Origin: Scenedesmus sp. ARA3
Taxonomy: Eukaryota; Chlorophyta; Chlorophyceae; Sphaeropleales; Scenedesmaceae
DNA: 64,000 nucleotides
Direction of reading: 5' to 3'
Assembly: GCA_004335835.1 (NCBI GenBank)
Contig: RWJK01001672.1
Coordinates: 274,007-338,006, forward strand
Shown one piece after another: positions 1-64,000 of the stretch; the first letter of the stretch is position 1; every line of letters begins with the position of its first letter. Under the pieces are notes generated by a model. That model searched no databases. It was not told the DNA's origin and saw only the letters and a list, made by a program, of their open reading frames with translations. A program made the translations under genes and the position numbers.

Positions 1-668
1 GCAGGCTTGACATCACAACCACAGTAAGTGCCGCATTTGGTGATGGCAACTGCTGCGCTTTGTCACCAGCAGCTGGCACCAATCTATGCCAAAGTGGCGC
101 ACAAGGCGCACATGCAACACTATGTGCACACCTGGCGTGCCATGCTATGAAACGAATCAATATCTGAACAACTGCAACCTATTTCTGTGACCAAGCCTCT
201 ACCTGCAGCTGCCTACGCCTACAACGTGCACCACACAACAGCAGCACCTGCAGCCTACATGCCTATATTGGCCAGCAGCACCTGCAGCCTACCTAACAGC
301 CCTCAGTACACTGGCACTCTACATGCATATGCCTTTCTGCAATGTTGTCATCACAGCATTGTGCAATGCTGCCTGCGGCTGAGCCACATGCACAAACCCT
401 TCCAGGTGCACCACCACCTGGACAAGTACTTTACCAGGAAAGATGCTGGCAGCAGTGCATGCCTGAGCACAGCTGCCTAGCAGGCTGTCTCACAGGCTCC
501 ATTAAAGGAGGAAAATTTCTCTGCTCTCAAGCCGCAGCACAGCATGTACGACAAATGCGGCCAACAGGCTCCCTCACAAGATCCTTTCTCTGTCCTTGAA
601 GCGCAGCTAGCACTGCATCCTGCGCATGCACTTGATGGCGCAGCGTGCCCTGGCTCCCTGGCCAGCCG
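1..668. other. flank without a recognised gene
   Basis: This is the 3' flank of the M43 peptidase gene. It contains degenerate short repeats rich in CACCTGCAGCC between about 200 and 300, and a short (CAG)n tract at 701-722 that reads as CTG on the minus strand, just downstream of the tentative last exon. Open frames here are short and low in complexity. I see no gene I can support. Confidence 0.5.
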
Positions 669-2987
669 TCAGCGTGCGCAGGCACGTCTTGTCACCCTGC
701 AGCAGCAGCAGCAGCAGCAGCAGCTTATGTAAACAATGCGTCCGATCCAAATTAGGGCCGCCATCCACTGATTGCATGCGTGTTCCTGAGCAGCGCAGTG
801 AATCTTCAAGTAACGCCTTGTTTGGAGCTCTTTATGCATCCTCTGCCAAACATCAGCGTGGCGCCATTTAAACATACAAGGCAGCAGGTACATGCAAGGC
901 TCATTCTCCAAGGCCCAGCACTGCAGCACTGTTCAACCCAAGTAGTGTCCACTCACGTAGCTCATCAGGTTGTTGAAGTTATTGAAGTAATTGCTGCCCT
1001 GGGGGAAGCCGACAGCAGCACTGCAGGACTGCTGCGCGTATGCCGTGGTGTTGCTGTACGCGCCAGTCTGGGGGTTACAGTCCACAAAGCGCAGGATGTC
1101 TGTCACGCTGTTCCGTGTTCCGTTCAGGGACTGTGCCGGAGTGTCACGAACGCCGTCGGAACGCCCTGCAGTTGCAGGTGTGTGGAAGGAGCAGCAAGCA
1201 CAGCATGACTTACGGAGGGCAACATGCGCTGCTGACACATGCAGCTTGGATCAGAAGCAGCTTGTATTGGCAGCAGTGGCACACACACGTCACCGGCTCT
1301 GCCACGTTCTGTGTAGTTTCCCTTAGCAGCAAGAACATAACCATAGTCAGCAGTAAGCAACAATACAGCAACCGGCAACTGAGATAGCAATGTGAAATGT
1401 CAAACCAACTAAGCACACACCAACTCACCAGCAATGATGTCGGCAGGATGCGTGCTGGCGCTCATCTCGCACTGCTCCTGCAGCGAGGGCTTGCCGCCAA
1501 AGCGGCGCTCCTCGTACCAGGTGTGATGCAGCATCTGCGGGCGCAACAGCACATCACAACCAGTAATTCTCAGTGTGATAGAACATAAAATGCAGCCATT
1601 TGCTGCTGCTGTGGCATCACCACATGACGCGCAACGCAGTGATGCCTGTGGAGCTGCTGCCTTGTACTCACCAGCTGGTGCCCAATCTCTTGTGCCTCAT
1701 GAAGCATGAGTCATGAGACATCCAGCACAAACTGCAGTATATTTTAACAGCTGCACTGAGGTGCACCGCACTCACCAGCTGGTGCCCGATCTCGTGTGCA
1801 AGTGTAGCGCCGCTATCAGACAGCCCGCCATCGATCAGCGACCGCCCACCCAGCCCCGGCAGTGTCTTCTCATACAGGAACACCCTGCGGCCAGCAGGGC
1901 GCAAGCGGCAGACAGCAGACTCTCAGCAGCGATAATCATAACTGCAAGCAGCATGTGTGCAGGCACAGGACAACTCTGCGACCAGCTCGCAGTGCGAGTG
2001 CCACCAACAGCATCTGACTAGTGGGGCTCTTGAAGCATCACAAATGCGTCGTAAGGCAAGCCTCACCAGTTGGCGCAGCCTGGCATTGCTCCAGTGGTCA
2101 TGTATGAGGGGTACAGCGTGACACCCAGTGATGTGCCGCTGCAGCAGTAAAATGGAACAAAAGAACATAGCCATATGAGTACACGGCGTTGTGAGCAGAG
2201 ATGCACAGCCATGCCACTTGAGAAAGGACCAGGGCATCTAGCAGTGAGGATTGAGGCAAGATACAGGCTACTCATTGTATGGCTGCCAGCTTACTGCCAT
2301 GGCATACATTCTGAACGGCACTACTCAACAGCAGTTCTGCCCTGCCAGACATTGCTGCTGCTGCTGCTGCTGCTGCTGCCACCACTTATTGTGCAACACA
2401 AGCTGTTGGAAAAAGAGCAGCTTCCAGCCTCTCACCCAAGATGAGTCGGCGCCGTCACGACATTGATTGCCGCCTGGTCACCAAAGCGCTGCTGCTTGCA
2501 TATCCAGCACCGTCCGCTCGGATCCAAGCACACATCAATGTCATTCGGCGAGCTTGCATTCGCGTAATGCATCACGCCATCCCACTTGAACTGAATGCCA
2601 ACATGCGCATACAGCCTGTTTACATAATCCACCTGCTCCTGCACAAGGTCTGCTGTGTACCTGCCACCAGTGCAGTCGCCGCTGCGGCAAACCCTCCCAG
2701 CCGTCCAATATAACGGCAGTACAATAGGGTTTGCAGGAGGGCCTTGGTCTGCTGCCTGGCAAGCCTGCATTTGACTCTCTGCTTCTAGCTGCGTCTCTGC
2801 TACTGCTGCAATGCCAACACTGCCAGGGCCACCAGCTAAAAGCTGCAGCGGGTAGGGCTCGTGTGCGCCGCAGTCGTCTGGCTTTGCCTTGCGTGCGCTG
2901 GCTGACGCCGCTGCAACCGCTGCTACTGCAACACCAAGAGGGCTGCTTGAATCTGCTGCAACAGCAACCTTGGACTTGCGATTGTCA

Positions 2988-3026
<39 letters not shown>

Positions 3027-4280
3027 GTGCTGTGGCTATCCTCATCCCTGCCCGTGTGCTCATCCACATCAGCACTTGCTACAGCAATGCTGCTGCTGCT
3101 TCCGGCATGCCTACTCCGCTGCCGAGCTCCTCTGCCTGCGGCAGCACCATCAGACCCGCCCCTGCCTGCATCTGCAGCACCAGCACCAGCAGCAGCAACA
3201 GCTCCACGATTGCCTGCGCCAGTACCAGCCCCTGCGCGTGCACCAGCAGCGCTGCCGCCCCTGCCTGGCCTGTTCCTTGCTGGTGTCCTAGCTGCTGCTC
3301 TGCAGGCGCTGCAGCGGGGGCAGCAGTCGCCGGCTGCTGCGCAGAACTCATCACACCAGCACATGCCTGTACAAGAAGCAGCACCAACCAACAGCAGCAG
3401 CAGCAGACATGCAGGGGTTGTTGACAATTAAGCCGCTGCATCCTGTGAGTACCCCAGGTGCGCTTGCTGCGCAAGGTTGAATTGTCTGTTTGCTGCATGT
3501 CACTGGAATGCGGATATTTCCAAGCATCATGCAGCGGATGCTGAATCACTCACACCCAAACTCTGATGCATGCACAAAAGCATCGGCCATGCGCGCCGCA
3601 CCAGGCAGGTAGCTGCTGCCGGCAGCTGTCCGGCGCGCGGCGGGCTCGGAGCTACGCCTGTTCACTTCTCCATCACAGTCTGTGATGTAGCTCTTGTTCC
3701 TGCTGGGTTCCATGCTGGGGCACAGCGCATTCTTGCTGGCTGCGCTGCCGCAGCAGTCGCCAGTCTGATCGCAGTAGTAGTCGCAGTGGCAGAAGCCGCT
3801 GCCGTGCTTGATGTGGGTTTGGCCGCACTTCTGGTAGCAAGGTCCAGGGTTGCATGTACCTGTATATGATTGTATGTCGTGCTGCGTGAGGTGTTGGTCT
3901 TCCCTGACATGTAAGTCAAGACGTGGCACTGGGGGTGTGCCGGTTGTGTGCATGTGGTGAAAGGCTCTTGCTGTCTTTTTGAAGATAGCAGCGCTCAGAG
4001 CAGCAGCGACAGCTCCATCAGCAATGCTGTCTGCTGCTGAATCAACTGCCCGCCTGTAGCTGAATCTCGACTCACCATCGTCTGCCTGGCGATATCCATT
4101 TGAGCACACGCATGCACCAGCTGCGAGACGGTATGTTGGTCCTGCACATGTTCGACAGCTGCCGTCTGGCCTAAAGGCAATACATCCCTGCAGCGTCCCA
4201 ACCTGCCGCCTGTTGATCTGTGCGGTTGAAACTGTGATCAAACACGCTATTAAGCACAGCAGTATTGTGATGTTCGCCAT
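669..4280 (-). CDS. secreted SMB-domain M43-like zinc metallopeptidase, 7 exons
   Basis: Exons (minus): 3554-4280, 2436-3366, 2067-2138, 1776-1884, 1429-1534, 957-1165 and tentatively 669-920; they sum to about 801 residues. The ATG at 4280 opens a hydrophobic signal peptide. Two somatomedin-B-like cysteine clusters follow: one around residues 145-180 (ends CDYYCDQTGDCC) and one created by the exon 1/2 junction (CDEFCAAAGDCC). A low-complexity Ala/Gly/Gln linker leads to the catalytic domain. Exon 4 ends HEIGHQL and exon 5 begins MLHHTW, so splicing builds HEXXHxxxxxH with all three zinc ligands. Exon 6 gives SDGVRDTPAQ and the Met-turn NNLMSY, both typical of M43 (pappalysin/cytophagalysin). 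Exon 7 has CMFKW...QRM like the family C-terminus. Gly of the usual HxxGxxH is Met here. The C-terminus after about position 800 is uncertain because another intron may exist. Likely role: extracellular or cell-wall proteolysis (inference). Confidence 0.8.
1668..1702 (-). repeat. partial copy of the M43 zinc-site exon end plus donor
   Basis: This roughly 30-nt segment lies in the intron just downstream of exon 4. It repeats that exon's 3' end and its GTGAGT donor about 100 bp away from the parent. It would read AQEIGHQL, so the first zinc histidine of HEIGH is replaced by Gln. No proper exon start is visible. It is a decoy donor or decayed partial exon. Confidence 0.8.
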
Positions 4281-5835
4281 TGCACGCGGTGCTGGTAGCG
4301 TTTCTGGCGCTTTTTCACGGGCGCGCCAGCATCTCCATCATGCTGATGCCAGCTCAAATCCGCTTGCGGCAAGATTAATTGATAAAAATGGGTAGGTCAA
4401 TTTCATAGTGCTTCACGGAAGATTGCGTAATAGCTTCAGCAGGGCTTTCAGACCGGCGTTTTAGTGCTGTCACTCAAATCGTCCCCAAGCCTTGACTCAA
4501 GGCCTCAAGTTGAGGCACGCTGACAGCGTGACGACTCGTTTGCACTGCACCTGCCCGTAGTGAGAGCAAAGGAAGCAAATTCGAGACTACAACGGATGCT
4601 CATGGCGAGTCAGAGTTGCTCTTTGGCAGCTGCTGTGCAGCTGCCTTGGTTCTGATCCTAGCTGCTGCTTGCCGTGATGGCCAAACATTCAGCACAGGCA
4701 AAGCAGTCGCCACCAACACAAACGAACCAAGAACGCGAAATATGCTCAAAAGCTACTTAGGTCCATGGAGCAACACAGCTGACATACGTCCCCACAGTTG
4801 CTGAACCGAACAGGTCATGCAGCAATGAACACCACACCTCAGTCCAGCACTGTCCAGCAGCCCATTCAGCACCGGGTGCAGCACAGCTAAATAATGACAG
4901 CGCTTGCTTGCACAGCCCGGCAATTCTGCAGAAACATCAGGAAACTGGTCACTGCAGAAGCGCGCGTAGAGGTCAGATGACCCTTCAATTGCCACGCTAC
5001 AACAAAAAAACCTGCTCCAATGGCGACAGCAGGCTGCAAACAACAAACATACGGCATCAAAGTCCTGACACACAAACATGCAGTCATAGCTTGTCACCAG
5101 CTCTATGCTGTAGCTCAGCTGTGATCCCAGTATCTCAAGCCAATGCCAGCTGCCATAACAGATGTGTGGCCCACTTGTGGCACCTGGATGTGCAAGGCAC
5201 GTACATCATGCTGGTCTGTTAGCAAATGCGGCTCACCGGCACAGGGAATCTGAGAATGGGAGCGCTGCTGTGGGTGCTACAAACCCCATGCACTTGCCCA
5301 GGGGCAGATTGGCCCACAAAACAGTTGTGCCACATAGACAACAACAGCTAGCAGGGCACAGCGTTTAACAAACCAGCTCTGCCTCACAACACTACTGCAG
5401 CATGCGAAATAAGTTGTACATACAAGCAAAAGCCTCATATGGGTACTTGGAAATAATACTGGTGCTTGATAGGGCATCCGTGTAGTTTGACAACAGCTCC
5501 ACGCACATAGCGCTGCTGCCCAACATTGTGGGCGTCCCGTAGCATATGTGGGCGTCCGTATGTCACCAGACATAAGATATCAACCAGCATGCAATGCGCA
5601 CTGCTATACTTGCAGAAGCTGTATGCTGTGCTGCCTGCACCGAGTGGCACAGCCTTTGCACCATCACATGCCAGCAAGTCACGCCAACAGCGCTGGTGCT
5701 CGCAACCAGCAACTGAAAGCGACTTTGCAGCACCAGCCTACTGTGCTGGTGGTCTCTCTGCCACTCCACAAAGCCTGCTGCAGCCCAAACCAAACACACC
5801 AATCAGCGCTTGGCAGCAGCCCCCTGCAGCAAGCC
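4281..5835. other. intergenic region, possible unidentified minus-strand exons
   Basis: No recognisable gene. On the minus strand, stretches at about 4760-5000 (contains LYARFCSDQFPDVSAELPG) and about 5400-5530 look less repetitive than background. They might be exons of an unidentified gene, but I could not join them by splice sites. A 15-bp unit (CATATGTGGGCGTCC) is nearly repeated at 5529-5560. Confidence 0.25.
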
Positions 5836-6459
5836 TCAAGCAATGCCCAGCTGATCGCCATTGCTGCTGGTGTCGCCCATGAGCTTGGTGCTCTGTATCA
5901 AGTCCTGCAGCTGCTGCACGCTTGCTGTGTCCATGCTCTGCCGCAGTGCTGCTGCAGGGTTGTGATGGCCTTTCAGGCCACCTTCGCTGCTGCTCATGCC
6001 CTGGCTCACTCGCAGTGTGTCATCCATCACATTCTCCAGGATGCTGAGCGCGTGCTGCATGCGGTCCACACGCATCTTGAGGTACTCCCGCTCCTTGTGC
6101 AGCTTACGCAGGTCTGTCTCTGCCTGCTTGCGTGCTGCTGCCTCCTTCTGCAACTTCCTGCTGAGGTCCTCCTGGTGCGCTGCTGCCTTGCTCAATGACT
6201 GCTTGTAGCCTGCTATCTGCTGCTGCAGGCCTTCGTTCTCATGCAGGAGGCGGTCCTCATGCTGCTGTACGGCAGTGTATAACCCGGACAGCTCATTGAG
6301 CTCTTGCAACCGCATCTCCAGCTGCTTGCTGAGCTGCTCTGCCCTGCGGGAAGCTATGTCTGCTGCCTTGCGGTACTCCTCTCGCTGGCTGTTTGCTGAC
6401 TCAAGCAAGTCCCTGAGCTCTGCCTTTTCGGCCTCTGCACGGCCAAAAAAGCACGACAT
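5836..6459 (-). CDS. coiled-coil protein, 207 aa, single exon
   Basis: The frame runs from an ATG at 6459 to a TGA at 5836 with no intron. Residues about 8-150 are rich in Glu, Lys, Arg, Gln and Leu with heptad-like spacing (for example RRAEQLSKQLEMRLQELNEL and LRKLHKEREYLKMRVDRMQ), predicting a long coiled coil. The last 50 residues are Ser/Gly-rich and probably disordered. There is no signal peptide or membrane segment. The sequence suggests a structural or scaffolding role in the cytoplasm or at the cytoskeleton, but I recognise no family. A start immediately followed by a coiled coil and the clean stop suggest the model is complete. Confidence 0.65.
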   Translation of the reverse strand: MSCFFGRAEAEKAELRDLLESANSQREEYRKAADIASRRAEQLSKQLEMRLQELNELSGLYTAVQQHEDRLLHENEGLQQQIAGYKQSLSKAAAHQEDLSRKLQKEAAARKQAETDLRKLHKEREYLKMRVDRMQHALSILENVMDDTLRVSQGMSSSEGGLKGHHNPAAALRQSMDTASVQQLQDLIQSTKLMGDTSSNGDQLGIA

Positions 6460-7200
6460 GGTTGCCTGTCCAAGTCCTCGACGTGCCGAGCTGTGCTTCC
6501 CTCAACAATGCAGAAGCGAGCCCTCTCCGGCTTGCAAGGTGATTTTGGGTCAAATAGTCAACCTGAAAGATTTAGGCGAAAGCGAGAGTGCAGCAAATGG
6601 GTAGAGACGTTTCACTGCTGTTGTTGGCGACAAGGCATTGCATGGAATTCAAAGTCATCATCAGATGATTATATCGTAAAATCATCAAGTTCAATTGCAG
6701 CTGATGTACAGCCACCTGACGTGACAGGTCAACCCAGTCAAATCGTTGAACCCCGACGGCCGCAACACAACACGATACCCTCGTCAAAAACGTTCCGTGC
6801 TTTATCAGGTTAGCCCGTTACCAAGCAATTGCCGAACCTGCGGGCCACTGGCACCTGAGTGTGTCTGGAGCTGGCTTACTTGGGCACCAAGAGCTGCTGA
6901 CAACAGCCCAGCCTGGCGGGTACACCAACTTGGCAAGCATGCATGCAAGAACAACTGCGTCAGAGCAGCATGCTGCACCTACAGTTGAAGAATCTGAGTG
7001 AAAATTTGTCAGCTATTTAGTACAAATTCCTGCGGCTACGGCAAGCGCTGACTGTGGCTAGCTGGGTACCAGGCATGCACCCAGCACGCAGCACACGTGT
7101 TGCTGCACACAGCTGTGATGAGCAGTGCGTGACATACGCTGCCACCAGCATTGAAAAAGGACCGTTCCAGCGCAACAGCAAACAGCACGGTTGTATGTAA
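6460..7200. other. short intergenic region
   Basis: The region lies between the start of the coiled-coil gene and the stop codon of the DnaJ/TPR gene, both on the minus strand, so it must hold the coiled-coil gene's promoter and the DnaJ gene's 3' end. Around 6600-6720 it is relatively AT-rich with short inverted TCATCA/TGATGA motifs. I see no coding signal. Confidence 0.4.
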
Positions 7201-10200
7201 CTATGCGAACCTGCTGCTGCTGCCATACTGGTATGTACCGCCACTGCTGCTGCCACTGCTGCTACTGGAGCTAGGGCCCATGTATCTGGCTTGCTGCTGG
7301 GAGCTGCCGCTGCCTCCAGGGCCACCGTTGCTGCTGCTGCTGCTGCGCCAGCGAGCAGCTTCTGCTGCAGCTGCCGTCGCCGCCTTTGCTGCCGCAGCCT
7401 CTGCTGCGGCTGCGTACCCGAACCCGCCAGGTTGCGGGTAGTGCCAGCTGCTGTACATGCCGCCGCTTGCACTGCTGCTGGTGCTTGTGCTGCTGCCTGC
7501 TGGCTGTGCCTCCCGCTGCCGCATGTGCGCACGGCCTGCTGCTGCAGCAGTAGGCGAGCTTCTGCTGCTGGTGCCAGCGCTGCCCCTCATGCGTGCCTTG
7601 ATCATCAGGCGCGCTGCATCATGCTGTGCACGCTTTGCAGGGTCAGCCAGCACTGCATTGGCTGCAGTGATGAGCACAAACACAACTTCTGCGGCTGCTT
7701 TTGCGCTGGGCCCAGTAGCCTTGTCTGGATGGTGCTTCAGCGCCAGCTTCCTGCACCAGCAGCAGCAAACATCCAGCCGTTAAAACACCATACTCATGCG
7801 TCGGAAGACAGGCCACTAGCAAACATGAACTTCTCCTTTTACTTTGCATCAAAGCTACGATAATCTTTGCGCACACTCCATATGCAGAGGTTGTGCAAAC
7901 TGGCATTGCAGCAGCTGAACTACGGCTGGCACCAGCTTGCAACTGGACACAACAGTACCGCTTCCTTCAGCTGCTGTTGTCGCCCTCACCTGTAAGCAGC
8001 CTTGACCTCAGCAGTGCTGCAGCCCTGCTGCAGCCCCAGCACTGCATAGTAGTTGGGCCCAGCACTGCCCTGCAGGCGCTGCCGCTGCTGCGCATCACGC
8101 AAGCGTATGGATGCCTCCCTGCAGGAGCTGCTGCTGCTGCCGCCACAGAGCTGCATCAGCTGCTGCAGGTCTGCTACCGCACTGCTGAAGTCCTCGATAG
8201 CCATGTACGCCTCAGCGCGCCGCTGCAGTACAAGACAGCCAGCAGCACCAGTGGCAGAGGGAGTTGAGCAGTGACACCCGCAGGCACCATCACCTTCAGT
8301 ACAGCACATCCAAACCGCATGTGGTACACTCCTGCCTACACCAACATTACCAAACTCAAATGCACTGCAGGGCAGCTGTTACAGCTCCATGCTTCGTTCT
8401 TCTCATTCAACCTCACCTGCAGCACCCGCGGGTACTTGCCATTCAACTGCGCAGCCATGCAGCAGTCCGCAATTGCCTCCAGGTACTGCCCACACGCATG
8501 CAGCGCAGCTGCACGGTTGCACAACAGCACCGCATTCAGTGTGGGCTCCTCTACGTTGAGTGCAAGCGCGTCACTGTACGCCTCAAGCGCCTGGCGGTAC
8601 TGCTGCGCCTGGTAGGCGGCGTTGCCGCGCTGGAAAGGCAGCAGCAAAGAAAGAAGCAAGGCAGCGGGTGCAGGCGCAGGTGTAAGAGCATGCTGACAAC
8701 CATTGGATGTAGCTGTGCAGGGTGGCTGGAGCACACATCGCTGCATGGACACAGCCTGTTAAGCGTAGCATCATGCGGACGTGCTGTCCCGGCAACGCTA
8801 GGACACAGTGGCGAACAGGCTTCAGAGAGGCCTCAAGTTGCAATCACACCTTCCTTGATCACATACCACTGTACCGTACGGTGCGGCCGTACCACAGAAA
8901 ACCCAAATGAACGGCCTAGCGCATGCGCTACTACACCACTGCCATGCCCAGCACCCCTGCTTGCCCCAGCAGTCAAACCCACACGCCTCACCTGCTTCAG
9001 CTGCTCTGCCTGTTGGCTGCGTGCCAGGCGTTCCTGCAAGGCCTCCGCCTCAGCCTGTGCCTCCCGCAGGCTCGCATTCTCAGCCTCCAGCTGCTGCGCA
9101 CGCTGCTGCAGCTGCGCTACCTGCGCCTGCTGCTGTTCGGCTTGCTGCTGCTGTTGTGCTTCTTGCTGCTGTTCTGCTTCTTGCTGCTGCTGTGACTGGC
9201 GGGGCTGCTGCTGCTCTTGTCCCTGTGTGCCTGCACTTCTTTGCAAGCGGTCCAACAAGCGGCTATGTGCAGCTTGTGGCGCAAATGCCTGCTGCTGGCT
9301 GAAAGGCTCCTGCTGCTGCTGCGCTACTGGCTGCTGAGTGCTGCTACTGCTGGCTTGCTGACGCTGCTGCTGCAGTGGCACAGGCGGCACATTCTCAGCC
9401 TCATCACCGTCTAATGGCTGTGCTGTCCTGCCTGCTGCTGATGGTGCTGCATGAGTACTGCTTGCTTTGGCTGGTGCTGGTTTGCTAGAGCTGCAGTTCT
9501 CCTTGTCGTCGCTGTGCTGCCTGCAGCCTGCGTGGGCATCGCCCTTGACACAGCTGCTGGAGCTACTGCTACCATCCTGCTGCTGCTGCTGCGCGCGGTT
9601 TGGTGTCTGCCAGCTAGTGTGGTAGGTGTTGGTGGCTTCGCTTAGAGGGGTGCCAGCGCCTGCAGAACACACAGCCGTGAACAAACAGCACATACCATCA
9701 CACATTGGTTATGTGCCATACGTGAGGGTGCCAAACTGCGGTGCATGCAATTTATTCACGCCTTGACTGGAAACAAAGAGTTTCGGTTTCCTTGCATGTA
9801 GATTGGTTCGGTGCTGCATTGCGCTTGGCCAGCCGCTGGCAATGCTGTTAACTTTGAACCTCAGCTCCAGTAGCATAGCTCATCACTGCTCGCTTTACAC
9901 AAGCTCCAATCCAATATATGTGCATACCTGCCATGTTGCTTGTGGCTGGTCTGCACCTGGAGGTTGCCTCGCTGCTGCCTGGGCTTGCCACGCCGTGGCA
10001 ACTGAAGCTGCGCACAGGCGTGAAGGCACTGCCTCCACTGCTGCTGCAGCAGCTACTGCCGCTGCCTCCAGGGCTGCCGGCTCCGGCTGCATTGTCAGGA
10101 GCAGCAGCGTCTGCTGCTGTAGGTCGTGGGCTGCTGCTGCTTCTGCTGTTTGGCTGGGGTGCAGCTGCTGCAGGAGAGGCTGCTGCTTGTGTCACTTGGT

Positions 10201-10759
10201 CAGCGTCTGCCTGGTCTGCTGCATCTGAGCCGCCTAGGGCCTGCTTTGCTGCTATGGCATGCAGCTGCTGCATCAGTGCTTGTATGTGCAGCTTGTTTGC
10301 TTGCAGCTCATGTTCCATCCGCTGCAAGCGCTGCTGCCAGAGGCGCCTGTCATCTTTTGCTGCAGCCTGCAGAATCGGGGCAGTGCATGCCATGAGCTGC
10401 TGACATTGGCAAAGCGGCCTTTCCCCAACAAGTAGCACCGCAGCTATTGTTTTATCATAGTGCTTTAGTTCAGACTGCAGCAGACCTAGCTCAGTGTCGG
10501 AAGCATGCTGCAGCATCCTGCATGTGGACTTGCTGCTGCTGCTGCCGCAATCTTTGACCATCAAGCCCACCTGCAGCTGCTTCACTTCGCGCTTCTTCTC
10601 TACATATGCTGCCACTAGCTTTGCATTCTGCTCTGCCATGTCCATCAAGCCCTCCCTGGCAGCCGTCTTGGCATTCCTCAGAGAGTCTGCTGCTCTCTCC
10701 AGCTTTGCTTGCAATGCTAGACATCCCGGGCAGGCGGAGTTCATGTCAATGCTTTCCAT
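7201..10759 (-). CDS. coiled-coil, TPR and J-domain co-chaperone, 5 exons (831 aa)
   Basis: Exons (minus): 9928-10759, 8992-9659, 8417-8629, 7990-8222, 7201-7750. All junctions agree in phase. Exon 1 (from ATG 10759) carries a CPGC motif and a coiled coil. Exon 2 is Gln/Ser-rich and ends in a second coiled coil (about residues 430-500). Exons 3 and 4 carry about three TPR units, for example RGNAAYQAQQYRQALEAYSD and RRAEAYMAIEDFSSAVADLQ. The end of exon 4 and exon 5 give a J domain beginning NYYAVLGL, with the HPD motif (LALKHHPDK) that stimulates Hsp70 ATPase. The tail is Ser/Gly-rich. TPR followed by a J domain is the DNAJC7/TPR2 plan, but the long coiled-coil/polyQ N-terminus is unusual for it. 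Expected role: Hsp70/Hsp90 client transfer in the cytosol (from family knowledge). Confidence 0.85.
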
Positions 10760-11769
10760 TACAATAAGCGGCGGATAATTCAGCATTTAGCTAGCAAGGC
10801 GCAGCAACGATACAGTCGCAAAACAGGCACATCGTCGTTGTTGAGGTTGGCCAAGCAAGCGACCGTTGCAGGAATGGATTTTTCAACAGCAACAAAGACG
10901 GCTTCCTTGATGGAGTTTTCTGCAACGCAAATACATGCTGGGACACCCAGCTGCCGCAGTTTGAAAAACTTGTCACTTGGACAACCTCGGTGAAGCACGC
11001 TGGAATTGCGTTAACTTGATCTCTACGCGACTATGGGCTGATGAACACTTTGACCATTAAACAGCATTCATTCAGATCAGCTGTGGATGCTAGGTGCCGC
11101 AAGTGGTCATCTTGCAACTTGTCACTGGTGCTGGTGACCACCCCATCACTGGCAAGCAGGGTGCAGTGCAGGACGTTCATCAGAACAGCCGCTGTGCACA
11201 CCTCAAGGACCAGCAAATAGGCCGGTAAAATGGTGATTGTGTGCACAGCAGTGGCACCAGCACTTGTCTCACAACACAGCTGCACAGCAACTTCTACAAC
11301 TAAGGGCCTGTGTCAGAGGCACTGCTGCTGGGCAAGCGAACATGCTGCACAGCAGTTCTTGCCCATTTGCGATACTGCCTGACGTGCTTCTACTTTAGTC
11401 ATGAAGCAGCTGTCCCTCAACAGCTGTCATGGATGCTGTAGATGCTGCTGCTGCCGCTGTGCTCAGCAGGAGGCTCCTGCTGCTGCTGGCCCATTGTCAG
11501 ACCGAGCCCTCGCCACTAAGCCACATCAAACAAGAGCTAGCCTGAAGGCCAGCCAAACAGCCCAACTCAGCAATGTGCAGAGATTTGTACCCGCATGTGT
11601 GTGACACTGCGCATGTCAATTGTGAAGGAGGCTACCACGCTGACATCGCATGCATCGGATATTGTGCCACATACTACCTGGTGACTGAGGGCTGCACCAG
11701 ATGCAAACTACCACAGTTGTCCAACACACAACCAACATTGCTGCCTACCCTATCCTGCTGCTTGACATG
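10760..11769. other. intergenic region
   Basis: The region separates two minus-strand genes and includes the DnaJ/TPR gene's upstream region. Open frames on both strands are short. An 8-G run lies at about 11882, inside the intron of the next gene. Nothing recognisable is present. Confidence 0.4.
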
Positions 11770-12748
11770 TTATCTGCCCTGCAGTTGCCGCAGCAGCTCT
11801 GCTCGTTCCAAGTATACCTGCAACAACAGCACGCATGCGCCCCAGCGTGAGCAAGTGTGCCGAAGGTACGGGTGCAGCTGAGGGGGGGGGTCTATCCTCA
11901 CTGCATGTCCAGACAGTGCTACCACAGCGTCAGCCCTGCAAGCCAAACTAACCACTGCAACTGTAGCTCATCTGCTGGCAGCCGCTGACGTGCAAATGGC
12001 AGCTGCACATGTGGCTGCCCAAAGCATGCTTTGCAGCTGCTGCCAACACCATACCCTGCCATGTTCAAGGGCATGCCAGGGGTCTGTGCCAAAGCAGCGT
12101 ACGCTGACAGTTGCATCTGCTGCTCAGCCAGCCGTTTTGAATTTGGCGAGACATGTGCTCTACATCCCTCACCTGGAAGCGTGCCATGATCTGAGCCTGC
12201 ACTGCCGGCGAGCCCTCAAGCCGATGGCAGCGATTCAGCACTTCTAACAGCGAAGAATACAGCTGCAGCGCCACTGCAGCCTGGCCGCTGCCATCCGCAG
12301 CAACAGCCTGCACTGCAAGCTCACGAGCCCGCTCTTTACATTGCTGATACTCAGCCACTGCAGTTGCTGCAGGTGCTGATTGTGCTGCTCCTGCTGCTGC
12401 TTGTGATTGCTGTGCTGCTGCTGGCCCGCCTGCCGACGCCGATGCTGCTGTTGGCGCGCCGCTGCTTGTGCTAACTGCTGCTGGGGTTTGAGGTGCTTGA
12501 AGCCACTGCTTTGGTTTTTGACTTGCCGGTCCGGCCTGCTTAAGATCCTCTGCTCGAGTTAAGACGTCCTTGAAAAGAGAAATCAACTGCTGCTGCTGTT
12601 GAGATGCAGGTGCAGCTGCTTGTATCTGCGCATGCAGCAGCTCTAAGGCGTGCTGGTACAGTTGCAAGGCCTTGGACGTTTCGTGCAGGGATTGTGCGTG
12701 CTGTGCTTTGTCAAGAGTGGCCTGCAACTCGCTGCTAGCGCTAGACAT
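11770..12748 (-). CDS. tandem MIT-domain protein, 2 exons (207 aa)
   Basis: Exons (minus): 12173-12748 and 11770-11817, both phase 0 at the junction. Residues about 8-70 form an MIT-type three-helix bundle (KALQLYQHALELLHAQIQ, then DVLTRAEDLKQ). After an Ala/Ser/Pro-rich linker, a second MIT-like domain runs from about residue 130 (RARELAVQAVAADGSGQAAV). Its last helix is completed only by the small second exon (VYLERAELLRQLQGR then TAA). That exon therefore explains the C-terminus and supports the splice. MIT domains bind the C-terminal tails of ESCRT-III (CHMP) proteins. With no ATPase or protease domain attached, this looks like a stand-alone adaptor of the ESCRT or microtubule pathway (inference). 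Confidence 0.75.
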
Positions 12749-14251
12749 GTCCCGTGCGGTTGACGTTCAGGTGCACATGTACTTGCCGCGTTTCTTGAGA
12801 CAGAGAAATGCGATCTTTGCTGACTCTCGTCCAAGCTGCAACTCGTCAAAGCTGCCACCATGCTTGTGACGCCGTGTGAAATCAAAAAGTAGGGTTCTGG
12901 GCAGGCACTACAGTGCCAGCAAGGCATGCTGGCTGCAGCTCGCTCGAGCCCCAACACGTAAAGCTTCAAGTCAGGCAGCACGATATGAACAGCTGGTGTG
13001 CAGCAGTTACACACAGTACTTCAACATGACAAGGTGTGCCAGTGGCATGCCTTGCCCTGAGGGTCTTGCCAGACCGACACAAATGCATCAAGCAGGTGCA
13101 ACAGCCCTACATCATTTTTTTTGTTACCAGCCCTACATCATGAGGTGGCTAGGAGCAAGAATGTCAGTGATCAAACCGATCATGCAGCGTGTCTTGCAAC
13201 GCCAGCTGAGGGTTTGCAGGCAGACACTGCCACCAAGTGCACCAGCCAGGATCAGCCATCAGGGGAATGCTGGCAGCAGTGGATGTGGTTGGGCCTCTCA
13301 ACAACACCACTGACGCGACTGTCAAAACAACCTTTATATCAAGTGCCACTCAGCACAGCGAGCCCAACATAGACGCTATATGCAATGCACACCAAGAGCC
13401 ACCGGCTCTTCGCAAACAGTGGCTGCTGAGCAGCAACCAGCACACAAAAATGCACACCACGCCAGCGGCGCCTTTTTAAAGCGTCAAACTGGGAGATCCG
13501 AGTAGTTGCTTGATCTGAATCAGCACACGCGGCAGCTGAAGGGCTGCCGCAACAGCAGCAGCACAGCCACTGCCGCGGCGAACATGAACAGGCCAACATG
13601 AACAGGCACCCATGCCACAACGTGCAGCGTACCGTTATGTGGTTGCACACAACACCAGTGATGCTTGACAGCTGGCACCACTCACAGTTCTACAGCAGCT
13701 GCCACTGGCAGCCACCGAGGAGACGCTGAGCATGCTGTAGCGCCCGCCAACAGCTCCATCACAATGAGCAAACACTTGCAGCATCACCACAGGCTGTGAA
13801 AGCTAGCATCATCATGGAGCTCTTGCAGCTGACAACACAGTAGCAGCAGCCATGCAACAAATACTGGCAGCTGTGGCCGATTGCGGCTAGCTGGCTGGCA
13901 GACGCGTGTCACATGTCGCTGACGCACTCAAACTGCCCCTGGGGCCACCTGTGCAAGCCAGCGGTTGGCAACTTATTGCCAAGAAAGCTCAAGCAAACAG
14001 TTGAAGCAAGCAGCAGTTGAAGCAGCTGCCGGCAGGCCTAGTGACAGCTTGCAGGAACGCGCTCCGCCAGACAAGCCTCGCAGCCAGCGCGACACACAGC
14101 TGAACTGCAGACGCCTGCCTGCCACAGCGCTGCACACCATCCACCTGCCAGCGCCCGTGTTGTGCAGAGAGCGCGAGTGCACCCTAAAGAGGGAAACACG
14201 TGCTAGCCGGCAAGCTCCACGCTGCGCTGTGTGCAGCAACAGCCAGCTTAT

Positions 14252-14284
<33 letters not shown>

Positions 14285-14391
14285 GCAGCAATCCCTGCCA
14301 GCCCATGCAGCAACACCTCAGGCTGGTGTGGTGCAGGTTGAAGACTCTGCTGCAAGCCAGCTTTGCTGGTGCTGGCAGCCGGCGCGCGCTG
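12749..14391. other. intergenic region with a CAG tract
   Basis: No gene is supported. It contains an interrupted (CAG)n tract at 14253-14290, just downstream of the RPB3 stop codon, and a duplicated CCAACATGAACAGGC motif near 13583-13606. ORFs here are short and compositionally biased. Confidence 0.4.
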
Positions 14392-15122
14392 TTACATCAC
14401 CATGTCGCCGTGCATCTTCCCCTCCCACTCCTGGATTTTTTCCTGGATGGTGGCCAGCTTGCCATCCAGGATCTCTATCGACTGCCACAGGATCTCCTTC
14501 ACCTGGCGGCAGCAGCAGCATTAGTTTTATTCAGTACAAACGAATTTACGTTGCAGGTGCTGTTTGCCGCTGGTGCCCAGCGACACACTCGCGACTTGCA
14601 CCGAGTGCTGTGCTTGCTACCATTTAGATTGGGTGTGCATCTGCCGTCCCTGCCTACCCATGTTGCTGATGCTCCATGCTAACTTCGCCAGTGGCATGTT
14701 GCATCACCTTTCAACATGACCTCTTTTTGTAGGTGTGAGAAACACAGCATAACACCGCAGCTGTTATAACACATGTTATAACTCACCGGCAGCATGCCTG
14801 TGCCCTCCACCCTGAAGATGAATGTGTCCTGCCGCTGCTTGATGTCCACTAGGCCTGGCTTGCCCAGCTCGGCTGCCTTCTTTAGCACCTCCTCATCAAA
14901 GGCATACGCCTCGGGCTCAGGCACTGTCACCTGCGGTTTTAACATGACATTTGTAACACGTGTTGTTGTTGATATTGTGACATGTGTTGCTGCAAGTTTG
15001 AAGGAAGGTGCACAGGATGCACAGTGCACTATGGCCGCTGCATTGCGCAGTACGCTAGCCATCCAAGTGGGATGCATTGCAAGGATTGGGTCACCGACAG
15101 GCTGGCCAGAACAGGTGTGCCC

Positions 15123-15165
<43 letters not shown>

Positions 15166-16981
15166 GTCGCACCTGGCGTGTGGCTGGGTCGTACTTGAAG
15201 GCGTTGCGCGTGGCGGTGTGCGGGTTGCTGTTGACAAAGTCCTGCTTCTGCTCCTCTGCAGGCGCACAGCAGACAGCACAGCAGACAGAAAGCAGGTCAA
15301 GGTTGCTGCGGTTCAGACACCATCAGCCAGTAACTGCATGCATCTAGTGTGCTTCTCTGCAGGTGCACAGCAGGCACCATGCACAGCACACAGGTCAAAG
15401 CCAACACTGCAGCTCGCGCCATGGGCATCAGCCGGTGCCATGTGACGTTGTGCATGCACTTGCTGCTGCTGCTGCTGCTGCTGTGCAGGCGTAGAATGCA
15501 GAAGCAAACCCCAACAAGTCCATGAGTGCCTGGTTGATGCTGATGTCGGCCACATACTGGAACACTGCAGTGGCCACAGGGATCCACTTACACTGGCACA
15601 CACAAACACACCCAAAACCTGCGGTCAACTGCGGTCAACTGCAGTCAACACCGCACCTGTGAGCTCGTCCATGAGCGCCTGGTTGATGCTGATGTCGGCC
15701 ACATACTGGAACACCGCTGTGGCCACTGGGATCCACTTGGCGTGGTCCTTGCCGATGCCCTTGCGCGCAGTGGCGCGCAGCTTCACTTCCTGGTTGCGCC
15801 CCAGCTTTAGCAGCACCACTGCAAACATGCGGCAAGCAGGGTGCAAAAGAATCAAGCGAACCATGAGATTTGAACCACGATGCGCGCAGCTTGACATCCT
15901 GGTTGCGCCCCAGCTTCAGCAGCACCACTGCAGGATTTGAATTGAGAGGCCGGGCGCATGTAGTTAAATAAATCCAGTTTAAAATCGTAGTTTAGTAAAT
16001 CCAGAGGAAAATGACAGCAATGGCGCATTCAAAATGGCAAAACGGCAGGCAAGACACAATCAGTTTGAGGCGCGAGTGCGGTGCAGCTTCACTTCTTGGT
16101 TGCGCCCCAGCTTCAGCAGCACCACTGCATGGAAAACATTCGAGGGGATGAAGCGCAGGTCAGTTGGGTTGTGAAGCATTCACCAAGCCAGCAAGCCAGC
16201 AAGAGCGCCTCCTGGTTGCGCCCCAACGGTAGCAGCACCACTGCGGGGTGCCCTCCTGCTCCTGCTGCCTCCTGCTGGTGCGGCTGCGCCATCACATGCT
16301 CCACAAAGAACCCAACTCCACACAGCTGCTGCGGCCGCAGCTGCAGAGATGCCAGCCTGCCGAGACGAATGCCACACACCCCACCCGCCCACCTGGCTTG
16401 ACGCTGCCGCCCTGCTGCTTCATGACCGCCTGCGTGACCGGCACTACGCTGTGGTTTGCATCAGGGATGAGGTCCAGGTCTGTCACGCCCTGCTGCTTCT
16501 TCCCCTGCTGCTGTTGCTCCTGCTGCCGGTACTGCTGCTGCTGCTGCTGCTGCTGCTGCGCTACCGCTGCAGCTGTGGATGTGTCAGGTAACCCACCCCC
16601 CACCCCAGCCCTACCCCCACACCTACACAACGCCCACCTGGCTTGACGCTGCCGCCCTGCTGCTTCATGAGCGCCTGCGTGACCGGCACCACGCTGTGGT
16701 TGGCGTCAGGGATGAGGTCCAGGTCTGTCACGTCCAGTGAGCGGCCCTCGGTGCACTTGACGTTCAGGCTGAACTCAACCTCTGAGCACTGCCCCTCAGC
16801 AAAGTCCTCGAAGGGGCGCACCATGTGCCTGACGCAGCAGCGGCAGCAGCAGTGTTGTGGGCGAAGCACAAGGGTTGGATGTAACGGCAGGGGTGCGGGG
16901 TGTGGGTTGTGGCAGGGTGATATGTGGCGGGTTGCAGGCGGCTGCTGGTCAGCGGCTATCCTGTGCATGCTGCGGATTGGC

Positions 16982-17019
<38 letters not shown>

Positions 17020-17564
17020 GCAGGACAACAGATGAACACAGACGCAGCAGCTAATGCTGCAGATCCTGCTGCTGTTTGTGTGGCCACCTGCATCTGCTGC
17101 AGGCGTGCAGGTAACACACACGGGCCCAACAGTCTATGCTGCTGCAGCTGCGGCAGGCTCCACACTACGCCAGCACCAAGTGGGCAGCTAGTTGCGTTCA
17201 CTACAATCATATAGCTGCTTCATGCATCAAACAACCATAAGCTTGCTGATATCTGTGCACATGGTTTAGGCATGGGCGCTACTGCTGCTTTTGCTGCTGG
17301 TGCTGCTGCTCCTTACTTGGCAAAGTCCGATACCAGCGGGATCAGGCCCAGTCGGTGTGCTAGGAACTCATCGTTAAGCACCGATGTGTTGTTCTCAAAA
17401 TCAACCAGGTCTATGGCGATCGTAGGAACTTCTGCTATCATTATGCGTCTAAGTGCGTTGGCCACGCTGGCGTCCGTATCGCTAAGGATGAACTCTGCAT
17501 AGTCATCTTCTAGTTTCCTAATAGTGATCTTTGGATGCCGGTGGTTAGGCCGGTACGTGTCCAT
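14392..17564 (-). CDS. RPB3: DNA-directed RNA polymerase subunit RPB3-like, 6 exons (312 aa)
   Basis: Exons (minus): 17317-17564, 16638-16828, 15657-15818, 15173-15255, 14787-14930, 14392-14502, phase-consistent throughout. The N-terminus has the RpoA/D dimerisation motif of the alpha-like subunits ([17 protein letters not shown], then [15 protein letters not shown]), as in eukaryotic RPB3. Exon 2 carries CSVEF-like [18 protein letters not shown]. Exon 3 carries [20 protein letters not shown] and DHAKWIPVA, matching the insert domain. Exons 5 and 6 encode the C-terminal dimerisation part ([28 protein letters not shown]). It pairs with an RPB11-type subunit to nucleate Pol II assembly. The CCxxC zinc-loop seen in many RPB3 proteins is reduced here. 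In plants the same subunit also serves Pol IV and V. The introns contain several partial copies of exons 2 and 3, listed separately. Confidence 0.9.
15525..15596 (-). repeat. internal copy of RPB3 exon 3
   Basis: About 70 nt of exon 3 ([20 protein letters not shown]) is repeated about 130 bp downstream of the parent exon (15657-15818), in the next intron. The copied frame ends in LMDLLGF where the parent has LMDELTG before its donor, so the donor is lost and this copy should not splice as an exon. Confidence 0.85.
15889..16246 (-). repeat. three acceptor-side copies of RPB3 exon 3
   Basis: Upstream of the full exon 3 lie three partial copies at about 15889-15930, 16083-16127 and 16198-16246. 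Each begins at a TGCAG acceptor followed by TGGTGCTGCT and continues 37-45 nt into the exon ([10 protein letters not shown] in each, or [10 protein letters not shown] in the farthest one), then diverges. Their acceptor sites look intact, so each is a potential competing 3' splice site for exon 3. Confidence 0.85.
16393..16490 (-). repeat. donor-side copy of RPB3 exon 2
   Basis: The 3' half of exon 2 ([19 protein letters not shown]... SVKPG) plus its GTGGGC donor is repeated about 245 bp downstream of the parent end at 16638. The reading frame is intact with one Leu to Val change. It starts after a (CTG)n stretch. It could be a cryptic alternative exon. Confidence 0.85.
16980..17020. repeat. 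(CTG)n tract in RPB3 intron 1
   Basis: Interrupted CTG repeats (about 12 units) on the plus strand within the long first intron of RPB3, thus CAG on the transcribed strand. This is opposite in orientation to the (CTG)n tracts found directly at acceptors. Confidence 0.7.
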
Positions 17565-18136
17565 GGCTGTGGCGGGCAGCAGCAGCAAGGCACAGCACTA
17601 CAGCAGCAGCAAGTGCATCAGCATGATTGCCTTCCCTCGTAAGTCAGCGCCCAACCACTTGCTGCTTTGTGTCAACGATGCACGAACAAACCATGACTGC
17701 TGCTGCTCAAAGCAGTGCTTTAAAGAGTGAAGAGTGAGCAGTGACAGTCATATTCTGTTGTGACGAGCGTGGGATGGGTTCAAACGCTTCTAACAGGCAG
17801 CATCTTTGCCTTCAGCACACTTAGAGGTCTGTCGGTAACAAGTTGCTTGCGAAATTCTTGCACTTACCTCGCAATGTTTTCTCACAGTGCACACTATGAA
17901 CATCTGACACCTTCAGCACGTGGCTGTCAGGTTATCCAACTCCAACCCTCCAGCCTTTTGGAATACTTCCACATTCACACCAACTGCATGCAGTCACCAA
18001 CCACACCAATCAGCTACTCAAGATTGCGTCGTGTGGCGCTGCCTGCTTGGGCTAGTGGTCAGTGTGCCAACAACGCCCCAAACATTCATGGTCTTCTTGT
18101 ACCTGTTAGCCATATCCTTCGGCATTGCCCAGGAGG
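17565..18136. other. intergenic region upstream of RPB3
   Basis: It separates the RPB3 start from the stop of the next minus-strand gene model and should contain the RPB3 promoter. No TATA box is evident. Plus-strand frames at 17760-18200 show no family resemblance and are left uncalled. Confidence 0.35.
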
Positions 18137-18482
18137 CTACCCAGCTGAACTGGCTGGTAGGCCACTGGCAGCGAGCTGCTGCTTCCTAAACCAGATCTGA
18201 ATCAGACCTTAGCAACCACATCACAAGCCAACAGCAGGCTTAACATGTGAGACACTGTGCATTGCCGGCGGCCTGCACTTTAGCAACCATATCACAAGCC
18301 AACAGCAGGTTTCACATGCGAAACACTGTACATTGCCTGCACTTTAGCAACCATATCACCAACCAGCAGCAGGCTTCACAGTGCAGGCGGCCTGCACCTG
18401 GGCATGGGCTGGTTGGTCGCTTCCACAGGCTGCCGCCCTCGTAAGCACAGCGCCGTGTTGTATGCGTCAGCGCCAACCTCCT

Positions 18483-18516
<34 letters not shown>

Positions 18517-18964
18517 CATCAACTTTTTAATGCAGTATGTGAGTGCATACCCAATGCGTGCAACACACACAACACAACGGTGTGTATGCTGGCTTACCTT
18601 CTTATTTGTTTGATCTGCAGTAAACACCCACTGTAGAGTACTGCCCAACATGCAGCGAGGGAAAGCACAAGCACCTCTGTTGACTGGTATTATGCCATCT
18701 GAGCACATCAAGTGTCCAGCAGCACATTTTGAAAGCTTCGCTTTCAGTTGCTGGTGCTCTCAAGCTGCCACTCACGTAAGCCATGCTGCCAAGGGGGTGG
18801 TCGCTGCACAGCAGGCACACAGGATCTCCCACTGTCACTTCCGGGTCTGCATCTGTTACATCCACTATTATGACAGATCCATTGCCCGCTGGCACCTCAG
18901 CGAGCCTGAATCGCTGACCTCTGATGTAAACCACCGCATGTGGTGCTCTGCCGCTGTCATGGCA

Positions 18965-19001
<37 letters not shown>

Positions 19002-19378
19002 ATGCTGCTGTCAGCGTCATTGCTGGTGCAGAGCGCCCTTGCATCACGCCACCAGGAGAGAGTCGGGTACCTGTTGGAAGTGAGGGGTTGCAATCAGACT
19101 GCCGGAGCAGGCTTCACCCTCAGAAGGGCAATGCGACTCGCGCCTGACTGACTATACAACTGGCAAGCAGACAGCAACACACTGATGGTATCTGTGTTTG
19201 TGCAGTTTATGCATGCGCAAACCACCCCTGTAAAGAAAGCAGGGTGGCCACCCTTGTTGTAACAAAAGCAGCCACACCTGGCAGGGCTGACATCCACTTC
19301 TGCCAGAAGCCGCTGCTGCGCTGCATGGCGATCCTGGCAGGCTTCGCTTCTGTCAGCGCTTGGGTCACTACATCCGGC

Positions 19379-19416
<38 letters not shown>

Positions 19417-19493
19417 TCTGGCGGCTGCAGATGGTGATGCTGGTGATGGGTGCCGTCCAGCGCAGCACTGGCGCAGTGTCGCCGCGGAGAGCC
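18137..19493 (-). CDS. unidentified multi-exon gene, 5' end not found
   Basis: Tentative exons (minus): 19278-19493, 18776-19070, 18598-18630, 18398-18480, 18137-18185. These join in one frame at GT-AG sites and end in TAG. Visible text includes APVLRWTAPITSITIC, a polyGln run, then SWWRDARALC, a Ser run, AVVYIRGQRFRLAEVPAG and GDPVCLLCSDHP. A beta-rich BAH- or SH3-like fold is imaginable for the second exon, but I could not match any motif. The start probably lies between 19493 and the assembly gap or within it. I assign no function. The strand and exon choice are supported mainly by phase agreement. Confidence 0.4.
18206..18390. repeat. three-copy intronic tandem repeat, about 60-75 bp
   Basis: Three imperfect copies contain TTAGCAACCA(C/T)ATCAC...CAACAGCAGGCTT and CACTGTGCATTGC, and the array runs into the donor of the exon at 18398-18480. 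The GCAGGCGGCCTGCAC element flanking that donor recurs within the array, as in the exon-border duplications elsewhere in the window. Confidence 0.7.
18484..18515. repeat. (CAG)n tract next to an acceptor
   Basis: About ten CAG units on the plus strand read as (CTG)n before the CAG acceptor of the exon 18398-18480. It acts as the apparent 3' splice-site tract. Confidence 0.8.
18965..19003. repeat. (CTG)n tract, coding Ser repeat on minus strand
   Basis: Thirteen or so CTG units on the plus strand would encode a Ser run in the unidentified minus-strand gene's second exon. Confidence 0.7.
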
Positions 19494-19607
19494 CTGCAGG
19501 ATGCCACACAGGGTGGGCACCAACAAACAGGACAGGCCACTTGGAGCGCCTGCGGACCCTGGGCGGGGGTCTCCTGGCCAAACCTTGCTTGAAGGTGAAG
19601 ACTGTCC

Positions 19608-19701
19608 TTCTTCACATTACCTGTCCTTCTTCACATTACCTGTCCTTCTTCACATTACCTGTCCTTCTTCACATTACCTGTCCTTCTTCACATTACCTGT
19701 C
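19608..19701. repeat. 19-bp minisatellite cut by an assembly gap
   Basis: Five near-identical copies of the unit TGTCCTTCTTCACATTACC end exactly at the run of N. The array is therefore probably longer, and the gap is probably due to it. Confidence 0.95.
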
Positions 19702-20605
19702 NNNNNNNNNNNNNNNNNNNNNNNNNNNNNNNNNNNNNNNNNNNNNNNNNNNNNNNNNNNNNNNNNNNNNNNNNNNNNNNNNNNNNNNNNNNNNNNNNNN
19801 NNNNNNNNNNNNNNNNNNNNNNNNNNNNNNNNNNNNNNNNNNNNNNNNNNNNNNNNNNNNNNNNNNNNNNNNNNNNNNNNNNNNNNNNNNNNNNNNNNNN
19901 NNNNNNNNNNNNNNNNNNNNNNNNNNNNNNNNNNNNNNNNNNNNNNNNNNNNNNNNNNNNNNNNNNNNNNNNNNNNNNNNNNNNNNNNNNNNNNNNNNNN
20001 NNNNNNNNNNNNNNNNNNNNNNNNNNNNNNNNNNNNNNNNNNNNNNNNNNNNNNNNNNNNNNNNNNNNNNNNNNNNNNNNNNNNNNNNNNNNNNNNNNNN
20101 NNNNNNNNNNNNNNNNNNNNNNNNNNNNNNNNNNNNNNNNNNNNNNNNNNNNNNNNNNNNNNNNNNNNNNNNNNNNNNNNNNNNNNNNNNNNNNNNNNNN
20201 NNNNNNNNNNNNNNNNNNNNNNNNNNNNNNNNNNNNNNNNNNNNNNNNNNNNNNNNNNNNNNNNNNNNNNNNNNNNNNNNNNNNNNNNNNNNNNNNNNNN
20301 NNNNNNNNNNNNNNNNNNNNNNNNNNNNNNNNNNNNNNNNNNNNNNNNNNNNNNNNNNNNNNNNNNNNNNNNNNNNNNNNNNNNNNNNNNNNNNNNNNNN
20401 NNNNNNNNNNNNNNNNNNNNNNNNNNNNNNNNNNNNNNNNNNNNNNNNNNNNNNNNNNNNNNNNNNNNNNNNNNNNNNNNNNNNNNNNNNNNNNNNNNNN
20501 NNNNNNNNNNNNNNNNNNNNNNNNNNNNNNNNNNNNNNNNNNNNNNNNNNNNNNNNNNNNNNNNNNNNNNNNNNNNNNNNNNNNNNNNNNNNNNNNNNNN
20601 NNNNN
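19702..20605. other. assembly gap (N)
   Basis: Unsequenced run of N. Frames that translate through it are meaningless. The true size may differ from the number of N. Confidence 1.
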
Positions 20606-20663
20606 ATCGCCCAAACAACGAAGGAAAGACTGGGTACAATTACTACTACCCCCCATGAGCGGA

Positions 20664-22372
20664 TTAGCGGCTGGCTGGGCTAGTGCCTGGGGGCGGGTTC
20701 AGTCCCGGAAGTGTATTGTTGTATTGTATTGCAATGATCTTTGCCCTGTGCTCTCTGGGGTAGCCGCTTGGGTGCATCATGATACCCGCCACCCGCAGGT
20801 GCACAGCATCCAGGGATGATACCAGTGCCTGGGCAGTTGACGATTGATTAATGACATATTCCATGGGGAGAGATACACAGGGAAGCGGGCAGGGGCACAT
20901 ACTGAGGGTACAGATGGACACACAAGAGGGTTGAACGATGACGTGAGCGCCTGGGCAGGTGAGCAATTGACAACGTAGCGCAAGAGCGCACCAAGCAGCA
21001 CCAATCGATGGTGCAAGGGGGCACAGCCTGCGCTCACGCTGTGCATCAGCTCAGTGCCTGCTACACGCACTAGTGTGTGCATGGCCAACTTGGCCCTTGA
21101 AGGGCAAGCAGGGAGGGGGTGAGCACCACACCTGCAGCTGGCTGCTGCTGTTGAATTGCCAGCCCCAAGGCTTGTTGTAGTGCTTGTAGAGGTACAGGTG
21201 GACCGGCACGCTGCTGTTGGTGTCACGTGCTGCCCTTGTAACGTCTGCAATGTTGCCAGGGCCTACTAGCTCCTGCAGCAGCAGCAGCAGCAGCAGTGGC
21301 AGTGGCAGTGGTGTGGCAGCAGCAGTGGCAGCGGCCGGGGTAGCAGTTGCGCGGACAGCCGCCGATGCGGTGGCTGCGCTGCAGCAGTTCTTCCAACAAT
21401 CTCCACCAAGCCCTGCTGGTACACCCCATGCAGCAAAATGCCATGCAATGTTGCAGCAGGGATGGTGTTGCGTGGACTGCTGGTGCTGCTGCTGCTGTAG
21501 CTACCACTGCAGCTAGATTGGTGAGCATTTCGGCTCTTACTTGCATGTTGTAGCCGCGCTGTAAGGCCTGCAGCACTTGACTGTAGTTGCCTGGCTGTAG
21601 CCGCAGCATCGCCTGTCCAGCAAGCACAGGCAGCTGTCAGTGAGGACAACAGCAGGTGATGTTCAACCACTGTTTGTCAGGCCTGCGGCACTTGCTTGAA
21701 GCACGTTATGCTGCGTTAGGCAATAATGCATTCAGGGTGTGTGTGGCTATTGGTGAGGTGGCCAAGCAAGCGCCCTTGTGCATGTGCAGCCCTGCAGTTG
21801 CAGCTGGCACACACTGTGCCAACTGTACCGCATGTTGCAACGCCAAACATTCAAGCAGCTCATGCAGAGTAGATAGGCATGCTGACCAGCTTGTGGTGGG
21901 GGCTATGCTGGACAGCTGCTGCGGCCTCCTTGTTGTGCAGCACTGACAGTGTGTCTGCTGCCTCGGCTGCAGAGCTTGCCAGGTCAGCAATGGAGTGGCC
22001 ATATGCATCCCACTGCAGCAGCAGCAGCAGACACCATGGTCAAAGTGCAGTGATTCTACAAATTGGAAGAGTTGCATTGTCTACTGCGCAAATGGCATCA
22101 GAATGAGGCAAAGGCCACCTGTACTGCTGAAGTTGTAGCAGCTGCACCATGCAAGCACCTTGTACCTTCATGACAGCGTTCAGCTTCCAGCCTTTGGGAA
22201 TGAAATGCTTGCCTATGTACTGCAGATTACTCTTGAACACGTCTGGATCCGCTAGCAATCCAGTTCTGAGGTTGCTGCCCTTTGCCGGGGCATGGGCAGT
22301 TGCAGACGACGGCAACAGCAAACACAACAGCAGCAGCGCTTGAAGAAGCAGCTGCCACCATCTCATGATCAT
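20664..22372 (-). CDS. secreted protein of unknown family, 5 exons (about 236 aa)
   Basis: Exons (minus): 22166-22372, about 21887-22012, 21541-21612, 21132-21272, 20664-20828; every exon is a multiple of three (all phase 0). The start MIMRWWQLLLQALLLLCLL is a signal peptide. The mature part includes YIGKHFIPKGWKLNAVMKWD, an Ala-rich helical stretch, RLQPGNYSQVLQALQRGYNM, YLYKHYNKPWGWQFNSSSQL and a final VHLRVAGIMMHPSGYP. Exon 2's donor (CTG followed by GTCAGC) is weak and is the least certain point. No catalytic motif is seen. It is predicted to be extracellular; function unknown. Confidence 0.6.
20940..20975 (-). repeat. acceptor-side copy upstream of the last exon (20664-20828)
   Basis: A CTGCCCAG acceptor followed by GCGCTCACGTCATCG resembles the true one at 20828 (CTGCCCAG, then GCACTGGTATCATCC), and it lies about 120 bp upstream in the same intron. 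Similarity decays after about 20 nt of exon sequence. Confidence 0.6.
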
Positions 22373-24194
22373 CAGCGAGTGCAGACAGCTAACACAAATA
22401 AGGTTTATCTCTATTTCCCTCCCGACCACCGCGCCTGGTCTGTCAGCTACGCTTTTTCCGGATCTCGCGGGTGACCGGCAATTACTCGATGCGCTGATGC
22501 ATCACGTGCCAGAGCTACAGACTGGTGCCAGTTGTGCTTATTCTGCAGTGTATCTGATTTGATCTCCGACCATTCGTGCAGTGAACCGTAAGAGTGACAG
22601 CTTCAGCGGTCCAAGGTTGGGAGGATGGTACTGCTGCACGTGCGAGTGGCGGGTCGACACATATAAGCCACAACCGCCGAGACCCAGGGTGCCTCCCAGA
22701 TATACATATATTTTCCCAGGTCTCCAATATGTTGCCATGATAACTTCAAGTTGCTGGTACAACGGCCCGTCCATGAGCAGCACTGCACTATGCTGTGTGA
22801 AACCACAACAGCAGCAAGTGTGCCCGCGGGCCGGCCGGCCAATTGGCAAATGTGCTTAGAACTGCCCACGTATTGGCACTACATAAAATTGTTGTTTTTC
22901 AAATTGTTATCAATGGCGCAGATTGCAGTGCACGGCATACCTACGTGCAACTCATCACGAAGTGTGATGCAGGTGTCCCCCTGGTAAAAAATAAGACGGG
23001 TGATGCAGGCCAGCCCCCAGGTAAAGCCAACAATTTGCCACTGCTGCAATTTCTAACTCGCAATTGCCAACATGCAGATTCCAACAATTGCTTCATGCGC
23101 TGCGCAAGAAGCTGCACTGTCTTGGAGTCGCAGTAACGTGCGGACTTTATGTCCGTGTACATGTACACTTGAGTGCAAGGATTGCCAAACTGTCAGTCAT
23201 ATGCTGCTGCCAATGTCAGCAGCTGATTAGACAGGCAGACCAAACCAAACAAAGAAAATAAGCTGCTGTTGCCATTGCCTGCTGCAAGGCATGAACAAGC
23301 CAGCCACGCTGAAACCCAACACACCAGCCAGACATCATGTAGCAGTGCTAAACCTCGCCCGCAACCCAACTCAAAAGCTTTGAAAGTTGCTGCAAATGCT
23401 TTCAACACAAAACCCCAGCCACTGGTCGTTGTTTAGCCATCACCATGCACATGTATTGCTGCACAAAGCAACAAATTCATGCTACCCACCTTCAACACAT
23501 GCGCGCCCCACAGGTTGATTCACCAAGTACCCACGCCGCGTGCCAGGGTGCATGCGCATCAACCCAGAACCGTGCAAGTATCCCTGCCTGAAAACGCAGG
23601 CGTAAGTCTGAAAGCACTCTACACTTCATGAACCAGAAAAATCAATTTGATTGGGCGGTGGCGTGAGAAGCAAAGAGGACAACAACACAGCACAGCAAGA
23701 GAGAGAGAGAGGAACACCGTGCTGCATGGTGTGAAAATGTGCTGCTATCTATCCTTGTCAGCTTAATGCCTTGGCTCCAGTGATGCAGGCCGAATGTCAA
23801 ACATTGGGTGGAAGTGTCCTTAATAGTACCCTCCGGCCCGCTACCATCATCAACATGTGCATAGTGTCTGCCCAACTCTGCTGTAAGTTATGCGTTTGGA
23901 GCCTTCTAATCCCCTGCACCCCAAAAGATTCACAATAATCCTGAAGCATGACACACCATTGGGCAGCAACCAGCTCAGCCGCACAAGCTCACTTTTGCAA
24001 TATTCGTGCCTCCTCAACTCAGACACACACTCGGCAGTGAGAGGCCATTGCATGTTGGATGCCCCAGGCCCAGGACACCACCCATCTGAGTCAATGACAG
24101 GCTCACAATGTGTGGTGCAACACCTGATCAACTCACAAACTTTCAAACAAAATGCGTGGCGCAAGCACCTAACCAACGCATCATCTTAAAAGCA
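22373..24194. other. intergenic region without a supported gene
   Basis: It contains a CCGGCCGGCC-like GC motif at about 22830, an AT-richer part at 22865-22915 and a (GA)n run at 23699-23712. Frames are short and show no motif. This should include the upstream region of the secreted protein and the 3' end of the peptidase gene. Confidence 0.4.
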
Positions 24195-25374
24195 TCAGGC
24201 ACACAGGCCCTTCACTGCAGTGGGCAGCGTGACAATGTTGCGCAGCACAGGCTCCGTGCCTAGCTGCCCGTTGTAATTGCTACCCCAGCACAGCAAGCTG
24301 CGCGACGCCACAATCGCACAGTTTGCACTGTACGCCCCAAACAGCGCAGTGACATTTTCCAGTCCCTTGACTCGCAACGGCACTCTGCTTCCCTGTGCGT
24401 TGCCTGTAGTGCCATTTGTGTAACCTTGGCCGAGGACGCCATACTCATTCGCACCCCAGCAGTAAACCTGCCCGCCGCCACTGCCAGCTGTTGCCACCAA
24501 TGCACATGCATGCGCGCTGCCGGCCACAACATCCAACACACTCCCTGGCAGCCCTGTCACCCTAACAGGGTTTGAGCTGTTAGACGCAAAACCGCCGTAC
24601 GCGTCTTTCCCCCAGCACCACAGCACACCGGCCGCACCAGCGGGGCGCACAACTGCACACGCAAACTTCTCTCCAGCAGCAATGCGCACGACACCGCTGA
24701 GACCCGGCACCCTGGATGGTGTTGGCAATGCATCCCAGCATGCAACAGTCTGGTCCTTCAGTAACACACATGCCTTATACATTCCCATTGCGAGGACTGT
24801 AGTGCCGCTGGTCCCTTCGATCTCCATGGGTGTTGCACCATACATAGCACCCCAGCAATGCAGGGGCACGCCCCCTGCTCCTTGGCCGCTCGCATCTGCA
24901 TCATACACCACGCAAGCAGCATACGGACCCACAACCAGCTGGATAATCTTTGGGGCGAGCCTCAGCCCCTGTACAGTAGCCACAGCAGCAGAACCTGTGC
25001 CACTCCCATCGCCCATCTGCCCCGCATCGCCTGCACCAAAGCAGTGCACCGTATTTGAACTTGAAGGGCTTGCCCCTTGGATTGGTGCTGCCAACACGCA
25101 CGTGAACTGCTCCCCGGCACCCATGCCGCTGGCTGGTACGCCAGCAAGCGCAGTTGCAGCAATGAATGTTCTGCGGTCGTCCAAGTCAGACTTTCCGAGG
25201 CCCAGCTCCCCCGCGTCATTCTCTCCAGCGCACACAATGCTGCCGTTGAAAAGTTGTATGCAGCTGTGAGAGAAGCCGAGTGCTACTCGCCACGCGCAGC
25301 GCTGACAGCTCGGGTCGGCTGCGCGCTCAGGACTGCAGCCCTCAAGGTTACCTGCAGATGCAGCAATTGCAAGC

Positions 25375-25426
<52 letters not shown>

Positions 25427-28400
25427 CAGCAGAAATGGCAGCAGCAGCAGCAGCGCTGGTGACTTGCGAGCACCACATGATGGTGGCATTAGGCTAATCT
25501 AGCATTTGAAGGCACCGCTGTGAGCACAACCATTGCAGCTGTAGCTATCTGCTGTCTGCAGGGTTGTGCACTGAAAATTCAAATCTCAACGGGTACACAA
25601 GTAACATTGCCTGCTAGGGAGCCGATGCTAGGCTCATTGCGTAGGAAAAACAACACCAAGAGACACCACTCACTGGGTGGTGGCGACGGTGATGGCACTG
25701 CAGCAGCAGGTGAAGTTGAAGGCATGACAGCGGGAGATGCAATGGGACTGGGCGAAGGACTTGGCGCTGTCACCAGACTCTTCAGCAATTGCACAATGCG
25801 TGCATCACACAGCCTGAAAGGCCCCCTGCTTGCTGCTGACAGCTTGCGCGCAGTGCCCAGGTTTGAAGCGACAAGGTCTGCCAGCACATCAGCCTTGCGT
25901 AACCGCATGCCTGGTGATACGGCTGCTGTGTCAGCGAGGGCGGTCAAGTCGTCCATTAGCTTCACCAGCCGCTGCGGCTGCTGTGGTGTGTACAGCAGGC
26001 AAGCTGACTGACTGCTGGATTCAAAGGCCAGGGATAGCTTGAGTTGCTGTCTGATTTGCCTCGCACGCGCGAGGGGGTTGGCCCTATTGTACTGCAGCGC
26101 AAATGTGTAGTCTGGCTGCATAAGGTTGGCGGCTCCATAGGCAGCTCTGAACGAGCCGCCGAGGCCCCAGTTCGGTCCCCAGCTGCAGCAGAACAGCCAG
26201 GACAAAATGCAAGGTTCAAAACAGGAGCACGGCTGGGTTCACTGCTGGACATGAGCAGTTCGATGTGCAATTGTCTGACATCCTGATTGGAAGAAAGGAG
26301 ATGCTGGAGTATATGTTGCAGAGGCGCAAGCTGACTCAGCAGATGCAACAGCAAGCTGACTCAGCAGATGCAACAGCAAGCTGACTCAGCAGATGCAACA
26401 GCAAGCTGACTCAGCAGATGCAACAGCAAGCTGACTCGGCAGATGCAACAGCAAGCTGACTCAGCAGATGCAACAGCAAGGTGACGATGACAGAGGGGTT
26501 ACATGGTGTGTGCATGCGGCATGCGCCACCACTAACACCTGTTGAAATAGGTAGCTGCAAGCAGCTCAGCTCAGGCTGTCACTCTGAGGTTCAACCCCAG
26601 GCAGATATAGTGTGTCCTGCAATCCACCTGTTTTTGCACAGCCAGTACCCGTCGTTGGCATCTGACATGTTGTCCCACCATCCGTAGCAGAACACAGCGT
26701 GCATGGACAGATCGCCTCGTGCGGTGTCCCGCAGGTCTTCGGCCACCCCAAAGACCCCGTTTGAAGACGTCTTGTGTTCCACGAAGGCGCTGAATGCGTT
26801 ATTTGACAACGCCAGCGATGTGATGACCCCTCCGTTCAGCATGATCTGCTCCTTCACCTGTGCCATTGTGGCAAGAGGGTTGCCGCTGTATGCCATGGAG
26901 AGGGCGCCGCCTGCCAGAACCAACAAAATGAAAATCTTGAAGTAAATTTCAACGAACGTGGAGCCACATAATGTCAACAGAAGGTTCTGCATTCAGACTT
27001 CAAGCAAGCATGTTTGTCTACCTTTGGGGGGCAACTTCCACTGGGATGGCAAAGGGTGGCATTTCCCTCTGTTGCCAGGGTGGTGTTTGTATGTGTGTGG
27101 ATGCGGCATACAACACTGCTCTGACACCTGGTGTGTTTCAAGGCACAGCACACAGCTCAGCGCAGCATTCACTCCTTCACTTCAATTCAAAGCCGCTCAC
27201 CTGCCGGCAGCTGTGACGCGCAGCACTGTGGGGATCCGGCAGGGCAGCTGTCACTGACAGCAATGCAGCTGGCAGCAGTTGGGTCGCCACTGTAGCCGAA
27301 GCAGCTGCGTGCCGCCCACCTCTTGATGCGGTTCTCATTGATGTTTGCTACCACAGTTTGATATGACGCCCCAGTTGCGCAGCTGACCTTGGGCTCCAAC
27401 CTGCAGAGCAGCACATGTTACATCTCATGTCACACCAGCCAATCTGCCAGCTCAGTCAGCAGCCCGCAGCTGCCCTGCTGCGTACATTTGACTGCCGCCT
27501 GCAGCTGTACTGCCAGCTCATCACACTGCCCACATCTGTAGAAGCTGAGGTTCTGCTCTGGCGGGCCCAGCGTGTCTGTCTTGCTGGTATTTTGAGAATG
27601 CAGTTTCGTCTCATAGCCACAACGAAACAGGTGACAATTTTACTGCGGTGCGCCATGTTGAAAAATGAAGTTTTGATTTATATAATTTCAACAAATAAGA
27701 CAGCAGCTGCTGCTCACCTGCAAAAGCTGAGGTCGTGCTCTGACAGGCCCAGCTTGTCTGTCTTGCTGGCATTCTGAAAATGCAGTTTTCTTTCATAGCT
27801 ACAACATGCCAGGCAGCAGCTGCTGCTCACCTGCAAAAGCTGAGGTCCTGCTCTGACAGGCCCAGCTTGTCTGTCTTGCTGGTATTTGAAACCTGCAGTT
27901 TCCTTGATGACACTTCAATGTATAAGGCAGCAGCGCCTGCTCACCTGCAAAAGCTGAGGTTGTGCTCTGACAGGCCCAGCTTGTCGGTCTTGCTGGTATT
28001 GTGAAAATAAAGTTTTTCTTCATAGCTGCCACAAACCAGGTAGCAGCGCCTGCTCACCTGCAAAAGCTGAGGTCCTGCTCAGACAGGCCCAGCCTGTTCC
28101 AGTTCTGCCGCTTGTACACGTTAATGGCAGCCTCAGCAGCAGCAGTGACAACAAAGCCCACGCAAGCTGAGCATGTGTCTTGGTTCTGCAGCAGCAGCAG
28201 CAGCAGCAGCAACTTGAAGGCCGGCGCGTGCAATTTGCCCCAGCTCTCCTCTTCAATGGGGGTTCAGTACTGTGGTTTAGACATAGCGCAGTTGCGCACT
28301 GTAACACGGCCGTACTGCAACACAGTACCGCACCGCAGCTGTACAGATGTATATTACATCAAAATGTGTCTTGTGCCTCCTTACCTGTGCAGGGCTTATG

Positions 28401-29409
28401 AAGGCGCGCTGGTTTGGCGTGTCTGCAGTGCTGTTGGACGAATAGCTTGCAGGCATCAGCGTCAGCAGCAGCACGTCCACACACTCCGAATCCGTGACGT
28501 CATTTTTGTTACACGCCGCCTGCGCGATCTGTGTTATGTTTGCGCCTGCGCCCAGGTTTCTCAGAATGCTGGATCTGCCCCTGCTGATTAGGTACCCGCG
28601 CTTGGTGGCGTTGGGTGGCGAGCGGAGGCCCTCTCCAGCATACACTAGGCCAGTGAAACGGCTGTGAGGGCGGCAGCAGCAGCAACAGCAGCAGGTGCAA
28701 ACAAGGCGTTGGGTGGCGAGCGGAGGCCCTCTCCAGCGTACACTAGGCGTGTGAAACGGCTGTGAGGGCGACAGCAGCAGCAACAGCAGCAGGTGCAAGC
28801 AACGGCAACGGCAGTCTTGCAATGAACCACGGCAGCTTGCTCATTGCAATCGCTAGGTGAATAACGAGGTACTGTGATGCCTCTGCACAGTGAAGCGAAT
28901 GTAGGTATACTGCTGCGCATGCGTTTCCCAATGCAGGTGATTTTGAATTGACGCTACCATCTGTGACAACCGCTGTCTCGAGTCACTGCCTGACAGCACA
29001 TATGTACACAGTCAGCGTGTTGCTTCAAGGCTGAGTCAGCATGCTCACCCGCCAGGTAACTGCAGCAACCGCCGCTCTGGCGGCCTGAGGCCTGCAGCAT
29101 GGCACAGCAAGCAACACGCGGCGCACACGTAACACAATGACAATGGACAATTGCAAGGAAGAAGAGTGATGTATAGGGATGCGGAGATGAAACTAAAGTT
29201 CATGCTCAGCGCGCGATGGGGCTCCAAGCACGTCTAGAGCTGAGCTTTTGAGATGTCAGCAGCATGAGATACCACCATGGTGCTGCCTGTGCAGGCACTC
29301 TGCTGCTGGCCAAACCCTGTACAACCATGCATACCTTGTGATAAGGTGCTTGGGTCCGGAGCAGAAGCCACACAGGCCGACAGCACCAGGCAAGTTAGCA
29401 GCGTCGTCC
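24195..29409 (-). CDS. papain-like C1A peptidase fused to RCC1-type repeats (5' end incomplete)
   Basis: Exons (minus): 29335-29409, 29049-29091, 28385-28661, 28058-28185, 27201-27400, 26628-26910, 25674-26182, 24195-25351, all phase-consistent. The first listed exon reads as a signal peptide (LLTCLVLSACVASA). The initiating ATG exon upstream was not found. After a propeptide-like exon come NQDTCSACVGF (catalytic Cys, as CGSCWAF in papain), LSEQDLSFC, then HAVFCYGWW (catalytic His) and, across a splice, YWLCKNSWGPNWG (catalytic Asn). A Ser/Pro linker (SPSPSPSPIASP) follows. The last exon is a seven-bladed RCC1/BLIP-II-like module with repeated CWG motifs (LHCWGAMYG, VLWCWGKDAYG, VYCWGANEYGVLG, LLCWGSNYNGQLG) and many Cys. 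The peptidase-RCC1 join rests on an intron whose 3' end is a long (CTG)n tract. If that is wrong, the RCC1 part could start at an ATG at 25478. Likely secreted. Confidence 0.8.
25378..25424. repeat. (CAG)n tract before the RCC1 exon
   Basis: About fifteen CAG units on the plus strand, that is (CTG)n on the transcribed strand, close to the CAG acceptor at 25352. If translated instead, it would encode an Ala run behind the ATG at 25478. Confidence 0.85.
26327..26480. repeat. 25-bp minisatellite in a C1A peptidase intron
   Basis: About six tandem copies of a 25-bp unit (AAGCTGACTCAGCAGATGCA plus ACAGC), nearly perfect, lie between the exons 26628-26910 and 25674-26182. Confidence 0.95.
27536..27992 (-). 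repeat. four 48-nt phase-symmetric mini-exon copies
   Basis: Units at 27945-27992, 27831-27878, 27718-27765 and 27536-27583. Each is preceded by an (A/T)(A/G)CCAG acceptor, is exactly 48 nt long, and ends in ...TTTTGCAG. Three keep the GTGAGC donor. The unit encodes SKTDKLGLSEQDLSFC, repeating the end of the catalytic-Cys exon (28058-28185). Entering and leaving in phase 2, each could be spliced in without a frameshift, adding 16 residues. The farthest unit has lost its donor (GT to AT) and has LGPPEQNLSFY. Spacing is about 113-182 bp. Confidence 0.9.
28185..28212. repeat. (CAG)n at an acceptor
   Basis: CAG units on the plus strand give (CTG)n directly before the acceptor of the catalytic-Cys exon. 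Confidence 0.8.
28700..28785 (-). repeat. acceptor-side copy of the C1A propeptide exon
   Basis: The segment CCCTCACAG plus about 65 nt of exon (RFTRLVYAGEGLRSPPNA) repeats the start of exon 28385-28661 about 105 bp upstream of it, including part of the preceding intron. After PPNA the copy runs into (CTG)-rich intron sequence. Confidence 0.9.
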
Positions 29410-29500
29410 CTGCAACAGCAGCAGCAGCAGCAGGTGATCACAATGGGTGTTTCATTACGTGCTGTATAGCCAGCTGGGCATCCTGCCGATGCCTGCGGCG

Positions 29501-29502
<2 letters not shown>

Positions 29503-29541
<39 letters not shown>
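29503..29541. repeat. (CTG)n tract
   Basis: About twelve CTG units on the plus strand, in the upstream region of the C1A-RCC1 gene. Confidence 0.85.
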
Positions 29542-32221
29542 GCTGCGCTGCAAGAAGCATATGGTTGATGCTCATGTGTGCTCACTGCTGTTTCTCATGT
29601 TGTTTGCTGGTTTTCATGATCAAATGGGCGTTGCACTTGTTCTGGAGTCTGTCACCCAGACTGTGCATACGTGCTGTTCCGTGTGAAATCTGCAGGTCCT
29701 GCCTAGCCAGGCCTGTCTGGAGTTTGCTCAGGTAATCTCTGCATCTGCTCAACAGCACGTGTATCAGCACTGATTCTGTTTGTTACTTATATCACTTTCA
29801 CTGATTCATCTACGTCGAGACCGCAGCGCCAATAAGACTGCCCACGTGCTGCTGCTGTACTCTGCACTGTTCTTGGTTACACAGCGATGTGATGCATCGC
29901 ACACGCACCCAGCAACATAACCTGCTTGTAGCGGAGCACTGTGTCCTGGAAACGTGGGCGAACCGCCGGCTATTCAACCCTGCAGGCTGCAGTGCGTTCA
30001 CAGGTGGAAGGTCACCTGTGATACGGGCTGGCAGCTCAATCTGCGCTGCTGAAGCCGATGTTGGACTTTGATTATGACTAATTCTGTCAATTTGTTGTAT
30101 AGCTGGGGCCTCCTGTGACGTGACTAGGCAGCGGGGTGCTCAACCTTCGAAGGTGTCCGAGTTCACCTCAACAGGGTCATGCTGCGTCAAAAGTGCTTCG
30201 ACAGGACGTTCAGTTGACATGTTGCTTCGTTTTTGCTGCAGCATGCGCTAGACACACACAGATCTGTGTCGCACCTTCCACCGTTCAGCGGTCCTAACAC
30301 TGTTAGGCTGAGCTGAAATCAATTACAACTGCCACCAGGCGTAGCTGGGCCAGGTCAGCAACGCTCTCAGCCTCTTGACAACACCGATGTACTAAACAAC
30401 ACATCACTGCTGCCCTGAGAGCCAATTTCCTGAAGGCTTGGCTAAATTCCGTTCACGCACCTGACATGTCCTGCCAGGCTGCAGCTGGCTGGCACAACAC
30501 TGACAATGAAATCAGTGGAGCAACACCGCCGGCTTGCACAACACCCTCAGCCGTGGGATATGTGCCACTGGACGCCATCGCATTCATGCTAAGCTCACAC
30601 TGCAGCTGCAGAGTGCAACAGCGCGCGCGTCCCATAGCCAGACTCAAGGCCCCCAGCTTAACAGTAGCATCACATCACGTGTGTAGCACTGCAAGCGGGC
30701 TGCTGCTGCAGCAGTCAAGCCTGCTCCGTACCTCAGTGCCATTCAACCCTGCCAATAAAGATTCTTCCTGCTCAGCATCTCAGGCGCCATGCAGCCAGCC
30801 TGCAGGCTGCGGTTGGTCTGCATGCGGTTTGCAGCTTGGCACAGCTCAGCTGCCAGTGGCATGTCGGTGCCTGCAGCTGGGCCTGCTCGCCCGCAAGGAC
30901 AGCGCCATGTACTTATAGTCAGCACCATCTGCTGTAGGTGCAGCAGCAGCAGCAGGAGGGAGCAGGAGCACGGTGCTGGGCTACCACCAGCAGCAACAGC
31001 AGCAGCAGCAGCAGCAGCAAGCCAGGCGCCTACAACTGAGCAAGGCCGAGATCCTAAAAAGCAGTGGGTGCCACACAAGCTGGTAGCGGCTGCTGCAGCA
31101 GCGTAGCAGCAGACGTTGACGACCCTGCCGCCCTTGATGGATGATTGAGGGTTCTTGACATAAGCATACATGTGATACCAATTCAGGTCCTCTGCTTTAC
31201 ATGTACAATGAAAGCATATGCAATCTTTATGTCTGTAAGCTGTGCATAACGCTGCAGGCGCCATGCCTGGGGGAGGCTTTGTCACCTTGGCAGTGTGTGC
31301 CTACCAGTTTTGCGCACAAACTGGTTGGTGTGATGGGCAGTTCTGACTGAAGCTGAGCTGAAACCACGCATGTGTTGCCACTGACCTGCAGGACGGTGCT
31401 TTTGGCGCTGTGTTACGCTTGCGTCGTGTCAGACATGCCTGCACCTGCCGGCGTAGCTGCTCATTTGCACAAGAGCATGCCCGCAGGCTTGCACCTTTGT
31501 GTGAGCTACCTGTGAAGTCTGTGTGGTGGGAGGTTAGGACCTGCATATGCAAAAGGATGGCTTCGAATGGGCTGCCATGCAGGCAGAGCTGTCTGGTAGC
31601 ATCTGCATGCAGACAAACGCTGTCCCTGTGAGGCCCTGCGTGGCTCAAATTGGGCTTTGCACTCATGGTCGGGTGGAGCATGTACAATACATTTTTTACA
31701 GCATTTTTTTGCTCGGCCGTCTCATGGCCCAAGCAGCCACAGCAAAGCGCACACATGTGCACTGGAGTAGGTAATGACAGCAGCCCACCTAATCGGCTGG
31801 GCGAAACCAAGGCGCCCTAGCTGAGGGCATTGCACCACCAGATGTGTGTGCAGAATGTACAGAAGTAGGAGAACATGTTCTCTTGCACACCGCTGCAACT
31901 GCCGCAAACAACAGCCAGTGGCACAGGGCAGCACTGCGCTGCCAAACACTGTGCCACAACATCTTGGAAATCACATCTGGCTGTATCTGGTTCACGGCCA
32001 GAGCGATGCAGCACAAGTTGACTCAAGGTTTGAAACCTGAAGCAGACGAGCCTCAATCATACATGCTAGTAGCGCATATCAACATGCGTTGAGTGCACTG
32101 CACTGGCCCTAAGGCGCCAGCACGCAACTTGCACCGGACCATACCCAGTTGCTGCAGAAACTCTTATATGTATGCTTGACTATGTTGGCATGCTGCTCAG
32201 CAGCAGTGCCCACGAACCCCC

Positions 32222-32540
32222 AACAGCACCTCCAACACACAGTTCTGTACAACACCAACTCAAGGTAAGCCTCGCCAACTGTTGAACAGGTGAACAGCCA
32301 TGTGGTGGCCCCACACTGTGTTGACTTGACATGTTGCTGCTCACCTCCCCCCCAACAGTAATACCAAATACACAGCTAGGCACAACACCAACTCAAGGCA
32401 AGCCTCGCCAACTGTTGAACAGGTGAAAACCCATGTGGTGGCCCCACACTGTGTTGACTTGACATGTTGCTGCTCACCTCCCCCAACAGTACTACCAAAA
32501 ACACCGTGCTGGCAGCTGTGCACAACACCAACTGCAAACA
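32222..32540. repeat. 133-bp tandem duplication, 2.4 copies
   Basis: Two nearly identical copies (about 32222-32350 and 32355-32483), each with GTTGAACAGGTGAA and CCCCACACTGTGTTGACTTG, are followed by a partial third copy that decays after ACAACACCAACT. No coding role is seen. Confidence 0.85.
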
Positions 32541-33327
32541 GCTTTGCCAGCACAGTGGCAAGTTGAGAGTGGGTTGCCTGATCTGCAAAAGCATGCTGAA
32601 AGGGTGTGATATGATCAATGCAGCATGCAACAGTTACCAGCATTGCTTCAAAATGCACAGTCAGACTGCAAATCAACATGCAGAGGCATGGATTGCAAAC
32701 CTCACAGCAACAACACAGGCAAGCCATCCCTTGATCACTTTCTGCAAACCATGATGCCTTGTACACTTTGCCAACAAACAGCGCTGTGCACTTTACTATG
32801 CACAGGCGTCATGTACAGCATGCTCAGTACGAATTCTGCTGCGTGCAGCATGCTGCGTAGCGCATTCCTCATCAGGCAGCACTGTGACACCCTCACTGAA
32901 AGGTCACTGTATATGGCCAAGTCACACCATCATTGCAAGCCAAGCGCGCTTGCGCACAAGCTGCTGTCGTGCAGCATCAAACACACCATGTTGTGACCCC
33001 CGTACTTTCTTGCTGCAACCAGAACGAAGCACACTGGCAGTCAGTTTCACAGCTCGCACCCAGCCCATCATGAAACTCAATCAGGCTCAGGACAAGCGTA
33101 CCAGTGCTTGCGCATGTTGTCTGTGCAGTATCCCAACCATATATGGGATATATATGCACACTTGCCACATACGCTGCCACGCCGCCACATCACCTCGCAC
33201 ACGAGTGGCAAGTCCCTTCACAATGCACTGGCAGCACTCATCCAGCGACTTCCCATGCACAGCCCTGATCAGCCCACATGCCTATGCACATGCACAGTAT
33301 GCATATGCATCAATCGCATCGGCTGGT

Positions 33328-34038
33328 CTACCAGCGGACGAGGTTCACAGTGACAGTTTGGCCCACAATGCTTGCCCTGAGCACCAGAGCCCTACTAGGC
33401 AGCTCCAGGCACAGGGACATCCCCACAATCTTGGGGTACCCGAGCGTAATGCATGGCCTTGCAGTGTTGATGTTGATGGAGCCGATGGTCTTCCACCAGA
33501 ACAGGATCTTCACCTCTGCCTTGGCTGTCACGCTCAGGGCACCAGTGTCAATTGTGCCGGAGAGTCTGAAGGGACCAAGCTTATAGTTGAAGGTCCAAAC
33601 ACCGGCGGGCACCACGCCGCTTGCAGCAGCAGAGGAAGTGATCACCTGAGTCTGGCCGTCAGCGCCAACCTGAGAGAGGCTCGCTGCCTTGGCAAAGCGC
33701 GCAGGCGGCCAGAGCTTGTTGTGGGCGTAGTAGGCCGCCACCCACTGAGCAGCTTCCAGCGGGAATTCGGCTTTGTTGGTGCAGTCGGCGTTGGGGTCGG
33801 CGTCGAGGTTGCATGCTGGCCCAGCGGCAGCAACGGCAGCGGCGTCGGACTCCATGCAGGGGCAGAAGGTGGCAGCTGCAGGGGCAGCCAGTGCAGGGTT
33901 GAAGGAGGATGTTGCAGCCAGGGGTGTAGCATCAGGGATGACCTCCTGGTTGAGGGTCCTGGCAGAGCAGGTTGTGGCAAGCAGTGCCACAGCCACCAGC
34001 AGCAGCATGCTGCTGGTTGTCCTCTTGGTTGCAGTCAT
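33328..34038 (-). CDS. small secreted protein, intronless (236 aa)
   Basis: The frame runs from ATG 34038 to TAG 33328. The N-terminus (SSMLLLVAVALLATTCSA) is a signal peptide with a likely cut after CSA. Residues about 45-85 contain CPC and other Cys. The C-terminal half is beta-rich (VPAGVWTFNYKLGPFRLSGT, VKILFWWKTIGSININTA) and ends SIVGQTVTVNLVRW. I recognise no enzyme motif. The pattern (signal peptide, Cys-containing linker, compact beta domain) fits an extracellular or wall-bound protein. The coding GC content is higher than the flanks. A TATA box lies about 570 bp upstream, so a 5'UTR intron is possible (there is a CTGCAG acceptor-like site just before the ATG). Confidence 0.7.
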   Translation of the reverse strand: MTATKRTTSSMLLLVAVALLATTCSARTLNQEVIPDATPLAATSSFNPALAAPAAATFCPCMESDAAAVAAAGPACNLDADPNADCTNKAEFPLEAAQWVAAYYAHNKLWPPARFAKAASLSQVGADGQTQVITSSAAASGVVPAGVWTFNYKLGPFRLSGTIDTGALSVTAKAEVKILFWWKTIGSININTARPCITLGYPKIVGMSLCLELPSRALVLRASIVGQTVTVNLVRW

Positions 34039-34607
34039 TGGATTGCCTGCAGCCAACAGCGAAAGCATAGTAAGGTACAGGTATTGTATAGGATTGACAG
34101 TGTATGCAAAGGTGTGATTTGGTCGAGCAAATTTATGCCATACGCTGCTTGGCAGGTGGTAGCTGTGCACATTACATAAGCTGCACACGCATGCACATGT
34201 GTGCTAGCGCATGTGTGCAGAGCTGCACAGCTGCAGGTGGCAACTGCTGTCCCATCGGCTGCCTGCGGCTGCAGTGCTGTATGCCCCGTGCAAATACAGC
34301 AGGTCACATGCGAATAACTAATCATTCATAAGCTGCGGGTAGCTGTGACAATTGCGCTCTTCGGTGAAACTGTCAGCATGCGTGCAGACACCGAAGTTCA
34401 CGGTCGCCCGCTGTCTAGCACACCCAGCATTGCAGAGGCTGATTAATGTCAAGCACTTGGAACTGACTAGATATATGTGTTGTATCGGCTCACCGTTTTT
34501 TTGAGCGTGGGCAGTGCGACTTCGTAGTACTGTTGTTCAGTTGTTGTCGGAATCGGAATTGGTTACCAGTATGTGGCCGTGGGACTGTTTTTGCTCTGGT
34601 TTCCACC

Positions 34608-34619
34608 CCTTTATATAGC
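34608..34619 (-). promoter_or_regulatory. TATA box
   Basis: On the minus strand the sequence is GCTATATAAAGG, a strong TATA element pointing towards the small secreted protein gene (ATG at 34038). The distance implies a long or intron-containing leader. Confidence 0.55.
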
Positions 34620-34792
34620 CTCAAACTCATTAAGCAGCTCGGCAGCAGCTTGCAGGATGGCCGGGTGCAGGCGAGATGACCTTCTCATTGGTCAGTTCCC
34701 CTCGTGGCACTAGCAGGTCGGTTGAACAGCGGAGCGTCAAGGCGGGCTCACCAGCAGGTCGGTGGAAGACCGCTCTTCAATCGCAATTTGAC

Positions 34793-34900
34793 CATAATAT
34801 TGTGACTTTGTGTATAGTAGCTCGTCAAACGGTCGTATGCATACGCTATAATATTGTGATTTTGTGTATAGTAGCTCGTCAAACGGTCGTATGCATATAT
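34793..34900. repeat. 54-bp direct repeat, two copies
   Basis: Two adjacent copies contain ATAATATTGTGA, then TGTATAGTAGCTCGTCAAAC and GGTCGTATGCATA, with one substitution. They lie upstream of the secreted protein's TATA box. Confidence 0.9.
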
Positions 34901-34984
34901 GCATGCTACATGAGAGGCACAGCTTGCGAAACCTCCAAACGACCATATTACACTGCTCCAGGATCCCGAAAGTCCGTGGTAAAC

Positions 34985-35095
34985 GCATAGCTGCGCCCCT
35001 TTGAGCAATGCACCACACATTTGCTGTAAGCAGGCCCAGCCTGGGCCTGCCTACAGCATACGTGTGGTGCATTGCTCAAAGGGGCGCAGCTATGC
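34985..35095. repeat. 111-nt near-perfect inverted repeat (hairpin)
   Basis: Two 55-nt arms around position 35040 are complementary with only three mismatches (positions 35019, 35021 and 35029 against their partners). The outer part begins GCATAGCTGCGCCCC and ends with its complement. No target-site duplication is obvious. The transcript would fold into a miRNA-precursor-like stem. It could also be a foldback transposon remnant. Confidence 0.95.
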
Positions 35096-35337
35096 ATCTA
35101 CCAAGGTCCTTCGCTGTTTGAGACAGCCTGCCGGCAGCGCTGCACACACACGCAAATCTCTCAGCCCGTCACTGCTGCTGCTGCTGCTGTTGCTGCTGAG
35201 CCCATCACAGCACCACAACCCCAGCTGCCGACAGCTGCAATGCACATGCGATGTGAGCAGCTGTCCCGGCAGCCACCTGCCTGCAGGCAACCATCGTCGG
35301 CACCATCCGCACACCAGCTCAATTGCCAGCATCAGCC

Positions 35338-35545
35338 CTGGCCTTTGCCGGCCTAGTTAGACGACTTCTTTTTCTCGCACTGCGCTGCACGACTGTTTGA
35401 CTTGTCCTTGGTGCTTTCTAGCAGCAGGTCAAACACCAGCCATCAACAAAAGCCACACAAACCACCCCTGGCCTTTGCCGGCCCAGTTTGTGCTCTTCTT
35501 CTTCTCCCGCTGCGCTGCACGACCAAACTTGCCGTTGGCGCTCTC
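35338..35545 (-). repeat. two copies of the CWC27 C-terminal end beyond the stop
   Basis: About 35460-35545 and 35338-35395 repeat the last coding part of CWC27 (AAQREKKK...NWAGKGQG), downstream of its TGA at 35605. Frames are broken or end differently (the stop is changed in the nearer copy). They follow the CAAAxCACCCCTGGCC/TTGCCGG spacing of the parent region. Confidence 0.85.
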
Positions 35546-35604
35546 TAGCATCAGGCCACACACCAGCAGCAACACGCAATCGCCCCATAAAGCTTTACTG
35601 CCAA

Positions 35605-36174
35605 TCACCCCTGGCCCTTGCCGGCCCAGTTTGTTGTCTTCTTCTTCTCCCGCTGCGCTGCACGGCTGAACTTGCCCTTGGCGCTTTCTAGCAGTGGGTC
35701 AAATACCACATAGTCGTCCAGGTTGTCGCTGCGGTCCATGGCGTCACCAGGGGCACGAGAGAACTCCAGCCTGCACAGCAGCATGCACAGACGGCAGCAG
35801 CAGCAGCACAGCTGAAGAACTTTTGAGGTAGTAAGCGACACAAGTCGCTGCGGCCCATGGCGTCACCATGAACTCCAGCCTGCACTGCAGCATGCAGAGG
35901 TGGCAAAGCTAGCTCAGAACACTGTGCCAAGGTGACAGGGCAGCAGCTTGCACCAGAGAGTGGCTGCGGTCCATGGCGTCACCAGGGGCACGAGAGAACT
36001 CCAGCCTGCACGGCAGCATGCAGAGATGGCAGCAGCAGCGGCAGCAGCATGGCTCAAAACAGGTTGCCGAGGTAGTGAGGTAGTGACGTGCGCTGGGTTG
36101 GCAGCAGCAGCAGCAATGCGTCACCAGGCGCACCCAATCACTGCAGCCTGCGCAATTGATCAAGAAGAGGTGGA

Positions 36175-36210
<36 letters not shown>

Positions 36211-36525
36211 AGCAGTAGCAGCGGCGGCGGCGCAGAACTCAGAGCTGTGTCCTGAGGTAGCAACAGGTCAGATCGCCCCAGCTCCAGAGCAGAACAGGCC
36301 AGGCATCACCACAGTAACACAGAGAATAACACAGTGACTCACTTGTGCTGCCTCAGGCTTGCCAGGTCATCCTCGCCCTGCCCCTCCCCTTCTTCGTTGA
36401 GGTAGGCATCCACGCGCCACGCCGCAGGCATGTAGGAGCGGTGGTCGATGTCCTCACGCACCTGGTGGTTGGTTTGGGGAACAGCGTTTTGAAATAAGGA
36501 CGCACAGCAGCAGCAGCAGCAGCCT

Positions 36526-36572
<47 letters not shown>

Positions 36573-36803
36573 CTCAATGAAATGCTTGCACACAACCAAT
36601 GCGCAGGTGCCAGGATGCGATAATGTGCCAGCGGCAGCCGCCAAAATACTTGGCCCAGGGCGCAATACTAGCTCAGCAAAAGCTTCAGGGTCTTGCAGGA
36701 CAAGCACAAAACACATGCTGCATCCTGCAGTTGCAGTTGGTCGGTGTGCAACAGTATCATATGCATATCAGCAGCACTACGCACCTTGCCATCATACGCC
36801 TCA

Positions 36804-36841
<38 letters not shown>

Positions 36842-39629
36842 TGCTGCTGCGTTGCTGCTGTCAGCAGGTGACTTGCTCTCCTGCTGCTGCTTCGCCTCAT
36901 CGTCAGCTGCTGCTGCAGCCTGCTGTTGCTCCTCTTGTGTTTCCTCCTGCTGCTTCTGCTGCTGCTGCTGCTGTGATGTCCGCAGCTTGCTAGTGAATGC
37001 AGCCAGCCGAGCCATGGTGTCCTTCTGGCGGTTGCCAACCTGCACACAGCAGCGCGCAGCAACCAGCAAGAACTTCACTGCGCCGCACTCCACCGCATAG
37101 CACAGCACATCAGGTCTGCACCAAGGAACGATGCCAAACCCTCAGCAATGAGTACAAATGCGAACGCGGATCCAACACACGCTACTCTGGGTAGGCACCG
37201 GCCTGTTTGTAGTCCTCTGCATAGGCTTGCATGGCTTGCTGAGCGCGCTGCGCTGCGCCCACCTGCTGCTTGCGCATCTCATACTTCTGCGCCCAGCTGC
37301 TGTAACACGAAGCATTGTATGCAGCATGCATGGCTCAGAGCGGCATGCTGCAAGGCATGCTGATAGCGCTGTGCGCCCTGCCGCACCTGCTGCTTGCGCG
37401 TCTTGTACTTCTGCCGGCTGAGCTCAAAGGCCTTCAGCAGCTCCCCATCAGCCACAGCATCACTCACGCGCACCCTGCAGCAGCACAGCCATAGATGCAT
37501 TGTCAGTTGTTGTGCACAGCATGAAGCACCCTACAAGCTGCCAGCCAGCCAAGGCATCTCTCACACGCTCCCTGCCGTTGAGGAGCGCAGGGCAGCAACA
37601 CATGCGCTGTGAGCCAAAAACACAGCATGCACAGACTGTCCAGCAGCGCCCCGTTCAGCAGCAGCAGCAGTGAATGCTGGGCTGTCTGCAGCTCTCATAT
37701 CAATGCAGTGTTTGATTGGGACATGCACATTGGACTGCAACCCCCGTGTCCGTATCAGCGCTGCACAAGACACAAGCTGCTGCTAGCGTCTGGTGCCAAA
37801 AATGACGGCAAAAAATGACAAACGAAATGACAACCGACGCACCTGCCAGGGCCCTGCTTCTCCTTCATTTGGTACAGCTCATCTTCCTTGCTAGCAGGCT
37901 TCGCTGCTGCTGCTGCTGCACCGCCCCTGCTGCCCCTCCTGTCCCTGCTTCTACTCCTGCTGCGGCTTCTGCTACTGCTGCCACCGCCAGGTGACCGCCT
38001 GCCCCTGCTCCTGCTCCTGCTTCTGCTGCGGCCGCGACCTGCATCACCAGCTGCTGCTGCTGCTTCCCTGGCGGCCCGCGCGCTGCTCGCTTTGTCCGCT
38101 GCTGCCCGTACGCGCTCAGCAACCATTGCTGCAGCACCGGAGGCGCCCTTGCGCGCTGCTTTGCGACCTGCGCCATCTTCATCGCTGCTGCTGCTGCCGT
38201 CGTCGCTGTCGTCAGCATCTCGCGCACGCTTGCCCCCTGCAGCAGGCGAGATCATCCATGGTCACTTTCACCTCATTTGTAATGGCTGACAGCACAGTTG
38301 TTGTCATCACACAGCCAAGCCAGCACCCATATATGACTCCCAAACACAAGTATGGTCAAGGCCTTGCCTGCTGCGCCTGCTGCCTACAGCTTGTCGTGCA
38401 CCGCGCTAACTGCTGCAGCCCGCACTTTTTCCCCCGCAGAACTATTCCAGCCATCAGCAGCCACAACTACTGCATTGTCATCTGCTACTGCTCCTCATGC
38501 GCCCAACCAACCCAATGCGCCTCAGCAACACAAACATACCTACAGCACCCTACAGGCACCCGCCCGTACACACAATTTTTTTTTGACCAGAACTAAATTG
38601 CTATGGCTTGATAGGTGATTCATGATGAACCAGAGCCTCACCTGCTGCACCTGCTGCCCGCAGATTGTCCTGCACGGAGCTGACTGTTGCAGCGCATGCC
38701 TCTGTGTCCAAAAACAAACCAGATTTCTCAAACACGGCCGCACCTGCTGCCCGCAGCTTGTCCTGCACGGAGCTGACTGCAGCAGCGCGCGCCTCCCTCT
38801 CCCACAAACACAAACCAAATTGCCACAAACACAAACCAATCAACCAGAGCCTCACCTGCTGCGCCTGCTGCCTGCAGCTTGCTCACAAATACAAACCAAA
38901 TGGCCACAAACAACAAACCAGATTCTCACACAGAGCCGGACCTGCTGCCCGCAGTTTGTCCTGCACCGCGCTGACTGCTGCAGCGCGCGCCTCCCTGTCC
39001 CGCAGCACATCCTCTGGTGTCTCCTCAGGCGGCAGCAGCGAGGCGTCAACACCCCTCAACACCTCATGCGCCGACCTGCACCGAGTAAACATACACAGCA
39101 GAGAGCAGGGGTCGATACAGACGTGAGCAGGGAAGACGACAGCAGCAAAGCGTCCACACCCCGCAGCACCTCAAAGTTTGCCAGCGAGACATGACATGCA
39201 TGTTGGAGAGCCGAGGCACCTGCCAACACAAACACATGTGTTCAAAGGCAGCATGGTTTCTGCCAGTCATGAACGGCAGGTGTGGGAGATGGCGCGGCCT
39301 CAGCGCAAAAACACCCATTGACACCAGCTTGCTGCAGCACACATGCCGCCAAACAAGCATGCCACCCAGCCGGCAGCATGCCACACGCACCTGATCTTGG
39401 CTGGCGCTGCTGCCGCCTCCTCCTGCTGCTGCGTGTCCTGGCCAACATAACAACCGAGCAAGCACACCGAAAAGCGACCAACACAGCATGCAACCTGCTT
39501 GCACCCACTTGATCTTGGCTGGCGCTGCCGCCACTGCCTCCTCCTGCTCCGCGTCCTCCCCAAAGCTGAGCAGGGCCAGGTTGCGCTTCTGGCCCTTGCG
39601 GGACTTGCGCACCTCCGACGCCTTCCTGT

Positions 39630-39664
<35 letters not shown>

Positions 39665-40925
39665 AGCGGAGCGACTCAGCATGGCAACTTGGATGTCAGC
39701 AGCCAAGTGCGCACATGCAAAGGTACTACTGCCCTGCTTTTGGTCCTTATTCTCCTCCTGCCCTTGCTCCAGCCAAGCTTATTGTTAACAACGACAATGG
39801 GCACGGCTGGCAGCTGCCTCACATGAACTGCTCCTGTGCGCGGCGCTCCGCTGCTGTGGTGCGCGGCACGATGTCCTCAAAGGGGTTCCACAGCACCTCC
39901 ACCCCGGTGATGATTGGGGGGTCAGTTGGCCTGTCAGTCTCCTCATCAACCTGCAGCATTGTGCAGCGCAAGCAGCAACGCGTAGCAGATCAGCTCGGGT
40001 TGGGTTTTGAGCAGTTGTGGGCGGGAAGCGCAGCGCCCCTCAACCTCGGCACAGCAGTGCAGGCAACAGCCACTTTGTCACCTGATGATGCTCATCCCAC
40101 AGCTCTGGTTCAATCTGTGGCCCACGATATCATACTAGCCAGAAGAGTAGTGTTATCAGCCCATGCACAGTGCAAAAACAGATGACAGAGCCCTGCTTGT
40201 GCAACCGCCGCACCTCCAGCTCGTTGAGGCGCAGCATGTTGTGCACTGTGCTGCCCAAGATACTGCACATTAGCATGCCGGCCAAAACCCCAACCCACGC
40301 ACAGTGCAAAACCCTGCTCGGCCGTTGCCGCACCTCCAGCTCGTTGAGGCGCAGCATGTTGTACACCGTGTCACCCACAATCTTGCCAAAGATGGTGTTC
40401 TTCTTGTCCAACCAGTCACACCTGCGCCAGCAGCAGCAGCAGCAGCCGCAGCGGCCTTCAACACAACACGCATGTCTCCAGACACAACCTGTAGATCAGC
40501 CGGCACGATGGTTGCAACCACAGTGCTACAGCAGCACCACGACAGGCCGCCTGCTTTTCACAGCAGCCCGAAGCAACACGTGCAGGATATAACAGTTGTA
40601 ACACGATGTAAGCCTTCCCGCAGCTGTTCCAGCACTTTCCAGCGTGATGATGAGCTGACTGCCGCTGCTGTGCGACTTGTTGGCACACTTTGCTGGACGA
40701 GCAATGCATGAAACATACACTTTTACACGACAGAGCACAACACACATTTTTATCAACAGAACCAAATCAAAACCAGCCGCTCACTTGTCGAGCGTGATGA
40801 AGAATTGGCTGCCGTTGGTGTGCGGCTGGTTGCGGTTGGCGCAGGCCACCAGCCCGCGGTGGCTGAAGCGCAGCCGGCTGTGGAACTCATCCTTGAAGGG
40901 CGCGCCGTAGATGGAGTCGGAGGCT

Positions 40926-40970
<45 letters not shown>

Positions 40971-42946
40971 AGAAGTCAGCTGATATACATTCACATGCGG
41001 GGTGGTGAAGCGCAGCCGGCTGTGGAACTCGTCCTTGAAGGGCGACCCATAGATGGAGTTGGAGGCTGCAGCACAAGCCAGCACAATAAGAGTAGAATGA
41101 GTATGCGCAACATATGCCGCGGCGGCTGCCGCCGTGCTCTGATGAAGCTGCAGTAAGGTCACATCAACCGCAGCCGGCTGTGCAGGTCGACCGCAGAAGA
41201 AGCGGTGTATATGGATTTGGAAGCTGCAGCAGCAGACAGCACACCGACTATCACACAGCAGCAACAAGACACGCCACGCCGTGCTGACACACACAAGCAT
41301 TTATGGCTGTAGCCCCAGCATTCTCCCTACTGCACAGGCAGGCGCAAATGATGAGCAACTAGCCAACAAAGGCTACTGCCACCTGCGCTCCATGCTCGCA
41401 GTGTGAGCGCACTCACTGTCTCCCGTGTTGGTGGGGTCGCCAGTCTGCTTCACTACAACATACAATGCAACTGTTACACTCAAGCCAAGGCCACGGGCCG
41501 GCCACGCACTGTTTCCTGCTTTGATGAAGTTTCCTGTCTGCATAGCTGAGACGTACAATGCAACACTTTGACTCACTGTCTCCCGTGTTGGTGAGGTCGC
41601 TTGTATGCGCCACTACACCATGCGATGCAGCAGACAAGCTCAAACCACTCGCTGTTTCCTGTGTTGGTGGGGTCGCCCGTCTGCGCCACTACACCATGCA
41701 ATGCATAGCTATTAAGCAATACTCAATTTCAGGACACAAGCCAGGCACTCACTGTCTCCCGTGTTGGTGGGGTCGCCCGTCTGCGCCATGAAGTCCTTGA
41801 TCACGCGGTGGAAGGCGCAGCCCTCGTAGTAGCCCTCAAGGCACAGCTGCACAAAGTTGCGCACAGCCTGGCGGCAACGGCAGCAGCACGTGGACAAAGA
41901 GGCTTAGTATCACCTTGGTGCAGAAGGCAGCTATTCAGTTAAGCCAGAGCCAAGCTGCTGCTGACACATGCCCTGGCCCATGGTGCTGACAGCGCCATAC
42001 CCCCCACACACACCATCGCATGGGCACCAGTGGCTGATTATGTGCCAGGTGCAGCAGCATGCACTGACAGCCACGACACTTGGTGATCAGGGCGCAGGCA
42101 GCTGAGCATTGCTGATTGCTGCCCGCAGTCGCTGATGATGTGGGCACCATGGGCAGCAGCGTGCACGGACAGCCATGTTGTGGTGCGGCCGGCTGCACAT
42201 TGCTGAGTACTGCCAACAAGTGGGCAAGCATGGAAGCACTCGAGATCCAGCATTTGCCAGCAGAGTGGCGGCGCTGTGTGCTTGCAGCAGTGGCAGGTGC
42301 AGAGCAAGCTGCTTGCTGCAGGCGCTGCTACTGCCTCCTGCTGCTGCTGCTGCTGCAGGACTCCTGCAGCAAGGCATGCTTGTGCTGCCGCTATGCTGCT
42401 CGCCCACTGATGTTACGACCGTCGTCAGACATGCCAGCGTGGCAGAGATAAATCTTGGCTAGCTGCCCAAGCGCACAGCAGCGTGTGCGCTGAGGAATCC
42501 AGTTGCTGGCTGTTTCTGCGCTACCGCGGCCGCCCGCTGTAGCTGCTGCCGCTGCTGCTACTGCTGCTGCTGCTTGGCCAATTGTTGCCGGCCTGCTGCG
42601 CATCAAGTATTGCCACATACACAGCTGTGAGGTGCACACCTTTGGCGCCTCTTTTGGCCATAGCTCAATGTCCAGGTCACCAATTGTGGTCTTCAACGAC
42701 ACCTATTAATAGCACCACAACCAGATACTTTGTTAGAATACAAGTTGCAGCAGCAGATAATTGGAGTATGAAAGAGGCAGCAGCAGCTCTAGCTGGAGGC
42801 AGTGCTGCAGCTGCGGCTGTGCCGGGTGAGTAGGAGAGTCCACCTTTCACTACTCAACTACAAGTGCCCGAGCATGGACAACTGAACTGTATGCAGATGC
42901 TTACCTTGCCCTTCGTTGGGGGCTCGGTGTTGTAGACGGTGGACAT
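35605..42946 (-). CDS. CWC27: spliceosome-associated cyclophilin CWC27, 13 exons (615 aa)
   Basis: Exons (minus): 42905-42946, 42640-42702, 41753-41867, 40785-40923, 40334-40421, 39823-39950, 39509-39625, 38942-39075, 37843-38236, 37387-37474, 36785-37039, 36343-36461, 35605-35770. All phases agree. The N-terminus [20 protein letters not shown] and the cyclophilin domain ([71 protein letters not shown]) match eukaryotic CWC27. FHRV retains the family Arg. [12 protein letters not shown] follows, then an Arg/Ser repeat region, a coiled coil ([14 protein letters not shown]) and a C-terminus with [11 protein letters not shown] and REKKK, like the human protein. CWC27 is a Bact-complex spliceosome component that pairs with CWC22; its isomerase site is degenerate in other species. 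Its introns hold more than a dozen partial exon copies. Confidence 0.92.
35845..36012 (-). repeat. two acceptor-side copies of CWC27 last exon
   Basis: About 35970-36012 is an almost exact copy of the start of exon 13 with its CAG acceptor ([14 protein letters not shown]). About 35845-35885 is a shorter one (a deletion removes part). Both are upstream of the parent (35605-35770). Confidence 0.85.
36496..36567. repeat. (CAG)n tract in CWC27 intron
   Basis: Two CAG runs (the longest about 12 units) on the plus strand read as (CTG)n shortly upstream of the exon 36343-36461. Confidence 0.8.
37215..37302 (-). repeat. donor-side copy of CWC27 exon 10
   Basis: It repeats KYxxRKQQ plus the GTG donor and about 40 nt of the following intron of exon 10 (37387-37474), downstream of the parent. 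An AG precedes it, so it might splice as a small exon. Confidence 0.75.
38357..38885 (-). repeat. three or four donor-side copies of CWC27 exon 8
   Basis: Copies at about 38740-38800, 38635-38700 and 38357-38420, plus a short one at 38855-38885, repeat [16 protein letters not shown] and the region after it, all downstream of the parent (38942-39075). The farthest has an in-frame stop (KL, then TAG). Several carry a better donor (GCAG followed by GTGAGG) than the parent's GTCCGG. Confidence 0.85.
39125..39185 (-). repeat. acceptor-side copy of CWC27 exon 8
   Basis: Upstream of exon 8 lies a diverged copy of its first part ([12 protein letters not shown] against [12 protein letters not shown]). 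Confidence 0.7.
39390..39430 (-). repeat. donor-side copy of CWC27 exon 7
   Basis: The end of exon 7 (AAAAPAKI) with a consensus donor (CAG followed by GTGCGTG) lies about 115 bp downstream of the parent's weaker donor (CAA followed by GTGGGTG). Confidence 0.8.
40207..40252 (-). repeat. donor-side copy of CWC27 exon 5
   Basis: It repeats NMLRLNELE and the GTGCGG donor of exon 5 (40334-40421), about 125 bp downstream of the parent. Confidence 0.85.
40924..40968. repeat. (CAG)n at CWC27 exon 4 acceptor
   Basis: About fourteen CAG units on the plus strand, that is (CTG)n ending in the very CAG that is the acceptor of exon 4. Confidence 0.9.
41004..41228 (-). repeat. two acceptor-side copies of CWC27 exon 4
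   Basis: About 41004-41067 ([17 protein letters not shown]) and 41175-41228 (more diverged) repeat the exon start with its GCTGCAG acceptor. Both lie upstream of the parent (40785-40923). Confidence 0.9.
41418..41697 (-). repeat. three or four donor-side copies of CWC27 exon 3
   Basis: Copies at about 41650-41697, 41572-41615 and 41418-41450 (plus a weak one near 41510) repeat [10 protein letters not shown] and the GTGAGT donor of exon 3 (41753-41867), downstream of the parent. All cover only the last 35-45 nt of the exon. Confidence 0.9.
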
Positions 42947-43545
42947 CCTGCAAGCCTGCTGTAGCTGCTGCTGCTAGCGTATGCCGCTGCTGTTGCGCAA
43001 CAGCGCCAGATGCAACTGGCGTTTACAGCAAGCACGGCCTGTAGATAAAGTAACTCCAGCAGTTTTGCCGGAAGATTGACGTGTGAGTCGATGCTTTGCA
43101 GCAGTAAAAGAGCACACTCTATGCACACCAGCAACCAATTCACTGCCTGTACAGCAGACCACACATGCTGAGGTCTGTAGCGGTGCCGAGTACTGCTGTG
43201 AATCTTGTTGCGACTTACATATACGATCGAGAAGCAGTTGTGCAGCAAAGGCTCCACTAGCAGCTGAGGGTTACACTGTCGCTGTTCTGCTTGCACCCTG
43301 GCATTTCACAAAGCATGCTCGTCACAAGAGCCTCGCACATACTAGTTGATCACGCTTTCTCCAACATTTATGACAAAGCTAAACCACAAACTCCCTGTAT
43401 GCACCTGGCAGTGTCACCAGTTCATCTCGTGAAGTCTCTTCAAAGGCCATCTTTTCGTCCGATAGTAGCCAAGACACTTCATAGCTGGTGTAGACGCCCG
43501 ATCGTTGCTCGCCAGCAGCAGCTGGTGCTTGGAGGGGCTGCTGTC
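42947..43545. promoter_or_regulatory. divergent promoter region, CWC27 / PI31
   Basis: This 599-bp interval separates the start codons of two divergently transcribed housekeeping genes and must carry both promoters. No TATA box is visible. Minus-strand frames here show no motif. Confidence 0.6.
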
Positions 43546-44481
43546 ATGGCCAGTGCTGCTGCAGTGTTGGCAGTTGTCCGTGCCGCTGCTCCGTCCTTCA
43601 GGTGCGTGTTTCAGCTGACATGAGCATATGTTTGCTTATATATACGATTCATGAGTTTGTGTCTGCTTGCTAACGGCTTCATGTGGTCTGCAGGAGCCCC
43701 CAGGACCGCCTGGCCTTTGCAGTGCATGCTGCTGTGCTGAGCAGTGGATACCGCCTGGTTGCTGTTGGAGAGCAGGCACAGCTTGAAGGTGAGCGCTTTG
43801 TTTGAAGAAAGATGATGCGAAGCTGGCTGCAGTGGCGCAGCAGCAGGGACTAGGCGCGCTTGCAGGACTGCACCAAGGCAAATGCAAATGCATGAACAAG
43901 GCTCAGCAGCTGCCCGTGCATGAAGTTGGCACTGCTTCTGTCTAAGCTGATGCTGGTCATTGGTTTGTCGATGCTAACGTTTCCTGCTTGCTACTGCTGC
44001 TGCTGCTTGTGCTGCAGGTCTGTCAGCAGATGCGCCAGATGCAAGCATAGCTGGCTGGGACAGCAGCAGCGAGCAGTACACATTTGCATATGTGTCAGAC
44101 GACAACGCAGCCGGCAGCACTCCAGTCAAACTGCTGGTCAAAGCGCTGGTGCTTGGTGACACGTTACTAACAACATTTGCAACTGACAGTGCATCAGCAG
44201 AGCCAAAGGTGCTTGAGCTGGCAGTGGCTGACTATATTGCTGGCAGCAGCAGCAGCAGCAGCTGCAGCAGTGGTGTTGAAGGAGAAGCAGCAGCAGCAGC
44301 AGCAGCTGGCAGCGGTTCAGCTGGCAGTGCGGCTAAAGCCTACAAGAATCTTGACCAGCTCGCAGCCACTGTTACATCTGCGATGTCGCAGCTGGTGGGC
44401 GCTGCAGGCGACAGCAGCAGCGGGCAAAAGAAGCAGAAGACGGAGGCAACAGCAGCAGCAGCAGCAGGTTCCAGGCGTGCT

Positions 44482-44526
<45 letters not shown>

Positions 44527-45917
44527 CCTGACCCTGATCATGATCCTCTCAGGATTGGTCCGCCTAGGAGGCCAATGCGCATGGGTGAGTGCACCAGCAG
44601 TTGCACCTCATGTATTTGCTCACGCCATGTCAGAAGAAGGCAGGCACATGCGTCCACTTATGGCAAACTAGTAGAAGCAATTGTGTTGCCTGTAGTCAGG
44701 CGTGCTGGTCTGTATGGGTACAGCTTGTGCCGCAGCGCCACATGCATGCATGCTTGTTCTATCTCAGCACTTTCCTCAAGTTTTTTGCCACCTGGTACAA
44801 TGAGATGGGGTGCTGCAATATCCGTGCAGGTGACGCTGCCATAGTATCGATCACTGATGCCCTGCTCCTGCTGCTGGCCCTGCTCCCCCCCTGCTGCTGC
44901 TGCTGCTGCTGCTGCTGCCGTCATTTCAGGCCATGATGACATCATGCCGCTGCTGGGTGGCGGCCCTGGGGGCGGCATGCTGCCTGGTGGCCCCCCACTG
45001 ATGGGCCCCACTGGAGGGGGCATGCACGTGGGGCCAGGCCACCCCTTCTTTGCTGACAGGTGAGGCAAATGCATCTTTAATGTCTGTCAGTCAATGTACG
45101 ATGGTACTGTCAGGATAGTTGGCAGTGTGTTGAACACTGGCCGGCGGTGTTGCGGCATGAGTTGGCCTGCCGAATACCGAGTGATGCCAACCACCGGCAG
45201 CAGCAGCAGCAGCAGCAGCAAGAAGGTAAGCTGACACGCCGTGGCTGCCCCTTTGGTGTTCATGGTGTGACCAGATTATTTCCAAAACGCCGTGTATCCC
45301 CGCTGTTGTGTTGCGTCGCTGTTGCAGGATGCGTCACCCTGATCTGGTGCCTGGCAGGGGTGGGCTGGGCGGCATGCCTGGCGGGCCTGGCGGCATGCGC
45401 TGGGACCCAATCAGTGAGTGATACATGAACGAATAGTCAAACAACAAATATTGATTTGATGTGTTGGCAGAGAAATCCTGACGGTGTGATGTTTTTACAG
45501 CGAAATCCTGACAGTGTGAGTTGGCAGGCAAACCACCTGCGGCATGTAGCGGGTAGAGCATCACCATGTACGCAGCAACCGGCCTTATTTACAGACGACT
45601 TCATCTACTGCAGTGCACAAAACCATCAGTGGCATATTAGGGCCTTTCTGCTCAACGGCAAGTATGCAAGCCAATGCAATAGTATGTGTGGGATCACCAA
45701 ACCCACCAACAGCTGCCACAATGCTGCTTGCTGCTGCACTGTCACATCAGACCCGGAGGGTCTTGAGGGCTGGCGCCCGGAGGACTTCCAGCGGCCACGG
45801 CCAGGCATGGGCCGCGGTTTAGGCGGGGCACGGCCGCCGGTAAACCCCGACCTGGATCCTGACCTGGGGCCACCGCCTCCCGGACGGGGCGCAGATTGGG
45901 ACAACATGTTTGGCTGA
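43546..45917 (+). CDS. PI31-like proteasome regulator, 6 exons (366 aa)
   Basis: Exons: 43546-43601, 43694-43788, 44018-44584, 44930-45059, 45328-45413, 45751-45917, phase-consistent. Residues 1-130 form the FP domain that mediates Fbxo7-type contacts: PSFRSPQDRLAFAVHAAVLS, GWDSSSEQYTFAYVSDD, VKLLVKALVLGDTLL and VLELAVADYI follow the plant/animal PI31 pattern. A low-complexity middle (Ser, Ala and a Gln run) precedes DPLRIGPPRRP. The C-terminus is Gly/Pro-rich (GGGPGGGMLPGGPPLMGP, MRHPDLVPG, MRWDPI) and ends DWDNMFG, like the conserved DxFDNMxx end. PI31 helps move or assemble 20S/26S proteasomes. The polyGln in exon 3 comes from (CAG)n. Intron 3 ends in a (CTG)n tract before its acceptor. 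Confidence 0.88.
44485..44523 (+). repeat. coding (CAG)n, polyGln in PI31
   Basis: Thirteen CAG units in frame, encoding Gln within the disordered middle of the PI31-like protein. Confidence 0.9.
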
Positions 45918-46804
45918 GTTGGGTTTTGTTTAGGCGACGATAACATGTGTTGTTTTGCTGGCTGTTCATGTGCTAGTGAGTGAGTGCGTGACTACACAGG
46001 CAGCTCTGCAGCTCCTGGGTAAGTTAAGGCTAAGAGGGTGTGTGTGTCCAGGCGCCCCTGGGCTCCATACCATTTACCTGTGGTGTGCTAAAGTTGAATG
46101 CGCACGTGTGCCTGGCATGATATGCCTGTCATTGCTTGCGAGCAGTACAGGTGGCACACTGGCAGTTGGCTGCTGGCAGTTGACAGTTGTGCTGCTGAGC
46201 CCCATTCTTTAACCCTGACCTTGGCCTGCCGCCACCAATCATAAGCTGAGCTTAGGGGCCAGCACAAGACCAAGAAAGCACAGAGATGCTGACATTGGCG
46301 CATTGTGTTTGAACTGCCTGCGTCATGCATTTGGTCGAGATGTTGATGTGGTATGTCTCAGCTCAGCTGGGCTTGGAGTGCCACTCGCAATGCGTGGAGT
46401 ACTCTATTTTGGGGGAAGGCCTTGACCACTGGTGGTGAGGGTTGAGTTCCCTGCCCTCATGTTTAAGGCCTTCCCCACAACCAGCGTGAAGTAATATCGT
46501 ATTGAATAACGTAGCGTTGCTTTGGAATGTATTGTGGTGTTCCATGCATCACTCGCGACGGAGTAAGTGCAGTGCTGGTTACGCCCCTTGTGTGCAAGGA
46601 CGTTGGCCAAGCGAAGGTCAGTGGCATGGCACTTAAAAGCTGCTACCCGCAGCACATACGTATATTTGGCTTCAAGCGTTGGCGATGAGTCCACGTTTAC
46701 CAGGATCGAATGCGCATACAACGTGTCAAGAGTTTTCTTGAAGTGTACGCTTTCACCTAGGCAAGCTCGACGCAATTCAGCAGGCTGATTGCTGTAGTTT
46801 TACA
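45918..46804. other. intergenic region
   Basis: The region between two plus-strand genes includes the promoter of the membrane protein. Minus-strand frames at 46360-46775 show no motif. Nothing further is supported. Confidence 0.4.
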
Positions 46805-48181
46805 ATGAGCCGTGTTCCAAACTCAGCGTTGCGGTGCACGCAGAGCTGGAAGTTGGCAGTCTGGGCTGTTTTGGTCACTGGCACACTGTGTGCGGTGCTG
46901 ATTTCGTTTGGGCGCGTATCGCCATCACCAAGACAGAATACATACAAAGAATTCAGAACATCTGCAGAGCATTGTGGCCGCTGGCGGCCGGCAGCAGCTG
47001 ACAGCCACTTGGTAGTCCCACCAACAGATCCTGGCGCCTCAGATTGCTCATGGGGTCTTAACAGTGATGGCTTCTGCATAGGCGCTGAGATGGAGATGAT
47101 CATGCGAGGGTATCTTACCAAAGGTTTTGAAGATGACCCTGGCAGAGCATCACCTGTGATAACTGCAGACTGCCGTTTTGCCAGCATTGACTTGACATAC
47201 TACAAGGCAGAGCTGCAGTGTCTAACCAGCTTTTGGGGACCCTACAGCCAGCCCCCGACTTATACAAGGCTGAGTCTGCCTCAGGACGTGAAGTTGGTGG
47301 TGGAGTACAACAGTCAAAGCTTTGTTTTCTCAGATGGCGACACAGCAAATCTCACAACGCTTGCTATTCCACTGGGCGACACATGGATGGGATTTCAAGG
47401 ATGGAGCACGGCAGCTTCAGCAGCAATGTACCCTCACACCAAACTGTCATGGGCATTTCAGTTTACGGCGTACACCAGCTACAAAAATGACAGCGGGACG
47501 GAAGTGAGAGAGATGGTCGCTTACGTGGTGAGCGTGACACTTCCAGGCATACCTATGTTCCAAGTTTATAACACAGACTGTGCATGGCATTCAGCAGGCA
47601 GCGCCTTGCGCTTCAGCGGCGAGTTGGCACTGAGTGAGACGATCATCATTATGTTGAAGATTTTGCAAGTAGCCATGTGGTCATTAGCGGCAGCCGCATT
47701 CACAGCAACAGTCTGGTGGGTGCTTCAGCCGCCACCCACGGGAGGCGAGATGCAGTGTGACCTTTTGGCTTTTTCTGGAGCTTTGCTGTTTGCACTTCCG
47801 GCTGTGCGAGGGTTGTGGCCAGCTGCGCCCCCGGGAGGCACAGCCGCTGATGTCATGCATATCTATGCACAGCTTGTGCTGATCAGCTTTGCAATTATCC
47901 TGCAGCTTGGCAAGTTTCTGTATGAAGACTGTTGCAAGCGTTCGCAGACCAGCACCCCAACAGACCTTGCAGTCAGTTGTAGGGTGCCAGCACCACCAGC
48001 CTCATCACCCCGGGGCCCATCAACATTTGAGCGCAGCAACACGCCAGGGCTGGCTGCTACACAAGCATGCCCTGCACAAGCATGCCCTGCTGCAGCTAGT
48101 GGCTGCACAAGGACTAGTGGCTCCTCAGTCAAGCTTGCAGTGGCCAGCTGGCCCTTGGGGCAGCAACGTGCAGTGGTATAG
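46805..48181 (+). CDS. intronless membrane protein, DUF4436-like (458 aa)
   Basis: The frame runs from ATG 46805 to TAG 48181. An N-terminal membrane segment (residues about 16-37, LAVWAVLVTGTLCAVLISFG) is followed by a beta-rich extracytoplasmic domain of about 245 residues (for example LSLPQDVKLVVEYNSQSFVF, PLGDTWMGFQGWSTAAS). Three further hydrophobic segments lie around 285-310, 325-345 and 355-378, and then a Cys/Pro/Ser tail. One plus three helices around a beta domain is the layout of the DUF4436 family; I propose it from architecture only. It is the only long intronless gene in a window of intron-rich genes, which could indicate retroposition or transfer. Function unknown. Confidence 0.7.
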   Translation: MSRVPNSALRCTQSWKLAVWAVLVTGTLCAVLISFGRVSPSPRQNTYKEFRTSAEHCGRWRPAAADSHLVVPPTDPGASDCSWGLNSDGFCIGAEMEMIMRGYLTKGFEDDPGRASPVITADCRFASIDLTYYKAELQCLTSFWGPYSQPPTYTRLSLPQDVKLVVEYNSQSFVFSDGDTANLTTLAIPLGDTWMGFQGWSTAASAAMYPHTKLSWAFQFTAYTSYKNDSGTEVREMVAYVVSVTLPGIPMFQVYNTDCAWHSAGSALRFSGELALSETIIIMLKILQVAMWSLAAAAFTATVWWVLQPPPTGGEMQCDLLAFSGALLFALPAVRGLWPAAPPGGTAADVMHIYAQLVLISFAIILQLGKFLYEDCCKRSQTSTPTDLAVSCRVPAPPASSPRGPSTFERSNTPGLAATQACPAQACPAAASGCTRTSGSSVKLAVASWPLGQQRAVV

Positions 48182-49472
48182 GAGCTGCAAGTTGCAGTAA
48201 GCTCCACTTCGAGCGCATGCACATTAATTTCAACTGTTCATGCCGCATGTTGCAGTGCACTCTGAATGCTTCAAGTGGATGCCAATACGTTGAATGGTGG
48301 CGCATGTCTGCAATAGCCCTGCTGTAGCAGCACGGGGGAGGTGCACCGCCTGTGACAGGTGGGATAGCAGCAGCATTAACGGCTTCTGCAGCAGCAGCAA
48401 CTGTTGCAGCAGCAGCAGCAGCACATGTGCAACGGCTACGGGCGTTGCACAGGCAGTGGCTGTGTTGATGATGCAGGCAGCCCTGCTGCAGCAAGCACAG
48501 CAGGCTCACTGGCACTGTAATCAGCACATCAAAGCTGATGGCTGCCACTGACGGGGCCAGTGTATACAGGGCCTCAAATACAGGAGGCGAAAGCGGGTAC
48601 AGCAGTGGCAGTTACACTTGGCATGCACCAGTCGAATGCTACACGCCTACCCCTACTTCCTCAGGTGTCGGCTAGCAGCCATCATCCACACCCATCACCA
48701 TGCGCCACTCAAGCAGCTCCAGGCTAGTTTGGTGAAGCTCAAGGGCAGCAATTGCAACCAATCTTTTAGACTGAACCCGCGCTGTCACACTTGGGGGTGC
48801 CAACATGGTATCCTAGGTACATGTTGAACCCTATGTGCATACTAGTTCTAGATTTCCAGCGGCCTAAACGCCCGCCGCCACCTCTTCTGCTGTCGGCTCG
48901 CAGCCATCGTCCACGCCCCACTTGAGCAGCTCCACGAGCTGCTGCTGTCACAGCATTTGACGGTCAAATCCACATCCGTCTGGTCTGACGGCACAGCAGA
49001 CAGCCACATCAATCACAAACGAACGCAGCCGACTGGCTGAGAACATCGGACACCAGCACACACCGAATACAAACTGTTACACATGATGTCAAACACACAC
49101 GGTCCTTGTAGACCATTGCTGCCTCGTATGTACATCAGCGTATGTACAGCCCAAATGCTCACAAGCCGGCTACACGCCCGCCGCCACCTCTTCTGCTGTT
49201 GGCTCGCAGCCATTGTCTACGCCCATGACCACGCCCCACTTGAGCAGCTCCAGGACTCGAGCCTGGCAACTTGTCTTAGGCCAAAGGGCAGCCAAACCTT
49301 ATCCATTGCAGACTGCAGTCTGCAAGGCCACCGGCATTTTGCAAATGATGAGGTTTGGCTGCCCCTTAGCCTGGCAGCTAGCTGCCAGTAGATCTGCACT
49401 CGCCAAACCCGCGCTGGTGCGCGTGCGAGTGGCAACACCATACTATGTACAGCCCAAATGCTTGTCAGCCGG
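48182..49472. other. intergenic region holding copies of the HAD gene end
   Basis: There is a minus-strand frame at 48129-48548 and CAG/GCA-rich sequence at 48385-48423, neither convincing as a gene. The rest is occupied by repeats of the HAD gene's terminal exon (next entry). Confidence 0.5.
48650..49262 (-). repeat. three copies of the HAD gene's stop-codon end
   Basis: About 49166-49262 (nearly identical: ELLKWGVVMGVDNGCEP...AAGV then TAG), 48862-48945 (shortened) and 48650-48720 (diverged, with an internal stop) repeat the last 80-95 nt of the gene. Copies become more diverged with distance from the parent. Confidence 0.9.
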
Positions 49473-50214
49473 CTACACGCCCGCAGCCACCTCTTCTGCT
49501 GTTGGCTCGCAGCCATCGTCTACGCCCATGACCACGCCCCATCTGAGCAGCTCCAGGAATTGAGGCCGAGACAGCAGCCGGATGCCGGGAATAGCTTTGG
49601 CCTGCTTGCGCTCCGCTGCTGTGTTGTATCCCCTGCAGCACACAAGGAAAACACCAGATATCCAAGGTGTCGGCGCCATGCTGCTACACTTCAGGCATAC
49701 ATGACTCGCATCTGCCTGTTGGAAGGCACCAGAGACAGCAGCAGGCGCAGCACTGCACACTTTCAAAACATTGTGATAAGCAACATTGCTTATCACAAGG
49801 AAAATTGCTTATCACAACATAACATAACACTGTGTTACTGCTGAGCAGCTTGCGGTGCTCTATGTCCATTACAAAGCAGCTCACCAGTCTGCCATGTATA
49901 GCTTCCAGCCCTGCAGGCCAGCCTGCTGCACCGCCAGCAGCGTATCTAATCTGTCATCAACAAAGTGCAGCTGTGCGCCGCTGTCACGGCACACAGGCCG
50001 CTCCACAATAGTTCTGCAGCAAAAGACAGCAGCAGCAGGGGCGGCGACAGAAAGGCAAATGCATCAACAGCAATGAAACGGCAGAGCTTGGCATAGGTGG
50101 CTATGGTGTGCAAGCTATTCCAACAAGATGCGCCTCACAACCATTGCTGTGACGCCTGCTGCTAGGCATATTGCTGATGCCGCCGCTGCAGCAGCCGCAG
50201 CAGCACTGCTCAAC

Positions 50215-50247
<33 letters not shown>

Positions 50248-50858
50248 ACTGCTAAACCCCCGCTGTACCACAATCCCTCCTCACCTGAGCGCCTCCACCT
50301 TCTTCTCCTCTGGCGGCAGCAGCGAGGCGAACAGCCGCGGCGAGTCTGGCGTGAGGTCTGGCAGTGCAAAGTGCTCCTGCATCAGCGTGGACACGCGGTG
50401 CGCGGCCTTGCTGCGGCATGAAAATCAACAACAGCAGCAGCAGCAGTTAGGGACCCCCGCAGTAGTTGTACCCAACAGGTATGCAGGAGAACTGTGTTGC
50501 AAAGTGCTCCTGCATCAGCGTGGACACGCGGTGCGCGGCCTTGCTGCGGCATGAAAATCAACAACAGCAGCAGCAGCAGTTAGGGACCCCCGCAGTAGTT
50601 GTACCCAACAGGTATGCAGGAGAACTGTGTTGCAAAGTGCTCCTGCATCAGCGTGGACATGCGGTGCGCGGCCTTGCTGCGGCGTGAGGTACAAAAGCAG
50701 CAGCAGCAGCAGCGGCGGCAGCAGCAGCAGCACCAGCAACGGCAGCAGCAGCAGCAGTTAGCAACCCAGCACTAACTGTCCCCAGCAAAAACAGGACAAG
50801 TGCTCCTGCATCAGCATGGACACGCGGTGCGCGGCTTTGTTGCAGAATGTGGGGATTG

Positions 50859-50902
<44 letters not shown>

Positions 50903-52522
50903 GAGGCCCTCAGCAGCGCTGGTAGTGACCTCTTTGATCTGTCAAGCATCTGTCAGCAATTCACCATGCGCCGCTCACCTGCTGCACAGTAGAAGTAAGA
51001 CACAGGCAGCCAGCACAACCACCATGCCAGCATCAGGCTAGCTGCACAGCACATACGACATTCACACCACCCCTACTACACTCACCTGCTTGCAATGTAG
51101 ATGGGGTACTCGCAGCTTGCCATGGCCTCAACCATGCCCTCATAGGGTCGGTTGCGGTCCAGCCAGCCGGCCCTGTCTGATGCCAGCCAGGCAGCCCGGT
51201 GCTGCTCAAAGGTAGTTTGCAGCTGCTCCCATGACTCACCCCACCTGCAAAACAACAAAGGCGTGTGACATTTGATTCCAGGTGAAGATCGTCAGGCCAG
51301 CCACGCTGCGCAGTGGTGCGCACAGGAGGCATGCAGCTGCTCCCACTGCTCTCCCCACCTGCAGGACCAGGAATGCAGCTCACATAGATTCACTTGAATC
51401 TTTGTTTCATGGACCAGAACTGATACCTGATGCACTGCTTCACTCGAAGCTGCAGAGGTTGTTTGAGTAAGTGAAAGCCAGCAACGAAGGGGCGCTTGCC
51501 TGAGTGGTGCGATCAAGGGTGCAGTGCATGATCCCACAGCTACAACCCCAAAGCAATAAAGCTGCCATAGCCAAACCCTACCGGCAAACCCTGCAGCACA
51601 CTTGCACTCCCGCCCACCTGTCCAGTGTTTTGTGCAGCAGCGGGTGCCAGTCTGCCAGGATACCGTCCACACATCCGGGATCTTCCAGCAGCATCCTTGC
51701 CATGACCATGCTCTCATAGCCCCTCACAAGCACTGGCCGCGTGCTGCGGAGGCCACCCATGACCTGCTGCTGCTGTGCTGCTGTTGCGGAGCTGAACAGG
51801 GCTGGCCAGTAGTCCCGCGCTGCTGCATACGCCGAGGAGGACACCTGCAGGGTGGAAAGCCACAGGCGGTCGTTGCTCGAGTCAGATGCTGTCATGTACA
51901 CATACAATACGGAGCTGAACAGATCCTGCCAATAGTCGCGTGCTGCTGCATCAACTGAGGAGGAGACCTGCAGGATGAGAAGCCACAGGCGGCTGTTGCT
52001 GCAGTTGGTAAGTTGCATACTTTTAGACCTGGCAGGACAGTGTGCAGCATCCCGTGGCAATTGGCAAGAGGCGCCTTCAAAGCATTGGCGGGGCAGCTGC
52101 TGTCAGAGATAATTGAGAGACGCATTGACTTAGGTCATTGCAAGGACTTGTCCTATAAGTTATTTTCAAGAACACAAATGTTGAAATGGAGTTGAACACA
52201 CACCAAGAGCGCCGAGAGCGCCAGCGCTGTCGGTGCTGTTCCTACTGCTGCTGCTGCAGCTGCTGTGACCTGGCAAGCACTGACAGGCACATTGTAGCTG
52301 GCAATCCTATTTCTGTGTTTTAAAGTGCTGCATAGCTCAGCGCACCTCAGGCTCTGAGTCTACCAGCACTCCATCAAAGTCCAGCACAAAGACATCAGTG
52401 GGGCCAGCAGCAGCAGCACACATCCTGCGGGGGCGAGTAGCTCGTGCTACGCTCGCTACGTGCGGCTTCTGCTGTATTTGTACTGTGTAATGCGATGTTT
52501 GTCTGTGCCTCAGCAGCTGCAT
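49473..52522 (-). CDS. plastid-type HAD-superfamily hydrolase, 6 exons (325 aa)
   Basis: Exons (minus): 52346-52522, 51618-51844, 51086-51244, 50285-50410, 49885-50013, 49473-49632, phases consistent. The ATG at 52522 starts an Arg/Ser/Ala-rich, acid-poor N-terminus (RATRPRRMCAAAA), a likely chloroplast transit peptide. HAD motif I is DFDGVLVDSE (nucleophile and acid/base Asp). The cap follows in exon 2 (RPVLVRGYESMVMARMLLED). YPIYIASSK is motif II/III-like (Ser after the strand, with Lys). Motif IV is LHFVDDRLDTL with the two Mg-binding Asp. This is a subfamily I phosphatase-like enzyme; the plant homologues of similar layout are plastid HAD proteins of undefined substrate. Partial copies of exons 2, 3, 4 and 6 surround the parents. 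Confidence 0.88.
50498..50842 (-). repeat. three acceptor-side copies of HAD exon 4
   Basis: Copies start at about 50542, 50676 and 50840 (parent start 50410). Each has the CGCAG or TGCAA acceptor and about 42 nt of exon (KAAHRVSTLMQEHF). The two nearest copies are separated by 132-134 bp units that also share intron sequence (GGGACCCCCGCAGTAGTTGT). The farthest has a changed acceptor (CAA). Confidence 0.92.
50865..50901. repeat. (CAG)n tract in HAD intron
   Basis: Twelve or so CAG units on the plus strand, that is (CTG)n upstream of the outermost exon 4 copy's acceptor. Confidence 0.85.
51287..51362 (-). repeat. acceptor-side copy of HAD exon 3
   Basis: A CTGCAG acceptor plus about 70 nt resembling exon 3's start (GTGGGG...GAGCAGCTGCA, ending in GCGTGGCTGGC) lies about 115 bp upstream of the parent (51086-51244). 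The frame is shifted relative to the parent. Confidence 0.85.
51890..51967 (-). repeat. acceptor-side copy of HAD exon 2
   Basis: CCTGCAG plus about 65 nt (VSSSVDAAARDYWQDLFSSV) repeats the start of exon 2 (VSSSAYAAARDYWPALFSSA) about 122 bp upstream of it. Intron sequence before it (GTGGCTTCTC/GTGGCTTTCC) is also shared. Confidence 0.92.
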
Positions 52523-53711
52523 CGTGACAGGCACGAGATTACCAGCGTAGCACTACGGTGCTTTTCTTGCTGCTTCACTGCAGGTATTGCAGCTCCGAGC
52601 GAGTCGCATAGCGATTAGATGATACGATTCTGTCCCCATGCTTGCAAGCGTGCGGCTGCTGGTGCCGGACTTGCTGGCCTAAAACCCTTGTCCTTGTTGT
52701 GGCACGAACGGGGGAGTGGGATGAAGCATGTGACTGCCACACTCAGCACGTCGCTGTTGCCTGTGTCTGTACTGAGCATTGCGTCATCAATCTGCCTGAG
52801 CCTGCTAGGGCCAGTGTGAGGCGGCAATTGACAGCTAATATGCAGAACACAGCTGCGGTACAAGCTTAAGCCGATGGGAACCGTTCCCACCCTGGGAAGT
52901 TCCCAGCAGGAAAGTGGTTACATGTGCAAGAGCCCTTCCAAATAATTGATTGTACCTGAAGTGTCAATTGAGCAGTTGCACACGCAAATGACATCAGCGC
53001 TTTGCAAATATTGCTTCACAACTGCTGCACCACACCACCCCAACAACAAGAATACACCATGCGTCACATGACGTGGCAGGGAGTGCCATGGGCCATCACA
53101 AGGCAGCAACTATGCAGTTGACGACTGCCCGTTGCTGCGCCATGCACATTCAAACCATACCAAGACCTACGAATCAAGCAAATTTTGTCAAGACATGCAA
53201 ATACTTTGCGCAGCTGCGTAGGAAACGCTGCAGCTTCTAGCATTGCGCCAGCTGCGCCAGACTCCACGCCACCTGCTGTAGTGGAGGTGCTGGAGAGCAG
53301 CTATATACAGAAAGTTGCCGGTTGCATTCATTACAAGCGCAAGCACTCAACCAAAAGTAACACTGTTTCAACAACTGCATAGCTGCAAATAGGAAAACAC
53401 CAGGTTCCACACAACAGACACTGGCAGTTGTTAGCAGCATCATGATGCCAGTCAGGCCATGCCATGATCATGCCCTCATGAGGGGCCATGCAGGAGGCTG
53501 CTTCTGTCTAAGTCTCGTTTTGGCGGCTGCCAGAGGACTTGCAGTTTCACAATGTTTTTTCCACACTCACAGCCTGCCTCTGCTGAGTGTTGTTGGCATA
53601 AGTGGAGTCAACTCAAACTCAGCATACAACAACACAACATGTCAAGCCATCATGATGGCTGATAAGCTGGCACTTGGTTGAGGCGCCAGCCGAACATTGT
53701 CACCATCGCCC
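52523..53711. other. intergenic region
   Basis: No gene is supported. It includes the HAD gene promoter side and the 3' end of the Cys-rich gene. A plus-strand frame at 53442-53681 has no motif. A palindromic AACCGTTCCCACCCTGGGAA-like element lies at about 52875. Confidence 0.4.
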
Positions 53712-56700
53712 TCAGCCACTGTCTGCTGATGCTGCTGGTGCATCAGCACGAGGCGCAGCCGCTGCTGCAGCATCAACGCCCAGGGCAGCAGCAGCAGCAG
53801 CAGGGCCAGGGTTACTGCTCTCAACGCCTCTCGCAGTGCCGAAAAGCTGCTCAGGGCCGCCGCTGTGCGTGCTGTCAGATGTTGCGGTGCTGCTGCTGCT
53901 GCTGCTGCTGCCGGTGCTGGTGTTGCTGCCCTGCATGGTACTGCCGCTGCGCATGCTGGTAGCATTGCCCAGGTCGCATGAAGCTAAGGGGTAGTAGCTG
54001 CTCTGGTACAGGCCAAACAGTTCCATTGGTAGTCCGGTGCGGGATATGTTGCGCATGGCACTGACTATAACAGTTACATTTACCAGCTGGGCTGTCACAT
54101 CGTCCCTGAGGGCTCTGAACCCCTGGTCCAGGCCCTGCCACCAGTCTACTTGCCCGCACTTGCAGTCGTTGGAATAGTAGCTTTCTGTGAGGGGCGGTGC
54201 ATGTACACATCCAGACACAGCGGTACAGTCAGCCGCAGGCAGTACCCTAGCATGTATAAAAAGTTGCTTCTATACAGCCCCATGCCGCCACGGCTGTGCA
54301 TAACCGGTACCAACAGCACAAGCAGTACACGTGGACAATCAACCAGGGCAATTAGAAGCAGTGCTAGTGCGACTCCTCCTCCCCCTCTCCAGAGCTGCCA
54401 AGGCCAAGGGCCTGACATTTGAAGGCACAAACCATACCAAGTTTGCTTTGAAGCCATGAGCCCATGATTATCACCCCTGGCTGGTGACAGCCCTACTGTA
54501 TCTCACCTGGAGCGCATTCAGGGAGCGTCCTGTTGCACCACAGCCTGTTACAGGAACCTGTGTTGAGGTCCGCCATTCTGGCACAGGTACCATAGCAGTT
54601 GTGGTTTTTGTCGTGGCCCCATGCGAGACTGCAAGCAGCAAACGTTGAAGCACGTTTCAACGCAAATTGTCAACTGCAAATTTAAAGCATGTTTAAACGC
54701 AGGTTCGCACATTTGCAATTTTTGCAAGCGGCAATGCAGTTGATGTGTTGGCATTGCAGCCCTGTTGAGTCAAGCAGGGCCATCGTATCAACACTAAAGC
54801 CGGGAGATGTTATTGCATGCAGATGATCAAGCATCATGCAGCTAAAGCAGCAGCCAACGGCAAGACCTCAAGCACATATCATGCATCTGTCCAAGGAAGC
54901 TTGAAGGTCGCACTCTATGGATGATGCATCCTCAACATTCAGGATTTTGACAAGGCGTCGCAGTTGCTAGCCTGCTGTGGAGGTCTGTGTGCGGTGTTAA
55001 ACTTACAAATGGCCCTCACATTGTCCCACAGCTGTGCACTCATCACTTGCAGTTGGCAGCACAGCCAATGTAATCACTCAAGATAATGTGCAATGCCAGG
55101 CTGCAAGTGTTGACAAGAGCTGCAGGTTGTTACTCCCGCCTCACTGGTTGCAGCTGACATGTATTGTAAGGATATTGAAGAACTTTCCGCTACTCCTGTG
55201 TGCACAGCATGGATTGAACTACCCCCGCACGCAACACTGCCTACTCACTTGTCGCAGCTGACAGACACCAAGTTCTTGCTGCAGCCCTGGCGAATGCGGA
55301 AGTTGCCTGTGTACACTGCAGCAGCAGCAGCAGCAGCAGATGAGAATGTATACAAGGTAGAAGACAATCACATTGCTGGTTATCCACAAGCACAAGACAA
55401 TCAAGAAGCAAACACATGCAGCACACACGTCCCACAAGAAGCGCAAAACAAGCACAAAGGAAGCGGTGCTGCCATGTGTACACAATACACGTGTATTTCG
55501 CGTGCTAGCAGTGATGCCATAACGCCATACCCAGCACAGCATCAGCACCGCCACGTCTTGAAGCAGAGCAGCAGAGAAGCAGCAGATCACACTGTAGGCG
55601 CTTAGCAGCAGCAGCAGCAGTGCTTGTGGGGGCTGTCTTCATCATGCGGCTTACTTGTTACGCCGCCGACGGTGACCATGTCTGTGGAGCATTGCCAGCC
55701 GGTGCAGCAGTCCTGCTCCCGCCAGTAATCAGGGACATACGGGCAGTTGTTGCAGCCCCCGTTGTTGCAGTTGGTGAACTTCATAGGCCCCGTCGTGTAT
55801 GACGTGGACGTCACGAGGTTGCGCAGCCGAGCCTCGTCCGTGTGGTACTGGTAGCGGGGCTCCAGGTAATCAGCCATGCGTTTTGCAAAAGCAATCATTG
55901 TGGCGTTCTCGCCGTCGGGGGATCCAAGCAGGATCAGCTCCTGCAAGCAACAGCAGCAATGGTTGACTACAGCAAAGTGCAGTTGACCACGCCTACAGTG
56001 TCGCACATGTAAGGACCAGTCACAGCAGCGTTCAAACGTCCAGATCAAGAACGTGACAGGACGTCAACACCGACCTGTGCTACATCGTACTGGCAACAGT
56101 CTGCCTCGGTGAAAGCGGGATAAAGCAAACATGCCATTGCCTGATCCTTGACAACATCATTACAACAACAGTTGCGTCAATGTGACACTGACACACCTGC
56201 AGCAGCACCATGTACAGCGCTGCACCCTTAGCCACCGCAGAGACGGCGTCCACGCTGTCATACTGGTCGAATGCATGGAAGTAGTTGATGGCTGAGTGCT
56301 GCAGGAAAGTGGGTATGATCGTCTTGGCATAGTAGTCAATAACGCCTGCGGCAGCGGCACCAGCAGCAGCGGCAGGGGCAACAGCAGCAGCAGCAGAGGC
56401 AGCAGCAGCGGCAGCGGCAGCGGCAGCAGCAGCGGCAGCAACCTCAGCACTGCCAATGAGCCGGCATAAAGTTTGGCAATGCAGCGAGCTCGAGTCACTG
56501 GTGCACGCCTGTATCACGGCTCGTCAGAGCATCTCCCCTAAACCATGCAGACCAATCAGAATGCATTCGCCGCACCCGGCCATTGCCAATACCAATACCA
56601 ATACCAATACCAAAGTATGGGACAGACCCACCTCAGGCACAAACCCAGCGAGCCGATCTACTGCTCATGAGGGTTGGAAAGGTACCCAGTTCCTCCTTCA

Positions 56701-58529
56701 TTACTTTGGCAATCGAAATCACTAGCACAAATCCGGCCGTTCCAGTTGCTTTTTAAGCCCAGACACGCCATTGCTTGTGGGGCCGCTGTCATTGCACTCA
56801 CCTGAGAAACTGACAGACGACTCGTAGCATAGCTTTGTAACGGGATCGCAGATGCCCGTACCACTTCCTGATGTGGAGTCGACCCAAGTGCACATGACCG
56901 GGTCGTTGTAATCCCAAGAGGCAACGGACGAGCAGCCGTTTGATTTGTGACCGATGACGCAGTTCATGCCAGAAGCGTCATTGCGCAGGCGCGGGGCCAA
57001 CTGCAGGGGCAGAAGTGCAGCACAAGCAGGATTGAGATGGTGCGGCATGGCCGTTCACTGCAGCATGACATTGTAGGGCGTGGTGTGAATGCATTGCAAT
57101 GCAATTGCAACCCCATGGTAGTGTTGAGAGCTGTTGGTGTGTGCCGCTGTTGCCTGAAAATCAACTTGAAAGCATGGTATGAATCGGTACGACATGGCAT
57201 GTTTACTTCTGGATACACTGTGTCATGCAGTACTCATGGTGCAGCATGGCGCAACACAATGTAACATAACACCGCAGAGTGCAGCATGGTAGAACATCCC
57301 ATGCTTTAGATTTGATTTCATTCAGAAATCCGTGTAGTTGGGACACTTTTGCATGCTGCGGCCACCCATTGGGTTTTTGTAGTTCCACAAAGCTCTATAG
57401 TATATCATGTGCTGCAATATGGCAGAACATGGTAGAGCACGTGCCGCAAATCATTGAAAAGATGCTTGCCAGACCATCAAGTTGAACCCAAAGTATAGGT
57501 GGTACAACATGGTGCAGTCAGGTGTAACATAATGCAGTGACATGCAACATGGTGCAGTGAGGTGTAACATGCACTGCAGACAACCAGACAGGCCCACCTG
57601 TGTGTAGTTCAGGCAGTTGCGCGAGCCGCAGCCATCCATAAGGTAGTCTTGAACGCCATTGATGGCGTTGTTGAAGTCATACACGTGCTGCTGCTGCATC
57701 TGTTGCCCAGCAGCATAAAAGGCGTTGCCAACTGCCACAGCAGCACCATCAGGCACAGCAAGAGCAGTAGAGAAACAGATTTAAAAAATGAGCGTGCCGC
57801 GTGCTCAACAGAGTGTGTTGACAGAGCTTGCAACTACAAGTCAGCAGCATCATCCAGTGCTAGGGCAGCACTGCCCTCGTGCTGATGCTGACAGGTATGG
57901 CTTACTAGGATGATCATGCGACTGCCCCAACAGCAACATCTATGTGACAAAAGCTCTCTTGTATTGCTCACCGATGCTGTTCATCTCACACACCAGGTAG
58001 TCCTCCATCTGGCTGAGATCTTTTTCAAGCTCTGCAGCAGCAAATGAATATGTTAGCAACATGCTAGTGGCATGTTAGTAACACGTGAGTAACATGCAAA
58101 CCTTACTGGTGCATTTTGCACACCAGGTAGTCCTCCATCTGGCTCAGATCCTTCTCAAGCTCTGATGCAGACACATGTTGGCAACTGCACGCACTTAAAC
58201 ACGTCATTTGATGAGCACGCACTTCAACATGCCATATGATACAAATGCATTACAAGCTGTCACTTACATATGCATTGCAACACCGATGCGACACACATCA
58301 CGAATCCGTATGTGCAAGGTACAAATATTTTTAATATCAACATTGGGGAGCTCTTCACGCCTAAGTGCACCCTTGATTGTGGGTTTTTGTCATTCCTGTC
58401 GCTACATCAGTGTTTTGCTGCTGATCATGATGTTCTGCTTCTCCTGGCCTGTCCCATGTGCAGCAGGATTGTGCGGTGTGGTCATCAACTCAGGTCTAGC
58501 GCTTCGGTCACTGGGCAGATGTGCGTGTT

Positions 58530-58583
<54 letters not shown>

Positions 58584-59016
58584 AGCTGCTGCTACTGCTT
58601 ACCGTACTTCAGCCAGGTTGCTTTGTCCTCTTTCGGACCCTTAATGCCCTGGACGATTGCCTGCAGCCAGTTTACATGTATATTGTAATTTTCAAACTTA
58701 TCTGCACTGCTGTTGACAATCATTCACGCATGCCGATGCGTGAATCATTGAGCCTGCCTGCAGGGACTGGATCCAGGCAGTAGTTCAAATCTGTGTGAGA
58801 TGTTTGCGGGGCAACAACATTGCTATACAGACCAGCAGCAGGTGCTTCTGCAGCCTGCAGGTAGCAAATGTATGCAGCTTCAGTCCACTGCCTTGCTTGT
58901 GTGTAAACTCTCTGTGAACATGTGGTTGCTCGTGGCTGCTGGCCACGGCTCCAAACTGCTGCCAGTATGAGACGTATCAGTGCATACCAGGCATCGTAGG
59001 CTCTGAGTTGCTGCAT
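53712..59016 (-). CDS. secreted Cys-rich protein of unknown family, 10 exons (about 598 aa)
   Basis: Exons (minus): about 58768-59016, 58603-58660, 57972-58031, 57598-57731, 56802-57000, 56197-56345, 55655-55940, 55249-55315, 54507-54628, 53712-54184; phases agree. The N-terminus (WYALIRLILAAVWS) looks like a signal peptide. The ectodomain contains many Cys and N-glycosylation sequons: LEKDLSQMEDYLVCEMNSI, MDGCGSRNCLNYTQ, NCNNGGCNNCPYVPDYW, QDCCTGWQCS, HNCYGTCARM, NDCKCGQVDWW. The last part is Ser/Ala-rich. Another frame of the last exon (53642-53965) holds a hydrophobic segment [17 protein letters not shown], so a small extra intron might convert the tail into a membrane anchor. Exon 1's donor (GTCCCT) is weak. 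Likely an extracellular or receptor-type protein; I recognise no family. Confidence 0.65.
56347..56450. repeat. imperfect GCX triplet tract at an acceptor
   Basis: GGCAGC/GCAGCA-type triplets form the intron end just before the exon 56197-56345 (minus). If read through, it would encode about 25 Ala. Confidence 0.7.
56584..56616. repeat. (CCAATA)n hexamer repeat
   Basis: About five tandem CCAATA units in an intron of the Cys-rich gene. Confidence 0.9.
57003..57597. repeat. intron of the Cys-rich gene with short GCAGCATGGT-type repeats
   Basis: The intron between exons 57598-57731 and 56802-57000 carries many scattered copies of (A/G)TGCAGCATGG and GGTGTAACAT, most clustered at 57505-57575, an irregular short-unit repeat. 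Confidence 0.6.
58102..58164 (-). repeat. upstream copy of Cys-rich gene exon 3
   Basis: It repeats the acceptor and most of exon 3 (ELEKDLSQMEDYLVC) about 130 bp upstream of the parent (57972-58031). The end differs (KMHQ where the parent has EMNSI), so the donor is lost. Confidence 0.9.
58528..58590. repeat. (CTG)n tract
   Basis: About eighteen CTG units (interrupted once) on the plus strand, just downstream of the donor of exon 58603-58660 on the minus strand. Confidence 0.85.
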
Positions 59017-59216
59017 TGCGAGGGTTTATAATGTCTCAAGTGCGGCGCCGCTAGCGCAGGCTGCCAGCCGCCTGAAGCTTTGCAGCGCAGCAGATTGACA
59101 ATATATGTATGAGTGCATGCGAGCTCTCAACGCAGCGTTGGTGTGGCTGTGCTCCTGTGTCTGCATGTCTGGATGCAACTCACCATTCCAATCTTTTTTA
59201 GTATGCTGGTGGCGCT

Positions 59217-59217
<1 letters not shown>

Positions 59218-59310
<93 letters not shown>
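59218..59310. repeat. uninterrupted (CAG)31, longest in the window
   Basis: About 31 perfect CAG units between the two secreted-protein genes. It is not inside a supported exon. Depending on frame it would give polyGln, polySer or polyAla, so ORFs here are artefacts. Confidence 0.95.
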
Positions 59311-59312
<2 letters not shown>

Positions 59313-59367
59313 AACCCGCCAGTCAGCCCTCTTATAACAATGCCGGCACTCACAACCTGCTTGCCGC

Positions 59368-59795
59368 CTACTTCCTAGGCTTGGCAGAAGGCGAGGCGGC
59401 CAACCAGGGCTGGCTGTGCCGCAAATTCCTGGTGTTTTGGTCACTGTGACACAGTTTCAGTGTTTGAACTTGGTTAGTTTCTGAAAGCTCTAAGCAATTA
59501 CCACTTACATCCCAGGCACCTTCCCTTGTGGAGCTGCCATGCGTTTTGATGAAGATCTGACTTCCGCAATGCCATCCGTCATTCCACTGTAGACAACTGC
59601 AGCAGCAGTAGAATGGCAGCAGCAGAGTTGCGGCAGCAGCAGCAACAACAGCACAATGTGCTGTGCTTTGCTTGCGCATAATGCGTCTGCTGTGACGGTG
59701 TTTGACGGCAGCCGAGATCTGAACAGAAGCTGACTGTCCTGTCCTGCTCTGGCTATGTTGCTGGCACAACCCCTGTCTTCCTGCCAGCACCATAC

Positions 59796-59829
<34 letters not shown>

Positions 59830-62074
59830 TGCCCTACTCACCAGCGCTGTTTCCAGCCTGGCCAGCTTTAGTGTCATTTGGGTTGTTGACTATGATGTGC
59901 TTTGAATCACACACGCTGCCGCAGGGGTCAACACCGGTGACACCCCCTGACGGAGGGCCTGCAGCAGAATAAGCAGTAGGACTGCAGTATAGATGGTTGC
60001 ACCGAGTGCTGCATGTAACACACTGCAGCCGCAACTGTGCCAGGGGTCTGACACTAGTGTACCACTTCACGAAGCAACATGCAGCAGCAGCAGCAGCAGC
60101 AACAGCGAGCTCAACACACAAGGGCGCACACTCTGTTTCAAGTTGTAGCATGCATGCTGTGTGGTCGCTCACGTGAGGTTACTCTGACGGTGATGTAGGC
60201 TGTTGCCGTGGCCAGCCCATCAGTGAGGGAGTAGGGGAAGATATCAGTGCCTGAGAAGTTGGTGGGCGGCTGCATGCAGCAGAGAAGAAGTGCAGAGGCA
60301 GCTGTTATAACACTGTGTTATGGTGCGGCACAGTTTGCAGACATGTGCGTGGGAGTGCGCCTGTGCCTGTTCATTTGACTGAGACACATTTGATTGCCCC
60401 ACCTTGGCCCCACATACAGAAAGGCAACCGCCAGAGGTACACACACACACAGCAGCAGCAGCCGACACATTTCCTCAGCATCGCAGCGGCGGTCAGGTAC
60501 ACCGGTACCATCACACACAGCAGCAGCTCGCTCCAACTGGACACTTACTGTGTATATGTTGCCCGTAACAGCAGCAGCACCAGCATCATTGTGCGTGATG
60601 GTGAACACGGGAAACCACCAGAGGCAGGAATACAACAGCAGGAGCCAGATCTCCTCAACAAACACCAAGATTGCTATAGCAGTCAACAAAATCACAGCAA
60701 CCCATCTATAACATACAGCAGCTCCTTCCATCTCGGCACTCACAGTGTATCTGATGCCCGTGTCGTTGCCAGTCAGCTGCACTATTTCCACAATCCCGCC
60801 CTTGGCTGCCGGGCCGGCACCCGCCAGCTTCAGTCCCGGCAGATCCGTCGAATCCGGATCGAGCCCCCAATACAGCTCCGGAGCGATCACCGTGATCGTC
60901 ACATAACGATCAACGAGCGTGGTAGTCGTGAAATTGCGCGGCGTGGGTTTGTGGTTTGCCGGGGGCTGCATTGGCTCGCTGCTGTTGACTCGCACAAGGA
61001 TCATGGCAGCGGCTTGCTGCCCGTCTGCTGCTTGAGCAAGGAAGCTGACGTATTCCAGGCCATTAGAGCCCGGCTTGGAAGTGTAGCGCAGTGAGTCAGC
61101 GCCGCTGCATGTCGTGCGGCATGCGGCAGCAGAGATACATGCAGCAAGGCAGCAAGACGGGTTGCTTGCTGACAAGCAGTGCTATAAGTGCTGCAGAGCA
61201 CGTCAGTGTATCTGCATTGACGCAGGGTGCGATTCTGCTGCATTAAGGCTGACTCCAGCAAGAGTGTGCAAGTGCGAAAACGCACCAGAAAGTAGGCCAA
61301 TGATGCAGCCTGCCCATTGGTTGATGCTGCTGCTGCAGTGGCCTGCCCAATGGTTGATGCTGCGGCAGTGGCATGGCTGCAACTGCAGTGCTACAGACCC
61401 GCCTGCTGCTCTGCTGTTGCTGCTGCCACCAGGTAGGTTTCAGCGGCTGCTGCTGTTGCGTCTGAGCCAGCAAGCTACCAGAGTCACACCAGCGCTCTCA
61501 CCTGCTGCTGGTTGCTCGCACTATCGTCACGGTTCCCAGGCTGCTATCCGTGACCGCCACGATGCGCGTCACTGGCGCAGATCCCGCCATGATCACACCA
61601 GCCCCAGGAGCAAGTGGTGCAATGGCTGCCTGCAGCGAGCCAGCCTGGCCTCCTTGTGGCTGCAAGTCGACTAGCATAGTGCCACGCACGGTGGGAGGAA
61701 GGCCGGTCGCTGCCTGCCCAGTAGCAGCGCAGACAGAGCCAGCAGAATTCGTGCTGCTGCTGCTGCTGCTGCGTTGGGGTGTGCCAGAAAGTGTGTAGGT
61801 GGAGTTGAGGGCACCGCCAAACAATGCAGCCCAAGTGCTGCAGCTGCCGCTGGGCCCTGCACAACAGCAGCAGCAGCAGCAGCGGCAGCAGCAGCAGCAG
61901 CAGCAAGGCAGTCAGGAACCATAGTGCGTGTGCTGTGCAACAAGTGGCATGCCAGGTAGGTGCCCATACAGCAGAAGCAGCAGCAGCAGAATAGTTGCCA
62001 AGCGGGTGCACATGCATGGCTACTGCGTATCTTGTAGTGTGCGTTGGCGAGCAGTTGCCAGTGGCACCTGCAAC

Positions 62075-62110
<36 letters not shown>

Positions 62111-63125
62111 CCAGCAGCAGTCAAGGAGCCAGCATTTCAACAGCAGGCCAAACATTGTACTGCCACAGCAGGTGCGCAGTTGTGCATTTACCATGCCTAA
62201 AACTGTCATATTACAGCAGGTTTCTCACCTGCAGGAGGCAGTACCACACACAGCTTCCTGCCTGCCGTACCGCCCCAAACGGTACCAGCAAGGAAGTGTA
62301 CTGTGGCGATGTAGCTCTTCCTGCGCCCTTCAGGGCCGCTGACCGACACTCGCAGTGGGCCGCTGCCATCAAGCGTCCATGCAGAGCGCTGCATGGTGCT
62401 CCTGCAAGCGCAACACACCAAAGCAGAGGAACAGCAGCAACATCACTGCTTACTGATGGCAGCAGTGCTTTGCAGGAAGCCGCTTGCAAAGCACTTGGCT
62501 GCAGGGTGGGCAGTGTTGAGCTTCAAAGCCATGTCAGTGCCAGCTGTTGCGAAGTTGAGCGCTGCAGCGCAGCTGTTCACTCTATTGTGGTGGTGACTTG
62601 GATCTCACCGGGTGTGACTCGCGAGTGCTTATTCCCTGAGTGAAGTGTTTTTGTTTTGAAATGATTGAGCCGTTTCCTGCACAGCTGCCCTGATTGCCAT
62701 GTGCTGCAGGCACGTGGGTGTGCAATGAAGTTCACTTCGAGTGCACTCTGCACTGCTGCACACTAGTCACTTGGTAGAGTTTACAGCGCACCTGATCGCG
62801 TTGCAGCCGGAACTGCCGCTGCGCTGCAACATGCCAGAGAATGTGACAGAGGCGGGGATGCAGCTGCTGCTGCTGGCCAGCTTCAGGTCAAAGCAGAGGC
62901 GGGGTGCGCCTGCTGCTGACACATCAGCAGTAGCCAGTGTAAGGGAGGCACCCCAGCCGGCTGTCCCTTTGTGACCTGCGTTTTTTCGCAGCAGACACCG
63001 TTTGAATTCGGCGTTGCTTTACGTATCAAAGTCACGCGCTCACGGTGACTGGCTTCACCTGCTGCGGTGGGTACGGTCAATGCAAGGAGCAGCGCTGCTG
63101 CGCCAAGCACGAGTTGCCGCAGCAT
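59368..63125 (-). CDS. secreted protein with cadherin/Ig-like repeats, 9 exons (478 aa)
   Basis: Exons (minus): 63059-63125, 62792-62909, 62229-62401, 61502-61856, 60744-61104, 60173-60269, 59842-59958, 59509-59596, 59368-59428; phases agree throughout. MLRQLVLGAAALLLALTVPT is a signal peptide. Exons 2-4 are beta-rich with repeated Gly/Ser/Thr (RLCFDLKLASSSSCIPASV, RIVAVTDSSLGTVTI). Exon 5 has YTSKPGSNGLEYVSFLAQAA followed by PPANHKPTPR. Exon 6 has NFSGTDIFPYSLTDGLATAT and YITVRVTS. Both resemble the 'F-x-Y-x-P/GxDxFxYxxxDG' signature of cadherin-like/Ig-like adhesin repeats. Exon 7 contains DPCGSVCDSKHIIV. The last small exon is Pro/Lys-rich. There is no membrane anchor in the model, so it is likely an extracellular matrix or wall protein. 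The final two exons are the least certain. Confidence 0.7.
60535..60575 (-). repeat. donor-side copy of exon 60744-61104
   Basis: The end of the exon (TGIRYT plus GTGAGT) is repeated with changes (TGNIYT plus GTAAGT) about 185 bp downstream, followed by similar intron sequence (GGAGCGAGCTGCTGCTGT). Confidence 0.75.
61862..61905. repeat. (CAG)n at the exon 61502-61856 acceptor
   Basis: Interrupted CAG units on the plus strand, (CTG)n on the transcribed strand, immediately before the acceptor. Confidence 0.85.
62077..62120. repeat. (CAG)n in an intron
   Basis: About twelve CAG units on the plus strand inside the intron between exons 62229-62401 and 61502-61856. It may mark another acceptor-like position, but no exon follows. 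Confidence 0.8.
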
Positions 63126-64000
63126 ACAGACTATGTTTTTCTTGGTTTGTCTGTGAAGTGAGACACAGATCTGGCAAGCAGGGCAAGACTGAGCAGCGAC
63201 AAAGCTGCATTCCTGTCAAGCGCAGGGCATTGTTGCGTCTTCTAGCGTTGAATACTATCTTGTAAGAAGTCACTGAGACATTGCAACGATGTAATCGCGC
63301 TTGGCTCGCCTTTGTGCAGAGGGATTTGCCGGAAATATTATCAAATCAGATCAAACGCCACGGGAAATTTGGTAAATGATGCAACATCTGCTTCAGCTTA
63401 CAGTTTCAGCTCCATTTGCGTCCGAATGCCCGCACTAAAGTTGCTGTGGGCGATGCCGGTGCACACGCATTCGCGATCATCACTATTATTTTCCCGAGTG
63501 ACGAGTCCATAGACTCGACATAGCGTTAGCGGATAAAAATTTATACAACGCCTTGCGCTGTGTGGCTAGCTGACAACGACGTACGAACGTGGCGCTGCAG
63601 TCTACGGGTTCACGTTGAAAAGCTGGGTGACGGTGCTCCGGTGTGTCCGACCAGGATTACTCACCGCAATAAATCAGTTCAACTTGCTGTCTGCACGATT
63701 AATTTCAAAGTAAAGCGGCATGTTATTATCTCTTCCCATATGAAAGGATAGACAGCCTGTGTGTGGCAGTACTCCGTGCAGCTGAAGTGCAACTGACATG
63801 ACAGGCAGTGCTTCGTAACAGAAGCATCATATCTTGCAGCATGCGAGCGGATAATAAAATACACTGCATTTCTGCATGCCATGTAGCTCACGTTCGTGTT
63901 GCCATGCCTGGCTAACCTACAGGGATCACCGAGCCAACTTCTGCTGACATGCTGTCTGTGAGCCCAGCTTTATGGTGCCCAGATTATGTCTCTCAAACTG
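63126..64000. other. 5' flank, AT-richer, no supported gene
   Basis: This should hold the promoter of the cadherin-like gene. It is less CAG-rich than the rest. No TATA box sits at the expected distance from 63125. Frames are short and unremarkable. Confidence 0.4.

Follow-up and report, generated by a model that had tools for sequence, protein, structure and literature searches.

Introns in this stretch of the Scenedesmus sp. ARA3 genome carry partial copies of the exons beside them, which raises the question of what process put them there. The initial annotation held that copies including a donor lie downstream of the parent exon and copies including an acceptor upstream of it, as tandem duplication of segments spanning exon borders would leave them. 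We examined these claims in the 64-kb window (the whole stretch of DNA analysed) and at loci beyond it, a sample of 302.8 kb of the 87-Mb genome.

Results

Half-exon copies lie on the matching side of their exon

Gene models within the window were available for RPB3 and CWC27 only, and elsewhere exon status was judged by reading the sequence. The copies assigned to known genes, with their parents, were as follows.

1666..1695, minus strand: downstream copy of the M43 exon end, 93%, ending after GTGAGT
1770..1799, minus strand: M43 peptidase exon end and donor, HEIGHQL/gtgagt, by alignment; as the 5' one of the two on the minus strand it was taken as the parent
15518..15589, minus strand: RPB3, copy of the exon's 3' part lying downstream of 15658..15819, 94%, ending ~10 nt before the donor
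15658..15819, minus strand: RPB3 exon, both ends copied (PDB Rpb3-type subunits, E 1e-16; tblastn)
15882..15932, minus strand: acceptor-end copy 1, upstream of that exon, 94%
16070..16129, minus strand: acceptor-end copy 2, upstream of the same exon, 90%
16210..16247, minus strand: acceptor-end copy 3, upstream of the same exon, 86-91%
16386..16490, minus strand: RPB3, downstream donor copy of 16631..16735, 95% over 105 nt, beyond an unrelated 140-nt spacer
16631..16735, minus strand: RPB3, parent exon end, donor gtgggcg (alignment and tblastn)
39384..39563, minus strand: repeat pair near the CWC27 exon 39538-39615, offset 118, 82%, borders unplaced, candidate exon copy
40207..40250, minus strand: CWC27, downstream donor copy of 40327..40370, 95%
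40327..40370, minus strand: CWC27 exon end ...LNELE/gtgcggc, parent
40633..40682, minus strand: CWC27 donor copy, downstream of 40784..40927, 80%
40784..40927, minus strand: CWC27 exon, both ends copied (PDB CWC27 homolog, E 8e-17)
40998..41085, minus strand: acceptor copy 1, upstream of 40784..40927, 89%
41166..41243, minus strand: acceptor copy 2, upstream of 40784..40927, 74%, below the border-scan threshold
41409..41688, minus strand: four downstream donor copies of the exon end of 41752..41870, 67-100 nt apart, the farthest being the least mismatched (1 in 32)
41752..41870, minus strand: CWC27 exon with donor gtgagtgc, parent

We scanned 1.5 kb on each side of 38 exon borders of CCT1 (located via a family search), RPB3, CWC27 and M43, leaving out borders that could not be placed (in RPB3 one acceptor, in CWC27 the exon 2 donor together with the exon 6 and exon 7 borders). 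The scan found 43 copies, and all 21 donor-end copies were downstream and all 22 acceptor-end copies upstream of the parent. Copies occurred at 23 of the 38 borders (CCT1 16/22, RPB3 3/7, CWC27 4/8 and M43 0/1, the last because its 30-nt copy was too short for the scan). An earlier scan of 25 borders, two of them misplaced, had placed 41 of 41 copies on the matching side. A codon-score test that used no hand-made gene models, in which 104 of 124 pairs were unscorable, was consistent with the rule in 19 of 20 cases, and in 10 of 10 when only loci outside the window were counted. Among chaperonin HMM hits, read by eye from the table with three overlaps omitted as undecidable, all 15 decidable extra hits fitted as well. 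In three genes the copies sit inside introns, on the side of their exon. The side rule was thus upheld, and the initial annotation was also right about the anchoring of copies at splice sites and about local duplication as their origin. Half-exon copies near exon borders are confirmed, also beyond the window, and introns of the examined genes often carry one to four near-end copies of the adjoining exon.

The genes named in the initial annotation fared unevenly: copies were present in M43, RPB3, CWC27 and the C1A-RCC1 region (27.5-28.8 kb) but were not confirmed in the "secreted unknown at 20.7 kb", where the best pairs scored 28.3 and 24.7 bits. Below 28 bits the whole window gave 302 direct and 198 inverted matches. 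Repeats were also found at 32.2, 35.3-36.2, 37.2, 38.4-39.6, 48.6-49.6, 50.4-52.0, 58.0 and 60.5 kb, with any exon origin judged from reading of the sequence.

27526..28097, minus strand: tandem array, period ~115 nt, in the putative C1A-RCC1 gene of the initial annotation; several copies end ...TTTTGCAG/GTGAGCAG, donor type by sequence
28607..28802, minus strand: contiguous 98-nt tandem pair, 95%, candidate exon copy, among the few head-to-tail pairs of high identity
32217..32533, no strand assigned: contiguous array, period ~132 nt, in which no exon was found
35316..36193, minus strand: arrays with offsets of 119-142 nt, candidate exon copies
37228..37414, minus strand: repeat pair, offset 121, 80%, candidate exon copy
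38361..39004, minus strand: array, several copies with ...GCAGCAGGTGAGGC or near it, candidate exon copies
48638..49576, minus strand: repeats separated by ~225-306 nt with identities of up to 92%, candidate exon copies, cadherin-like region of the initial annotation
50365..50917, minus strand: array of partly identical copies with a 133-nt period, beginning CCGCAG/CAAGGCCGCGCACC and by sequence of acceptor type
51182..51363, minus strand: repeat pair beginning TGCAG, 78%
51787..52000, minus strand: repeat pair, 81%, one member beginning TGCAG
57989..58170, minus strand: repeat pair, 90%, with its start near CAGAGCTTGA and its end near CTGGTGTG
60521..60761, minus strand: weak repeat pair, 80%, offset 195

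Local repeats are direct and mostly spaced

Direct local repeats outnumbered inverted ones by 200 to 4 in the 302.8 kb (offset ≤1 kb), the local and direct arrangement expected of tandem genomic duplication. The window contributed 65 direct and no inverted repeats (BLAST E≤0.01, offset up to 1 kb), or 65 and 1 in a second run requiring at least 40 bits with a low-complexity filter, and an order-1 Markov shuffle, one per sequence of the 302.8 kb, yielded zero local repeats. Nearest-neighbour offsets fell at 100-160 nt in 65 of 120 cases, with a single one below 60 nt. Young copies did not lie head to tail as that process would leave them: contiguous pairs numbered 0 of 21 at ≥95% identity and 4 of 52 at ≥90%, although a unit may be longer than the conserved core that BLAST shows. 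Similarity followed no clear trend with distance, and the best-matching copy can be a distant one.

Codon-likeness within the window was 0.49 for repeat pairs against 0.26 for random intervals. Outside the window the excess was slight (0.37 against 0.32), and many of the local repeats at those loci may therefore have an origin other than exons. The initial annotation would have been countered by copies falling on either side at random, or by equally frequent copies of non-exonic DNA; the outcome was mixed, since the side was non-random but many repeats outside the window were not clearly exonic.

Similarity ends at the splice site

Identities around the junction were computed at positions not used for detection. 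Donor copies gave 0.92 and 0.83 at the exon edge, 0.81 for GT, 0.37 at +7 to +12 and 0.25-0.34 beyond, and acceptor copies gave 0.92 at the exon edge, 0.89 for AG, 0.48 at -7 to -12 and 0.25-0.38 beyond. Similarity mostly ceased at the splice site, within about 6-12 nt of the junction; the donor copy of CCT1 exon 8, for example, was identical at 68 of 68 positions and unrelated afterwards. When copies were compared with each other (39 pairs, both members intronic), the exon part had an identity of 0.80-0.83 and the intron part 0.55-0.57, against an unrelated baseline of 0.52. Border-spanning tandem duplication should leave the intron half as faithful as the exon half and young copies head to tail. 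The intron half was less similar than the exon half, with exceptions such as CCT1 exon 4. Of the proposed tandem duplication of border segments, local duplication therefore stands, but the near-background intron half and the count of 0/21 contiguous pairs at ≥95% do not agree with the remainder.

The initial annotation also suggested that the copies create decoy splice sites. The sites were kept in many copies (16 GT and 1 GC among 21 donors; 18 AG among 22 acceptors). Per base, copy GT (0.81) and AG (0.89) showed no excess conservation over the exon edge (0.83-0.92), and a decoy function is unsupported for this reason.

Copies carry a coding-type pattern of change

Mismatches in ungapped spaced pairs followed a period of three (249 of 433 against 213 expected; 0 of 2000 simulations), and contiguous pairs, just 3 of 30 being scorable, did not. 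Changes found only in the copy comprised 52 synonymous, 66 nonsynonymous and 3 stop changes, where 34, 84 and 2.5 would be expected without constraint (p=5e-4), a pattern as if the unit lineages may have passed through coding duty. Among all differences between parent and copy, 133 of 221 (60%) were synonymous, and in one copy of CCT1 exon 3 all four copy-only changes were. The third-position bias made us consider the copies as coding exons, but the frameshifts, the lack of a second splice site and the ordinary decay of the splice sites speak against this: all 13 gap runs shifted the frame and three stops occurred, most of the 41 copies being gapless. The "possible new exons" of the initial annotation were likewise not borne out, the copies being half-exons with one splice site in which 13 of 13 gap runs were frame-shifting.

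A strict donor motif was common to 20 of 124 spaced pairs and was not enriched (22 motifs against a bulk expectation of ~35), and it was informative only by position, with 33 at the 3' edge against 8 in a mirrored control. With CAG so common, nothing could be learned from the profile of acceptor motifs. ORF length 5' of donor-edged copies gave no parent/copy separation (19 to 14, p=0.49), probably because introns in this genome carry few stops.

Arrays share unit ends and cluster at some exon borders

Copies at the same border resembled one another in layout. Within the 13 arrays with at least two copies, both the length of the exon part (F=7.6, p=1.5e-5) and the spacing (F=5.1, p=3e-4) were alike, so that these arrays had shared unit ends and a regular period; two CCT1 exon 8 arrays were misfits. 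A common inner breakpoint and spacing per border suggests that the copies multiplied as units. Some arrays, such as that of CCT1 exon 4, were contiguous with a recognisable intron half.

In CCT1, whose exons are 77-171 nt long, repeats made up 5.8 of 10 kb and 16 of 18 local repeat families touched an exon border, against a rotation mean of 8.6 (0 of 4000 rotations as high). The enrichment was marginal in RPB3 (4/4 families by a 10-nt overlap rule, p=0.05; 3/4 by a 15-nt rule) and was not supported above chance in CWC27 (4/5, p=0.20). Counted by how many different borders were hit, CCT1, RPB3 and CWC27 did not exceed rotation (p=0.24, 0.30 and 0.55). No copy in the families of these three genes spanned both borders of its exon, and none was a duplicated exon with acceptor and donor.

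The five strong copies of CCT1 exon 3 were all within CCT1. Two more matches (73-79%) lay on contigs with other chaperonin hits, and the genome held no other high match to this exon; a second allele, sought for this one exon, was not found. One window repeat stretch had three other matches (68-81%). For these two sequences, the only ones searched, we did not see the copies in many unrelated genes that introners would leave.

Occurrence among gene families was patchy. Chaperonin copies were present on 5 of 11 contigs, and proteasome copies were clear on 1 of 15 and possible on one more. None of six multi-exon adaptin contigs had copies, in a count that omitted contigs whose sole hits were long ones to the model's repeat-rich part. 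Cyclophilin HMM hits at E≤1e-3 revealed no copies and missed even the known ones of CWC27, indicating that HMM hits under-detect.

Discussion

Proposed origin of the half-exons

The explanation we prefer, to which we give about an even chance, is that border units of ~130 nt were duplicated locally and multiplied, the exon half being kept similar by exchange with the exon. Segments of ~130 nt spanning one exon border would be duplicated locally and then multiplied as units, resulting in introns that hold short arrays of half-exons. With a unit about the size of an exon, any unit touching an exon would as a rule hold one border, and only arrangements leaving the real exon intact would survive; this geometry and this selection would produce the side rule without a guiding mechanism. 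Less certainly, the exon half would stay similar via ongoing exchange with the functional exon. This could be short gene conversion, or else unequal exchange or contraction after which a former copy forms the edge of the exon and is cleaned there by coding selection. The intron half would lack an exchange partner and drift to background. We propose no cellular use of the copies. Several points count against this explanation. A recent founding duplication would be expected to lie head to tail, but the contiguous pairs were 0/21 and 4/52. The exchange would be deduced, with less certainty, from a single assembly. For copies that evolve neutrally from a constrained parent, a rough hand estimate gives a synonymous share of ~44%, below the 60% seen. 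Border enrichment in CWC27 had p=0.20, and the count of borders hit was at chance in three genes.

Simple tandem duplication of segments across a border, with neutral decay afterwards, as the initial annotation had it, would account for the regular period, the common breakpoints and the contiguous arrays with a recognisable intron half, as at CCT1 exon 4. Intronic copies should then have decayed equally in both halves, but the values were 0.80-0.83 and 0.55-0.57; with non-contiguous young pairs and the synonymous excess among copy-only changes also against it, we find this origin rather improbable, and the abrupt end of similarity at the splice site largely refutes its simple form. The loss of most similarity within about 6-12 nt of the junction would be expected if each copy was made straight from the exon and halted at the splice site, for example by template switching or RNA-templated repair with splicing intermediates. 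The 68/68 donor copy of CCT1 exon 8 with its unrelated continuation and the spacing of young pairs agree with this, and the 200 to 4 orientation bias is compatible, not specific. Such copying is nevertheless unlikely, as it predicts differing inner ends and irregular spacing and both are alike within arrays. It seems distinctly doubtful that a splicing-linked process in this lineage writes exon edges, trimmed at the splice site, back into the adjacent intron; introns would then grow as half-exons accumulate, and the splice site rather than a random break would set the copy end.

Two further readings were considered. Strongly diverged alleles might have supplied the units via unequal exchange between homologues, in which case the coding-type divergence would be older than the arrays. 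This fits the synonymous-rich differences (4/4 in one CCT1 exon 3 copy) and the differing donor variants beside similar exon halves, but several old alleles would be needed per border and the assembly held no second allele of CCT1 exon 3, the one exon examined, which makes it very unlikely. Selection might instead keep the half-exons as decoys that regulate splicing. Many copies do retain usable-looking sites (16 GT and 1 GC of 21; 18 AG of 22), but about this retention is expected by chance for two bases at an exon-edge identity of 0.83-0.92 per base, and occurrence among sister genes is patchy; we judge this the least probable of the readings. The frameshifts (13 of 13 gap runs) oppose coding use only, not decoys acting at the RNA level.

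Relation to known systems and meaning

No description of the half-exon pattern was found in the literature covered, subscription papers falling mostly outside it. Gao and Lynch in 2009 and Zhuo et al. in 2007 reportedly described internal gene duplication with intron creation or tandem arrays of exons and introns; intragenic duplications with exon-intron borders are common to those surveys and the alga, and one-sided half-exons would be particular to the alga. Vaughn and Bennetzen in 2014 are said to belong with small tandem duplications at staggered breaks. Such duplications are a known way to make short direct duplications, yielding contiguous pairs of any sequence (PMC8355091); exon-limited similarity and spaced young pairs are left unexplained. 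In the potato RdRp case, a new functional intron arises by local duplication (PMC4974935). Local direct exon or exon-intron duplication carrying splice signals is common to potato and alga, but in the alga it is existing introns that would have been filled, and their outermost sites are predicted to be still used. Seven candidate gained introns were attributed to tandem duplication in Drosophila (PMC2891723). Exonic tandem duplication that includes proto-splice sites is shared with the alga, and the passages covered describe no half-exon arrays inside old introns. Introners (PMC9860276) are reported also to shape introns by proliferating sequence and to insert in many genes, unlike the strong copies of CCT1 exon 3, none of which lay outside CCT1.

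Provided that the gene models are right, the cell has to pass over up to four donor or acceptor copies, each carrying tens of nucleotides of matching exon sequence, and uses the outermost site. Under exon definition, splice sites are recognised in pairs across the exon, and intron definition should favour closer inner pairs. Since a half-exon has one splice site, such introns would be a ready test of exon versus intron definition. The copies could help to explain how the genuine splice site is distinguished from an almost identical one close by, and their sequences would record a process of intron growth that repeat or gene annotation may overlook or mistake for exons.

Placement and edges of the half-exon copies

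The initial annotation had claimed that partial exon copies within introns lie downstream of the parent exon when they include its donor and upstream when they include its acceptor. This side rule held in CCT1, a chaperonin gene outside the window, in which acceptor-end copies lay upstream and started at the exon's first residue and donor-end copies lay downstream and ended at its last. We took CCT1 for its overlapping exon hits in a search with the chaperonin family, which made it a likely positive by choice, though one independent of the initial annotation. We located exons with protein queries in tblastn; comparison of one exon per gene with solved structures confirmed CCT1 as TCP-1 alpha (E 1e-20), CWC27 (E 8e-17) and RPB3 (E 1e-16). 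We scanned 38 borders with GT or AG (all 22 of CCT1, 7 of RPB3, 8 of CWC27 and 1 of the M43 peptidase gene) using a 30-nt exon probe placed 8 nt inside the junction, at least 72% ungapped identity and 1.5 kb both ways. At least one copy was found at 23 borders; 21 donor-end copies lay downstream and none upstream, and 22 acceptor-end copies lay upstream and none downstream. Among the donor-end copies, one in RPB3 did not reach the donor, and another, at CCT1 exon 11, lacked a recognisable site. With the threshold raised to 80% identity, 20 donor-end and 20 acceptor-end copies were retained without exception to the rule. An automatic test, taking as parent the pair member whose flank goes on looking coding, could not score 104 of 124 pairs; of the other 20, 19 were consistent, including all 10 of those outside the window. 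In a reading of the chaperonin HMM table, 15 of 15 hits fitted (three overlaps left out), 7 of them in four contigs other than that of CCT1.

The edges of the repeats also tended to coincide with splice sites. Of 121 spaced, non-satellite pairs, 33 shared a donor-like GTRNG near the end of the repeat (final 18 nt) and 8 near its start (first 18 nt); the figures were 16 and 2 of 45 at 90% identity or more, and 21 vs 7 pairs outside the window. At donors, ungapped identity was 0.83-0.92 in the exon end, 0.37 across +7 to +12 and 0.25-0.34 farther into the intron; at acceptors the corresponding values were 0.92, 0.48 (-7 to -12) and 0.25-0.38. The intron-side match was 10 nt or less in 19 of 41 copies; some arrays, e.g. 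at CCT1 exon 4, kept a recognisable intron half. Examples outside the window include the complex I 49-kDa subunit (stretch L031), peptidase C1 genes (L017, L019) and others read by eye.

Local repeats in the sample

Contig C1274, one of 1567 in an 87.3-Mb assembly, has the window at its end. A GC content of ~55%, intron-rich genes and GCA repeats suggest a green alga. The resemblance to Tetradesmus obliquus is a likeness only: in a table of PMC5966456 this alga has a GC content of 57% and introns averaging 462 nt, more than any of the other four algae tabulated. The repeat sample, 302,770 bases in all, comprised the window and 25 further stretches from the assembly; N made up most of some stretches, such as L013 (C1274:1-10000; 9,865 of 10,000 bases). 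Stretches had been chosen near peptidase hits, on the contig of the window, or at fixed positions, so the sample is broad but not random.

Self-comparison of the window at offsets up to 1 kb gave 65 direct and no inverted repeats, and the whole sample gave 200 direct and 4 inverted; Markov shuffles of the sample gave none. The repeats are real and local. Removal of redundancy left 154 pairs, 124 with a gap above 5 nt. Nearest-neighbour offsets peaked at 100-160 nt (65 of 120), with one below 60 nt. Tandem Repeats Finder reported 292 arrays, few of them (7) with periods of 40-100 nt, between the short periods and the 100-160 nt class (18). The 100-160 nt repeats look like a distinct size class rather than microsatellite slippage. 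Window repeats more than 1 kb apart looked for the most part like runs of (GCA)n or (CTG)n, present in either orientation; many such runs sit within open frames and would read polyQ, polyA or polyS. Other repeats were:

Window 19602-19701: 19-nt satellite of GACAGGTAATGTGAAGAAG type, adjoining an N gap
Window 50365-50917: contiguous array of period 133 nt, identity very uneven, two units partly 100% identical; possibly a very recent multiplication
L025 414-704: short-period satellite of ATTGCTGTGTCATATGTAC type, broken by N

Generality

The pattern is patchy, and CCT1 is extreme. Repeats covered 5,845 of its 10,000 bases, and a border was touched by 16 of its 18 repeat families, against a mean of 8.6 under rotation (none of 4000 rotations reached 16). 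The same test was marginal for RPB3 and gave no significance for CWC27. In none of the three genes did the count of borders hit exceed rotation. Ends of family members were enriched near borders in CCT1 (p=0.003) and RPB3 (p=0.007) but not in CWC27 (p=0.26). By HMM, which at its cut-off misses the CWC27 copies, copies were present in 5 of 11 chaperonin contigs, clearly in 1 of 15 proteasome contigs (possibly also C1477) and in 0 of 6 multi-exon adaptin contigs.

A proteasome subunit at C1531:132006-132554 gave an unbroken match (positions 3-189 of 189), the only one of its kind in that proteasome list, and is apparently intronless. A single 458-aa open frame at window 46805-48181 (+) matches DUF4436 (E 1.7e-7) and seems to lack introns, unlike its intron-rich neighbours.

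The CCT1 introns (L038, C1492:1501-11500) contained telomere-like repeats, with 73 TTTAGGG-type words vs 7 of the complementary type in 5' halves and 64 CCCTAAA-type words vs 26 in 3' halves; these words are not independent because they are located in amplified units.

The initial annotation had proposed comparing the copies with random intronic intervals. Outside the window, repeat pairs were only slightly more coding-like than random intervals, suggesting that the local repeat process probably reaches beyond exons.

Origin of the copies and of the side rule

Tandem duplication of border segments, the origin proposed initially, agrees with the local, direct copies. Its simple head-to-tail form is not borne out, since all 21 pairs of at least 95% identity were spaced and none contiguous. 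Independent copying from the exon would give neither the even spacing (median CV 0.07 vs 0.23 overall) nor the common inner exon breakpoint (median range 8 nt) seen among copies of one border in 13 arrays. In addition, when both copies of a border were intronic (39 pairs), they agreed better in the exon half (0.80-0.83) than in the intron half (0.55-0.57; background 0.52), indicating that the exon half was held together, though neither copy is an exon. The arrays thus probably reflect neither simple tandem duplication nor independent copying. Units may have served for a time as the functional edge of an exon, or been rewritten by it, and otherwise have evolved as free sequence. Parent and copy differed at codon positions 1, 2 and 3 by 48, 36 and 141 bases. 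Single-copy changes comprised 52 synonymous, 66 nonsynonymous and 3 stop (expected 34, 84 and 2.5; p=5e-4), a signal inflated where an old copy holds ancestral bases since changed in the parent, and all 13 gap runs shifted the frame. The synonymous excess and frameshifting gaps fit such a mixed history. Copy splice sites (donors 16 GT and 1 GC of 21; acceptors 18 AG of 22) were conserved about as well as the exon edge and not better, so selection for decoy use is unsupported.

Intragenic duplications including exon-intron borders were reportedly described by Gao and Lynch in 2009 and Zhuo et al. in 2007. Intron gain through tandem duplication is described in the parts consulted of PMC4974935 and PMC2891723, and the origin of small tandem duplications is treated in those of PMC8355091. 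One-sided half-exon arrays were not described in the literature searched, partly excerpts, and our claim of novelty is confined to that scope.

Units are ~130 nt long (median step 128; 42 steps), comparable to the CCT1 exons (77-171 nt), and a unit overlapping an exon would usually hold one border, being about as long as an exon. An extra copy lying inside the functional border, towards the exon, would enter the message, and one beyond it would be spliced away with the intron, so that survivors would lie on the matching side. We infer that geometry and selection together explain the side rule.
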